Origin: Odiellus spinosus
Taxonomy: Eukaryota; Arthropoda; Arachnida; Opiliones; Phalangiidae
Direction: 5' to 3'
Length of the DNA stretch: 64,000 nucleotides
Assembly: GCA_963920705.1 (NCBI GenBank)
Contig: OY987237.1
Location: 13,980,601 to 14,044,600 of the forward strand
Numbering within the stretch: the stretch's first letter is position 1; each line of letters starts with the position of its first letter. Made by a program: the position numbers and the translations under genes. Below, one piece after another: positions 1 to 64,000 of the stretch. The notes under the pieces are model-generated. The model saw nothing but the letters and a program-made list of their open reading frames with translations. It was not told where the DNA came from and ran no database searches.

Positions 1-811
1 TCAATTAGCAACAACAACAAGTTGATGTCTCGGGCAACGCAATATTTCAATTCAACTTTAACCACCTTAGTCAGCAATTCTACTGGAAGAAGCAGTAAAA
101 TTTCGCGGCTATTTTTCGACAGCAGAACTTGCTGCGTAAATGATGGTACCATGGTATTAGTAAATTCAGTCATATTTAATCTAACACCGAGATTGTGAAG
201 AGTCATAATGGCTTTGAGGCACATTTTGGGTTCCAGGTTGCTTATTTCGCGAGGGTCGAACAATTTGACAACCGCGACTTTGCATTCCTCAATCAGATCG
301 TTGATGAACATCATATCGGCGCATTTGTAAACGTCGCTGATGTTATCCAAAGTGAAATTCAATTCGCGACCGTACACGAAATCGATGACGATTTTAAATC
401 CTTCGACGGGAATCGCTTTTAAGACGATTTTTTTACGATCACTTTCACTCTCCTGAAAGTTTCCAGAAAACATAGCGTGGAAATAATCGCTTTTGGCTTT
501 GAGAATGGGTCTATGAGCGGGAAAACATTGGTCTTCAATTTGGATAATGACGTCGCAAAAGGTACCGGTTTTTTGGTCCTCCCGAAAACTGTCCATAATA
601 GAGTCCGAAAACTTTATTCTCTTCATGATTTCTTTACCCTTATCGTCTGTCGGGTAAATGTAGGTGGCTTCCACGTCATTGCAAATTTTTCGTTTGTTAT
701 TATTTGAAGGTTCTTTAATGGGCGAAGCGCTGTCTCGATTAGATTCTACTGTATTGTCCGAGAAGGTCGATTCCACGCCGAATAGCATCCATGACAATAA
801 GTTCTTCCAAT
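1..811 (-). CDS. BTB-domain protein 1, large exon (partial, runs off left edge)
   Basis: The minus strand is open from an acceptor (TTTTCAG at 812-818) to the window edge, about 270 codons. After a polar leader (SPIKEPSNNNKRK) comes a BTB/POZ domain with the usual order of motifs: FREDQKTGTFCDV, FPAHRPILKAKSDYFHAMF, VEGFKIVIDFVYGREL, then YKCADMMFINDLIEEC leading into a BACK-like helical region. BTB domains dimerise, and many BTB-BACK proteins are substrate adaptors for Cullin-3 ubiquitin ligases; that role is inferred here from family only. The acceptor leaves two bases of a split codon, as in the two downstream paralogues. The C-terminal half and stop lie beyond base 1, and I found no convincing first exon within 812-1550. 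Confidence 0.85.
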
Positions 812-1547
812 CTGAAAACCAATTAAAAGTTTAAGTTTAAGTTTAACATTCGCGTTATATTAAATAAAATGATTACCTAAACATTATCAGACACTAATTA
901 CTAGTTTTAAAACGATATTGTTCGCCCAAGACAAATTTAATGGTTCTTTATCAGTTACACCACGCAGAAACCAGCACAACCATATACAGTGTAAAATTTG
1001 GTTTCTTCTCAAAATTAAGCTATTTTCGAGAATCGAATACAAATGATTAATAAAATGAAGAGATCTTAAACAATTTATATAACGAAAAGTTATTAAATTT
1101 TTTATATAATAAAAGTTATTTAAAATTTAAACGACAGAAATCGGACCAGGAGTATCAATGACAAAAGCCGCGTTCATACTAGACCTTAGAATCGATTTAA
1201 ACCGTTTCGCTGGAGTTATGTGAACAAGACCTGTAAGGCCCAAGGACCCTAGCTCTTTTAAATTCATATTGGAAAAAAAAATCATAAGTTTAGGGTTTTT
1301 TTAGTCAGAAATAAGAATTTTGAACCGTTTGAAAGAGGAATTTCGCAATTGAAAATCACAGAATTTCAAATCTTTTGAGAATACCTGTAAATTACCGCGT
1401 AACTTAACAATTTTCAGTTTTGAACCGATTATGGCAACGATAAGAAAAAATGGTCACAAACATATTTCACGTCCAAGAAAGTGAGTTTTTATTGTTGACA
1501 AGTATGATTTCTAAAGCTCTTAACGCGAATTTGGCAAATTTCTTTGT
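812..1547. other. intergenic or intronic spacer, BTB-1 to BTB-2
   Basis: This AT-rich stretch has no recognised gene. A very short Met-starting stretch ending near 967 could splice in phase to BTB-1, but it has no independent support. Confidence 0.5.
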
Positions 1548-1553
1548 TTTATT
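1548..1553 (-). other. AATAAA polyadenylation signal of BTB-2
   Basis: AATAAA on the minus strand lies about 16 bases after the BTB-2 stop (1569-1571), a compact 3' end like that of BTB-3. Confidence 0.7.
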
Positions 1554-1568
1554 GGAAGGGATTGAATT

Positions 1569-3538
1569 TTAAGATTCCAACAAGTACAAGAAATTATCTT
1601 TCGTATTGATTTCGATTTCCGGTAAGACGCTAACTGGTTTAAAATTCGCCAGCTCTTTCAGTAAGAACAAGACTAGATAACCTTTCTGAGCGGCTAATAT
1701 GAGATCTCCTCGCGAAGTTGAACAAACGGCGTGCATACTACCTTCAACGTCTTTGATACCATCGGGATTAAGCATGAATCGTTTCATACGCCGAAAAGGT
1801 TTATTATTCATGGTTTTAGTATCAAAATGAACTCCGTCTAAAAGGGCGCGACTGGGATTAAAGGGACCGTAAACGTGCAAACATTTTTCAGGGTCTTCTT
1901 CGTCCGAGTTTATCGTCGAAAACATGGGGTTGTTCTTTAACGAACCGTAAAGATAGCTAGCCGAAAAATCATAAGCCTCCATAATGACCGAATTATCTTC
2001 TATCAAACGATACTTGCGAACTACTTCGGTACTTTCGTAAGGATAAGCCATATTACTACGACCGGGATAACGAGGGACAGTCACGACGTATATGTCGGAT
2101 TTAGTCGCTACCATCGTCGCTCGGACGTCCCAAATAAGGGCAGTATGCTTATTTACTAAAGGGTGTCTTTGCGACGACTCGACGTCGCATACTTCCTTGA
2201 ACACCCGCGCTTCTACCTTCCCCGTTTCGAACCCCTTTACTTCGTAAATAACGAAATAAGTAGCTGGACAAGCGTCTTTCGCCGTATCTTCAGGGATGAA
2301 GATTCTATTACTCATTTGATCACCCGTGACAAACATTCGTTCCCCGTGGCTACAAGCTAAAAATACCTTATGGAAATCAGCGAAAACTCCTTTAAGCGAA
2401 GGGCTATGATTGACGAATTGCCAACTATCTAATTGAATAGTGAAGAAGTTAGTCTTGTTAAGCAAAACTAAAAAGTTTCCCACTTTAATCATATGTCTTA
2501 TTTTGACCGTTGAACCTAATTGAAAGGTTCGAGACTCCCAAGCGTTAACCGTATCGTCGCAAACGTTAATGGTAATCGAACCGGAATGACTTTGTCTCAA
2601 TATATAAACTTTCCAAGGGACAATGTGGGAACACCCAATTGAATTTGGGATAACCGCGTCAAAACTATTCTTCATGACGTTTTCGTCTACAAACTGGGGG
2701 AATTTTTTAGCCAAGTTTAGGATTTTGTTCTCAAAATCTCGACACGCTTTTATCGAAACTTGACTGAAATTAATAGAGGCAATAAAATCCTCTAAATAAC
2801 TAAGCCTGTCTTGAGGTTGGTGAATGACGGAGAAATACATGTCTAGAAACTTTAGAGTATTGGTTTGTCCAGCCACGTCAAATTTCTTTTCTTGTTTGAT
2901 ATAATCAAGTAACAGAACCGGACTCATAGAGAGTAAGGCGTCCTGACAATCAGTCTCGCTGGCTTTTTTCCTAAAAGCGACAATGAGGCTTTTGGCTGTA
3001 TCTTCCAAATTCAATCTCTTAACGACGCGGTAAAATCTGGAAAACTTCTCGACCGAGACCTTGTTAAAGGGATCCTTAGAGAAATTTCCAAGATACGACT
3101 TAAAATGAAGCCGGATTTTTTCTTGACATTCCTCCATCAAAGATTGCATGAGAAACATTTCGGCGGCTTTAAAAATCGGTTCGTAGTATTCAAATTTAAA
3201 ATTCATTTTCTGACCATAAGCGTAGTCTAGAACGTGGCCAAATACGTCTTTCGTTACACCCTTAATCTCAATCAAGTCTTTGTCCCGTTCGCTAAATTTA
3301 CTAGTGAACATAGCTTCGAAATAGGGGCTACCGGCTTTCAATACACCTTTATGAGCGAAAAATCTTTCTCCACCAACTTTCAGGACAATATCGCAGAGTA
3401 TTCCATTTTTCCGATCTTCTTGTAGTTTTTTCATAACTTCGGCGCATCTCTTGGAAATTAAATTAGCAAAGTTTGGGTCCTTTTCGTTCTTAGAATTAAT
3501 TTCCTTCGTCAATTTCCGTCTCTTGTGGTAACAGTGTT
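1569..3538 (-). CDS. BTB-domain (kelch-like) protein 2, main exon
   Basis: One open exon of about 655 codons, from an acceptor (TTTTTAAG) just above 3538 to TAA at 1569-1571. Near the N-terminus is a BTB domain (LQEDRKNGILCDIVLKVGG, FFAHKGVLKAGSPYFEAMF, VFGHVLDYAYG, IFKAAEMFLMQSLMEEC). A BACK-like helical region and a long C-terminal part follow. In the C-terminal part I see no clear kelch motif, although the beta-rich pattern would fit a degenerate propeller. No ATG opens this exon: the frame runs back through the acceptor (HCYHKRRKLTKEIN), so translation starts in an upstream exon. It is a paralogue of BTB-1 and BTB-3 in the same orientation. A Cullin-3 adaptor role is a family-level guess. 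Confidence 0.88.
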
Positions 3539-3615
3539 CTTAAAAACCAAATTTAAACAGTTATCGTTAAATTGAGATTTAATTACAAGAAAATGAAAGT
3601 GTAATAGCAGCTTAC

Positions 3616-3681
3616 CGCTGGGTTTCTCGCTACCCGTAGAGCTAGGAGAACTAAGGATACATTCCAAGTCAGACAACGAAT
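3616..3681 (-). CDS. BTB-2 upstream exon (66 nt)
   Basis: A 66-base segment sits between an acceptor (ATATTTCAG above 3681) and a donor (GTAAGC at 3610-3615). It reads DSLSDLECILSSPSSTGSE with open ends. Both junctions have the same phase (two bases in, one base out), so it joins in frame to the exon at 3538 and could also be skipped without a frameshift. It has no Met, so at least one more 5' exon is needed. Confidence 0.7.
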
Positions 3682-4118
3682 CTGAAATATCATTTCAGTA
3701 TTATTCGTCCCGTGATTAATTAACAGCGGCAAGTAACGAAGTCGCGAGAGTGGGAGCGGCTGTCGTCTCAGATACAGGGTGTTATGGGCTATAAGTTAAA
3801 ATTGATTACTTAATTTGAGTCGAAAAGTCAGTTTTTTTTCTATCGATTAACAGAAAAAATATCGAGTAATGGTTCGATAGACGAATATTGGTATTTCAGA
3901 ACGAAAAAAAAAAAAAAAAAAAGGTTGATTTTGCTTACACGTGATACGAAAATATTGGTTTTTCTGAATGAAATAATATTTAAAAGGTCAGTTATTGCTT
4001 CCTGGAATCCGGAAAAAAAATTCAAATTCGTAAAAATGACAGAACACCTGCACCCAACCTAATGCAGCATTAATATTCGCGCGGGCTTAATTATGGCTTG
4101 ATTGGCGCGCGTCAAATA
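3682..4118. other. non-coding spacer with poly-A run and half element
   Basis: It contains a long A run near 3905-3922. A lone TACAGGGTGTT end near 3773 matches the ends of the palindrome at 4121-4259 and has no partner, so it is probably a decayed half copy. No Met-bearing exon for BTB-2 was found here. Confidence 0.45.
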
Positions 4119-4120
4119 TA

Positions 4121-4259
4121 CAGGGTGTTTTGAAAATGGTGGTAGGACCGAGCTACAGTGGGTTCTATGGGTCATTTTAAGACGAAAATGTTCTATGACG
4201 TTTTCTCGTTCATAGAACCCAATGCAGCTCGGTCCTACCACCATTTTTGAAACACCCTG
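4121..4259. mobile_element. palindromic MITE flanked by TA, mariner-like
   Basis: This 139-bp near-perfect inverted repeat begins CAGGGTGTTT and ends AAACACCCTG. It is flanked on both sides by TA (4119-4120 and 4260-4261), the duplication made by Tc1/mariner-type transposases. The arms match over roughly 48 bases (including GGTGGTAGGACCGAGCT) with few differences. It has no coding capacity. It lies between the BTB-2 and BTB-3 coding exons. Confidence 0.75.
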
Positions 4260-4261
4260 TA

Positions 4262-4774
4262 TTTCGAATTTTATAATTTAATTTAATTCCTATGAAAATG
4301 GAGTTTCGACTTATCTGGCAACTTTGTGTAGCATAAATTAACGAGAGTATAAAGCTGCTCTGAATATTTTAACATTCCGAATTGATTAAAAATAACGTAT
4401 TACTCATTTTCAGTTAAGAAGCATAACAGCATATTTTTACTGTTGCAGTAATTTTTTATGACAAATTTTAAGTTCTTTTTTAACGATTACTCAAATTTTC
4501 ATTTGAGTTCATGAAAAATCTGCGAAAGCCTTACGTACATTATTATATTCCGTTTAAGCTTAATATTAATTTATAATTTTTTACTAGCGGAATAACGATA
4601 AATTTATAATAAATGTATCACATTCTCCCTTTAATTTCAACCCAAAATGCGCTTCCCTTAGCATAATGTATATTATTGATTCGAAATAAATTGGACAACT
4701 TTCTTTAATAACTTTTCTTTTTAAACAAAAATACAATATTTGTGTAGCATTAATACTAGTTTAATTAATATATC
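4262..4774. other. AT-rich spacer downstream of BTB-3
   Basis: I see no gene or repeat that I recognise in this stretch. Confidence 0.4.
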
Positions 4775-4780
4775 TTTATT
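4775..4780 (-). other. AATAAA polyadenylation signal of BTB-3
   Basis: AATAAA on the minus strand lies about 28 bases after the BTB-3 stop (TGA at 4808-4810). Confidence 0.7.
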
Positions 4781-4807
4781 AAATATCACTAGTACGGCGT
4801 ATCACGT

Positions 4808-6984
4808 TCAAGAGGAGGGTCGCGTGAAAACAACGCAATCTTCTAAACTCCAATCTTTCGTAGACGGATAGGATTCCGGAAATTTTGGCAACTGTTTGAG
4901 AAACTTGAATTTTTCAAGGCTTTCCATACTAAAGAGCATAAAGTTATTATTCTGAGCAACGAGAAGAGCGTGCGTCTTTTTGACTCGACAACTTCCGACG
5001 AGAGTGCCCTTGACCATTCCGACCCATTCTTGATCCTTGTTTTCCACTTCTTCAAAAATCTTGGTTTTAACTGTGGCTCTGGCTCTATGATCTTCGTTGT
5101 CCAGCTTTATACTGATACCGGAAAACAAGGAATCTCGTTGGTCGATAAGAAAAACTTTTTCATTGTCGACGTAGTGTAGAATCATTCGGTTATTGACGTA
5201 TCGAATAGATTTCATATAAACATGATGAAGACCATCGTAAGGGTAGATTTGCGATAACTTGTGTTTATGAACTAACAATAATCCGGAAGAAGATCGCGGG
5301 TCTCGAGCCGTAACGTAAAAAGTTTCACCAACAACGGAAACGGCGAAAGGATGTCTGATTTGGAAATAGTTATCAAGATTGAAGTAAAACAACGGAATGA
5401 GGATTGGTTTAGATTTGTAATATTGAAAAGCGTTGACAGTCAATGCGGGTTCCATTCGTTTTTTAAAAGTGGATCTTCCAGCAATTATTATTTGCGTTTT
5501 TTGGGCGCAAGCGTCGAATCCGTCTCGGAATCGGTTTAAAACGCAAGCTTTCTTCTGATGCAATGATCTTTCCGGGTTCTTAACATTTATAACGTAGAGA
5601 CTATCCTGACCAAGGAGGACTAGATGATTACTTTGTTCGACAAAAACGCATTGATGAACTTCCATTTCAATTTTATAAGTGCGACAAAACCAGGAAAATT
5701 TTCCACTCGAATCTTCCTGGTATATTCGAACGTCGCCGCGTAGCGTTAAAGGTTCTTGAAAAAAAAGTAAAACATCTAAGTTGATATTGACTTTATTGGA
5801 AGCGAGATCTTCATCAATTTTCTGAAATTCTTTTTTAATTTCGTCGACATCTTCGGGGGAAGAATGAATCGAGACTAAAAGTTCAACTTCTTTTTTAAAG
5901 CTATCAAAAGTCTTTGGATCGATGAGTTGTATTTTGAGCAATCCTAATATATCTTTCAAATAAAGTAATCTATCTTCCGGATTTTTTCTAAACCATTCGA
6001 GTAAAAACATGATCTTGTCAGTTTCTTTCTTCAAATCGTATTTACTCGAACATTTAAGCAAATGTAACAGGACCGTCGGACTCATGTTTAAAATATCTTC
6101 GTGATTAGGATTTGTTTCGAGTCTTTTCATTAAGCCTTTAATAACTTTATCGTTGAAAGATTTCATCTCCATGATTTCTCCCAGTTCCAAAATCTTAGCA
6201 GTTTCTTCGAGTGGTAATTCGTCTCGGACTTCGAACGAATAAGCGCTTTGATTCCACATATTCTCTAGCTGCTTTCTACATTCTTCGATCAAATCATCAA
6301 CGCAAAGCATTTCCGCCGCCATATAAACTCTCTCAAAATCATCCAACTTCAATTTAATAGGAGTTCCGTAAGCAAAATCAACAATTGTTTGAAAATCCTC
6401 TTTCGTTACGCTGCCGATTTTTATCCTTTTTTCTTCTCTTTCGTTGAATTGGGAAGTAAACATGGCTGAGAAATACGAACTGCTCGCTTTAAGAACTATC
6501 TTATGAACGGGAAAATCACGTCCATCTACTTCTAAAATGACGTCGCATAGTAATCCACATTTTTGATCTTCAGCCAACTTGGCCATGATTTTTTCGAATC
6601 TATTATGCTTTCGGCACCTTACGTCATCAGGGATAGGCTGCGCTCGATTTAAAACAGTCGTCAAAGATTCGATGGATTTGCGATCATCTCCGTTAAACAT
6701 TTGTTTCTTTATCGCGTCCATGTACAAAAGATCTTCCATTCCTAACACATCTCCAAACTCATCTCCAACGTTAAAAAAGTCATCTTCATCATCGAAATCA
6801 TCGTCATAATCATAGCCGTAGTCTTCGTCATCGTAATCCTCATCCTCCGAATCATCTTCGTCATCAAAATTTCTAACATATTCCGGAGGCAGATAATTTC
6901 TAGCTACCGCAGATTTTGGAAGATCGTCGAATAACCACGAAACTGAAGCTTTAGACGACGAAGTAGCGGCTTCAGCGCCCAAGC
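4808..6984 (-). CDS. BTB-domain (kelch-like) protein 3, main exon
   Basis: One large exon of about 724 codons from an acceptor (TTTTTTAG above 6984) to TGA at 4808-4810. In order it has a Ser/Ala-rich start (GAEAATSSSKASVSWLF), a highly acidic Asp/Glu/Tyr tract over roughly residues 40-75, a BTB domain (LAEDQKCGLLCDVILEVDG, FPVHKIVLKASSSYFSAMF, DFQTIVDFAYGTPI, VYMAAEMLCVDDLIEEC), a BACK-like region, and a long beta-rich C-terminus without a kelch signature I can recognise. The frame enters through the acceptor, and the first two bases complete a codon begun by the exon at 8110-8245. The acidic tract is absent from the recovered parts of BTB-1 and BTB-2. Confidence 0.88.
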
Positions 6985-8109
6985 CTAAAAAACAAGATGA
7001 TACGGAATTAAAATAAGAGAGAAGAACTTTCGAGGGAAGGTTCTGTATTCGTTAATCGCTTCCAGTTATATAAATTTAAAACAAATTACGTACTTATATT
7101 TCAAAAGGAGGTTAGAAGCTCTCACTTTTACACGTAACGTAATTTGAGAAAGAATTACATCGACTATCAGTACCGTGTCATTATAGCCAAAAATAGTTCT
7201 TCTCCCCAATTTTAATTTATATCTTCTTGCTCGCGCTACAAAATAACATTCAACTTTCATAATATTCTTCTAAATTATTTTCAACGATGCCAGACATTGT
7301 TTTCTTTTCTTTTTCTTCAACTTCCTCAATAGATTAGGGTTACTATAAGGCTACGTTATGTTTTAGTTAATAACTGGTCAATAATCAATTGCGATTAAGC
7401 GTCATTATCAGTATTAGCTTTTACGCTAACTTAACATATCATTTAAGCAAGTGGAGGGTCTGTTAGCTTCTCCACTACACAGCAGATAACCAAAGGTTAG
7501 CGGGGCTTATAAGCGTATCAGGTTTCATCGCTTCCTACCTTTGGCAAGCCTTTTTTGGTGCGCAGAAGTAAGAGACTTTCACAGAAATCCGCCACTTGCT
7601 TTAATTCACCTTTTACTATTATCTTCCCAAAATAATTGAGAATAGTATTAATTCCTTAACAATTTGTTCCTTGAAAGTTCTCCATTCACTCAAGATGATA
7701 TCAATGCTTATCAGAGTTCTTAAAATTGTTTTATAATACTAGAAAAATGGGCAATGAGAAGAATAACAGCTGCAGCCTAACCATATAAAGCAGGAATATA
7801 ACGGGTTTAAAGAACTTATTCTGCAAAACTGACTATTCCCCCTTCAATTCTATATTCAATGATAAGCCCTATAGACGTTAATTATAATTATCGCTACTTA
7901 TCAATTTGTTATTATGGTACGAACTGATCAGCAAACAGGGTAATCTCACAACATTTTTTTTTTTTTTTGGATTTGAGGTGCATCCACCATTATTCACACT
8001 TGCCAAAAATTTAAACTGGTATCCCACTTATTTTCTCTATATTTGTTGAAAGAATGTAACCCTTACGTAGCAAACTTATTTATATAACAACTGTTAATCT
8101 TTAAATTAC
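6985..8109 (-). other. BTB-3 intron (about 1.1 kb)
   Basis: The sequence between donor GTAATT (8104-8109) and acceptor TTTTTTAG (ending at 6985) is AT-rich, with no transposon I can recognise. Confidence 0.55.
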
Positions 8110-8245
8110 CTAAATTTTTATCCATTGATACGTTGGCCTCATTCAATTTCCTAGCTTGGTCTTCATCAATAATGTCCATTTCAGCTTCCGCTCCTGCAGG
8201 ATTGGGGTTTGAAGAATCAGCGTCTCCACTACTTGCGCTACTCAT
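8110..8245 (-). CDS. BTB-3 first coding exon (possible shared leader)
   Basis: ATG at 8243-8245 opens 45 codons (MSSASSGDADSSNPNP..., then an acidic stretch EMDIIDEDQ) plus one base, ending at donor GTAATT. The phase fits the BTB-3 main exon (Gly across the junction). It equally fits the BTB-1 exon at 811 and the small BTB-2 exon at 3681. Upstream of the ATG a pyrimidine tract and AG (8255-8256) suggest a 5' UTR intron, the exon then being 8110-8254. The joining is inferred from phase, position and strand. Confidence 0.65.
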
Positions 8246-8255
8246 ACCGCTGTAC

Positions 8256-9848
8256 TAAAAAAAAAATGACAATACTTTAATTGTATTAAAGGAAACTGGA
8301 TTTAATCTTTCAGCAGAAGTATGGCATTTATATTAATATTAATGTATACAGCCTTCTAGAAGTTACAAACGTGAATTTCTAACAATGCCACTACCAGTCT
8401 GAAAACTTTAAGCCTTGGCTAACACCAGCTATAATTCTACGTGCATACTTTAGTTTAAGTTACTTAAAATCGTTAATCCTTAACATTAGCAAATTGAATT
8501 AGGGACTATATTCACCTTATTTTTCGTTACACCTAATAATTAAACTCTGCAAAAAACTGTCAATTTCTTAAACGGAAAATACAACGCACGAGAAGAGTGG
8601 TTGACTCGGAGGTTTCTTTCAATGATGTCTTCAGGTTCAGAATCGTGTTCACCTTGAGACCTTGACCATTAAAAATGAATTCTGGAAATCAGAGTAGTTC
8701 AGTTCTGATACAGGGGCTCTTGATTGCTAATCGCAAGATGAAATGAAAGAAATTGAGCGCCGTGAGAATGTGTGCTCGAAAGCAAATTTCATCATATTTT
8801 ACCAAAATTCCGACTGCTAAAATGTTTTACCTGTGGAAAAAAACATTTTTTCATACGGATAACACCTTAGCAGACGACGTATTTGTCACAAATATTTCTA
8901 GGCCTGATCATGACAACAGCCCCCCTGGTGGGAAGAATTATTTATTTTGAAGGGAATTTTAAATTACATGAAACATGTTACAAACTTACAATCCACGTCA
9001 AAACTAATTTTGATAAGTTTTGATGCTTTTATTGTATATAAATTATGATTTATTTATTCACAGAGATAATATAAACAAATACAAACCTTCACCAAGGACA
9101 CTAAAGTCGATTACTTTCTTCTCGTTTATGACTGTTTATATACACTTTAATACAAACATTAGAACTCTATTTTCGACAAAATGTTGCATTTTTCATTTCG
9201 AAAACACACGTTTAACAGAAATCATTATATATAAAAACATTAGTTCCGATAACAAAATAATATATTGACATAAACGTAAAATTGAAGACGAGCAAAAGTA
9301 GAAAAACAAAAACTTTCAGGGATAAACAAAATATAACCAGTTCTTTGTTTCTTTTTGCAATTGTGACAGAATATTTCGCTATAATCAATAGATAGCTATA
9401 ATTATCACAGTAGTTATTTGAGGGTGTGGGTGGGGCTTGGCACTTCAAACACTTGAGCAAAAATTAAACGTTGAAATTTTCAAAATTGTGAAGAAACAAT
9501 ATTTTCTTTCGAATTATTCAAAAAGGCTTAACACGAAATATTTAAAAAACTACACAAAGATAAAGCAGTCATGATTTTTTGGATTTTTTCCATTTTGGTT
9601 TTGACTAAGATTATTTTTTGTTAACTTTTTCTCAAAATATGAAAGAGAACGCGTATTTGGTAAATGATCACAGTCGCAAACTTTGAGATCGTCGACTAAT
9701 TATTCGACACTGTTTTTTTGTCATTTTGGAGTGCGCCAGGAAAAGGCTTATGTATTCGAAACACAGTTTTGGTCAAGAAGTAAAACGTTGATTTGTAGTT
9801 TTTTAAGTATACTTCTACATTTTCTTAAGCCTATGCCTAAAGGATTAA
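8256..9848. other. intergenic spacer between BTB cluster and Polo kinase
   Basis: Holds the presumed upstream region of the BTB cluster and the 3' region of the Polo gene. I found no convincing coding exon, and no AATAAA close to the Polo stop on the minus strand. Confidence 0.4.
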
Positions 9849-10055
9849 CTATTCTTCCCCTTCTAGTTCGGAAAACTCGTTGAGTACGGAAAGAGCGTAT
9901 TGCATTCTCGTTCGAATACTCAATTCGCAACCGTGTTTGCTAACGTCATCTAACGAGAAGGTTGTCGAATGTCTCTCCTCGTTAATGTAGGTCACGAGTC
10001 CTTCAGACTTTTCACAACTCAAAACAATCTTTGTGTGATCTTTGAAAAAGTTAAT
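9849..10055 (-). CDS. PLK1: Polo kinase last exon (polo box 2 end and stop)
   Basis: Starts after acceptor TTTTTTAAG. Reads [19 protein letters not shown] through to [11 protein letters not shown] and TAG at 9849-9851, 68 residues. FFKDHTK matches human FFQDHTK, which holds the His538 and Lys540 phosphate pincer. The human Ser/Arg/Lys-rich tail is replaced by a short acidic end. Confidence 0.93.
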   Translation of the reverse strand: MNFFKDHTKIVLSCEKSEGLVTYINEERHSTTFSLDDVSKHGCELSIRTRMQYALSVLNEFSELEGEE

Positions 10056-13000
10056 CTTAAAAAAAAAAAAGTCGTTAAACATTAAACATTTGTGTACTGG
10101 TTGTTGAAATTCCAGTAAAATATCGCTATAAAGAAATTTTAGTTTGAAAAGAACCAATATCGTTTATAGTCGCAAGGCCTTGGCATTGGTTTGCAGACTA
10201 CACAGCGGACGACGAAGTGTTTAGTCAAGGTCACTGGTTATAAGGAAAACGGTAACTTTTTTCGTTCTAACCAGAGTTTGTCAGCTAATGCGTTTAATAA
10301 ATGTAATAGGTTGTAACGGACAACGTAACGAAAATTGTCTTTTTCAGGGAGGTCTTACATATTTTTGGATAATTCCAAAAAGTGATTTTTCGTTATAACT
10401 AAACTGTACCATATTGGCCAACGCTAGTTTCAATTCAAACTAACCTAAAAATTATCACTTACTTGTAAAGTTCCATTGCTTAGTTGCATAATAATAGCTC
10501 GTGATGTGCGAACCCATCGTTTCATGAAAGGAATCGTTCCTTTTCTTTTAACTAAATCAATTTGATGAAAATCGCCTCCCTATAAAGCGAATATCATTAA
10601 TTATTAATTAGTATAGTCAATCATTCATACAACATTGACTTACCTCGGTTAAATTTTCATCCATGTACTGCGTAAAATACTTGAGCAACGTGTACCTTTC
10701 GTTCAAGTGAGGAGGAATGGTAGAGACTGAGTGAATGTTGCATTTGGCTGATAGGTCATGGAATTCTATTCGCCTATTGAACGAAAACAATCAATGGTAG
10801 GTTTTAAGTACCTTAGAAATGTTTCGAATTCAATTACTTACGATCGGTCAGACGCGAGGCTAATTTTGGAAGTATCATTGAAGAGTACACCGACACTGTG
10901 GTCAGAGAGCTGAAACCCGAAACCGTACTTGTTCGAGTAGTCAATCCACTTCAAAACGAAGAGAGGAGGATTACTCGTTAATGGAGCGGGATTGTTTACC
11001 GAGTCTGATAAAATTGGGGAAAATAATAAGATTAGTAAAGTTCGTAAAAGCAATTAAAGGGAGCCCGAAGTAAAATTCAAAATTCCTATTTTGTGGATAA
11101 AACTGTAGTACTTCTGTATACTAAAAAGGTGAGATTTGATTGGATCGCGTGCCCTTCTCTCAAAATGAAATCGCGTTACTTAAAAGTACTTTTTTGAATA
11201 CCTTTTCATCAAAAAAACTAAAAATTAAGTTATCGCATTTTACTCTTCAGGCTCCCTTTAAGTTAATTAAATTTTAAAGGACTTACCGTCGGGCATACTA
11301 TCGATGGAAGACAGCACCATATGGTATAGAGCCGCCGTACTGCACCCTTTAATCTTTTTGGCTATAATGAAATGGAAAATACAATTGAATAAAACTAGAT
11401 ATGTCCTAAATTTAAAAGACTCAATATTAAAGACGAAAACGTACGTTTTTCGGGACACAGAACGCTGGTTAACTTTTGCTTGAGTGTGCTATGGAAGGTG
11501 GGCTCTTTCTTTAATTCACGTATTCTGGGCACATTTGGTTCGGCTGGTTTTGGCAGTGTGACCTTCGCGAGAAAACAAAAACAATAAATTTCACGGTCTC
11601 GCTGACATTTATTCTATTTTCTACGAACACTTCGTGATTGTCGAAACTTACTTTAGGAGGTTCTAGTTTGGGCTGAGCATTGACTCTGAGTGTTGACATA
11701 GAATGAGATATTTTCTTAATATCGTTGGTAAGAGGTTGATCGGGGTCGGTCGGTGATGACTTAGCCATGATATTTCCCAAGGGAAGTTTGGGAGCCGTCG
11801 AGCAACAGGAAGTATTGAGTGTTTTGGGCATGAAACCGGCGGTAAAAAACGAGTGTCGCATGATTTCGGTGATACTGGGACGGTCTAAAGGTTGGGCTTT
11901 GAGCATTTTCTCGATTAGGTCACGAGCGGGTTCCGTAATATTATGTGGGATGACGTAAGAGTTGCTAGTAATTCGCACGTACGTCTCGTTCAAGGTAGGC
12001 GTCTCGAAGGGAGGCATGCCTACCAACATGGCGTACATAATGCATCCTATCGACCAGATATCGGCCGCGAACCCGTGACCTTTCATGTTTAATACTTCGG
12101 GAGCTATATAATTTGGAGTTCCACAAACGGTTCTAAAGGGTCGAATCAATGGAACCATTTTAGTATATCAAAATTAAGATTGGTTAGTTATTAAATACTT
12201 ACACTTTCTTACTACCATCGCCGTTTAATTTGGTCGCGAGACCAAAATCTCCGATCTTGACCTCCATTTCTTCGGATAGGAACATATTTCCGAGTTTGAG
12301 GTCACGATGAATGACTCCTTGACTGTGAATGTACTTAACTCCTTCGCAAAGCTGATACATGTAATACCGCACTTCCGGCTCAGAAAGAATCTTACGGTTC
12401 TTCAGAACGTGAACCAAAGACTGTAAATAACAAAATATAAACGAATGAACGCGTGAAACCAAATCCCTAAACAAATATACGCGTAAATTAACCTTTAGGT
12501 TTTCAGCGCGTACAAATGGAGACTACCATTTAATCGCTTTGGTTTAGTTACTTAGAGATAAGGAGAGATTTAGAGTCCTACTTACTGAAACCCGAAATTG
12601 ATTCGGACTATATTTCACTCTTCAAGAGAAGTTTACAAAGAACTACTTGTTTAACATTACGTATAATTCCGCCTCAATAATTATCAATACTCTGTTCTTA
12701 AAACAAAATATAGAACTAATTGGCTTTCTTCGATCCTGAACCCATGAAAGAATATTCTTTAAGCCATTTGTTCCAGCTCTCGCACCATTTCGAGAAAATG
12801 TCCCTTGACACCTTCTACTGGATAATATTACCCTCCAAAGAGAGGTTGAAAAGGAAATTATAAAGACTGCGCTGATTTCCTTAAATGTTCTAAAAATAAC
12901 AAGCGATAAACTGGAAGTTATTAACACTAATTGTGACTAATTAAAACCAAACAATTTTGGTGGGAAAAAACTGATTCGTCATTAGACTTAAATAACGCGA

Positions 13001-16000
13001 TAAAATTTACATAATCCTTTTCACAATCCCTTTAAGAGGGAAAATGGCTGTCGTTAGTAGTTCGTCCGGTTTGATTCGATTAAGTATTGTTCGTGGCAGG
13101 AGAAAAAGCTCGCGAGCTTATTAGATTAAGAGATACACGCCATCCGGCTTTGTATCCGTTGCTTGAAATCATTCTAACGGATTACTAAGATTCTTGAGAA
13201 CTATACGTAGGGAAAATAAGCTAGGTATCTATATACCAACAGATATTCTAAATGGCTTTGTGCGTTAGCCAATAGCGACACCGAAAAGGAATTACTGACC
13301 CATCTGGAGCGATGCCATGGATTATAATGAAGCTTTCTATTTCGAATCACAAATAGGCCTTTCTGTAACATAATCTTGGAAGCGGATAAAATACCCGTTA
13401 AAAAGCACCCGTTTGTATTGAAGATGTCGCGTTTTTTCGAGGTTGGTTCAAAGTATAGGATAATCTATACTTTTTCCAGCCTTCAAACTAACAAGAAGAG
13501 CCGTTAAATAGAACCGTTTCTAAGGAAGATGTTGCCTTATTTTCAGGGTTGGGACGTATTCAGAATTTATATTATCATGTATTATACCTCTTTCTATTCC
13601 TATTCCTAAAGGCACAGGGTAAATATGGGTGAAAATACTATTTGCAAATATTCCTTAAGAGCCACCATTAAAAAAAAAAAAAAACGGCCGCGTATATCGA
13701 CTAAGAACATGGAAGAAATCGCTGGCTACATTTGAACAAAAAAAAAAACCGACATTTAGCTAGATTTTCCCCTTAGTTTCTGGTTCTTATCAGACTAAAA
13801 CCATCCTCAAATTGCGTAAAAGTTATCACCCCAAAAGTATACCTTAAAAGACGGTAGAATTGCTTATTATATCTTGCTTCTGGCTTTTTTCTTTAATTCT
13901 CTCGAGATTTCCTCCCTCGCCATGAAGTTTAATCCCTCAACCTTTCTCGCCTTTTCCCCCCAAAGCGGCTGTAAATCCACTTGTCAATATCTTTTTTACG
14001 CCTTTTCACTTTATCGGAAGAAATATAACGTTTGTTAACTACATTACCCTACAGCGGATTAATACGCGATGTTAAAATTAATAGGAAATGAAAATAGATC
14101 GGCTAATTTATCTCGACCCTAGACATCCGTATTTCTTTTCCCTTTTCACCGTTTCCTTTTTTGATTTGTGGTTTGTTTCGATCGACCCAAAATCTTATAC
14201 TATTAATCGATCGTGCTACTGGTTTCCAGGTTAATAAAACCTAAGACTATTAACACATGGACCAATAAGGCGAGTAAAACAAAAATGAAATGCTTAAAAC
14301 GAAGCTGCAACCGATTTTTCATGTTCGAAATAGTACCCCAAGCAAATCACGTTACTTTCTAAGAATCGGCAGACACGGACAAGGTTTTGTTAGTTACTGG
14401 TTTAGTCTGCGCCATTTGCTGCAGACAGACGTTACCCTTGTGTCCATGTGTTATTAGTCTTAGATAAACTGAGCTAAAGGTCGGAAGCTACAAAAACAAG
14501 AGATTTATCGAAAGCAAGTGATGGTTGGTGGTATAAAGGATACGAATCCCAACTCCGGAATTTTTCTAACTACGGGGGGTTGTTTACTTTTATGGAATAA
14601 ATAGTGATATACTTTTGTTATTACTGAGGGGATAGCGAGAGACTGACATTAACGGTAATGTTTTTCACTAGAAAAAAAGAACTAGTTAGTAATTCCGAAA
14701 ACTATATATACAGATACACTCCCCCATTCATGAGCTCTTTCCTAAGTCTACTTTAACTTCCAATTAGATTTGATGTCGTGAAACAATCCACCCAACGTTT
14801 TCTTTAGTTTGAAAACTTTTTGATAACCAAGGACCCTTAAGCGAGATTATTATCGGACAACATCAAAAGCAAGAAACAAAAAGGGATTCTTTCGGTCACG
14901 TACAAGTACTTAACTGCATAAACACAAGAGGAAAACGGCGTTTCAAAGGTATCAAAGGATTGAAGGCAAGATGAAAAGACCATAATTGTGTTTTATCTAA
15001 TTTACAAGGTTAAAAGAATTTCCTTGATAAAAATTTTATATTTTACATGACTACTCTTATTCGCAAGATGTTGGTAATTTGAAACACAGTCTAACAACCA
15101 GGGGTGAATATTTTTCTCACAATATGAGAATAAACTGAATCTTTACGCGAATATTTTCAGCTTAAAATAATTATTCAATTAACCCATCATAAACCTTTTC
15201 TTTGACCTGTACCGAAATCTTATATTTTCCTAACTTTTCTCTGTCCTTTTGGAATCCTGATTTTGGTTTTCTAGTCTTTATCAAACTCTGAACTTAAATG
15301 GGCCCTTTTTGCGTAGTAAAACATTTACAGGAAGTGTCTTTGTAATTATTAAACGCGAAACAACAAACCACAAGAACATGGCAGGTTACGTAGTAAAGAA
15401 ATTTCCAATGATGACGATTACATTTTCTTAAAACATTCCACTCTCCCTTAATTTTAAAGTTTAATGACGCCAAACTAAAATAATCAAGTAACAGGGAGAC
15501 ATGTACCGTATGATTTCCAACGTATCGTTTCTATCAATTTCGGGTTGGGAAAGACAATTTTTGAAAAATTTGATCTAGTACTTCAAACACGCCTAGCTGT
15601 GTTAATATTTGCAATTTGGAAGGAAAGGATTCATTGGCCGGATATCCGTTTTATAGGAGAGAACGCGTGGTCATGGGGTCAACAAAAGGGAACCCGGATG
15701 GTCTCAATATCCTTTATTTGTATTTCATAACAGATAAGTGCCAATTAAGTATATTTTTCTATTTTTAACTAAAATCAATAAATTTTCTCTGGAGGTTAAA
15801 GGGTCACTGACAGAAAAATAATATTGACATCTGGATGACGTCATTAGGAAATCTCGATAACAATGCTTGTTAGAGTTCTACAAGCCTAAAACCATATGGA
15901 AACAGCCGTACCGAAATGGTACGCGTTTAGCCTAAATAAAATTTAAAAATCCACGTTAGTGGCGGTCGCGAGCTGATTGTGACTTCATTAGGGATATACC

Positions 16001-19000
16001 GCAAGTTTTGATTAATTATAATATCATAAATATATAATTTAAATGTGAATACATTAATCTTGGAGTTCCTAGCCTTAAATTTAACAAAGTGTACAAGAAA
16101 TTTTGGTGCATACAGTTTAATACAAATTTAGACTTCTTATGATGAGTATTTACTATTAATTGGTTACGATTGAAAGCATTTTTAACCAGTAATTTTAACT
16201 ATATTCAGAAGCCGATGAAACCCTCCTTTGAAGTCTACTACTCCAATGTTCCATATAGCGCTCCTCTCTGTATGATTAAAATTCACAATTTTACGAGTTA
16301 GAAGGGGTCCTACTTCATCCCCCTGTCTACGGAAAATTGGAAATTCTCTCTCTCCACAAACGACGACGTTTCTTGGACGAACTCCAAGGCTGCTAGAGAT
16401 ATTCGCTCGACGAACTCCCGCTCCGAAAATATCTACCGTTAGGAGGCGTACGAATCGCGCTTTTTGAAACTAACCCATACAGAGAGGGGTAGACAAGACC
16501 CGGGAATAATAGACTTCAAAGGAGGGTTTCATCGGCTTCTGCTATATTGTATTGACCCCTCAAAATCAACCATTTAAATATAGAAGAGTACTCACTTTTC
16601 TGGGGCAGTATTCGAGCATAATGTAGACATTTTCCTCGTCTTGGAAGAAATGATGAAAACGAACGACATTTCGATGCTGCAAGCTCTTGTGCAAGTCAAT
16701 CTCGCGAGCAATCTAAATAAAAAAAAAAAAAAAAAAATTAAGTAGGTATGACAGCCAAATAACGCTTTTACAATTCAACAGCGAACAAGTAAGGTATTTG
16801 GTTTTCGTCTCAGCATATAATAATTTATAGCAGTGTAACGTGGTATTTGATGGAAACTATTTTTGTCCAAGATAAGTGTGAACTAGCGAGATCTAACGCG
16901 GATTAATACAAAATGTTAGTTTCTTTCAAAAATCAAAGACTGTGTCGACATTTCTCGCAAAAAACGGTTGTTGCGTATTTCTGCTTAAAAAGTCAAAATG
17001 GAAAATTTTGGGAGATCCAATTAGGTTAAAATGGAATTGTTTGCTTGAAAAGTCGATTTTAAACCATGAATTAAACATGTTTGAACATTCTAAACGATTT
17101 GAAAAAGCGGTGTGAACCTAGCTTAAGGGATGACTTGGCTTTTACGAGCTGAAAATTTCGATTGACTCCTGAAAATATGTTCTCTCTCTAGAAGAACCAA
17201 AAAAAAAAAAAAAAGGTTTAAGCGAACTGATATGGTTATACGCGAATCACTCCAGGGTAGTTGACAAGCCGAATATTTGACGGGTTCTTGACACCATCTG
17301 GATTAAGCTGGATATCGATTTAGGTGTAAAGTGACGTTTATTCCAATCTCAAATACCACTCACTATCCCGTATCTAAAACCATATATATTCAAGGTATAC
17401 GAACAGGCCTACATAAAGCACCATTTTTCTTATAACAAGAGTGAAAAAAGAATTTCAAAGGATCATAGATTTTGATAAAAATCCACCTTTCAAAAGAGAT
17501 TTGTGTAACCTAGAACCACTCTACTTAAATACTTCTACGAGTTATATACTTATGTTTGCAAAATACCTCCTACTAGAAGGTGTAAGAGTGAGAGAATTGA
17601 CGTCATATCTTGCACGAACTCAGACCTTTAATTTTGAATTATAAAATATTTTGATGAACACTGTAAACCATCACAGACCATATTAACTACACCACAGGCG
17701 CCACTGGTCATAATATAACATTTACTACTATAATCTATATGAATCATCTCCGGTAATAAATATAGACACCGTGTATATCACGAAACATGTCCGTACACCA
17801 ATTTTTCGCACCATAATGGATTTCAAGCCGAAATGATCTAATCCCCAGGTTAAACCCCAAAGCTTATTACTTACTACAAATTAGGCTTAACACCCGTTCG
17901 GTTCGCGTGTATCTGAAAAATAAACTGGGTTGTAAAACGGGGAGGTTCGTGCCAATTTAATTAATAGCATTTTTACTGCGCGAACTAAAAACTAGTGAGC
18001 CGTAGCGAGGGAAAAAAGACGCGCCTCCAAGCCCCGATGTATAATGTCATCATTGCTCCATTAAACCAAGATCATCATACACGATATAATAATCAATTAA
18101 CTAAAGGCAAGGGAAGAAGGTTAAGCAATATAGTAGTAGGGTTAGATATACAGAACCGCTAGGTTACAATTGCATTACTTCACTCAACTTGGATAGTTCT
18201 TACATAATGTCGGACACATTAAGATCGTCATCGTTCCATCGATACAATTTTTATTTTTTTTTATTTTTTAAAGGGACTGTGAATTATCCAATCCGAAGGT
18301 ATGACACCAGTAATCGTTCATTAATGGACTAATTAAAGCTTAGATTGCCTTTTTTAAATTTTAGCTTAGCTAAGCCTTATGCGCAGGATTAAAAACTATG
18401 GTCACCTATCTTAATAATTAATATAAAGCTGAATAACAAACTCTGGCGTTCATAAGCTTCCTCTAACGGCAAATAGTGCTGGAAAAGTTGCTAATTTTGA
18501 CCGAATTGTTTGTCGTTAGAGGACTTTTATGAAAACCAGGTTTATCTTTATTTTTATCTATAAAGATAGGTGTGCCCTACTAATCCTAGAAACGTCTGTA
18601 AAAAAAGTGTCTAAATTTTTCTTATTTACCAAGATTTTATCGACTACAACGGTTCATAGACGTTATGAATTATTTTTAACCATGTAACGATAACCTCTCG
18701 ATTATGAGTTTAGAGGAGATATGGCGAACTAATTTTGGACCTAATTTTGAGAAATATAAGTTCCCTTTTCAGTTTCACTTTGCTTTACGATCTAGCAAAC
18801 TATTAACAGCCGCAAAAGGGAGAGAATTACACGCGTCCAGTGTTAAATTGAAGATGATTCAGAAGATAAGAGTGTATAGAGAAGAGACCGTCTCATTTAA
18901 CAGGAGGCGCGATATGGCGGGGGCACCATCTTTCGATCGGATGTCCAAAAAACCTAAATTACCCTTGATTACAACCGGAGGACGGGCAGCGTACCGAATA

Positions 19001-22000
19001 TTACAAGAATGAGTCAGTTTTACGATCAGATAAGGATACAGAGGTCGGATGAACAAGTATTTACAAGCGATCACCAACGCGGTGAGGTAATCTAATATGA
19101 CGTAATCGAGCTCGCGTTACGCTGCTGATAATGAGAAACGGAACCCTGCGGTATCATCAAATAATCATCGACAGTAAATTTAATACAAAAAACTATCATT
19201 AAAGGGAGAATGCAACCTAAAACTTCGATTCCTTATCGTTTAAATGGGCCTAATCCAACACTAAAATTAAACTAGAAATCAATTTAAAACTTACACGAAA
19301 AATAGGCTTAGTTGGATTCATGTTAATTCTGAATTTATTTACATTGAAGAGTCATCGACCAATGAGGAAAGACCCGTCGGTAAGGCGAGATCTCCACGAG
19401 ACTTCCAAGAACATTCCATTGGTCGCTGACTCTTCAACGCGAAGAAATTATTTTCCCGGAAAATTCAAAATTTATTTCTAGTTTAGTATTTGTTTGTAAA
19501 TATTTTTAATGATAAATTTTTTGGATAAAGTGACGCCTGTGTTTCAGCCTTGAAAATGACATAATTCACGTTATAAAACAGGTTTTGGTATGTATATTTA
19601 GGTATTTTCAAGGTTGAAACTCAACATATATTATCTACAAAAATATATCCAAGAGGAAAAACCCATTAGCCCACTGATCGACCATCAACTTATCTGATGT
19701 AACCAGAATCATGGAGTGACAAATATAGACTTACATATTTTTTTGATATAGTTCACACCCCCGCCCCTAACAAAAAGAAAAAAAACTTCGCTGAAAAAAA
19801 GTGATGCTAATGATAGTTAGAAGTTTTTCGGTTACGAAACCTAGTGCGGTTATGACCCAAATGATCGAATATCCACCCACTTGGAGCTAATATATCTCTG
19901 ATCGTCGCGACCACCAAAATATTTCTTTTGTTTGAAATATGATATTTTTCGTTCCATGCATGGCCATTGGCCGCAAACCCCCAAAAAATGGGTATATATA
20001 AACAAAAAAACAATATATATATGGCTATTATATATCTTCGATGTTATCGTAGCTAGAGATAGATTCATTTTGAAATAACAACACATAGAAGCCAAGATTG
20101 GTTTTGAAGAGAGCAGCCATTGGGTGCCTTTTCAACCTGATTCGCCAAAACTATTTGATGTTCTTGACGCAAAAATATATCATCTAAATCTTTCCTATGG
20201 GTATAATGTTTTAGGTTTATACAGAAGCCGATGAAACCCTCCTTTGAAGTCTACTACTCCAATGTTCCATATAGCGCTCCTCTCTGTATGGGTAAAATTC
20301 ACAATTTTTCGAGTTAGAAGGGGTCCTACTTCATCCCCCCTGTCTACGGAAAATTGGAAATTCTCTCTCTCCACAAACGACGACGTTTTTTGGACGAACT
20401 CCGAGGCTGCTAGAGATATTCGCTCGACGAGCTCCCGCTCAGAAAACATCTACCGTTAGGAGGCGTACGAATCGCGCCTTTTGAGAATAACCCATACAGA
20501 GAGGGGTAGACAAGACCCGGGAGTAACAGACTTCAAAGGAGGGTTTCATCGGCTTCTGGTTTATATGATATTTATCTATGGGCCTAAAAATAAACTATAT
20601 ATAGAGCTATATTTTAAAAACTACTACTTTTTCTTATGTTATAGTTTATACGGACGTATCCCTACGCCGTATCTTAAAAAACGTGATGACATTGAAAGTA
20701 GTTTGTTTTTTCGGGTAATTTTTCTTAAAGGTAGAATTTAGTAGAGTGCTGTCCCAATTCACTCTAGAAACTAAAGTTGTAAATTTATGGGGTATAGTTT
20801 AGTTTTGATCTTAAAAAACTATACGGGTATATACTGTCAACTTTATGTAAAGCCCCACTAATACTAAAACTGTGTGGTTTTTTCTTGAATTTGCACGTAG
20901 ATGGAATTTAAACTGTACGAATTTTGTATATATATTATTTTCTTAAATATTCTTAAGTGGAAAGTTTGAAAAAACTCTTGGGTCGATAAGATTTTATTTA
21001 GTTTTAAAATAGATCTAAACAATATGGAGATAAGATAAAACTTGAAAGACTGAAGACCTGGTGGCCAGGTAAGTGGTTTTGTTACGTATATTTGCCACTG
21101 TTTGCCGTTAGAGGACGCTTATGAACGGTATAATCAGAGGTATATAATAACCCCCTTCGGGGGGAAGTATGAAAGCCCCTTTACTACCAATGCTAAAAAT
21201 CACGAACAACAAGAGCCCGCTGCTGACTATCTAGGCCACTAGCTCGCGCTGGACTTCTCAATGTCGCTACTCTAGTAAATGGTCTTTGTATAAACAAGAC
21301 GGCTCGATTTGTGTTTAGAACTTCCTGTCTCGGGAGTCAGGCTGTCTGTTAAAATGGAGTCGAAGGTTGACTTCGGCTCGCGAGTTCCGGAAGTGCGCGT
21401 AGGGAAAATTTAGTGAGGTTCAAAATGGTGTAACTATTTTTTTGGGAGTAAAGCGGTGTGTCGATCCGCCGCGATTTACGCCGGGCACTCGTTGTTCGTC
21501 GATTTTGCCTACCTTTCATACTTCCCCCCGAAGGGTGTTATTATATACCTCTGGTATAGTTCATCATTATCTATTAAAATAGGGGCCCCTTAATTGTTAA
21601 AAATTCTAGATTTAATATACAACATTGTAGTTTCAATGTTGAATAGTTTTAATAATATTTCCTTGCGCTACTAATATTCAGCATCATTTTGAAGAATATC
21701 ATAAAGAACTATCATTTTTAAATCTTATAATGCTCTTAAATAGAATAGTATCGAATACAACAAAAGTGGCTAAAGTTTTGCGTTCGAAATATATATTTAA
21801 ATTAGCATAAGTAACGCGAAAAAGCGTTAAAATAAGAAGGCAAACTAACGGGTTAAAATATAGAAAACTTTCGCGCTGTTTTACATAAAGCAATGAAAAT
21901 TTCAATGTCTCTCCCATTTGCAAAGCAAAAAAAATGGAGAAATAAGACAACTATTTGACGAATTTCACGCAATGAAGTTACTCGAAATATGACGAGTGAA

Positions 22001-25000
22001 ATTCTTTACCAGGATATCTTTTTCTTATTATTTCAAATATGTTAAACAATCTGTAAATGTCGAGTTTTGGGGAGGAGAAATCCCTTAGCGGAAAAAAAAA
22101 TGAAGCTTGGATGCTTTTTTTAGCACCGCGGTTTGTTGGAATACAAAATTTGAATTGCAAATAAGTCGCGGTTGCCTGAAGATGAGCTTCCTAAGAATAC
22201 AAGATAAGAATACAACACATTCAAAGTAGGGATAGTCATTAATATCGATTAGAAATAGATTGGAGTTAGGTTTGAGTCTGGTACACACTCCGCGTGAGTC
22301 AAAGATTTCAATAGGTTTGAAACTAAAATTTACAACCAGCTGTCGTTAACTAATATATACGTAAAATTTAAATCTAGATAGGAAAGCATTAAAAATTCAG
22401 AGTGGAATATCAAATACGATCTAATCCATGTATAAATTTCATTAAATAAAAATAAACACTTCATTTTATTTAGATTTACACAGTATATGAGATTTGGGGC
22501 AGCCTAGCCTAGTTCTAGTCGAAATCTCTTACTCGAATGAATTCTAATACGTACGCGAAGTAACTAGGAATGAATAAAAAACGGGGAGAAACTACATGAA
22601 AATAATCTTCAATTGTATAAACTGTATTCTACATTCCTCCGCGAATATCAAAACTAATGGTATTAATGGTAATAGAGGCACATTACATCCCTTCTGAGTA
22701 TCGAACCGAGACGTGGACACGTTAGATGGGTTATTTCGGTTTAATAGCAAAAATAGCAGAAGCCAGGCGAAAAATATAACCAAAAGCCAATCAATTTATT
22801 CCTTAAAAGTGAACAACGCCCTGTAGTTTAAAATTATTAGAAATGGTCCAGGTAAACGTACAGGCAGATTCTGATTCAAGACACTCTAGCGGCCACAGTC
22901 GCCGTGTAAATAGTGAAATCGGAAGCGCCACTCTTTGGAGAAATTCCGGAGCTGGGGGTAACAATATAGCCAAGCGCGGCCCGCCTAAATTTCGTCTCTC
23001 TCTCCCGTCTAAAAATATCGAGGAAGAGTCCAAATCACTCGAGCCAGAGAGGGGTGATGACTTTTTTTGCCTATTTTTAAGTGATAGGCTATGAAGTAAA
23101 ACTCGGCCTTTGTTGGTAGTATCAGAAGCCGATGAAACCCTCCTTTGAAGTCTACTACTCTAAAGTTCCATATAGCGCGCCTCTCTGTATGGGTAAAATT
23201 CACAATTTTACGAGATCGGAGGGGTCCTACTTCATACCCCCTGTCTACGGAAAATTGGAAATTCTCTCTCTCCACAAACGACGACGTTTTTTTGACGAAC
23301 TCCGAGGCTGCTAGAGATATTCGCTCGACGAACTCCCGCTCCGAAAATATCTACCGTTAGGAGGCGTACGAATCGCGCTTTTTGAAACTAACCCATACAG
23401 AGAGGGGTAGACAAGACCAGGGAGTAATAGACTTCAAAGGAGGGTTTCATCGGCTTCTGGTAGTATTGATATAAGGGGCGTTGCTTACTTTAAATGTAAT
23501 AAAGTGATACACTTTTGATATTACGAACAGAAGTATTTTTCCGGGAGAACGGAAATAAGAGTTATAAGGAATTCCGGTGGTGACACCGTGACGAATTTTA
23601 TTTCATGCAAAACTAAACATCCCTTCAATGCGTCGGAGACTCGAGGGAACTAAAATATTAGCGTGGCTTCTTCGGAAGTAGATTCGCTGCCGCATGGTTC
23701 CACTCAATTGTTACACCCTAACACGGTCTACAGACTAACGCCAGCAAAGATAGTTCGAGGTCTATATCAGTCGCGTGGGGAGATAGGGATCGTTAAGATA
23801 CCAATTAGAAAGAGACACGCAAAGACTTCGAGTCAAGCAATAAATTAGGAACAATTCTTGTTGAATTTTTAAGTGTATTCAGTCTTCGCTAATAATTGAA
23901 CACATTTTTTTTTATTTTTAGTTAATTTTAACGGGACTAAACTTTATTACCATGATGATTAACTTTAAATGTTGTTAATTAATTTACGAAACTGTTAGTT
24001 CATGATTAAAGGGAAGCTAAAATTGTAACAGCTTTTTAATTTATTTTCAGATTCTGCACGTAAAATTATGAAATGAATATTCGGGCCTGCAATCATATTT
24101 CAATCTTAAACAGCGCTATCGCGATTGAGTTTCTTAACCACGTCGCCAGAGGGCGAAAGCTTCGCCGTCAGAATATATATAAAGCTAAATCTCTGGTGTA
24201 GGGTACATCTTTTGTTCGTTTGATTTAACACTTAACTAACATTCAAGCTTAACCAAAAACTTCTAGAAATTAAACACCAAAAACGCGTCGAACAATTTTT
24301 AAAAAATCATGAATAAATATTCTTATTTATTTTCCCTTTATAAACTATCTTTATTAACCATGAAAAAAAAAGCTCCAAGATAAGCTACTGAACTCCAGAT
24401 AATTAATAAAAATCTCTTTATTTAATCCCACTTGGTTTAAAATCCAAACCCACTCTTTTTCAAAGTGACAAATAGGAGCACCTGCAATCAACTTTCTTTT
24501 AAAAAGATAAAAACAGCCTCAAAGAATCGCGACTTTCAAAACTCTCAAACATTTATCTTCAAGAAGCTATATTAACTCCCTGAAGACAAAGAAAGTAGGA
24601 GTAAACTACTAAAAACAAAAGGAAAAAATCCTAGCCAAAATATTTTCTTTGTAGAAAGATTTTAAACTAGGAAAACCCAAAAAAAAAGCTAGATAAAACG
24701 TTTCAAGTGGATTTAGGGTTACGTTTTTCGGCATTCAAAATAATCCTATCCGATATCGCCTTCAGAAGGGGTCCCCTTCATAGCATTATATAGGCACTTA
24801 CAGTCTTATATTGGGCAAAATTATCCATTGGCGCCGATAAAGGGAAGGTGTGAATGTATTTAACGTTCACAAAATTCCGTACGCATATTTAACACCGATT
24901 TATAGAAATATTTATAATTTGTTGAATTTAGGGATATAGTAGAGAAAATTAGTTACGGTCATTTTTGGATTTTTTTCTCGATTTCTATGAGTGGCGGAAT

Positions 25001-26539
25001 AATCTTTAACGAGTGGCTCGTGTCAATTTTATTATTTTAAATTAATCTAGGGAATGTCTTCTTTCTAATAATGCTATCGGTTTATGCCTAGGTGCTAGTA
25101 GAAAAAGGTTACAACCATTTTGAGCTAGGGGTCATTTTTGGATTTTTTTCTCGATTTCTATGAGTGACGGAATAATCTTTAACGAGTGGCTCGTGTCAAT
25201 TTTATTATTTTAAATTAATCTAGGGAATGTCTTCTTTCTAATAATGCTATCGGTTTATGCCTAGGCTCTAGTAGAGAAAAGTTACGACCATTTTAATATA
25301 GGGGTCATTTTTGGATTTTTTCTCGATTTCTAGGAGTGGCGGAATAATCTTTAACGAGTGGCTCATGTCAATTTTATTATTTTAAATTAATCTAGGGAAT
25401 GTCTTCTTTCTAATAATGCTATCGGTTTATGCCTAGGTGCTAGTAGAGAAAAGTTACGGCCATTTTAAGATATTTAGATTTTTGCTCAATTTCCAACAGT
25501 GGCTGAATAATCTTTAACGAGTGATTCGTGTCAATTATATTATTTTAAATAAATTTAAATTAATTTGTTGGTAAGCCCTGAAATATTTTATGTTACATTT
25601 GCCCTTTAAGTTAGGACTGTTTTTAGCTTGTAATATTTATATACAAGCATTTTATTCATCGGAGCGAAGTAAAACAGAAGAGCGTCGCCTTTAGAATTGA
25701 AAACTTTTGTCCAATTTTATTTCTATCTTTTTTTTTTTTCTTATCGAATTTTAAAATAAATAACGAAATCCCGTTCTGATCGATCGAAAATTCGACACAT
25801 TCAATGAAATATTATTTCTCATAAATTCTCAACGATAGTTTCTCTCTAGAGATCTTCATAAAATGTATGATATGAAAAATAGCTTAAAATCGTCTTGAAT
25901 ATTTTAAAGATTTTTTTTTTTTTTTTATCAAATCCCAATGGAAAATTTAAATTATGTAGATTAGTTTGAAAACCTGTATCCCTTGTTATGTTATTTCCGC
26001 CGTATTTAGGATTTTTTGCGGGGTTTAAAGGCTTATATTTCTATATATAGAACATCTTGAAATAAATAATAAGATTTGCTTTCTGTACAGAATAGAAATT
26101 TTAAAGAAAAAGCCAAAAATACATATCAAATATGATAAAAATAGTTCAACCAAACTTATCTTGAACATGAGTATTCATATATAACTTTTAAAATTAAAGG
26201 GTTTCTTAGATTATTTTTTAGAAAATATGTCGTGAAATAATTATGCATTATTAAAAGTTATCTTTTTTAAATTGTAAAAGTATGTGCTCTCTAAGAAAAA
26301 AACTACTTGTGGATTTCAAGCACTTCTGTCGTGATAACGTAAGCACTTCTGTCGTGATAACATAAGTTTATAATTTATGGCGATACTAATTCAGGGTAAT
26401 AACGTGTTATAAAGTAGTGAAAATAAATTACCTTTTCCTTTTGCACTGGTTTGGTTATTCTTGATTTTGGAATGATTTTTCCAGCATAAACTTTGTTAGT
26501 AGTTAAGTCTGTAAGTTCGTGAACGTGAGCGAATCCACC
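9849..26539 (-). CDS. PLK1: Polo-like kinase (PLK1/polo type), ten exons, 5' exon missing
   Basis: Serine/threonine kinase of the Polo family. Family members act in mitotic entry, at centrosomes and kinetochores and in cytokinesis, binding phosphorylated partners through their polo boxes. Ten exons join in frame with GT..AG introns: 26432-26539, 16596-16712, 12203-12420, 11652-12132, 11445-11562, 11287-11361, 10842-11004, 10644-10773, 10463-10579 and 9849-10055, giving 577 codons. Seen: end of the glycine loop (GGFAH), catalytic Lys (VYAGK, about residue 21), HRDLKLGN (about 114), DFG (133), activation-loop Thr in VTVCGTPNY (149), APEV, polo box 1 (from about 386) and polo box 2. The two pincer residues of polo box 2 (His and Lys in KDHTKIVL, about 516 and 518) are conserved; the residue equivalent to human Trp414 is Phe. 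Human PLK1 is 603 residues, so about 40-60 N-terminal residues are missing. No earlier exon was found in the window. Confidence 0.93.
10463..10579 (-). CDS. PLK1: Polo kinase exon (polo box 2 start)
   Basis: 39 codons between acceptor TTTATAG and donor GTAAGT, phase 0 on both sides. [20 protein letters not shown] matches human RTWFRTRSAIILHLSNGSVQ. Confidence 0.93.
10644..10773 (-). CDS. PLK1: Polo kinase exon (end of polo box 1, linker)
   Basis: 130 bases: one base completing Ser, then 43 codons, ending GAG before [23 protein letters not shown] matches human KKITLLKYFRNYMSEHL. Confidence 0.92.
10842..11004 (-). CDS. PLK1: Polo kinase exon (polo box 1 core)
   Basis: 163 bases between acceptor TTTATCAG and donor [25 protein letters not shown] and [15 protein letters not shown] match polo box 1. 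The residue just before VLKW, Trp414 in human PLK1, is Phe (codon TTC). Confidence 0.94.
11058..11257. mobile_element. TTAA-flanked MITE inside Polo intron
   Basis: A 200-bp element with ends AGGGAGCCCGAAG and, inverted, AGGGAGCCTGAAG, flanked by TTAA on both sides (11054-11057 and 11258-11261). It makes up most of the 282-nt intron between exons 10842-11004 and 11287-11361. It is a short relative of family E (same AGGGAG tip). TTAA duplication is typical of piggyBac and Kolobok transposases; I cannot choose between them. Confidence 0.75.
11287..11361 (-). CDS. PLK1: Polo kinase exon (inter-domain linker)
   Basis: 75 bases between acceptor CATTATAG and donor GTAAGT. Reads [18 protein letters not shown] then IDSMPDG, with split codons at both ends that match the neighbouring exons. 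Confidence 0.88.
11445..11562 (-). CDS. PLK1: Polo kinase exon (linker helix)
   Basis: 118 bases between acceptor CGCGAAG and donor GTACGT. Reads [17 protein letters not shown], then [17 protein letters not shown], in the position of the human linker segment SDMLQQLHSV. Confidence 0.85.
11652..12132 (-). CDS. PLK1: Polo kinase exon (activation segment and C-lobe)
   Basis: 481 bases between acceptor CCCTTTAG and donor [25 protein letters not shown] opens the activation segment and its first Thr aligns with human Thr210. Then come [19 protein letters not shown] and the C-lobe helices ([17 protein letters not shown]). Confidence 0.95.
12203..12420 (-). CDS. PLK1: Polo kinase exon (catalytic loop, DFG)
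   Basis: 218 bases between acceptor TTATTTACAG and donor [39 protein letters not shown] and [11 protein letters not shown] are near-identical in pattern to PLK1. All catalytic residues are present. Confidence 0.96.
12421..16198 (-). other. first part of 4.2-kb Polo intron, no element recognised
   Basis: AT-rich intronic sequence between the exon at 12203 and the family A element at 16206. A segment at about 14575-14700 resembles one at about 23470-23580, so both may be decayed copies of an unnamed repeat. No coding exon was found. Confidence 0.45.
16206..16541 (+). mobile_element. family A MITE copy 1 (7-bp TSD)
   Basis: A 336-bp non-autonomous DNA element. Termini are CAGAAGCCGATGAAACC and its inverse, with about 32 bases of perfect terminal inverted repeat and a further internal inverted pair (CTCTCTGTATGGGT). 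It is flanked by ctatatt at 16199-16205 and 16542-16548. No protein is encoded: the short open frames shared by copies reflect copy similarity. It sits 54 bases from the Polo exon at 16596. Marker types (see findings): left L1, right R2. Confidence 0.9.
16596..16712 (-). CDS. PLK1: Polo kinase exon (alpha-C helix, hinge)
   Basis: 39 codons between acceptor TTTATTTAG and donor [25 protein letters not shown] and [13 protein letters not shown] match human MEISIHRSLAHQHVVGF and the hinge LELCRRR. Phase 0 at both ends. Confidence 0.93.
16713..19198 (-). other. Polo 9.9/9.7-kb intron, left part
   Basis: AT-rich. A 102-codon plus-strand open frame at 18704-19012 ([18 protein letters not shown]...) is the longest one here outside a repeat. 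It matches nothing I recognise and may be chance. No other feature was found. Confidence 0.4.
19203..19515. mobile_element. family E TTAA foldback, partial or decayed copy
   Basis: The left end AGGGAGAATGCAACCTAA follows TTAA at 19199-19202. The characteristic family E interior follows (CTTATCGTTTAAATGGGCC, AATAGGCTTAG and, on the other arm, ATTTATTTCTAGTTTAG). The right tip is not recognisable, so the outer end is an estimate. Confidence 0.6.
19516..20214. other. intronic sequence, nothing recognised
   Basis: AT-rich sequence of the Polo intron with no feature I can support. Confidence 0.35.
20222..20558 (+). mobile_element. family A MITE copy 2
   Basis: 337 bp with both termini intact. 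7-bp duplication gtttata at 20215-20221 and 20559-20565. Marker types L1 and R1. Confidence 0.9.
21135..21553 (+). mobile_element. family D MITE copy 1 (7-bp TSD, UUCG hairpin ends)
   Basis: About 419 bp. Termini are CAGAGGTATATAATAACCC and its inverse, with about 40 bases of inverted repeat. Each end contains CCCCCTTCGGGGG, a GC stem closed by a TTCG loop. The interior is GC-richer than its surroundings (CTCGCGCTGGAC, GATCCGCCGCGATTTACGCC). Flanks gtataat (21128-21134) and gtatagt (21554-21560) agree at 6 of 7 bases. No coding capacity. Confidence 0.87.
21561..23115. other. intronic sequence with a GC-richer patch
   Basis: Mostly AT-rich. A GC-richer patch at about 22840-23060 holds overlapping short open frames on both strands (for example the plus frame at 22843-23094) that match nothing I know. 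I do not call a gene. Confidence 0.35.
23123..23459 (+). mobile_element. family A MITE copy 3
   Basis: 337 bp with intact termini. 7-bp duplication gtagtat at 23116-23122 and 23460-23466. Marker types L2 and R2. Confidence 0.9.
23467..24957. other. intronic sequence, one decayed repeat
   Basis: About 23470-23580 resembles about 14575-14700. The rest is AT-rich without a recognised feature. Confidence 0.35.
24958..25560 (+). repeat. 173-bp tandem repeat, about 3.5 units
   Basis: Units start at 24958, 25131 and 25304 (each GTCATTTTTGGATTTTT), spaced exactly 173 bases. A fourth, diverged and shortened unit starts near 25460. Shared words include GGCGGAATAATCTTTAACG and GGTTTATGCCTAGG. Full units differ by only a few bases, so amplification or homogenisation was fairly recent. 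It lies within the Polo intron. Confidence 0.9.
25561..26431. other. intronic sequence next to Polo exon
   Basis: AT-rich. A 23-bp direct duplication (GCACTTCTGTCGTGATAAC) occurs at about 26318-26362. Nothing else was recognised. Confidence 0.4.
26432..26539 (-). CDS. PLK1: Polo kinase exon (glycine loop end, catalytic Lys)
   Basis: 36 codons between acceptor TATTTTCTTAG and donor GTAATT, phase 0 at both ends. [20 protein letters not shown] then [10 protein letters not shown] matches human [20 protein letters not shown] and KIVPKSLLLK. The preceding exon must supply the GK before GGFA and the N-terminus. Confidence 0.93.
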
Positions 26540-27553
26540 CTAAGAAAATAAACAATGAATTATTAATATTTTACAGCGCAAACGCACAAGAAATTATTTC
26601 ATAACATAAAAACTATCTTAAAACTTCGTTAATATTTATTTTTTATCCTGTAAATTTTTTCAAATATTTTAATTTTACTAAAACCAAAATTTAAAACCCA
26701 GGTAATAAATGGTGTAATTTTTATTTAAAGTAAGGCTGTCACGATTTCATTTTAAATTAAGTACTTTCACGGTAAAAGACCGCGCGAAAGCGATCATATC
26801 ACGTGTCAGAACGCGCGAGAATCAGCTGTAGGTTCTACAATAGCCAGTCGACCATATTGATGACGTAGTATTGCGTTGAATGTTTGTGTCACAAAAATTT
26901 CGAAAAGTCAGTGATAAAATTTAAATTTTTTTTAATCGTTTTTTGACGAACTTTCAGAATATAAGTCAAATTCCATTTGGAGCTCAGGAAAAACACGGGA
27001 CAGGGCCTCACTATAATTCTATTTAAATTAAGGTCTAAGCTAATTCCAATCGTATTTGACATTACTCGTATTGACAAAGAATTCGTTTTAATTCGATGAA
27101 AACTAAATTAATCGAACTTTCTCATGGACGAATTAAATTAACGGGCCCTGCTATATATCGCGAGCAATACATTCCCAGACGAAATAATTGCTTTCAGTCT
27201 AATTCCGCATGAAATTCCATCACCATCCTTTCCATTAAGCCCCAACCGGTAGCGGTAAAGCTAAGAACGACAGAGACGTTCACCTTTCGAGCGAATTTCA
27301 CTCGTTTCTCTCACTCTCTAGAGATCCAGAGAAAACTCTCCGACCTAGTCCAGATTATTTTAAAAGGCCTCAAATAATAGTTCAAGGTTTTGCTTTTTTT
27401 TAAATAAACAGGATTTAAATATTTTTAAAACCAGTAAAGGTGTATTCAAGAAGAAATATTTGGTGTTACGATAACTATATTCAAAGCTGACAATTTTCTT
27501 TTTCTTATTTCATCAAAGATGTATCTAGATGATTCGATTTCAAAGAATAAAAC
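26540..27553. other. sequence upstream of the recovered Polo exons
   Basis: A GC-richer patch at about 26760-26880 and another at about 27120-27360 were searched for the missing first Polo exon. No stretch encodes the expected G-x-F/L-L-G-K ending at a good donor. Confidence 0.4.
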
Positions 27554-27890
27554 CAGAAGCCAATGAAACCCTCCTTTGAAGTCTACTACTCTAATGTTCC
27601 ATATAGCGCGCCTCTCTGTATGGGTAAAATTCCCAATTTTACGAGATCGGAGGGGTCCTACTTCATCCCCCCTGTCTACGGAAAATTGGAAATTCTCTCT
27701 CTCCACAAACGACGACGTTTTTTGGACGAACTCCGAGGCTGCTAGAGATATTCACTCGACGAGCTCCCGCTCCGAAAACATCGACCGTTAGGAGGCGTAC
27801 GAATCGCGCCTTTTGAGAATAACCCATACAGAGAGGGGTAGACAAGACCCGGGAGTAATAGACTTCAAAGGAGGGTTTCATCAGCTTCTG
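27554..27890 (+). mobile_element. family A MITE copy 4, without matching TSD
   Basis: 337 bp with both termini recognisable. The flanks (ataaaac and gaatggt) do not match, unlike all ten other copies. It is the only copy combining marker types L2 and R1, which fits an origin by recombination between two elements. Confidence 0.88.
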
Positions 27891-28834
27891 GAATGGTATA
27901 TAAACCGGTGGAAAATTCGATTTTCCAGTAGAGTGGTTCTTTTTCTCGCTATATATTTATGCGCATAGATGGCGGCAACATTCTGGAAGGCGCTCGCTTT
28001 TGCTTAACAGGTCAGCATCGGAAAACAAAAAGCACCCCCAAGCGATCGGTCACACCTTAAGTTCGCTTCACACTCCAAAATATCAAATAGAAAACTAAAA
28101 GGCACTGAGAGTTTGCCATTTGTTGTTTCAGTGATGGAATATCGTAACTTAGAAGAAAAGAAATTTCCCCTAAACTACTTACAAAGTTCATTCAAGGGAC
28201 TATCACATTTGGCGATCTCAGTAAAAAGGTTCTTGACGTCATACAGTAACGATTCTATTACCTACACAAAGATGGAACAAGTTACTTTAAAACAATACCC
28301 TACTTTTAAGAACAACCTAAATTGAGTTACCCCCTTTTTACACCCTAAACAACTAAATTTCTTTCCCATAGTGACAAGTTAAAGTGTCCAAGAAACTAAA
28401 GACAGAATCTCGAACGGAAATCGCTATCCAAAGAACCCTGGGGCATACAAAATATATTGTATATACATTTTATACACGGGAACAGAATGGTTGAGGGTGT
28501 AGAAAAAACTATCTTGCAGCTCTGTACCACTCGGTGCCACTGCAACTTTTACTAAATCAGACAAAAAGAAATGTGGCTTGCTCTGATAAACTAACGATCA
28601 GTCAGTGACAAACTTAAAACCTAATAAAGGAATCATTTCTAAGCTGATCACGATTGAATTGACCCGGAGTACACGACTAAACGAAATCAGTCAACATCAA
28701 AGTATTAAACCATATGTTCTCTTAATTAAATTAAATCTCAAAAAGGTTCCAGTTTAAAACATTAATCTTCAGCTTATCTCATTTTCCTAACATCAAATTC
28801 TAAATTTAGGGTTAGTGTTTGAAGACATTATTAC
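27891..28834. other. no gene recognised
   Basis: A short plus-strand open frame at 28113-28325 has no recognisable match. Otherwise nothing can be supported. Confidence 0.35.
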
Positions 28835-28841
28835 GTAGAGT

Positions 28842-29230
28842 CAGAAGTATGAAAGGTAGGCAAAATCGACGAACAACGAGTGCCCGGCGTAAATCGCGGC
28901 GGATCGACACACCGCTTTACTCCCAAAAAATAGTTACATAATTTTGAACCTCACTAAATTTCCCTACGCACACTTCCGGAACTCGCGAGCTGAAGTCAAC
29001 CTTCGACTCCATTTTAACAGACAGCCTGACTCCCGAGACAGGAAGTTCTAAACACAAATCGAGCCGTCTTGTTTATACAAAGACCATTTACTAGAGTAGC
29101 GACATTGAGAAGTCCAGCGCGAGCTAGTGGCCTAGATAGTCAGCAGCGGGCTCTTGTTGTTCGTGATTTTTAGCATTGATAGTATAGGGGCTTTCATACT
29201 TCCCCCCGAAGGGGGTATTATATACCTCTG
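28842..29230 (-). mobile_element. family D MITE copy 2, one tip internally deleted
   Basis: About 389 bp, inverted relative to copy 1. The left end reads CAGAAGTATGAAAGG, lacking about 28 bases that include the TTCG hairpin. The right end is complete. An exact 7-bp duplication gtagagt flanks it (28835-28841 and 29231-29237). Confidence 0.87.
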
Positions 29231-29237
29231 GTAGAGT

Positions 29238-31534
29238 ATTTTGATACGATATCAGCTAATTCCATTAAAATTAGATTGGAATTCGTAAACCACCCTTTCA
29301 TAATTATAAATTAAAAACCTATACATAAAACCAAACACAATATACAACATTTGATTACAATAGGAAATATATCAAATACAATTGAATTACTTCCACAATT
29401 CTAAGCGTAATATAATAAAACAATGTTAAAATTCCTTTATTGTAACACGACCGTTAACTTACTAACTGATCGATTTCCTTTATATTAGACCTAATCATTC
29501 CTGGCTGTCCCTAACAAATTGAAAATGTCAATTAACCCTCCCTTAATAATTGATGACCAGATAAAGGACTTAGACAAAGGTTTGACGTCTAGCCTCTATA
29601 GCCAAGAGGTTTGGACCTCAGACTAATAAGAGTGGGAGCTCTGTTCTCCCTAAAGACCGAACATCAATAATGCCTTAAGAATTAATTTAACAAATGAGAG
29701 CTTACGTTATCCGCTACTGTATAATTACTAGGCTAAGAATCAAGGGTTAACAATAATATATTTGTAAAATTTCAATGAAGTTAGAATGGTAATTTCAATT
29801 CAATTGATTCGAAAGATATCGTATTCGAGTAATTTTCCACAAAGTAATTTTTTTACTCGCTTGATCATTTAGGTCAACCATAAAATTATAATAAAAATTT
29901 TAAATATTGTTTCTTAATAATAGGTTTCGTGTATTTTCGGAGATAAAAGAAATATTTTATAATTATTAATTTCATTTTACAATTTTAGCGCGAGCGTGAA
30001 AAAACGTGAAGAAATTACGCAGAAAGCGTGAAAACGTTTGGGTTTGACCCATAATCTATTCAAGATAGATAAATGTTTTGTCAATGCAAACATATTTTTC
30101 TTATTAAATTGTTTCGTCTGAGTTTCAATGAAGATTTTGTCCGAAGGACCTTGTACTGTTTTTTGTTTATGGAGTTTTGGGATGATATTTATCCAACACA
30201 ATAGCTTTTGTTCGTTATCTTAACGGACCTAAAAGGCAGCGTGAAAAGAATCATGACGTCATTTTGATTGTATAAAATTAAAGTTTCGCAAAAATTATTA
30301 AAACATTATATTTGATATTTGATTAAATTCGTTTTGTTACTTCCGTTTAAGAGCCTCCAATCAAATAAATACCTCAAATTCAGCTAAGCCTAACTTTTCT
30401 AGGAAGTAATATTCCAAGTTTAAATCATGGTTTAATTAAAGATTAAATTAAAATTTTATATTCAATTCAAAATATTAAGAGGAAATGTGAGAAAAATCAC
30501 GTCTTTTTCGCTCATACGAGAGTAATATTTCTAATTGTTATTATATCTATACGAGACTAATAATTTGATAGCCTCAATTAGTCAGGATAAAAAATAATAA
30601 CTGATAAAGAAGCCCGATTCCAACTATAGTTAATTAAAAAAAGTTGCAAAGCCTATTTTTGAACTCTCACGAGCTTCATGAGTCATTTTTAGACAACTTT
30701 TGATTAGTTTTAGATACTCTTGACTTATTTATCCATATTTAGCATTGATTTTGGCTTACTAGTCACAAATTGCATCTTTGTTAACTAACGAAAAGTTAAC
30801 GAATATATTTAACGCTTCTAATTAAAAATTAAATATTAATAATCTAGTTAAAATTAAGTTAAAACACTTTTTGTGGATTAGTTAGATACCTTTTCATCGA
30901 AATTAAGTTTATAATTACCTTTAAACATTACCTATAGATTCATTTACATAAAAACGCAAATCAGGGGTTGGTTATTCAACCCTAAAGTCGCCTCTCTTAC
31001 ATTTTGTTTTTATAATAATCAAGGATGGTAAGCAAAAACTTGTAAAAAATCCCAACCTCATGTTTTTCTATATAAGCAGGTACCCTAAGCCCTTATATTT
31101 TATTCCATTTAGAATCTCATGTAGAAAGTAACTTTTACATTCAATACGAGTTAATATATATGTAATCCTCCGCCACAAGTTACTACGTACTGATAATTAC
31201 AAGTGATATTGACTAGATAAGTACCAAAGTAAAAAAAAAAAAAAAGCCATAAAAATTCCTCATCACCAACATCATGCTTTTTACCTTGAAAAAGTAGGGA
31301 ATATGTAATTTGGTATCGTGGAAGTTGAGCCTCGAAAGAAAATAAAAAAAACTCCTGTTTTAAAATCTAAGAATCTTTAAACCAAGGACAAGTGTACGTC
31401 AACCAATATAAGATTAGAGAATCCGATGATAGCCGACATTAAAGTACAAGTCTGATATATTGTTTAACTGGGAACTTCTTTTTTACCCCACACTGTTGTA
31501 ACATTATGTATCCATACGCCCTACATTTTTTTGA
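29238..31534. other. AT-rich non-coding stretch
   Basis: No gene or element recognised. A weakly tRNA-like stretch near 29595-29660 was rejected. Confidence 0.35.
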
Positions 31535-32046
31535 ATATCTTTGTTCTAATCAGAAGCCGATGAAACCCTCCTTTGAAGTCTACTACTCCAATGTTCCATA
31601 TAGCGCTCCTCTCTGTATGGGTAAAATTCACAATTTTACGAGTTAGAAGGGGTCCTACTTCATCCCCCTGTCTACGGAAAATTGGAAATTCTCTCTCTCC
31701 ACAAACGACGACGTTTTTTGGACGAACTCCGAGGCTGCTAGAGATATTCGCTCGACGAGCTCCCGCTCCGAAAACATCTACCGTTAGGAGGCGTACGAAT
31801 CGCGCCTTTTGAGAATAACCCATACAGAGAGGGCTAGACAAGACCCGGGAGTAATAGACTTCAAAGGAGGGTTTCATCGGCTTCTGTTCTAATCTATACA
31901 ACTGACACGGTCAGCGTCAAATCTTTTCCGCGGATAATGATTGTAATTTCCTCACTTTTTAAAATATCTTAAAATTCCCTGACTTTTTTGGTTCATTTTC
32001 AAATTCCCTGACTTTTCCCAGTTTTCCCTGACCTGTGGCAACCCTG
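31535..32046. mobile_element. CAGGG-ended element with family A copy 5 nested in it
   Basis: From about 31535 the sequence parallels the element at 35286-35616, interrupted by family A copy 5, and ends CTGTGGCAACCCTG at 32046. The left end is not identifiable. The interior is rich in TTCCCTGAC words. Confidence 0.6.
31551..31886 (+). mobile_element. family A MITE copy 5, nested
   Basis: 336 bp, marker types L1 and R1. 7-bp duplication ttctaat at 31544-31550 and 31887-31893. The unoccupied equivalent of this site exists at 35446-35452 with a single ttctaat. Confidence 0.92.
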
Positions 32047-32521
32047 TTATTTCAGGTTTTAAAATCTTCAACTCGAGGGTACAAATAAGTCCATAAAGTG
32101 ATTAGGAAACTAATTAGGTATTTCAGAGAGGCAATTGCGTAATCTCTGTAGGGAAATGGTTAACCTCTAACCTTATCTTTAAAACTCCTAAACTTGGATT
32201 CTTAATAAGACTTGCACTTTGAGACATTAAGTGGACGGTGAAGCTTTTGGAGTCTAATTCCAGGTTAGTATGTCGTTGATGGACCTTTAATAGCTACATA
32301 CGCGCACCAGCTGATGGCTATCAATGGGCGGAATATACTTTTCTTAAGCCACTAGGGGCATAAGAAAAATGAAAAAAATTCCGTGGTTGTGCCGTCCTAA
32401 ATTTCACTTTCTTAAAAGTTTTCTCGGTCGGTTTACTCGCTCGTGGTTGTTTTATATATCCAAGAAAAATATAAAAAATGTTTTGGCGTCAAGTTTATTC
32501 CACCGCGGCAGCCTGATAGTC
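32047..32521. other. no feature recognised
   Basis: Non-coding spacer between two elements. Confidence 0.35.
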
Positions 32522-32525
32522 TTAA

Positions 32526-32957
32526 AGGGAGGGTGAAATGATAAATTAAGTTTTTAAATTGATTCTGCTTCTAATTTAAGATACGTAAAACATTCATGTC
32601 ATTGAATTGTACAAAATTTCAGATACCTTCCAACTTTGGCATTCATATTAAAAGGAGAACCTCCGACCAATCAAAAGACGCCCCTGTATCTTTGGCTTAA
32701 TAAAATCCCCGCGACACGTGATGCGGCACACTAATCCGCGCTGAATCTCGTTCTTGATTATTTTCACGCGCACAATCAGCGAGTGTCCTTCGACCAATCA
32801 AAAGACGCCCCCTGTGGCCTGTCTTTTGATTAGACTAAGGCTCTTCTATTTAATTGAATGCCAATTTTTTGCGCAATTAATATTTCGGGTATTGAAAGTC
32901 GAATTTTTAATTTTTAAAAGTGATCAAAATGATTTTATTTTAATTTTCAATCTCCCT
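32526..32957. mobile_element. TTAA-flanked element, AGGGAG ends
   Basis: 432 bp between TTAA at 32522-32525 and 32958-32961, with tips AGGGAGGGTGAAA and, inverted, AGGGAGATTGAAA. The inside has the word ACCAATCAAAAGACGCCCC twice (direct repeats at about 32667 and 32792). Related to family E by tip and target, with a different interior. Confidence 0.68.
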
Positions 32958-32961
32958 TTAA

Positions 32962-33765
32962 GTAAACTTAGTGCTTATACATCAACAAGTAATGACCAAG
33001 CCTAAGAGAAACTATTTTATTTTATTTTTTTTTTAGTTTGAAACGGAAAAGAAATTGAGGTTCTTCCTAATACCGCCGTGTTATGATGACCAAAAATACC
33101 AGCTGGAGATGCTTCCCAAAAAAATAATAAAAAAGAGACCATTTACTGTATTTTTTTATCCTTACAATATTGGAAGAGGAAGAATGACATTTAGAAATAC
33201 GAGTTTAGTGAATTTAAGAATTTTTGAAGGCTTGGTTACGTATATATATTGATATATAGCCGAGATACTAAATGATATTGTCAATGATAACTAGTAAAGA
33301 ACATAAATGCTATATTTCGAACGAAGAAGCAAACAATTTAATAGTTAAAATAACCAATTAGGCTTATTTTAAATTACTAATTCTTGGAATGCTAACCTAT
33401 AAATCATTTAATTACGTTCAGTTATTAATAAAACTAATATCATTTGATGATTAAAATCCATTAATTAATTTAGTAGTTTCTTAAAAACCGAGTAATTTCA
33501 GTGTTGTAAAGTTTGAATACGAATTTGTTTCATAATAAGGGAAAGATTAACACGTAATCGATCCTAGGAAAAATGGCGACAGAATCACTTGAGGTATCAA
33601 ACGTATTTGATAAATATTTTTATCGCTACAGTTTCTCTTTAAACCCAGATAAAATGGGCCTCTACTAAACACAAACACGAAGATAATCCACTATTAATCC
33701 ATTTCCCTCGATATTAAAACTGTTCCACAACAGAGCGTTGAAAATTTTAACAAAATTCCTGAATA
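32962..33765. other. no feature recognised
   Basis: AT-rich. A short plus-strand open frame at 33055-33252 has no recognisable match. Confidence 0.35.
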
Positions 33766-33772
33766 TATTCAC

Positions 33773-34052
33773 CAAGGAGGATCAGAGAAGGAGAGGAAAT
33801 GTGGGGCTGCGTTGAGTTAGAGAGAGAAGAGCCAACCTCCCACTCGGGTGGAAAGGGGGGATAGGAAATTCTCGAGGTAAACTGTTGTCACGTGGTCGCT
33901 AGCTAGCGCGTCTCATAAAGGATTCGTTTTACCCACGCGACAACATTTTACCACGAAACGTCTCTACCCCGTTCTCCCAGAGTGGGAGTTTAGGCCGACG
34001 CAGTAGGAACCGCGCCGTCCCCACATTTCCTCTCCTTCTCTGATCCTCCTTG
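33773..34052 (+). mobile_element. family C MITE copy 1 (7-bp TSD)
   Basis: 280 bp with about 33 bases of perfect inverted repeat: CAAGGAGGATCAGAGAAGG and its inverse at the right end. The interior is conserved among copies (GGTCGCTAGCTAGCGCG). 7-bp duplication tattcac at 33766-33772 and 34053-34059. No coding capacity. Confidence 0.92.
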
Positions 34053-34059
34053 TATTCAC

Positions 34060-34800
34060 AAACAACACCAGAGAAAAGCACATTTAAACGCCAACAAAAC
34101 TTCGAACAGTTTTCTAACTCAGAACTTACAGTTTAAGATCAATTTGTATATAAAGCTGAGGCGTATTGATACACAATGTTAAAACAAATGGAACGAAATT
34201 AATCTCCTTATCAGAAACTTTGGGGTTTAGTAAAAGGTTCCGGATGTTTCGAGATAATTTAGAAATCGAGGCCCCAAAAATCTTTTCTCCATATATAATG
34301 TATATTGTATAAACACATCGGTATGTTCGACGTAAATGAAGCAATGGGTAGAACAGTTAGATATCGGTATATTTAGTAAATATAGGAAGACCTCCGATAA
34401 TTTTAGTTTTCCACAAGATTGCATCATTGGTTGAAATACATCGAACAAACTATTTAAATAAGTAACTTGCCTTAATAAATTTCACGAATTCTTTAGTAAT
34501 TAATGTTGGAGAGGTTCACGCGGGGGAGACATGTTTGCCTTTTGAGAAATATATAGAGTTTAGAGGCCCTCCATATACAGTGTTAAATAATGGAATGTTA
34601 GTTTATCATATTGTAAATATTTAAGGCTGATCTATTGACGGGCTCTTATAAATCTTGTTTAAATATACAAGAAGGAATTATCCGCTAATCCATTGTATAT
34701 AGGTTAAATATTAATATTTATATTTCTTTAAATAATTTAATAAAAGTGTTTACGCGTTTGATCCGAGAAAAAAAATTGTTTAGAAAATGCATGATTCAAT
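34060..34800. other. no feature recognised
   Basis: AT-rich spacer between two 7-bp-duplication elements. Confidence 0.35.
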
Positions 34801-34807
34801 ATATTAA

Positions 34808-35145
34808 CAGAAGTAGATGAAACCTTCCTTTGAAGTCTACTACTCTAATGTTCGATATAGCTCCCCTCTCTGTATGGGTAAATTCCCAATTTTACGAGAT
34901 CGGAGGGGTCCTACTTCGTACCCCCCTGTCTACGGAAAATTGGAAATTCTCTCTCTCCACAAACGACGACGTTTTTTTTGACGAACTCCGAGGCTGCTAG
35001 AGATATTCGCTCGACGAACTCCCGCTCCGAAAATATCTACCGTTAGGAGGCGTACGAATCGCGCTTTTTGAAACTAACCCATACAGAGAGGGGTAGACAA
35101 GACCCGGGAGTAATAGACTTCAAAGGAGGGTTTCATCGGCTTCTG
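34808..35145 (+). mobile_element. family A MITE copy 6
   Basis: 338 bp. The left terminus carries changes (CAGAAGTAGATGAAACC). 7-bp duplication atattaa at 34801-34807 and 35146-35152. Marker types L2 and R2. Confidence 0.9.
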
Positions 35146-35285
35146 ATATTAATCATAATAAATATATTATAGTTGCAAGATTAGAAGAGACTTAAAATTA
35201 TTCTGAAAAAACTGGTTATTCTATAGGAATTTAGGTACCTTTCAAGACCTGAAACCGATTAACAATTTTGAAGTAACTTACATTG

Positions 35286-35616
35286 CAGGGTTGCCACAGT
35301 TTTTCAGATTCAAATTCCTTGACTTTTCCAGATATTTCCCTGACCTTTCCCAATGATTTTCCCTGACCGTTTCAACTAATACTACCCAATTTTTAATGTT
35401 TTTTATATAATCGCGTTCGCCAAACTTTTTGCAGGCGTATCTTTGTTCTAATCTATACAACTGAAAAGGTCAACTTTGAACCTTTTCTGCAGATAATGAT
35501 TGTAATTTCCTGGCTTCTTGAAAGATCTTAAAATTCCCCGACTTTTCCCTGACCTTTTTGGTTCATTTTCAAATTCCCTGACTTTTCCCTGTTTTCCCTG
35601 ACCTGTGGCAACCTTG
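35286..35616. mobile_element. CAGGG-ended element (possibly hAT-like), empty site for copy 5
   Basis: 331 bp from CAGGGTTGCCACAG to CTGTGGCAACCTTG, an inverted pair, with an interior of TTCCCTGAC-type words. CAGGG..CCCTG tips occur in some hAT families, but I could not find a convincing 8-bp duplication, so the family is tentative. It contains the unoccupied ttctaat site (35446-35452). Confidence 0.6.
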
Positions 35617-36959
35617 CATTTGAATGTTTTTTGACTTATAATTTAAATTTGTTAATTAGGGTCTTTAAAATAATAAAAAAAAAAACTAAATAAGTAAAGA
35701 TAAAATTATATTTTCACATTTTTAAATATTTTTTCTTACTTTTACAAGTAAAAGTGTGCTAAGCATAACTGAACCAATAAAAACTATGAACTCAAGTTAT
35801 CCTTTTCCAAAACCCCAGGTAACGTGACCTGACATCTTGTCATATAACGTAAAAGGAAAATTCCCACCACAATTTATGACATCGTAATCCGATCACTAAT
35901 ACTTCGTAAGGTGGATGGAATTTCAAGTCCATTTCAAACATAGTCTTCAATACGAAGTTATTTTCGGTAAAGGAAAGGTACAGCGAAAAATATATAAATT
36001 ATAAAAAAAATATTACATTTTAATTATTTTTCTATCTATCTATAAAATAAGTATTCAATTTATTTTAATGGCTTGGAATAGTGTTAGTTTAACTTTGAAT
36101 CGGTGTCCCAATAAATTTATATTTAAATCCTTAAAACTATTAACAATGGAAACAATAGAAAGAGGAATAAAATATGGCGTTCAGAAGCGTCCTCAAATGG
36201 TTGGGGCATTACACGCTCTGTTTAAGGCTGAAATAATATGATAGGCTTACGTTCAAACTTTACCAAACTTATTTTAAATACCAATAACGAATTTGTTTAA
36301 CAAGCCCTCAATGTCAATTTCATCTCAGCATAGAAGCTATTTCCATTTTTTATCTGAACCACCCGAACGTTAGATGTAAACACCAAATGAGATGTTTCTG
36401 GTACATAAAATAGACTAAAGTTTAGCCAAGGCTTAAATCGGATATAATATTTATGTCTTTATTATATAAAACCATTATATTTAATACTAGTAGGCTGGAA
36501 TCTTTATAAATCACGCGTATAATGTTGAGGTCAAATTAAAATGATTGGAGAGGGGCGCCACGCAAGGGGTGGGGATCCGGGCGACAGGAAACTAGCTCTA
36601 GTGTGCCATCAGATGGAAATAACTTTCTCAAAAACCTCTCTCCTTTCTCTCGCGGTATTAAGTTAGGCTTAAGACGTAAAGAAAAAAATAAAAACAAAAA
36701 AGGCCCGAAGCAATTTCCCATGGTATAACATTTTCGCTCGTTTCATAGACTGCGTCAGAGATATACCAAGAACTTTAAATTCTAAGCTAGTCTAAGGGAA
36801 AGGAACAGCGCCTAAAGATATAATACTAGTTTCTGTCACTGACACAAAAAGGAAAAGACGTTCCACATATAGTGTCTGCGAAATAGATTTAATTATAAAA
36901 CTGGCTTCAAAGAAAAGAAAAAAAAAATTAAATTTACATTTTTATATATATTTAATATT
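35617..36959. other. no gene recognised
   Basis: AT-rich. A minus-strand frame at 36536-36721 was checked as a possible Polo first exon and does not fit. Confidence 0.35.
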
Positions 36960-36963
36960 TTAA

Positions 36964-37312
36964 AGGGATAGTGAAGTCTTTCACGCTTGATATAACAATG
37001 GAACTATTCTAGATACAAGGTAGATTCCTTATCGTTTAAATAGCCCTAATCCACCATTAAATAAAAATACAAAACAAATATTTAACTAGAAATAAATTTA
37101 AAACTTATCCGGAAAAATAGGCTTAGCTAGATTAATCGAAATCTTTAATTTCTTTGCATTGATGGATCAGTGACCAATGAACAAATACTCGTCGTTAAGG
37201 CGAGATCTCCGCGAGACTTCCAATACCATTCGATTGGTCGATGACACATCAATTTGAATAAATTCAGGATATCCATGAATACAGCTAAGCCTATTTTACG
37301 AGTTAAGTTTTA
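36964..37312. mobile_element. family E TTAA foldback, partial copy
   Basis: The left tip after TTAA (36960-36963) reads AGGGATAGTGAAG. The interior carries the family E words CTTATCGTTTAAATAG, AATAGGCTTAG and, on the right arm, GCTAAGCCTATTTTACG. The right tip is lost. Confidence 0.6.
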
Positions 37313-39399
37313 ACCAAGTTGAAGCGGATACTCAATATAAAACCTCGTAGGAAAACAATTGATAATTATTTAAGTTTAGTAAAATATTTGAAGATTTAAC
37401 TACGCTGATCATTTTAAATTTTAACACGAATGTAATTGGTCGAACGTGTTTAAAGAAAAAATATTATAAACCAATAAGCTCTGACTATATATTTATTATA
37501 TTTTGAAAATATAAATTTATTAATTCTTTTTTGATAGAAATATTGAATATTAAATTATATTCCAAGGTCAAAAATGACCTCATGTACCTTCTCACAACTC
37601 GTCTATTATCTTAATCTACAAAACACTTTCTTACCTTGAACCTCTTAATTTCATACGCGACTGAAATTTACCTTTACAAAATTTTATATCAATGGAACAA
37701 ATGTAAATATTAATAAAGCAAAGATAAGCTTATGAAATAATACCAATTGATGGTGACGAAATCTTTGTTCGAAACCGGAAATGTGAAGAAAGTGTTTGGC
37801 ATTAAGAATTTAATCAGACGCCGTTTTTGCCGTTGTAATTTTAATTAAATTTTGAACCGCTTCCAAAATTCAAAAGTTAAATATTTAAATGGTAAACGAG
37901 CGAGAAAATGACGAACACTTTTGGAATTTCGCGAATTTTATGAATGAATTTAAATTTGGAATGAAAAGCTATTTTAATTACGAGAGCAGTAAATTCTAAT
38001 TAAAATATTAAAGGGCCAAACTCGCTTCGAGTTTAATATATATTTTAATTGTCGTTCAAACAAAAAAATTTAACATATTTAACTAGACATTATCGAAAAG
38101 TGCCATCTTAAAGAAAATTTCCCTCAAGGAAGATTGAAAATGAAGGAAAAAATATTAATTAGGATGGTTAATTAGAGGAAATTTTAAATATTAGTTTAGT
38201 AATTTGAGAGTTAATAAGGGCTTAAAAATTTAACAAACATGCCCCGATTGATATAAAATTCAGAAAGGCTTATTCAATTCTTAATCCTCAATTGCTCCAA
38301 CTAGAGTTTACTGGCGAACAAGAGCCAAAAACTTATTTTAAATACCAATTATATTATAATTCTAACGACTTTATTTAAAAACTAAATTTCACCGGCGTAA
38401 ATTGCACCTAACATCTTAAATTCAAGTTATTTTTTGAGTGTGAAAGTTAATTTCTATGATAATTATTAAAGCTAATTAGAAATATTTATACACTCACACG
38501 TTTCATTTAAAAGAACGTGTAAAACTACAGCCTATGTTTCGAGGGAGAAAACACTGATTCCAGCTTTAGTGCATAGCTCTTATGAACCGAGTTCATCTTT
38601 GGCAGTGTAAATATTTAAAATATTTGTACACATAATTTAAATATCTTCCCCTCGAGTTGTTAACATTTATAAACAAACCAATCATCATAAAGATAAAGGG
38701 CCTTTTGATAACGATGTCGAGTGAGTTTTAAAGGTTTATTGGACGAGACCAAATGAAAGAAAAAGGTAAAACACAAACTAAGTTGGGAGTTACCGAAGAT
38801 TACTGAATTATTAAAAGGAGCGAGTATATGTATGGTTCGTGTTGGTTAGATAAGTTGTCGGTGATTTACGAAAATCCCAAATTAATTGGAAACAAAAATG
38901 AGTCAACAGGGAAATCTTCTGGAAAGCGAGAGGCTTCGTAGCGAGACGTGGATTTTCTAGCGCCAAAACTAAACTGGCCCTAAATGATAATGACATTCCG
39001 TGGATACAAGGTATTTTAAAAGTTGGGAGAGTTTTGGGCAAAATTCGCGACGCGTGGAAAATAACCACTTTGGAAAACTTTTTGGCATAACGTATAATAA
39101 ACCTTAAGCCTAATTAATCGTGTCGGAAATATTAAAGAACCAAAACTTTAAACTTAGGCTTAGCGTTTTTTATAAACGTTTTCGATTACTTTCAGCTACG
39201 CTTTCAGTCAATTATGATAACGATATAATTAGGCTTAGCTTCTTTTATCAAAATTAAAGAATGGTTAAGCAGAAATTAAAAGTTATTAACTTCAATATTA
39301 AGGAAATTATCTGAATATATTTAATGCAAAATTTTATAAGAAAAACTCTACTCCCAGTCAAGTTAGCTAACAATTCTAAGCCTAAGCAGTTTGCTAATA
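37313..39399. other. AT-rich non-coding stretch
   Basis: No gene or element recognised. Confidence 0.35.
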
Positions 39400-39743
39400 A
39401 TATCTAAGACTGCTAAGCCTAAATGTAGGTCATATCTAAGACTGCTAAGCCTAAATGTAGGTCATATCTAAGACTGCTAAGCCTAAATGTAGGTCATATC
39501 TAAGACTGCTAAGCCTAAATGTAGGTCATATCTAAGACTGCTAAGCCTAAATGTAGGTCATATCTAAGACTGCTAAGCCTAAATGTAGGTCATATCTAAG
39601 ACTGCTAAGCTTAAATAAAGGTCATATCTAAGACTGCTAAGCCAAAATGTAGGTCATATCTAAGACTGCTAAGCCAAAATGTAGGTCATATCTAAGACTG
39701 CTAAGCCTAAATAAAGGTCATATCTAAGACTGCTAAGCCTAAA
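39400..39743 (+). repeat. 32-bp satellite array, about 11 units
   Basis: The unit begins ATATCTAAGACTGCTAAGCC, then TAAATGTAGGTC, at a strict 32-base period from 39400 to 39720. Units near the middle-right vary at two positions (AAAATG or AAATAAAG). The array ends where family C copy 2 inserted. Confidence 0.93.
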
Positions 39744-39750
39744 TCACAAT

Positions 39751-40031
39751 CAAGGAGGATCAGAGAAGGAGAGGAAATGTGGGGCTGCGTTGAGTTAGAG
39801 AGAGAAGAGCCAACCTCCCACTCGGGTGGAAAGGGGGGATAGGAAATTCTCGAGGTAAACTGTTGTCACGTGGTCGCTAGCTAGCGCGTCTCATAAAGAA
39901 TTCGTTTTACCCACGCGACAACATTTTACCACGAAACGTCTCTACCCCCGTTCTCCCAGAGTGGGAGTTTAGGCCGACGCAGTAGGAACCGCGCCGTCCC
40001 CACATTTCCTCTCCTTCTCTGATCCTCCTTG
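39751..40031 (+). mobile_element. family C MITE copy 2
   Basis: 281 bp with intact termini. 7-bp duplication tcacaat at 39744-39750 and 40032-40038. Nearly identical to copy 1. Confidence 0.92.
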
Positions 40032-40038
40032 TCACAAT

Positions 40039-41235
40039 ATTCTATGAATTCAATTAATTTCGGACAAAAATATAATTAAAACTGACGATTTTCATGTTAG
40101 CCTTACATTTCACATAATCGAACTATTCCGAAATGTCTAACAAAGGCTCCCACTCCTTTTTTAAGACACAATAGATTAGATTAAAGAGAAAAGTAATGCT
40201 TATGCCACTGGAATGGGGTAACCTAAATTGGCCAATTACCGCGCTATCCACCTCTTCTATATCCCTTTCCATTCTTTACCCACCAAGATGAATTATCCAC
40301 AAGTCTGAGAAATCGTTAAGCAAGAAGAAAGCATTGGAATTAGTAGACAGTTTACGTAGATAAAATTAATATGGCAGCACGAACAAAGCTAAGCTACCGG
40401 TTATCTCATAAGATCATTTTCCTTAAATATAAAGTAGGGATCTAGCTCCGACAGTGTTGTTAAATCAAGGTGAAACAATAAACAGCCGACATTCTTAAAA
40501 TAACTAAATCAGCACAATTTTCAAAGAATTTACTTCTTCAAGGGAGGATGAAAGTAATTTTTAACTTGGCACGTAGTTTTTGTAAAATGAAGTCTTCTGA
40601 AATATATTTCAGAAAACTTTACTTACACTTTTTGATTTAGGGGAAAAAAAAACACTATTTGCGAATAAAATTGATCACGAAGGAAAGTGGTGCCTGGCGA
40701 ATACCCAAATAAAGACCACCATGCAAATTTACGTTTGAACGATTTTCAAATATAATTAAATTGACGAGAAATAAAAAATTGCCTTCAAGGAATTTAAAAA
40801 GTAAAAAATAAATAAACTAAACCCACTTCCTAAAAAGCCGTTTTATAAAAGCAAATTGGATAGGAAACTTACTACGGAAAACTTCTTTCATTCTAAGAAA
40901 AGAAAAAAAAAAAAAAAACTAAATTGAAATGTTTAAACGTTTTCTATCGGACTTAAGGAAAGAGAAAATTGGTTTAGTCAAGTCCATTTAGTGTAATGTA
41001 TTCAATGTCTAGTTTCAAACTTAAAGTTCAGTACGTACAAAGTTAGGCTCCCTAGTCCTACCTTAAACATTTAATATATATCAGAGCTGCTACATAATCT
41101 TTATTTTAAAATTCCACGGTTTCTTCCAGGTGTTCTCTAACTAAATAGCCTTTTTAATTTTCCTTTTTTTTTCTGGATATAATTTGGTATAAGCCATTTT
41201 TTACGGATATCAGTTCCCTATATCTTTTCCAAAAC
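40039..41235. other. no gene recognised
   Basis: AT-rich. An AGGGAGGATGAAAG word near 40543 resembles a TTAA-element tip without a partner. Confidence 0.35.
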
Positions 41236-41679
41236 ATTTGGCCCAATTATTCCCAGCTTTTCCCCGATTCTCTGGCCCAATTATTTCAAACTTTTCCCCT
41301 GAACCTCTGGTCCAATTATTCCAAACTTTTCCCAGACATTTTGGCCCAATTCCGAACTTTTCCCAGACATTTTGGCCCAATTCCAAACTTTTCCCAGACA
41401 TTTTGGCCCAATTCCAAACTTTTCCCAGACATTTTGGCCCAATTCCAAACTTTTCCCAGGCATTTTGGCCCAATTCCAAACTTTTCCCAGACATTTTGGC
41501 CCAATTCCAAACTTTTCCCAGACATTTTGGCCCAATTCCAAACTTTTCCCAGACATTTTGGCCCAAATCCAAACTTTTCCCGAACCTTAACCCAATTAAC
41601 TTTATAATTCCACGATATTTTGGACAAATTCTAATTTTCCCTGACCCTTCCCGGTTTTATCTGACCTGTTTCAACCCTG
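41236..41679. repeat. 31-bp tandem array within a CAGGG-type element
   Basis: Eight near-perfect 31-base units (AACTTTTCCCAGACATTTT, then GGCCCAATTCC) at about 41320-41575 follow two or three longer diverged units. The segment ends TTTCAACCCTG at 41679, as in the CAGGG-ended elements. Because 31 is not a multiple of 3, every frame stays open on both strands, giving several overlapping frames of 70-160 codons that are not genes. Confidence 0.9.
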
Positions 41680-44432
41680 TATTAACAGTAAATCATTCCA
41701 TAATATATAGTTCACACCAAAGATAAGTTTATGTGGTTTTCAAAATCATTTAGTTTCAAAACTAATTCCCTTAGATTATTAACCTTGTATATTAATCAGC
41801 TGTATTACAAAGTAAGCTCGCGCCATCGCAAGAGCGTAACTACAACCAGAAATAAAACTAAAAGTGATTTTCAGAATTAGGGGGTTCTATTACGCTGAAA
41901 CCAAGACAAAAAAAGATAAGATAATCTCTTAGAAAAAATACTTAAATTTGTACGTGCTAAAAAGTCAAATTGATTCTGATTGGATAGTAATCCAATTCAA
42001 GATCCAACCAACCAAAAGGATGATAAAATTCTATCCAAATGGTTATCTTCTTCTTCGGATAGGAGAACATAAAATGAAAACTTTTTTTATGGTTCTTATA
42101 TTGGCTATTTGTTCGTGAAATTAAATTGAATAGAAGAATGTTAGGGGAATGAAACTAAATTAGGTATAAAAAAAAATATTCTTTAACCTTAAAGCATATT
42201 CCATCTTATTCGATGGATAAATTATAGTGAATGGATTTTTATTTCGCATCTCGATACCATAAGGGTTATTTATATTTCAGGATAAGACGCTACCACGATC
42301 AAAAGCAAGAACATTAAGAATATAAAGGCGATTTTATATTGAACCCAGGGTTGAGTCTGGTATAATTTCAATGCCTCAGACCCTTAGGGATTTGATATTT
42401 TCATATATTTTGCTATTTTTAGTAGGGTATAAATTTTGGGAATTATTGCGAATAGACAAAAACTTATCTATGCGGGATGCGAATAGACAAAAACTTATCT
42501 ATGCGGGATAGACACAAAACTGTAAAAGTCTTCGGGGCTGTATACGGTAATTGAATTTTTAGATTTTTGTATTTTTTTGTTCGCCTCGTCTCACTCCCAG
42601 TACAGATAAGTTTTTTCGCTAGTTTTATATCCACCCAAAATGTTTCTAGGCGGTCATTGTGATAAGATAAAGCGTATACATTCAAAGGAAGGGTCAAATA
42701 TTCGGAACAATCAACGTATTAACATAATTTGCTGTCGTCTGCTAAATATGCAGAGTCTTAACTCCTCAAAAACAAACTATCTCTTTCTGTCTAATTATAA
42801 AATATATTTGTATTTGAATGGAAGAAAATTACTTAGGTTTGCATCCTAGACGAACTATAAAATTTCAATTTCAATCTATATCCTTAAAAAAAAAGTCTAG
42901 GGTATACAAATCATTGGATGTGAAAATTCTCGACAGACGTTTGAATGAAACGCAAATTGCCTTTGATATTCAACAGTAACCCGTTTATAGAACCTATATC
43001 GTTCTTTAAAATCGACGAGATTGCGTCGTGACTACGGGATTACTTGATATAACTGACATTACGCGTCGAAATAATGGGTGAAACCCCTTAAAGAAAAATT
43101 GTAAAAGCGTAAGATTACTTAAAAGCATGAAGAGAAATCGTAGGTATCGCTGTGGGAGGTTCCCAGCTCGTCCGTTTCCGCTCCTAAACCATAAATCATT
43201 AAAAACAAAATTTCCAGATATAACAGATAATACCTAAACGTATAATGCATATTCAATCCTTAAGCCTAATCTATTAAAAAAATTGCGCTTAAATAAATTT
43301 AAGTATAAGCTTATATAGCCCAACATATTTCGTAATTTTGAAATTTTAAATGAAATAAAAATGATACCAACCTAATGATGTATACCAACACATGGGGAAT
43401 GGATACCAGAGCAGCGTGCAATAAATACTTTGCACGTAACCTGGCCGTGAACATATGATATTATCGGTTCAAACGATGTAAAAAAAGACAATTCAATAGA
43501 TTGTATGTTCACAGTAAAATTAGGATAAAGCTCTTTGGGAATCCAAGATTTAAATCATATGGTTCTTATTATACAAAAAATAGATTTTCCCTGACTGATT
43601 TGTACTGATTTGAACTGATTTTTTTTTTTTTTTTCAGGTTTTACCAGCGAACTTTGAAATGAAATTTCCATGCACAATTAAACCATAATTAAAACTACGA
43701 ATTTCGCTAATTGATTAAAAAATTTCAATCTCAATAAATATCCCAGATATTTCTGATTTATGTAAAAGTTTAGAATGTTTCTTAAATTTCCCTGATTTTT
43801 AGCAACATTAAAATTCCCAGGTATTCCAGGACTGTATGAACCCTGATTAATTACTCGAAGTGAACTTAAATAATGTCAAAAAAGTTTTTTTTCTGTTCTC
43901 AGTTGATAGTTCGTTCGTTTAATTTACCATAAACTGCGAAAAGGCGGAGTTATGTGTTAAAAGAATCAATTTTATTTACACTGGGCCCCTTAAAACTATA
44001 TAATACCTTAAAGAAAGGGTGTTTTTAACGAGATAAGTAGTAAGAAAAAAATAGGATACTACCTACACAAGTTGATTTACGTCCCACCATTTTTAAATAC
44101 TTCGTAGTAATACCATCTCTTGTTTTAACACTACTTTACCTATATACAATTCTTCAGGGTAAGTTTTCAATATCGCGAAAGACGAGGGTATAGAATAGTT
44201 TCGCAAACTGTTCATAAACAGAAATATTAGTTTTCGCAAAAGGGCACAAATGCAATTATACTTTACATCCCACACTCGTATGTTATGAATTGTAACGAAA
44301 GTTAATTTTGTTATAAACATATTTTAGGTAATAAATTAAATCTTAATTAACATTTCATTATACCGTATGTATTTTGAATATATTTGTTCCCTATTCGCTC
44401 ACGAGGAAAGGTTTAAAATTATTTATTTTCTC
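41680..44432. other. no gene recognised
   Basis: AT-rich. About 43585-43846 contains CCCTGA-type words ending GAACCCTG, probably a decayed CAGGG-type element. A direct duplication of about 30 bases occurs at about 42449-42508. Confidence 0.35.
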
Positions 44433-44436
44433 TTAA

Positions 44437-44869
44437 AGGGAGGATGCAACCTAACAACAAGTGATTTTTTATCGATTCCTTATTGTTTAAATAGGCCTAA
44501 TCCACTATTTAAAAAATTTACAAACAAATATTAAACTAGAAATAAATTTAAAACTTACAATGAAAATAGGCTTAGCGGGATTCATGGAGGTCCTGTTTTC
44601 CTCGCGTGTAGTGTCTAGCGACCAATCGCGCGCGACGTAAGTCTCGTAGAGATCTCGCTTGAACGACGGGCCTTTGCTCATTGGTTGCTAGACCTTACAC
44701 GGAGGCAATTCAGGATCTCCATGAATCCCGCTAAGCCTATTTTCAGGGTAAGTTTTAAATTTATTTCTAGTTTAATATTTGTATTGTAAACTTTTTATCG
44801 ATGGATTAGGCCTATTTAAACGATAAGGAATCGATAAAAAATCACTTGTAATTAGGTTGCATTCTCCCT
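44437..44869. mobile_element. family E TTAA foldback, complete copy
   Basis: 433 bp between TTAA at 44433-44436 and 44870-44873, tips AGGGAGGATGCAACC and, inverted, AGGGAGAATGCAACC. The arms are inverted copies for most of their length (about 170 bases each). The centre carries the palindromic words GGTCTAGCGACC-like and TTGGTCGCTAGACC-like. No protein is encoded. Confidence 0.88.
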
Positions 44870-44873
44870 TTAA

Positions 44874-46043
44874 AGGGAAAAGGGAGAATGCAACCTAATT
44901 TGCATTTTTTATATTGCAAAATATGTCTAATCCACCAGTAGAAAAATTAAGAACAATTATTTTGCTAGAATTAAATTTAAATAGGCTGTAGTAAAATTAA
45001 AATTCGAAGGGCGTGCCTATTTCAAAAAATATTTGGCGAAATCTAGCGCAATATTTAATTTATGGGTGTTCAAAATTTAATTATATGTTTAATTTTAACG
45101 ACCGGAAGACCTTAATAAATTTTATACATTTTTAATCCAGAATGACATCATATATATCAAAGTATAATTTAACTAGTGATTGTTAAAGAGGTTGGTTAAG
45201 GGAATATGTAGCTGCAGTAACGGTGCAAACATACATTGCTCATCAAAATAAAGTATGGTGAAATTGCGGATGTGAACTTAAATTTCAACGTGGGAAACCT
45301 CGATTTCAAAGAAAAATGTAATATTGTAAAATATTCATAAACTAAGAAACTTACGTGATAACTATATTTCAAAAAACGTTAGAAACTCGAATAAATATGA
45401 AATAAAGGGTTTTTAAAACGCAAACTCTGAAAGTTTTCCTCCCAAAATATACGGATAAGAACGAAAAACAGACGTTTCTTTGAAGAAAGCCGTATTTTCG
45501 TTATATACGAATGACATTAATACGATTTTTAGAATACTAGGCCTAACATAAAAAAATATATAGTTGCTACAGTAAACATTTTTTCAACGATATATAAACT
45601 TATAAATCTTCAAAACTACGCACGTTTGAACTTATATGGGAAAATAAATACGAAATTCTTCTATCATACACTAGCACAGGACGGGAACTAAAAAAAATGA
45701 CGAACTGAATTTATAGAAACTTATTTTGCCGACCAAAAAATAAACAAACATAGCTAGCAATAATAAAATAGATTCAAAATGGTTTAGACAATATTGAAGT
45801 CAACATGCAAGTTCAAAATCCTCAAAACACTTGTATACAAACGGAATCAACTTGAACTAAAGTTTTAATTTGCATAACTGTTGAACTTTAGTATTATTAA
45901 AAGATTACAAAACATCAAACTATTTTAATAGAATGTTTAAGTTCTGGACAAAATACGCTGAGCGCTCTTGAATTTCTGAAGATATTCTAACAAATAGAAT
46001 CTGGACATGAAAAGCATTTACGCGGCAAAAGTATTTAAAGAAT
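44874..46043. other. family E fragment, then no feature
   Basis: Starting at about 44884, AGGGAGAATGCAACCTAA repeats the family E tip immediately beside the complete copy, then diverges. The rest is AT-rich with no feature. Confidence 0.45.
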
Positions 46044-46050
46044 GTATAAC

Positions 46051-46468
46051 CAGAGGTATATAATAACCCCCTTCGGGGGGATGTATGAAAGCCCCTATAC
46101 TACCAATGCTAAAAATCACGAACAACAAGAGCCCGTTGCTGACTATCTAGGCCACTAGCTCGCGCTGGACTTCTCAATGTCGCTACTCTAGTAAATGGTC
46201 TTTGTATAAACAAGACGGCTCGATTTGTGTTTAGAACTTCCTGTCTCGGGAGTCGGGCTGTCTGTTAAAATGGAGTCGAAGGTTGACTTCGGCTCGCGAG
46301 TTCCGGAAGTGCGCGTAGGGAAAATTTAGTGAGGTTCAAAATGGTGTAACTATTTTTTGGGAGTAAAGCGGTGTGTCGATCCGTCGCGATTTACGCCGGG
46401 CACTCGTTGTTCGTCGATTTTGCCTACCTTTCATACTTCCCCCCGAAGGGGGTTATTATATACCTCTG
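46051..46468 (+). mobile_element. family D MITE copy 3
   Basis: 418 bp with both termini and both TTCG hairpins. Exact 7-bp duplication gtataac at 46044-46050 and 46469-46475. Confidence 0.92.
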
Positions 46469-46810
46469 GTATAACGTAATATTTTTAACTTAAAATATAC
46501 GTATTTCATGTCGTCTTTAATATTGACTAACAACTAAAGTTTGCAGAGTTTATAAAAATAAATAAAATGTGTAGGTACATAAAGAAATCAAATCACGTAG
46601 TTATATTTGGTTCAAGCATTGAATATTCGAGAAATATAGCGAAAAGTCTGCGAAGAAAAACATGCGTAACATTAAAATATATACCAACATATACCTTCGA
46701 CAGAATTTTAAAACATTCAATCAGATTGAATAGATGTGGATTCAATAGAATTTAAAAATAGCGAAAGATGCGAAATAAATCGCGCTAAGTTCAACTTAAA
46801 ACCTTTAGAA

Positions 46811-47211
46811 AGGGAGGATGAAATGTATATTAAAACTAAAATGAAAGATTAATGGAAAATTGGACAGCACGCTTTGATTTTTGAAAACCAATACCAACTT
46901 TCTCGAATCAGAGTCAACTCTAAGGTAACCAATAAGATTCCATTATTAGACCGGCGTTAAAGTCGCCTTTTCTAGCTTAGCAGACGACGTTAATTGTACA
47001 GTCAAAGCTAGGCTGCGTACATATAAGGGAAGACCATTTTAAAGGGGCAAATTTCAGAGCAGATATGGCCTTTAACAATATAAAAAAACTTGCACGAGAA
47101 ACTTGTAACAGGCTTAGCGGAGTTCTTAATTTATAATAGACTAGCTAACTTATGTAAGGTAAAGATTCTTAGATCAAGTTTTAAACCCAAGTTAAGTTTT
47201 TTACATTCCCT
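46811..47211. mobile_element. TTAA-type element, decayed left edge
   Basis: Tips AGGGAGGATGAAATG and, inverted, AGGGAATGTAAAAAAC. The right flank is TTAA (47212-47215). The left flank reads TTAGA, so one TTAA copy appears mutated. The interior differs from family E. Confidence 0.5.
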
Positions 47212-47215
47212 TTAA

Positions 47216-48149
47216 AAACATTAGGTTAACGGCCAACTGAAGGTCACGTAAGTAAAAAAAAAAAAAACACGTAGGGTCAAAACATGCAGCTTCGAATCCG
47301 ATGAGAAAGACTTGGGGGATTTATAGTCAAAACAGCGTGTGGCTTTTGCCAGGATAGTCGCAAAATTTCACTCACCAATATCAATATAATCAATCCATAG
47401 GTTTGATCACTATGTAAATTAGGGGTGGAATAATCTAAATAGAATAGGCCTCGCGTAACTTTCATGGGATTCGAGAATTAAGTATAGTTGCTAGCGTCAA
47501 AATCATCCAATTGAGATGTCTACAGGCGCAATATTAGGTTTGGTTCAATCTTAGAGATTAATTTTCAACTTTTTAAAAGGCAACCTCGCTCTTTTAGTGT
47601 AGAAACTTTAAGCTGAGCGTAACTGTAGTTAGTACACTGCATGGGAACAACCATAGGGGGTTCCTAAGTTCCTAACTTCGTAACGTATAGTCAAGGTTAC
47701 GGAATATAATGAGGGTTGTGCGGGAGACGCGTAAATGCGTAGGAAATATTAACCGAATTTTTTAAACATGAGCAAGACGCTGCGTGCTTGGTTAGAAATA
47801 TTAATTTTTTTAACTACTTTATTGTCTATAACGAGTTTCACAATTTTATAAACTTTAATTGAATAGAGACTTCTTAATGGGATTGAGTTACATTATAGAT
47901 AAAGGTATACTTTATCTTGATATGATAATTAAAATGTGTTGAGGTTTAAAGAGATACTAAAACTAGAAAGTTATAATTAATTTGGATTGTTTCAAAAATT
48001 CAAATTTTCATAGCTCAAAGGCTGAATCTCCTTGTTTTTCCTCCATGATATTGGCGTGTGGTTCCCGGGGGTATGGTAAAATTTATGGTCGAAACTGAGG
48101 CGCATAGGTAGACGAAGTAAAAAAATGAATTGCAAACTCTTGTTGAACA
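47216..48149. other. no feature recognised
   Basis: AT-rich spacer. Confidence 0.35.
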
Positions 48150-48156
48150 ATAATAT

Positions 48157-48493
48157 CAGAAGCCGATGAAACCCTCCTTTGAAGTCTACTACTCCAATGT
48201 TCCATATAGCGCTCCTCTCTGTATGGGTAAAATTCCCAATTTTACGAGTTAGAAGGGGTCCTACTTCATCCCCCCTGTCTACGCAAAATTGGAAATTCTC
48301 TCTCTCCACAAACGACGACGTTTTTTGGACGAACTCCGAGGCTGCTAGAGATATTCGCTCGACGAGCTCCCGCTCCGAAAACATCTACCGTTAGGAGGCG
48401 TACGAATCGCGCCTTTTGAGAATAACCCATACAGAGAGGGGTAGACAAGACCCGGGAGTAATAGACTTCAAAGGAGGATTTCATCGGCTTCTG
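48157..48493 (+). mobile_element. family A MITE copy 7
   Basis: 337 bp. 7-bp duplication ataatat at 48150-48156 and 48494-48500. Marker types L1 and R1. Confidence 0.91.
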
Positions 48494-48726
48494 ATAATAT
48501 AAATAATGTTACTTAAGTCGCGGGTGGATGATTATTTAATGTTTATTTTATCATGCGCAATGGTGGGTGACGAATAGATGACCAAATGAGAATCAAACCT
48601 TGCCCCCTTCTCGCGGTTAATATAGGTTATAACAACGCCTTTTCTATCTACGACCATGAAAATATTTGACATTAAATTAAGAACTATATAGAGGAGAACA
48701 CACAATCAGTGAAGTGTGGACCTTAA

Positions 48727-49408
48727 AGGGAGGCTGAAGAGAAGTAGTTATATTTATCGATTTAACCAAGAAGGATCAGATAAGGAGAGGAAAAGTGGGG
48801 CTGCGTTGAGTTAGAGAGAGAAGAGCCAACCTCCCACTCGGGTGGAAAGGGGGGATAGGAAATTCTCGAGGTAAACTGTTGTCACGTGGTCGCTAGCTAG
48901 CGCGTCTCATAAAGGATTCGTTTTACCCACGTGACAACAATTTACCACGAAGCATCTCTACCCCCGTCTGGCCCCCTGTTCTCCCAGAGTGGGAGTTTAG
49001 GCCGACGCAGTAGGAGCCGCGCCGTTCCCACTTTTCCTCTCCTTATCTGATCCTTCTTGATTTAATAAACAAACAAATCTACTAAAAAATAAACCAGTTT
49101 GCTTAGAGTATGAATCATCAGTTTCTGAATTGCGCAAAAAAATTGAGAAAGATTTGCATGAAATGCACTCTGACCGATCAAAAAAGAGATCCAGCGACTA
49201 GGTGTCGGGGTTAAATATAGTTACTTTCACTCGCACCATCGAAGGTGTCGTGGTAAATTTTGTTAAACATTTTTTGATTGGTTGAACGGACTGTTTTTAG
49301 ATCGCTGCCGAAATCAGAATGTTTCAAGTTTTTTTGCACACAAACAGGGCTTAACTATTTTTAATGGGCAAAAATGCGATGAGAATTGTTATCCTGATTA
49401 CCTTCCCT
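48727..49408. mobile_element. possible TTAA element split by family C copy 3
   Basis: TTAA then AGGGAGGCTGAAGAG at 48723, and TTCCCT then TTAA at 49403-49412. Without the nested copy it would be about 380 bp. The two tips match only weakly beyond AGGGA, so the pairing is tentative. Confidence 0.4.
48767..49059 (+). mobile_element. family C MITE copy 3
   Basis: 293 bp, the longest copy, with a short internal duplication of CCCCCGT-type sequence near 48960. Ends CAAGAAGGATCAGATAAGG and inverse: both tips share the same substitutions relative to copies 1 and 2. Flanks atttaac (48760-48766) and atttaat (49060-49066) agree at 6 of 7. Confidence 0.88.
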
Positions 49409-49412
49409 TTAA

Positions 49413-50420
49413 AGCACTCTCGCGTCGCGGAGTTAGATGGCACAGGACGCGCAATATCCAATAATATTTTGGGTAAACACACACTTCGTATTTGTTACAA
49501 TTACACCCTCGCTGTTCTGTTATGAAGTCGGACCCCGATTCGACAGTAAACTTAGACGAATTATTCAACGGAGAAAATCTCCAACGCTCGTGAAAATAGT
49601 AAAAATATAGTTAGAAACTTCATCTATTCAAAAACTCTTCAAAATTAGCATATTTTTGACACTAAACAACACTTAAAAAATTTCACTTTATCCCAACCAT
49701 GAAGAAAGCAATATTTTCCAAAGAAATAAGTTCTTTTATAATACCAAATATTAACGTCGTCTGCTTATTTGATCTAGCCTTAAATTTTTCTATTTTGAAC
49801 CTAAAAAGCAGACCGTAAGCTTCCGCTGATGGTCTGTTTGTGCAGTTCAGGTCTTGGATGTGGTAACAAGAGATCATATCGTAAGCGGACTAAGACGACA
49901 TGAACCAACCGATGGAGAAAGATCTTCTATCATTGGTTTACGTAGCGAGGATCAGAAAATTTTGTGTGGGTGCCAAATATAATAATAAGAAAGTGGTAAA
50001 GGTTTATTACGGCTCTATCGTTTCATCTCTACGGGTGTCCGGAAAATATTGATTTCATCTTCACTCTTGAAGCTATCTAGCTGCCTGTTGTATTATTATC
50101 CGTAATAAAAGCTTTGTCCGGAGGAAGTAATTAGTTAGAGAGGCATAAAAAGAATATATATATAGTAAAGGACTTTCCCCGTTGCGTGTCGAGTGTAGGT
50201 CGATTGCTAAAATCGACCAACCGGAAAGCGACGCGTTCAGACAGTTCTCGTTTCTCCGTTGGATTTATACCAGAAAAAAAAAAAAAAAAAAAATGTGAAT
50301 TTCTAATAACCTTAAGTTTTCACAAGTTTTATCAAAGGGATAGCAACACACGGGTTAAAATTTTAAATCTGAAGCCTTGGACTTAAAATAAATGTTCCCA
50401 GAGAATATTAGTTTTTCTAA
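49413..50420. other. no feature recognised
   Basis: AT-rich, with an A run at about 50274-50292. Confidence 0.35.
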
Positions 50421-50427
50421 GATTAAC

Positions 50428-50764
50428 CAGAAGCCGATGAAACCCTCCTTTGAAGTCTATTACTCCCGGGTCTTGTCTACCCCTCTCTGTATGGGTTATT
50501 CTCAAAAGGCGCGATTAGTACGCCTCCTAACGGTAGATGTTTTCGGAGCGGGAGTTCGTCGAGCGAATATCTCTAGCAGCCTCGGAGTTCGTCCAAAAAA
50601 CGTCGTCGTTTGTGGAGAGAGAGAATTTCCAATTTTCCGTAGACAGGGCGGATGAAGTAGGACCCCTTCTAACTCGTAAAATTGGGAATTTTACCCATAC
50701 AGAGAGGAGCGCTATATGGAAAATTGGAGTAGTAGACTTCAAAGGAGGGTTTCATCGGCTTCTG
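50428..50764 (-). mobile_element. family A MITE copy 8 (inverted)
   Basis: 337 bp in the opposite orientation to copies 1-7. Exact 7-bp duplication gattaac at 50421-50427 and 50765-50771. Marker types L1 and R1. Confidence 0.91.
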
Positions 50765-50771
50765 GATTAAC

Positions 50772-51972
50772 TTATAAAAAAAATTAGAATATGACGTCAC
50801 TAGCTATTAACCATAATTCTAAACTACATTTTCCCTTCACTTTAAGATAAGCTTAGTTTCGTTAATTATATTAACTTAGATATTTGTTAAACATCGCTAA
50901 GCCTAATACGGGAGTTAAATCACTAAATGTAATTTAAATTCACGCGCTTTAAATTTTATATCAATCCTAGTTTAATATAAATACTAGTTTTTGGGACTAA
51001 ATGGTTAACGTTTTAACCTTGACTATATCATGGACTCAATAAACCATTGTAGATTGATTTTAGATGACATTGATTTCAAAATGTAATTAGGAAGGGAAAA
51101 AAAACACGTTTAACCGTGAACTTTAAGGGTTAAATAAAAAAAACACAACCAAAAGTCAGTAAACTCATTTCGTCTGTCAAAAACAAATAAAAAAATACAG
51201 TTTCCATTAAGAAGTGATTGAATATGATCAGTTTTCACCAAGTTTTAAACTAGAATTCAATCAAACTCTATGACGTGATGTCTATGAGATCAAGGGAAGG
51301 ATAGTCGCGTAAATGTTGAAATATCGAAGTGATCGAAGAAAACCAATACTTTTCTAAGGAGAAAATCCCTTTCAGAAGAGGGCTAAAGGTGAAATGTCTT
51401 CTTACAGTACTAACAAAGCTTGTTTGACTATATTAAATCCCTTTTAGTAGGGCCAACTGACATGAAAAGTAAAACTGAACGTAAGGAAAATTCTCCTCGA
51501 TTTAGTATACAAGAGTTACAGGTATTTTGGCTGCCAAGGCTTAAGCTTTTCTTTTCCAGAAAAGAAGGATTCCTGTAAGACCCAAATGTCATTCGTGGCT
51601 ATACGGCTGTTCATAAACACTTTGCAAAACTATTTCTTGCCGTTATTTATTTTAATACGAGTGTATTAATCCGCCAATGTTTTCGTTACATTATAAAATC
51701 GTTCTAGAATGAAAATATAGGGGCCAAAAGAAAACCTCTGGTAATAAATCCTAAATCCTTTATGCTGGATGCCGCTAGAGTCTTTACTTTTAAAAGCATC
51801 ATTTCGCTGAGAGATATTTGAGGTAGTATATAGCCTTTTGAAATATCGTCTCACACTGAGATTTCAATTATATAAAGTTAAAGAAAAGTATTGAAAAAGT
51901 TTGGTGGGTTTTAATTTCAGTTCAGGCGCAAATCTGGCCAATCAGATTAACTACTTCCGGAACCTTATGTTA
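50772..51972. other. no feature recognised
   Basis: AT-rich spacer. Confidence 0.35.
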
Positions 51973-51979
51973 ATAATAT

Positions 51980-52021
51980 CAAGAATTCATTCAGGTGCCA
52001 TGGAACCTGAATGAATTCTTG
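51980..52021. mobile_element. 42-bp mini-foldback with 7-bp TSD
   Basis: A perfect 17-base inverted repeat (CAAGAATTCATTCAGGT and its inverse) around an 8-base centre. It is flanked exactly by ataatat at 51973-51979 and 52022-52028. It has the same CA..TG tips and duplication length as families A, C and D, and its CAAG start is shared with family C. Confidence 0.7.
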
Positions 52022-52253
52022 ATAATATAGGTACCGTTGAAGGCTAGATTTTATAATTTCCTTGGACTTACGTAAATAATTTAAGTGAAAATTGATAATT
52101 ACTAAATACTCATGATTTAAATATTAAAAGTTTAAAATTACATCGTAATCTTTGGAAATTTTTTGAAACTAAAATACTATGGTCACGTGTCTATTTGAAA
52201 GCAAACGGAGTTAATTCTAGCGAGTTTTGTCACGTGATACGGTGTCTTGTTCG

Positions 52254-52338
52254 TTAAATTCATAAATAAACAAGGCGTATTTGAGTTTCACGGTCACCGT
52301 ACTGGTCAAACCAGTACGGTGCGTTTATGAATTTAGCT
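52254..52338. repeat. imperfect foldback
   Basis: TAAATTCATAAA near 52256 pairs with TTTATGAATTTA near 52325. A tighter hairpin CACCGTACTGGT/ACCAGTACGGTG lies at the centre. No target-site duplication is visible. Confidence 0.55.
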
Positions 52339-54134
52339 CTAATCTACAAGCCTATCGTTAATTATGCCTTAAAACCAAATTAAATCATCATTTGAAACAA
52401 AATATCTATAGATATTAATATTAAAAAAACTAATTTCAAAATTAACTCATTTCTAAACTCATTTTCATTTGGTTAATTGTCACAACCTCACTTTAAATAA
52501 TTGTAATCTATAAATTTCAACCCTTTTGCAAATTGCAATTGTTCAATTCCTAATCGCATAAATTGAGTATATATTATAATTGTCCGGTATCTTTTAACGT
52601 CTGATACTGAAGCTTACATTATTAAACCATTAATTTACCCATATCTTTAGACACTAATTAATAATAGACTAGTTAATAACAATAGCTTATCGCGTTTCCG
52701 ACAAATCACAGAGTTTATTCTAATCGTTTTGATGGAAAGTCCTTTAATTTACGAATACGTACGCGTATACGAAGCAAAAAGGCAATAGAATCTGCAAACA
52801 AGGCGCCTTATCACTTGGGTTAAATTTTTAATCTATCGCGAGTTCCCTATACATAATGTTAAAATATATAACAATAGCTTTATATACGTGGCAATCCCGA
52901 GATTATACAAGCATCTGTAGTACATCTGGATGAATTCCCATCCACGTTAAGTTTTGGCCCATCGCGTATTTACTAAAATCTGGAGGATTTCAGATTTAAT
53001 AAATCAGAATGGATCGATTGGGTTCGAGTGATGAGAATATATTCAAACCCTCCCACATTCACTCGCCAACCCATATTCTGTATAATAGATTTCAAAGGAG
53101 AAGTGTTATCAAAAATTTTGTTTAATTTGTATATATCCTGAATGTATGTAAACATACGAGTAAAATGTAAAGTAACTAAAAAGAAAGCAGTTTGTCTAAA
53201 GAGATTAAGCTAGAATTAGTTTAATTTAGATTTAATCGCGTTTTGTTGCAATACTAAGAATTAAACGAAAAGGTCCTAACTTTTAAGTTCAGTATACAAA
53301 TTATATTAGGATTAATTTTCCCATTGAATTTTTTTAAATAGAGATCGTTCTAAATTTGGATAATTAGCTTTTAGTGTCAAGGTTGCGTTCAGCGACGTGT
53401 ACCGAAGATACCACCACCATATAAAATACGTAAACGGGTAGCCTACCGGACACTTTGTTTGCGCGGCTGTATGTAGTCTAACGGCCAATTTTCACTTTGT
53501 AATAATCTGGGTCTCAGTGATCGCATTCAAAGCTAGTCTAACTTAATCATTTGGACGTCGATCATTAAAATCGATCAGGTGGACAAATTCTACGATATTA
53601 AACTTGAATTTCTGCGCTTTGTATATTCACTAATGATCAGTTTCTAATCGATTATTTAATCGCGAGATTTGTCCTTTATTTAGCAAATGCCACGGAGTTC
53701 TAGCACAAAAGAGCTTTGATCCATTAATGCGTATAGGAAAGCTCAGAGAGAAAAGGGTACTACATCAGCTGTTACGACGCCTTTTGCTCCAGAAAATTTA
53801 ATTTAGGGTTCAAAAGTGGAGGGAGGACATAAACAGCCTATTGGGGTTGTGTCCCCAAGTGGAAAATATCAACGCGAAAAGACCTGGCAGCTTAATTCCT
53901 ATCGCGAGCCAATATTCAATCGAATTCTTTGTTATTAAATTTCGAAGATGGTGCTGCGCTTTCCAGGGATACTTGAAATGCTTTCTTATAGACATATCTC
54001 AAAGGTTTGGCCACACTTATTATAAAATTCAGAATTTAACTAAACTGAGTCAGTACGCGCGAATCTAAAGAAGAGTACTTTACATAATCTAAGTTCACTT
54101 CTACAATTTTTTCACCTTTCCCCATATGTAACCC
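52339..54134. other. no feature recognised
   Basis: AT-rich, with a slightly GC-richer stretch near 53380-53480. No gene can be supported. Confidence 0.35.
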
Positions 54135-54138
54135 TTAA

Positions 54139-54572
54139 AGGGAGAATGCAACCTAATTACAAGTGATTTTTTATCGATTCCTTATCGTTTAAATAGGCCT
54201 AATCCACCGATAAAAAGTTTACAATACAAATATTAAACTAGAAATAAATTTAAAACTTACCCTGAAAATAGGCTTAGCGGGATTCATGGAGATCCTGAAT
54301 TGCCCCCGTGTAAGGTCTAGCGACCAATGAGCGAAGGCCCGTCGTTCACGCGAGATCTCCACGAGACTTACGTCGCGCGCGATTGGTCGCTAGACCTTAC
54401 ACGCGAGGAAATCAGGAGCTCCATGAATCCCACTAAGCCTATTTTCAGGGTAAGTTTTAAATTTATTTCTAGTTTAATATTTGTTTGTAAATTTTTTAAA
54501 TAGTGGATTAGGCCTATTTAAACAATAAGGAATCGATAAAAAAATCACTTGTTGTTAGGTTGCATCCTCCCT
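54139..54572. mobile_element. family E TTAA foldback, complete copy
   Basis: 434 bp between TTAA at 54135-54138 and 54573-54576, very similar to 44437-44869. The arms carry CTTACCCTGAAAATAGG and, inverted on the right, CCTATTTTCAGGGTAAG, a back-to-back splice-site-like word. Confidence 0.9.
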
Positions 54573-54576
54573 TTAA

Positions 54577-57500
54577 AGGGTAACCAAGTTTTCTTGGTTC
54601 TACATTTTTAGCGCTGAGTAGTAAATGATTAAGTAAAATTTGTGGATTTAAGTATTTTCCGTAAAGTAAACTACAAGTTATTTCCTTTATCATACTCTTA
54701 TCATGATGAGGCACTTTATCAGCCTTAGCTACGAGCTAAATACCAATTTTTAAATATAGTTTCAGTCCCAAAAACAATATATTTTAAATTCTAAACATTC
54801 TCAAATTAAACCAGACGAAGAATATGTTCTATTACCTTCAACGCTAAAAGATAAAAAACCTTTATCTAATCAAACAAAATCGTAAAAACATGAAATTATT
54901 AAACTTATTTTCTACCAAGACTAACACTCCTCCTCCTTTTTCCTCTACCATATCATATGGTTACCTTACTTCCAATCCATCAATTTTGTTGAATAACCAA
55001 CCGGAAGTTTTATTTTTAAAGTATAAATCCCTGTATTATCCCAAAATATGCCCCCTTTTTTTCTTCTTCCAAAAAAATTTCATGGTGTATAGTCGAGAAC
55101 CTCTAGGCTATCTTCTCTAATATCAAAGACTATTTCGCGACTCCCGCTTTGCTGCACGACCGAAAAGCTTGAAGATTACGAGGGCCCCTATGTAGGGGCT
55201 AAACATATCCCTCGTTTATCTTCATCTTCTCCTTAGCTCGTGCAATAACTTCCCATCAGTACTCGTATCACACTGCGTCTCCAACTTCCGTTAAGGGTCT
55301 ATATATACCCCTTTCCCCATCTCTAGAATGTTCGCGAAGTACCATTTAATGGAGAAATGGTAAGCGACAGGGGGAAAAAAACTTATCCAAGGGAACGTGA
55401 AAAGAACTTGGTCAAGGAATTTATCTCAGTTTTAATAGTTTTGAACTTTGAAGAAGTTATGAATGATAATAAAGCTAGGTGGCATCGCTAAAAAAGCTCA
55501 AGAGATCACAACAGTTCTTGTACTGTCAAAGATGATGAACTCGCGTGAACTTTAGAACGAATTCAAGAATGACGTCCCCCTCGTAATAAAGTTTTTGGGC
55601 GTGGTTCAAATTATGATAGGAATTCGCTTACATAAACTAAGATTAAACTTAACCACTCGTGTAATTGGTTTATTGTAACCAAGGGCTAATTTTCCCGCCT
55701 TTTCAGTAAAGTTGGACGAATTTATATTTCAATTTCCTAATGGTTAAACTCATTTATTTTAACGCGAGACTTAAAATATGTTAAATATTAACGAAGTTTT
55801 TCGACTCACCCACCAAACAATGAAATATTCATAAATATATTTTGAGATACTCACCTGAAAATAGAAAAAAAAAGAAAAGAAATTTGATTAGTCATGGGAT
55901 AAATTCAAAATGAAACAAAAATTATTATTAGCAACAAGTTACTTTCATATTTCATTTAAAGGACTAGCCTCGTAATAATAAAATTGGCTAAATCTAAAAA
56001 TTCGAAAAATGTCTCGAGTATGAGAAGAAATCTTGACGTTAAAATCTAATGCAAACACTCGTGATAAGTCGAACGAGACAGCCAAATACAAAATGCTATA
56101 TCCTTTTGCAGACTTATGCTTTGGGAGTTAGAGAAATGAATCATTAAATGGCGCTTGTAGTATAGGAGGGGGTTGTACTAGTTTGCGTAATTATCTCTAA
56201 CTCTAATATTCTTTATCAGATTATATATTTAATTTATGTCTATATTTTCAACAAAAAAATATAGAAAAGGTGGCCCTATTCACGGTACATTCCTCAAAAA
56301 TTATTTTCAACGTGAAATTGTACCGGGTATCGAAACTATTTTCGTCAAAACTCAATATAACACTAAAATTCATCGTCCTGTCCTTTAACTTCAGTACACT
56401 TTTAGGGTGGAAATTCTATTCATCATTCTTTTTATACCCCAAGGTCCAAGACGATGGGTTTTTCTCCTTCATCAGTTTTTCCGCCTCCGTATCAACGTCA
56501 TTTAAGATTGGGAAGAAACGAAAATAAAGGTAAACCCCCCTTTGAATGCGCTGTCAAGTGATATTGAAGTCAAATATACTCTATGGGATTTTAAAGCTAT
56601 ACGTGGACACTGGGGTCGAGCGGGAAAGAATCCCAGGAAGGAGGAGGAAAGGTTTTCAATCGCGAGTTTCACGTTTATATCCGTCCCTTTTGTAAACGTC
56701 ACATTTCCCCCGAACCACGTTCCAATGGTTTCACTCAGTTATTCCTATATAAACATAGCAGTTGTGCTTATTTTGATACTGAGAAAGACTTGGGAACTGC
56801 CATTACTCAGTTTTCTTTAGGGCTTGTTCGATTTAGCACACAGAGCTACGTGAGAATTTAAAGGGAAAGAAAACTATAATTTTTCAAATGGGTTTAAATC
56901 TCTGGTTTAAATTTAATCAACATGAGGGAACCTTAACAATCGATCACAGGGTATGAGTCATTTATTACTTATATCATTCAAATATACTGAAGTTTTCGAA
57001 AAGATGAGGCAAAAACGAATTTGGCTTCATATAAGAAATGAAATTCATGTTTCAAAGCTTACAAAATCGATTTTGAAGTCTAAAGAAAAACGTCATTGAT
57101 TGGTAAGATAATTTGGCAGTCACAGACTGGCTACTACACTTCTTTAGATTTTTACTAAATTAAGTTCATGCTTAAAAACAAGCTAAATTTTGGGAATCAG
57201 TCGATAATATTGCCAGCCAGTTTTGTCAGTGTATACGCGGTGCCAATGGGTGGGAGATGTACTTGTGACGTTAATGATGACTAATAAAGGCACGCTAGCT
57301 GAAAGAGCAAGACAGAAACTGATTTTTAAAACCAATTCACTCCCTTTTCAATCATAACTGAATAAAAAAGGAAAACGTGCGAAAGCTCTCCTAGACATAA
57401 AATGTTTTTCATAACCATGACGTAACAGCCCCATAAATAAGTAATCACTGTGGTCAATAAAATACGTGTTCTTTCTCGTAAGATAAATTTTGTTTCCCTG

Positions 57501-58098
57501 ATCATCTCTTTTGTCTACATCTCGATTACGCGTGGTAGTTTTCCTTTAGGGATGGGTCGATTCGGTCGTCGGAGAAATATATCCGCGTAAGCTTTTATAA
57601 AAATCCCTGTCGGGAATTCCGTTGGCGATCAAGTCTCGTCTAGAGGTTTCCTACCTAAAATATATCCATCTATCTTTCTCAGGTATCAAGGAACGATTCA
57701 GAGAGGTGTTTGACTATGTAAATGTCTCAGTTTGGGGCTTGTAGATCTTTTAGGAGGAGTAATACGTATGTCTGTAACCTAGAATCCTTGAACCGTTATA
57801 CCCTTGTTTATTTATACAAACACGGTGCGTATGATACCATACTTTATAGAAATTTAATCAAGCGATGAATGACAGTCGTAAAAATACTACACGCGGATTA
57901 AGGTTTACTACAAATTATTGTTATTATTATAAATAATTAACAATGTAAAGTATTTAAATTTGTATCTGTTGTGTTAATACATAAATTTTATATTTCCTCA
58001 AAGAGAGAATGAAAACCGCCCAGAGGAAATCGAGTGTTAATACCTTCAAAAATTTAAATTTTTGCATAAAAAATTAACTTTATGTCGGTTCATTTTTG
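54577..58098. other. 3.5-kb stretch without a recognised feature
   Basis: Short open frames at 56270-56527, 56502-56702 (minus) and 56542-56820 lie in a GC-richer patch but match no family I know. I looked here for the first Polo exon and did not find it. Confidence 0.35.
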
Positions 58099-58105
58099 AA
58101 ATTAC

Positions 58106-58442
58106 CAGAAGCCGATGAAACCCTCCTTTGAAGTCTATTACTCCCTGGTCTTGTCTACCCCTCTCTGTATGGGTTATTCTCAAAAGGCGCGATTCGTACG
58201 CCTCCTAACGGTAGATGTTTTCGGAGCGGGAGTTCGTCGAGCGAATATCTCTAGCAGCCTTGGAGTTCGTCCAAAAAACGTCGTCGTTTGTGGAGAGTGA
58301 GAATTTCCAATTTTGCGTAGACAGGGGGGATGAAGTAGGACCCCTTCTATCTCGTAAAATTGGGAATTTTACCCATACAGAGAGGAGCGCTATATGGAAC
58401 ATTGGAGTAGTAGACTTCAAAGGAGGGTTTCATCGGCTTCTG
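58106..58442 (-). mobile_element. family A MITE copy 9 (inverted)
   Basis: 337 bp. Exact 7-bp duplication aaattac at 58099-58105 and 58443-58449. The left marker is intermediate between L1 and L2; the right marker is R1. Confidence 0.91.
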
Positions 58443-58449
58443 AAATTAC

Positions 58450-59664
58450 GGTTAAGGGTTAATTTCAAACCATTGCTAACTGTAATTAAATGATTACGGA
58501 AATTAAAAACCTCGTTTTAATTATTAAACTACATTTCAAGCATGGTAAATTTGTTTCGGTGTGTCTTTAAAAGTTTATTTAAAATTAATTTCAACTTCTG
58601 ACCCGACTTGCGAATATTACCACGAGTTTAAAAACTTATTTTACTATCATTTTCCACACTTATATTACACCAAGCGAGAAAATTGGATGGATGTTGTATT
58701 TTATAAAAGAAAAAACAAAAAACCGGTAGAAACGAAACAGCTAGAACAATCAATCTATTATGTTCAGCTTCTTAGCTAACGGTTTTAATTTTTTGTTTTT
58801 TTTCTTCAACCGTTAAGTTTAAAAGCGCGCCTTTTAAACCGGAAAGTTTAAAAAAATTAAGGAAAAAAAGCTACGAGAAACAAAAAAAGTGAATAATAAG
58901 AAAATTAATGACCCCGCGAACGCAACAGGAAGCGATGGAAGGTAGCCAAATTGATAACAAAAGAAATTTCAGAAAAATTTCAAAACGGAAAATGATTATT
59001 TTATCATATTTCTGTCAAAATTTAAAGGCTTACCTTTGAAAGATATTAATATTAACGTTGAAACAATAACACTAAGCAGTTTGTCGATAATTTACGCAAC
59101 GGAGCTTAAAATATCGCGGCTTTGAATAATTTATTATAATTGGATATTTAAAGGAGAGATGAAAATTTTATTATTCGATAATTTTACTTCGTATTAATGG
59201 TAAATTGTAATAGTTAAAGCGTTACTAATTCCAAACCTTTCCGCTTGAATAAAATCACAAGTTAATTTTTTAAACCCAACGATGTAGAGAGTTTCTTAGG
59301 AAAAAAAAAATATATATATATATATATATTTACTGAAGGCAATTAGCGTAAAAATCTGAAGGGAATATATTTTTTTCTTTCACATCAAGTGCTAATTAGT
59401 CAAGCTAATCAAGAAATCGTGATTGATTTCTAGTTTGCATAAAAAAAGGAGTCGAGGTAGATTGCTACTAGAGGGCCAAGTGGAGAGGTTAATAATTTTA
59501 GGGCGAAGACTGATTACCGCGATACACGTACGTCACGGAAAAGTAATTTTCTTTGAAACAAAAGACTTAGGCAAATCGTGGAAAGAGATCATTTAAATCG
59601 GTTTTAATATAAAGAACTTCATACGGACTTTTTCCACAAACGAAATATTAACTATGAAATTCGA
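58450..59664. other. no feature recognised
   Basis: AT-rich, with an (AT)n microsatellite at about 59310-59330. Confidence 0.35.
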
Positions 59665-59671
59665 GTACAAC

Positions 59672-60004
59672 CAGAAGCCGATGAAACCCTCCTTTGAAGT
59701 CTACTACTCCAATGTTCGATATAGCGCTCCTCTCTGTATGGGTAAAATTCACAATTTTACGAGCTAGAAGGGGTCCTACTTCATCCCCCCTGTCTACGGA
59801 AAATTGGAAATTCTCTCTCCACAAACGACGACGTTTTTGGACGAACTCCGAGGCTGCTAGAGATATTCGCTCGACGAACTCCCGCTCCGAAAATATCTAC
59901 CGTTAGGAGGCGTACGAATCGCGCTTTTTGAAACTAACCCATACAGAGAGGGGTAGACAAGACCAGGAGTAATAGACTTCAAAGGAGGGTTTCATCGGCT
60001 TCTG
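59672..60004 (+). mobile_element. family A MITE copy 10
   Basis: 333 bp, slightly shortened. Exact 7-bp duplication gtacaac at 59665-59671 and 60005-60011. Left marker close to L1, right marker R2. Confidence 0.91.
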
Positions 60005-60011
60005 GTACAAC

Positions 60012-60832
60012 TAATATTTGTTCATCAAATTGGACATTTTAAACCCCCTCTCTTTGCCTTTACTAACACTACTTGTAGGTATTGTTGTATAATGTAGGGT
60101 GTCGTGATGTTTTACATTCTGTATCACTTAGGAACTACCGTGAGAAAATATTGTTAGAAGTTTCGAACAAACGAGGAGGCTATACTTTTTATCGAGACAA
60201 TTTTACTTTTAGTCAAGACTAAATGGGTTAGTAATAGAAGGGTCTCATTCTCTTTGCTAGTGGTGTCAAGTGATAGCGACGATCTTTGGAGTACTGTAGA
60301 CAGTACTTAATCTTAACAAGAGGTCCTGCATGAATTTAAAGGTCAAGTCTTATAAAAGAAATAGAAAAAGATTATGAATCTCCATATTGATTCTTAATTT
60401 GTTCTTTTAGGGTTTATCACACCAAAACCGGATTTTCCCCAAATTTTCTCCAAATTTTAGTATTTATAAGACGTACTAATTTATTAAGTTTAAAATTGAT
60501 TAAGTTCTTATACCGGTCGTGTCCGAAAACCCATGGAATATTATTTTTTGTTAATTGGCTAAAGTAAAACACAGTTTCCCAGTATTGCCCTTTATTTGAC
60601 AAGAAGAAAAACGGGGGTGCCTCTTTTGATCGGAGTGGCGTCATCTTCTTGAAGTGGCGTCATGGTCGGTGGACTCCTGGTCCTTAATTAGCCGGTGAAC
60701 TATTTCGAGGCAGCCAAGTAGAACAAAGGAATGGAGTTAGTACTTAGGAGGCCCCCTTTCACTTTCTTTAGACTGGAGATTTAGTCTTACTGACGCGAAG
60801 ATAAGAAATGAAGAGGGAGGGTTTGCTACCAA

Positions 60833-60864
<32 letters not shown>

Positions 60865-61022
60865 ACCTTCCGGGTATATACACTTTCACCTTTCGTAATG
60901 ATTTTTACCAACTATTCTTATACGGTACGTTTAGAAAGTAAAAAAATTAAGTTTTCCTCCAGGCAGTGTGAGATTTTAAAGGAATACACTCTGAAAGCGA
61001 GATATTTCGATTTGGGTCCAAG
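60012..61022. other. no gene recognised; AT microsatellite
   Basis: (AT)n run at about 60839-60863 following an A run. Nothing else. Confidence 0.4.
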
Positions 61023-61441
61023 CAGAGGTATATAATAACCCCCTTCGGGGGGGAAGTATGAAAGGTATGCAAAATCGACGAACAACGAGTGCCCGGCGTA
61101 AATCGCGGCGGATCGACACACCGCTTTACTCCCAAAAAATAGTTACACCATTTTGAACCTCGCTAAATTTTCCCTACGCACACTTCCGGAACTCGCGAGC
61201 CGAAGTCAACCTTCGACTCCATTTTAACAGACAGCCTGACTCCCGAGACAGGAAGTTCTAAACACAAATCGAGTCGTCTTGTTTATACAAAGACCATTTA
61301 CTAGAGTAGCGACAATGAGAAGTCCAGCGCGAGCTAGTGGCCTAGATAGTCAGCAGCGGGCTCTCGTTGTTCGTGATTTTTAGCATTGGTAGTATAGGGG
61401 CTTTCATACTTCCCACCGAAGGGGGTTATTATATACCTCTG
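61023..61441 (-). mobile_element. family D MITE copy 4 (inverted), without matching TSD
   Basis: 419 bp with both termini. The flanks gtccaag and attaaac do not match, unlike copies 2 and 3. Confidence 0.88.
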
Positions 61442-62330
61442 ATTAAACTAAAGAGGCTAATTCTTCATGGTTGAGAAAAACAGTTATATCACGAGATTAA
61501 ACATTTCGTTCTGACTTTAAAGCAACGCGTAAAATTAACTATTTTACCCTTACTAAAAAACGCCCTGAAATATAACTATTAAGGTTAGTTAAGTATCTCA
61601 AACTGCGTGTATGTAAGGAGTCAAACGACCTACAGAGGTTGAGTTAAAAAAAACCCTGCACGAAACAAAGAATCGTTATCTTTTTGTCTGTGGCTATCTC
61701 CTATAGCTAGCACTTAGCGCGAGGCGCTTACTAGAAAGTTTATTATGAGATAATAGGACTTATCTCGCAACAAGCTAACTTAAAACTAAAACTGAAAGCT
61801 TGTAAAAGCAACCGGGTGGAACAATCAAGCTACACTTTACCAAAAGACAACGGAATAAAAAAAGGTTAAAAGAACTAAGAGGAGGAAATTAATTCCACCC
61901 ATTAATTATTGTCTTGGAAGACAAATGGTTTCATTTCCATAAATAACGAAGGGGTTATTTTATATATTATTTCTAAACTACACTTTCCCCTCATTTTTAT
62001 CGCGATAATTTAAATTTTTAATTTTAATTTAGTATCACGAAACGACTATAAGATCTCCAAGTATTATTACAATTTGAGTTAAATAATTTCTTGCATATTT
62101 AAAGTCGTGGACTTTTCGTGAACTTCAAATGGAATTTGCGTATCATTTTCAGAAAGATCGTTTAAAAAATAATGAAATATAATAGAAAAATTACCGCAAG
62201 AGTAAAAATACTAAATTTATAACCTTTAACCTCCATTTTCAAAGTATTTAAATTCTCCGAAATACTACTTCACTCGCTTGACTATTGTAGAGTTTTGACC
62301 ATTACAGCAACTCTCCTTCAAGAGTAATAT
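61442..62330. other. no feature recognised
   Basis: AT-rich spacer. Confidence 0.35.
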
Positions 62331-62337
62331 ATTTAGA

Positions 62338-62674
62338 CAGAAGCCGATGAAACCCTCCTTTGAAGTCTATTACTCCCGGGTCTTGTCTACCCCTCTCTGT
62401 ATGGGTTATTCTCAAAAGGCGCGATTCGTACGCCTCCTAACGATGGATGTTTTCGGAGCGGGAGCTCGTCGAGCGAATATCTCTAGCAGCCTTGGAGTTC
62501 GTCCAAAAAGCGTCGTCGTTTGTGGAGAGAGAGAATTTCCAATTTTCCGTAGACAGGGGGGAAGAAGTAGGACCCCTTCTAACTCGTAAAATTGGGAATT
62601 TTACCCATACAGAGAGGAGCGCTATATGGAACATTGGAGTAGTAGACTTCAAAGGAGGGTTTCATCGGCTTCTG
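62338..62674 (-). mobile_element. family A MITE copy 11 (inverted)
   Basis: 337 bp. Exact 7-bp duplication atttaga at 62331-62337 and 62675-62681. Marker types L1 and R1. Confidence 0.91.
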
Positions 62675-62681
62675 ATTTAGA

Positions 62682-63560
62682 TCATTGACTATGATCTATA
62701 TTCTAAATTTTCCGAGAATTCTTGAAACAGAACAAGGAATGATTCAAAAATGACTTCTTTAAACCACGATTAATTCTTCATTAAGACGCAGCAGTCAGTA
62801 ATGTACTTTTAAGTCAATTAAACACTCGAAAAAAGGTCAAACTTCCAATCAAATTTTCGTATTTTTCTCGAGATAAAATTGGACCTATAATTAGGGAACA
62901 AGAGACTGATATCTCTTTTCGGTTCAACAAGGGAAAAAGATCAATTATCGATTTACGCGTAAAAGGTACTTAGAAAAATACAAAGCAAACAGAAATTTCG
63001 CGGAAAAGTCTTTTTGGTCTCTCTATCTCTCTCTCCGTTTATAGTTTAATGAAATTCAATATCGGAAGTGCCTCTTTGCTTCGTTTCTTCGGCGGAAATT
63101 GATAAACTAACAGCTGTTGGCGTATACAAAAAAAAAAAGCTCAATAAACGGTACAGGAGGAATCTAGGAATTATTGTTAATTCGGCTCCATTTCGAATTC
63201 TCCGTTGATTCACGTTAAGCCTAATTGATTTTTAGTCTTAATTTTTGATTGAAATCTTTTACGAATTAAGAATTGATAGAAAAATCACTTCATAATACCT
63301 TTATCATCGAGTCGAAAACTCAAATTTAAATATGTAAAGTGAGACAGATTTTTCATAACTCTAAATGGAATTTGATTAGCATTTTACGGAAAGATAGTTA
63401 AAAATGATTCAAATTATAGATACAGATGTCATAGAAAAAAAAAAAAAATCACAGCTAGTACGAAATATGACTGAAACAAACAAGCTATATATTATTGAAA
63501 TTTTTATCTTGTAGTTTCTTAGGAACACTTCAAGCCACAGAAGTAATTGTTTTTTTTTTA
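62682..63560. other. no feature recognised
   Basis: AT-rich spacer. Confidence 0.35.
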
Positions 63561-63567
63561 ATATGGC

Positions 63568-63985
63568 CAGAGGTATATAATAACCCCCTTCGGGGGGAAG
63601 TATGAAAGCCCCTATACTACCAATGCTAAAAATCACGAACAACAAGAGCCCGCTGCTGACTATCTAGGCCACTAGCTCGCGCTGGACTTCTCAATGTCGC
63701 TACTCTAGTAAATGGTCTTTGTATAAACAAGACGGCTCGATTTGTGTTTAGAACTTCCTGTCTCGGGAGTCAGGCTGTCTGATAAAATGGAGTCGAAGGT
63801 TGACTTCAGCTCGCGAGTTCCGGAAGTGCGCGTAGGGAAATTTTAGTGAGGTTCAAAATGGTGTAACTATTTTTTGGGAATAAAGCGGTGTGTCGATCCG
63901 CCGCGATTTACGCCGGGCACTCGTTGTTCGTCGATTTTGCCTACCTTTCATACTTCCCCCCGAAGGGGGTTATTATATACCTTTG
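63568..63985 (+). mobile_element. family D MITE copy 5
   Basis: 418 bp, right tip CCTTTG instead of CCTCTG. Flanks atatggc (63561-63567) and atttggc (63986-63992) agree at 6 of 7. Confidence 0.87.
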
Positions 63986-64000
63986 ATTTGGCCTATTTAA

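Follow-up and report, generated by a model that had tools for sequence, protein, structure and literature searches.

Three MITE families in the window

The window, that is, the whole stretch of 64,000 nucleotides analysed here from contig OY987237.1 of Odiellus spinosus, contains copies of three MITE families, A, C and D, with CA..TG tips and 7-bp target-site duplications. These features, the core of the original prediction, are genuine and recur outside the window. The copies are given below, with strand as the orientation relative to the arm carrying AATGTTCC (a definition made for MITE A).

16206..16541, +, MITE A, duplication CTATATT
20222..20558, +, MITE A, duplication GTTTATA
23123..23459, +, MITE A, duplication GTAGTAT
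27554..27890, +, MITE A, no duplication (1/7)
31551..31886, +, MITE A, duplication TTCTAAT
34808..35145, +, MITE A, duplication ATATTAA
48157..48493, +, MITE A, duplication ATAATAT
50428..50764, -, MITE A, duplication GATTAAC
58106..58442, -, MITE A, duplication AAATTAC
59672..60004, +, MITE A, duplication GTACAAC
62338..62674, -, MITE A, duplication ATTTAGA
33773..34052, +, MITE C, duplication TATTCAC
39751..40031, +, MITE C, duplication TCACAAT
48767..49059, +, MITE C, tip variant CAAGAAGG, flanks 6/7 (ATTTAAC/ATTTAAT)
21135..21553, +, MITE D, flanks 6/7 (GTATAAT/GTATAGT)
28842..29230, -, MITE D, left tip partly lost, duplication GTAGAGT (flanks GTAGAGT/GTAGAGT)
46051..46468, +, MITE D, duplication GTATAAC
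61023..61441, -, MITE D, no duplication (3/7)
63568..63985, +, MITE D, flanks 6/7 (ATATGGC/ATTTGGC)

The counts first put forward for A (an exact duplication in 10 of 11 copies, the exception being 27554-27890) and for C (two exact, with 48767-49059 at 6/7) were reproduced. Those for D, two exact and two at 6/7, were found as well, but a fifth copy at 61023-61441 (3/7) had gone uncounted. Outside the window, 20 more two-ended A copies were collected, 14 with an exact 7-bp duplication and six matching at 6/7, bringing the exact cases to 24 of 31 for A; for C they number 3 of 4. Exact duplications of D were seen in two of the five copies in the flank table and in the tip-damaged copy 28842-29230; those of other MITE families numbered 1/1 (E), 4/4 (F) and 1/1 (G). 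The flank table was restricted to two-ended copies and has 49 rows, 34 of them for A, from which three were dropped as pairing tips of different or overlapping copies. When match lengths from 3 to 10 were compared, exact matches occurred only at 7; for two positions drawn at random from the window, an identical 7-mer has a frequency of 0.000185 (200,000 draws). In the same data, hAT-like MITEs (tips CAGGGACGG) served as a control and gave 8-bp duplications, GATGAAAC at L087 and CTCATAAA at L081. The exact duplications of A, C and D are 7 bp long, as against the 8 bp that mark hAT elements.

Tips of the families number 22,866 (A), 9,477 (C) and 4,516 (D) across the genome. Together the families amount to about 6.1 Mb, or 1.4% of 443 Mb, a figure obtained by multiplying unit length by half the number of tips, truncated copies included. 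The exact A tip was absent from IMG/VR contigs and, as a string, was not found in the literature searched.

Target sites and terminal repeats

A target motif is common to the sites of the MITEs and those of the P elements with 7-bp duplications described below, in a motif test that is partly circular. An ATGAAAC site within the tips of A was hit by insertions of C (L084, exact), E (L072, exact) and A itself (L085, 6/7). A and D display a duplication length, CA..TG tips and a target motif like those of the P superfamily, whose duplications are of 7 or 8 bp; C has the duplication (exactly 7 bp in three of four copies) and the tips. Duplications of 7 bp at GTTNAAC- or GTANTAC-like sites, one of the marks of the 1360/Galileo subgroup, were also found.

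Terminal repeats measure about 31-51 bp in the MITEs and in the 7-bp elements with readable ends. Those of A, C and D differ from one another, and their likeness to the repeats of P elements with known ends did not exceed chance in 63 tests, the lowest p value being 0.016 (family E), with minima of 0.064 for D (against an 8-bp element), 0.11 for the C variant and 0.17 for C.

P-superfamily transposons of the same genome

The genome holds at least 150 matches to the P RNase H domain (386 candidates, 150 scored). Ends were sought at 20 P loci, nine of which yielded both ends and a duplication, representing six families with 7-bp duplications and three copies, from two families (p039/p040 and p041), with 8-bp duplications. 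Terminal repeats plus duplications revealed no ends at the other 11 (L042, f626, f018, f031, f034, L036 and L078-L082). One of these, L081, was recognised later through its homology to C. An initial scan, confined to 3.4 kb at each of thirty P loci (L009-L038) and looking for the exact tips or for CA..TG ends with 7-bp duplications, returned no end pair, and comparison of the MITEs with L009-L042 gave no match; the search at the 20 loci used longer stretches.

RNaseH_N and GTP-binding domains are present in all six 7-bp families, and a THAP domain was seen in four. Of the six, f024 and f801 alone show an aligned third catalytic acid; ORFs lying downstream in f856, f672 and f649 had no Pfam match. 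In a transposase tree whose single known-protein reference was Drosophila P (6p5a), the six 7-bp elements form one clade with a support of 100, outside of which lie the 8-bp elements and Drosophila P. One member of the clade, f856, has a 257-bp derivative, which is flanked by an exact 7-bp duplication and shares homology with f856 at either end.

A P-type element as the source of MITE C

Sequence homologous to both halves of C (about 86-87% identity) forms the ends of a 5.86-kb element (L081+L094; G000:C2:22245336-22251192). Between these ends lie an ORF with a THAP domain (L081:862-1224; PF05485, 1.6e-10) and a 786-aa RNaseH_N/GBD ORF, whose matches to PF21787 (2.9e-24) and PF21788 (1.6e-14) correspond to an RNase H-like domain with a GTP-binding insertion. 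A PDB search (E <= 0.01) returned the P transposase 6p5a (9.8e-08) as its sole match. Both D residues and the D(2)H motif align with the catalytic residues, the E falling beyond the end of the ORF. The transposase groups inside the 7-bp clade, whose support is again 100 when it is added to the six other elements. The duplication length of this copy is unreadable, its left tip being rearranged and its flanks unmatched (GATTAGA/CTTTAAA).

At the level of sequence, MITE C is identified as an internal-deletion derivative of a P-type element, in which approximately the first 160 bp appear joined to the last 135 bp. The unmatched flanks would also suit a P-type element that had simply landed within a C copy, splitting it, without being the source of the family. 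This is very unlikely, however: the inner junctions show neither P-type terminal repeats nor a shared 7-mer, C-like sequence continues into the leader to the left of the THAP start, and the two halves of C overlap by a few bases only. Moreover, the identity of about 86-87% accords with a source lineage, and the arrangement recurs in f856 and its derivative.

Search for sources of A and D

The original prediction had called for a search for longer, transposase-encoding elements with the ends of these families. A search of this kind, which uncovered the source of C with its P-type domains, was of limited power; neither the P loci compared nor subtractive tip patterns gave any coding element bearing the ends of A or D. 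These patterns, aimed at long elements, consist of a tip followed by bases absent from the MITEs. They matched 15 times for A, 9 for D, none for C, 2 for A beyond the terminal repeat and 48 for a relaxed version of A. Judged by eye, every A and D match is more than 10 kb from the listed P matches, the nearest being about 17 kb away. These patterns overlook any source whose likeness to its MITE extends past the first bases; that of the C source does, which is why the C pattern missed it. The 15 A loci and eight further A/D pattern stretches, considered as long sources, proved to be MITE variants, nested insertions or fragments. Two longer A-type elements, L068 (938 bp) and L072 (1,367 bp), match no P protein, and an A end adjoining f024 (L054) turned out to belong to a truncated A copy. 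As the search was of limited power and returned no source, A and D are placed in the P superfamily by likeness only.

Discussion

Families A, C and D very probably belong to the P superfamily as non-autonomous cut-and-paste elements and owe their movement to one clade of P-type transposases with a 7-bp stagger. For A and D, duplication length, tips and target motif suggest this assignment. These enzymes, with THAP, RNase H-like and GTP-binding domains, would mostly choose AT-rich target sites resembling GTWNWAC and cut them with a stagger of 7 bp. A and D would have arisen as C did, from other lineages of the clade; tips and interiors differ among the families, suggesting that each is moved by a source lineage of its own. 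Some of this may still be active at the present day.

That C is P-type while A, D or both depend on an unrelated, possibly undescribed transposase making 7-bp duplications is improbable. Their terminal repeats are unlike those of P elements with known ends, and no coding source of either family turned up; however, since ends were sought at about 20 of the 150 listed P matches, the lack of such a source is weak evidence. Against this alternative, A and D share duplication length, tip dinucleotides and target preference with C and the 7-bp P elements, and the ATGAAAC site in the tips of A was used by C, E and A insertions alike. It is very unlikely, too, that a single transposase moves all three families, as the strong form of the original prediction had it. 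Stagger, tips and target motif are indeed common to A, C and D, and a similar argument has been made for Drosophila Galileo, Newton and Kepler; there, however, the terminal 40 bp are almost identical (PMC2775673), whereas A, C and D differ in their terminal repeats, and C and the derivative of f856, the two MITEs traced to a source, stem from different lineages.

Part of the initial single-lineage view is supported: one kind of non-autonomous family, one stagger, a shared target preference and one clade of 7-bp transposases. A single source for all three is very unlikely: C has a source lineage of its own (L081), another MITE comes from a different one (f856), and A and D yielded no source. 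The refuting outcome named at the outset, that the families would trace to several known autonomous elements, holds in part, as regards separate lineages inside one known superfamily. A transposase "possibly not yet described" is unneeded, because the 7-bp transposons of this genome carry P-element domains and 7-bp duplications are already on record for 1360/Hoppel and Galileo. What has taken place appears to be a large outbreak of mobile DNA of a known type, not of a new one. A very abundant set of MITEs thereby finds a place in a known superfamily; for C it follows from homology, for A and D it is inferred.

Whether stagger length in the P superfamily is set by transposase ancestry strikes us as an even bet. 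One 7-bp clade would then comprise many lineages, each able to spawn a MITE family, next to 8-bp sisters in the same nucleus, and f024 and f801 would have changed CA..TG to CG..CG. With 7-bp and 8-bp P transposases in one genome and the split between them well supported, the determinant of the stagger can be sought by comparing sequences and structures.

No P-type MITEs with 7-bp duplications were recognised outside flies in a literature search that mostly stopped short of full text. The Drosophila P-superfamily element 1360/Hoppel has a modal duplication of 7 bp and the target motif GTTNAAC (PMC3276498), which fits the GTWNWAC-like sites seen here; the likeness seen is in duplication and motif. 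Galileo, Newton and Kepler, likewise of the P superfamily in Drosophila, make 7-bp duplications at GTANTAC, and a single transposase is considered to mobilise the non-coding relatives (PMC4168063, PMC2775673). Galileo resembles the present elements in duplication and target site, but its terminal repeats are long and internally repetitive as compared with about 31-51 bp here. Further parallels are the P element and, in Anopheles gambiae, the P-MITEs, in which 5' and 3' portions of P elements are retained (PMC1562414); P-type transposase domains and end-keeping MITEs occur here as well. Their duplications are of 8 bp, like those of p039/p040 and p041 and unlike those of A, C and D.

Duplications and target sites of the MITE families

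Copies of the MITE families A, C and D, which have CA..TG tips, stand in the window, G000:C15:13980601-14044600, where the original prediction had placed them. As it claimed, exact 7-bp duplications flank 10 of the 11 A copies, and C has two exact duplications and one matching at 6/7; the two exact and two 6/7 duplications of D were likewise recovered, but a fifth copy (61023-61441) is without duplication. Window copies of A are 95-99% identical to their own consensus. Among 20 more two-ended A copies outside the window the 7-bp duplication is exact in 14 and 6/7 in six, and exact flank matches are 7 bp long in every case. In the same stretches, 7-bp duplications flank copies of three further CA..TG families: F (tips CAAGAATCC; 4/4 copies), E (CATAGAGAC; 1/1) and G (CATAGAGGG; 1/1). 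Allowing at most one mismatch, tip counts in the genome (443 Mb, 286 contigs) are 11,398 + 11,468 for A, 4,743 + 4,734 for C and 2,272 + 2,244 for D.

Target sites were scored by matches at the six fixed positions of GTWNWAC. Against a background mean of 2.28, the means were 3.71 for A (24 sites), 4.27 for the other MITEs (11 sites) and 4.0 for six P elements with 7-bp duplications (see below); upon resampling, each MITE mean was reached in 0 of 20,000 draws and the P-element mean gave p = 0.0001, values that are partly circular since the motif was chosen after the sites and the Galileo consensus were seen. The site ATGAAAC within A tips hosts insertions of C (stretch L084, exact), E (L072, exact) and A (L085, 6/7).

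Other repeats and reading frames of the window were recorded as follows.
24957-25557: 173-bp unit in tandem, last copy more diverged
39336-39815 and 41287-41658: tandem arrays, 32-bp and 31-bp units
44465-44876 and 54132-54543: 412-bp repeat, inverted pair, 97% complementary, each near-palindromic; no 7-bp duplication recorded in the census
1569-3539, 4808-7051 and 11511-12167, minus strand: two long reading frames with BTB domains, and part of a protein kinase

Elsewhere in the genome, a 30-base TTAGG query gave 9,597 matches (overlaps counted), with an array close to the end of contig C1, a telomere type that fits an arthropod. Short interstitial TTAGG runs occur in many other places on that contig.

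P-type transposons with 7-bp and 8-bp duplications

The genome holds at least 150 matches to PF21787, the P-element RNase H domain (386 candidates, 150 scored). Ends were sought at 20 of these loci as terminal inverted repeats with a flanking duplication; they were clear at nine and not found by this criterion at 11. Three of the nine elements, belonging to two families, have 8-bp duplications: L039 and L040 are copies of a single family (97.8% identity), and L041 represents the second. The other six are different families, all with 7-bp duplications.

P-type families with 7-bp duplications
f856: 5,670 bp, GTCTGTC
f672: 6,182 bp, ATAGAGC
f649: 5,443 bp, CTCCAAT
f028: 4,609 bp, GTTAAAC
f024: 4,581 bp, GTTTATA (C1:507640-512220, in L053/L024/L054)
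f801: 3,777 bp, TTTGAAG (C1:7167009-7170785, in L045/L037)

RNaseH_N and GTP-binding domains were present in all six; THAP was found in f856, f672, f649 and f801; for f028 and f024 the domain search covered sequence outside their THAP exons. The PF12017 helix-turn-helix gave a strong match in both 8-bp families and, among the 7-bp families, a sub-threshold one in f028 only. Terminal repeats of the related families f024 and f801 start CGTTGCC and CGGTGCC, respectively, so that these elements end in CG..CG, not CA..TG.

Source element of C and short derivatives

Comparison of the P loci with the MITEs revealed a match to C in stretch L081, which was then extended by 116 bases (L094).
G000:C2:22245336-22251192 (L081:137 to position 5993 of joined L081+L094): C source element, 5,857 bp

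Its ends match the corresponding halves of C, the left end over 157 bp (135 identical) and the right end over 128 bp (112 identical), with order and orientation conserved. The interior comprises a THAP ORF (121 aa) and an RNaseH_N/GBD ORF (786 aa); where the C-like segments meet this interior, neither P-type ends nor a common 7-mer were found. The sequence thus shows that C derives from a P-type element by internal deletion. The left tip of this copy is rearranged and its flanks are mismatched, making its duplication unreadable. Separately, hAT-like MITEs with tips CAGGGACG lie at L087:105-343 (8-bp duplication GATGAAAC) and, as two copies, in the leader of the C source (L081:305-804; CTCATAAA for the first).

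A second case came from the f856 tip (at most two mismatches). The exact tip bounds four 5,670-bp elements and pairs of 654 and 1,219 bp; a one-base variant bounds five pairs of 219-356 bp among the first 100 of 145 + 124 tips. One 257-bp pair, read in stretch L093, has an exact 7-bp duplication, TATAGAG, and ends 70% (left) and 84% (right) identical to those of f856. By tip position, the f672 tip likewise bounds both long pairs (seven, of 6.1-6.2 kb) and short ones (two, of 226-227 bp).

No coding element bearing A or D ends was found by subtractive tip searches, which detect only sources departing early from the MITE sequence, or among the P loci (20 of at least 150 probed for ends in longer stretches). 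Likeness of the A, C and D terminal repeats to P elements with known ends was not above chance. Duplication length, tips and target site suggest that A and D, too, are P-type.

Transposase phylogeny

A tree was built from 26 transposase fragments. In it the six 7-bp elements group with the C source and with seven sequences of unread duplication length, and a split with support 100 separates them from the other twelve, which include the 8-bp families and Drosophila P. The six also form one clade in a smaller, 21-sequence tree. As far as tested (six families versus two plus Drosophila P), duplication length tracks ancestry. In all six elements and the C source the alignment includes the first two catalytic acids and the D(2)H motif; of these seven, only f024 and f801 also align at the third acid, and three downstream ORFs of 7-bp elements have no Pfam match, indicating that the C-terminal exons went unrecognised in most.

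Proposed mechanism and relation to known systems

These elements would move by cut-and-paste, through an active THAP-domain, GTP-binding RNase H-fold transposase cutting with a 7-bp stagger in place of 8 bp; the same type of mechanism is described for the P element in PMC7776569. The MITEs, presumably including A and D, would originate by internal deletion and spread via transposase supplied by intact relatives, which would recognise their ends.

The original prediction was right that a 7-bp duplication is uncommon; its suggestion of a possibly undescribed transposase was not supported, as the length points to a known group. The modal duplication of Drosophila melanogaster 1360 is 7 bp, GTTNAAC, and that of P is 8 bp, GTCCGGAC (PMC3276498), while Galileo makes 7-bp duplications at GTANTAC (PMC4168063, PMC2775673). 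The MITEs and six P families described here resemble 1360 and Galileo in duplication length, whereas the P-MITEs of Anopheles are reported to have 8-bp duplications (PMC1562414). Host, families and scale are new, as is the split of 7-bp and 8-bp lineages within a single genome.
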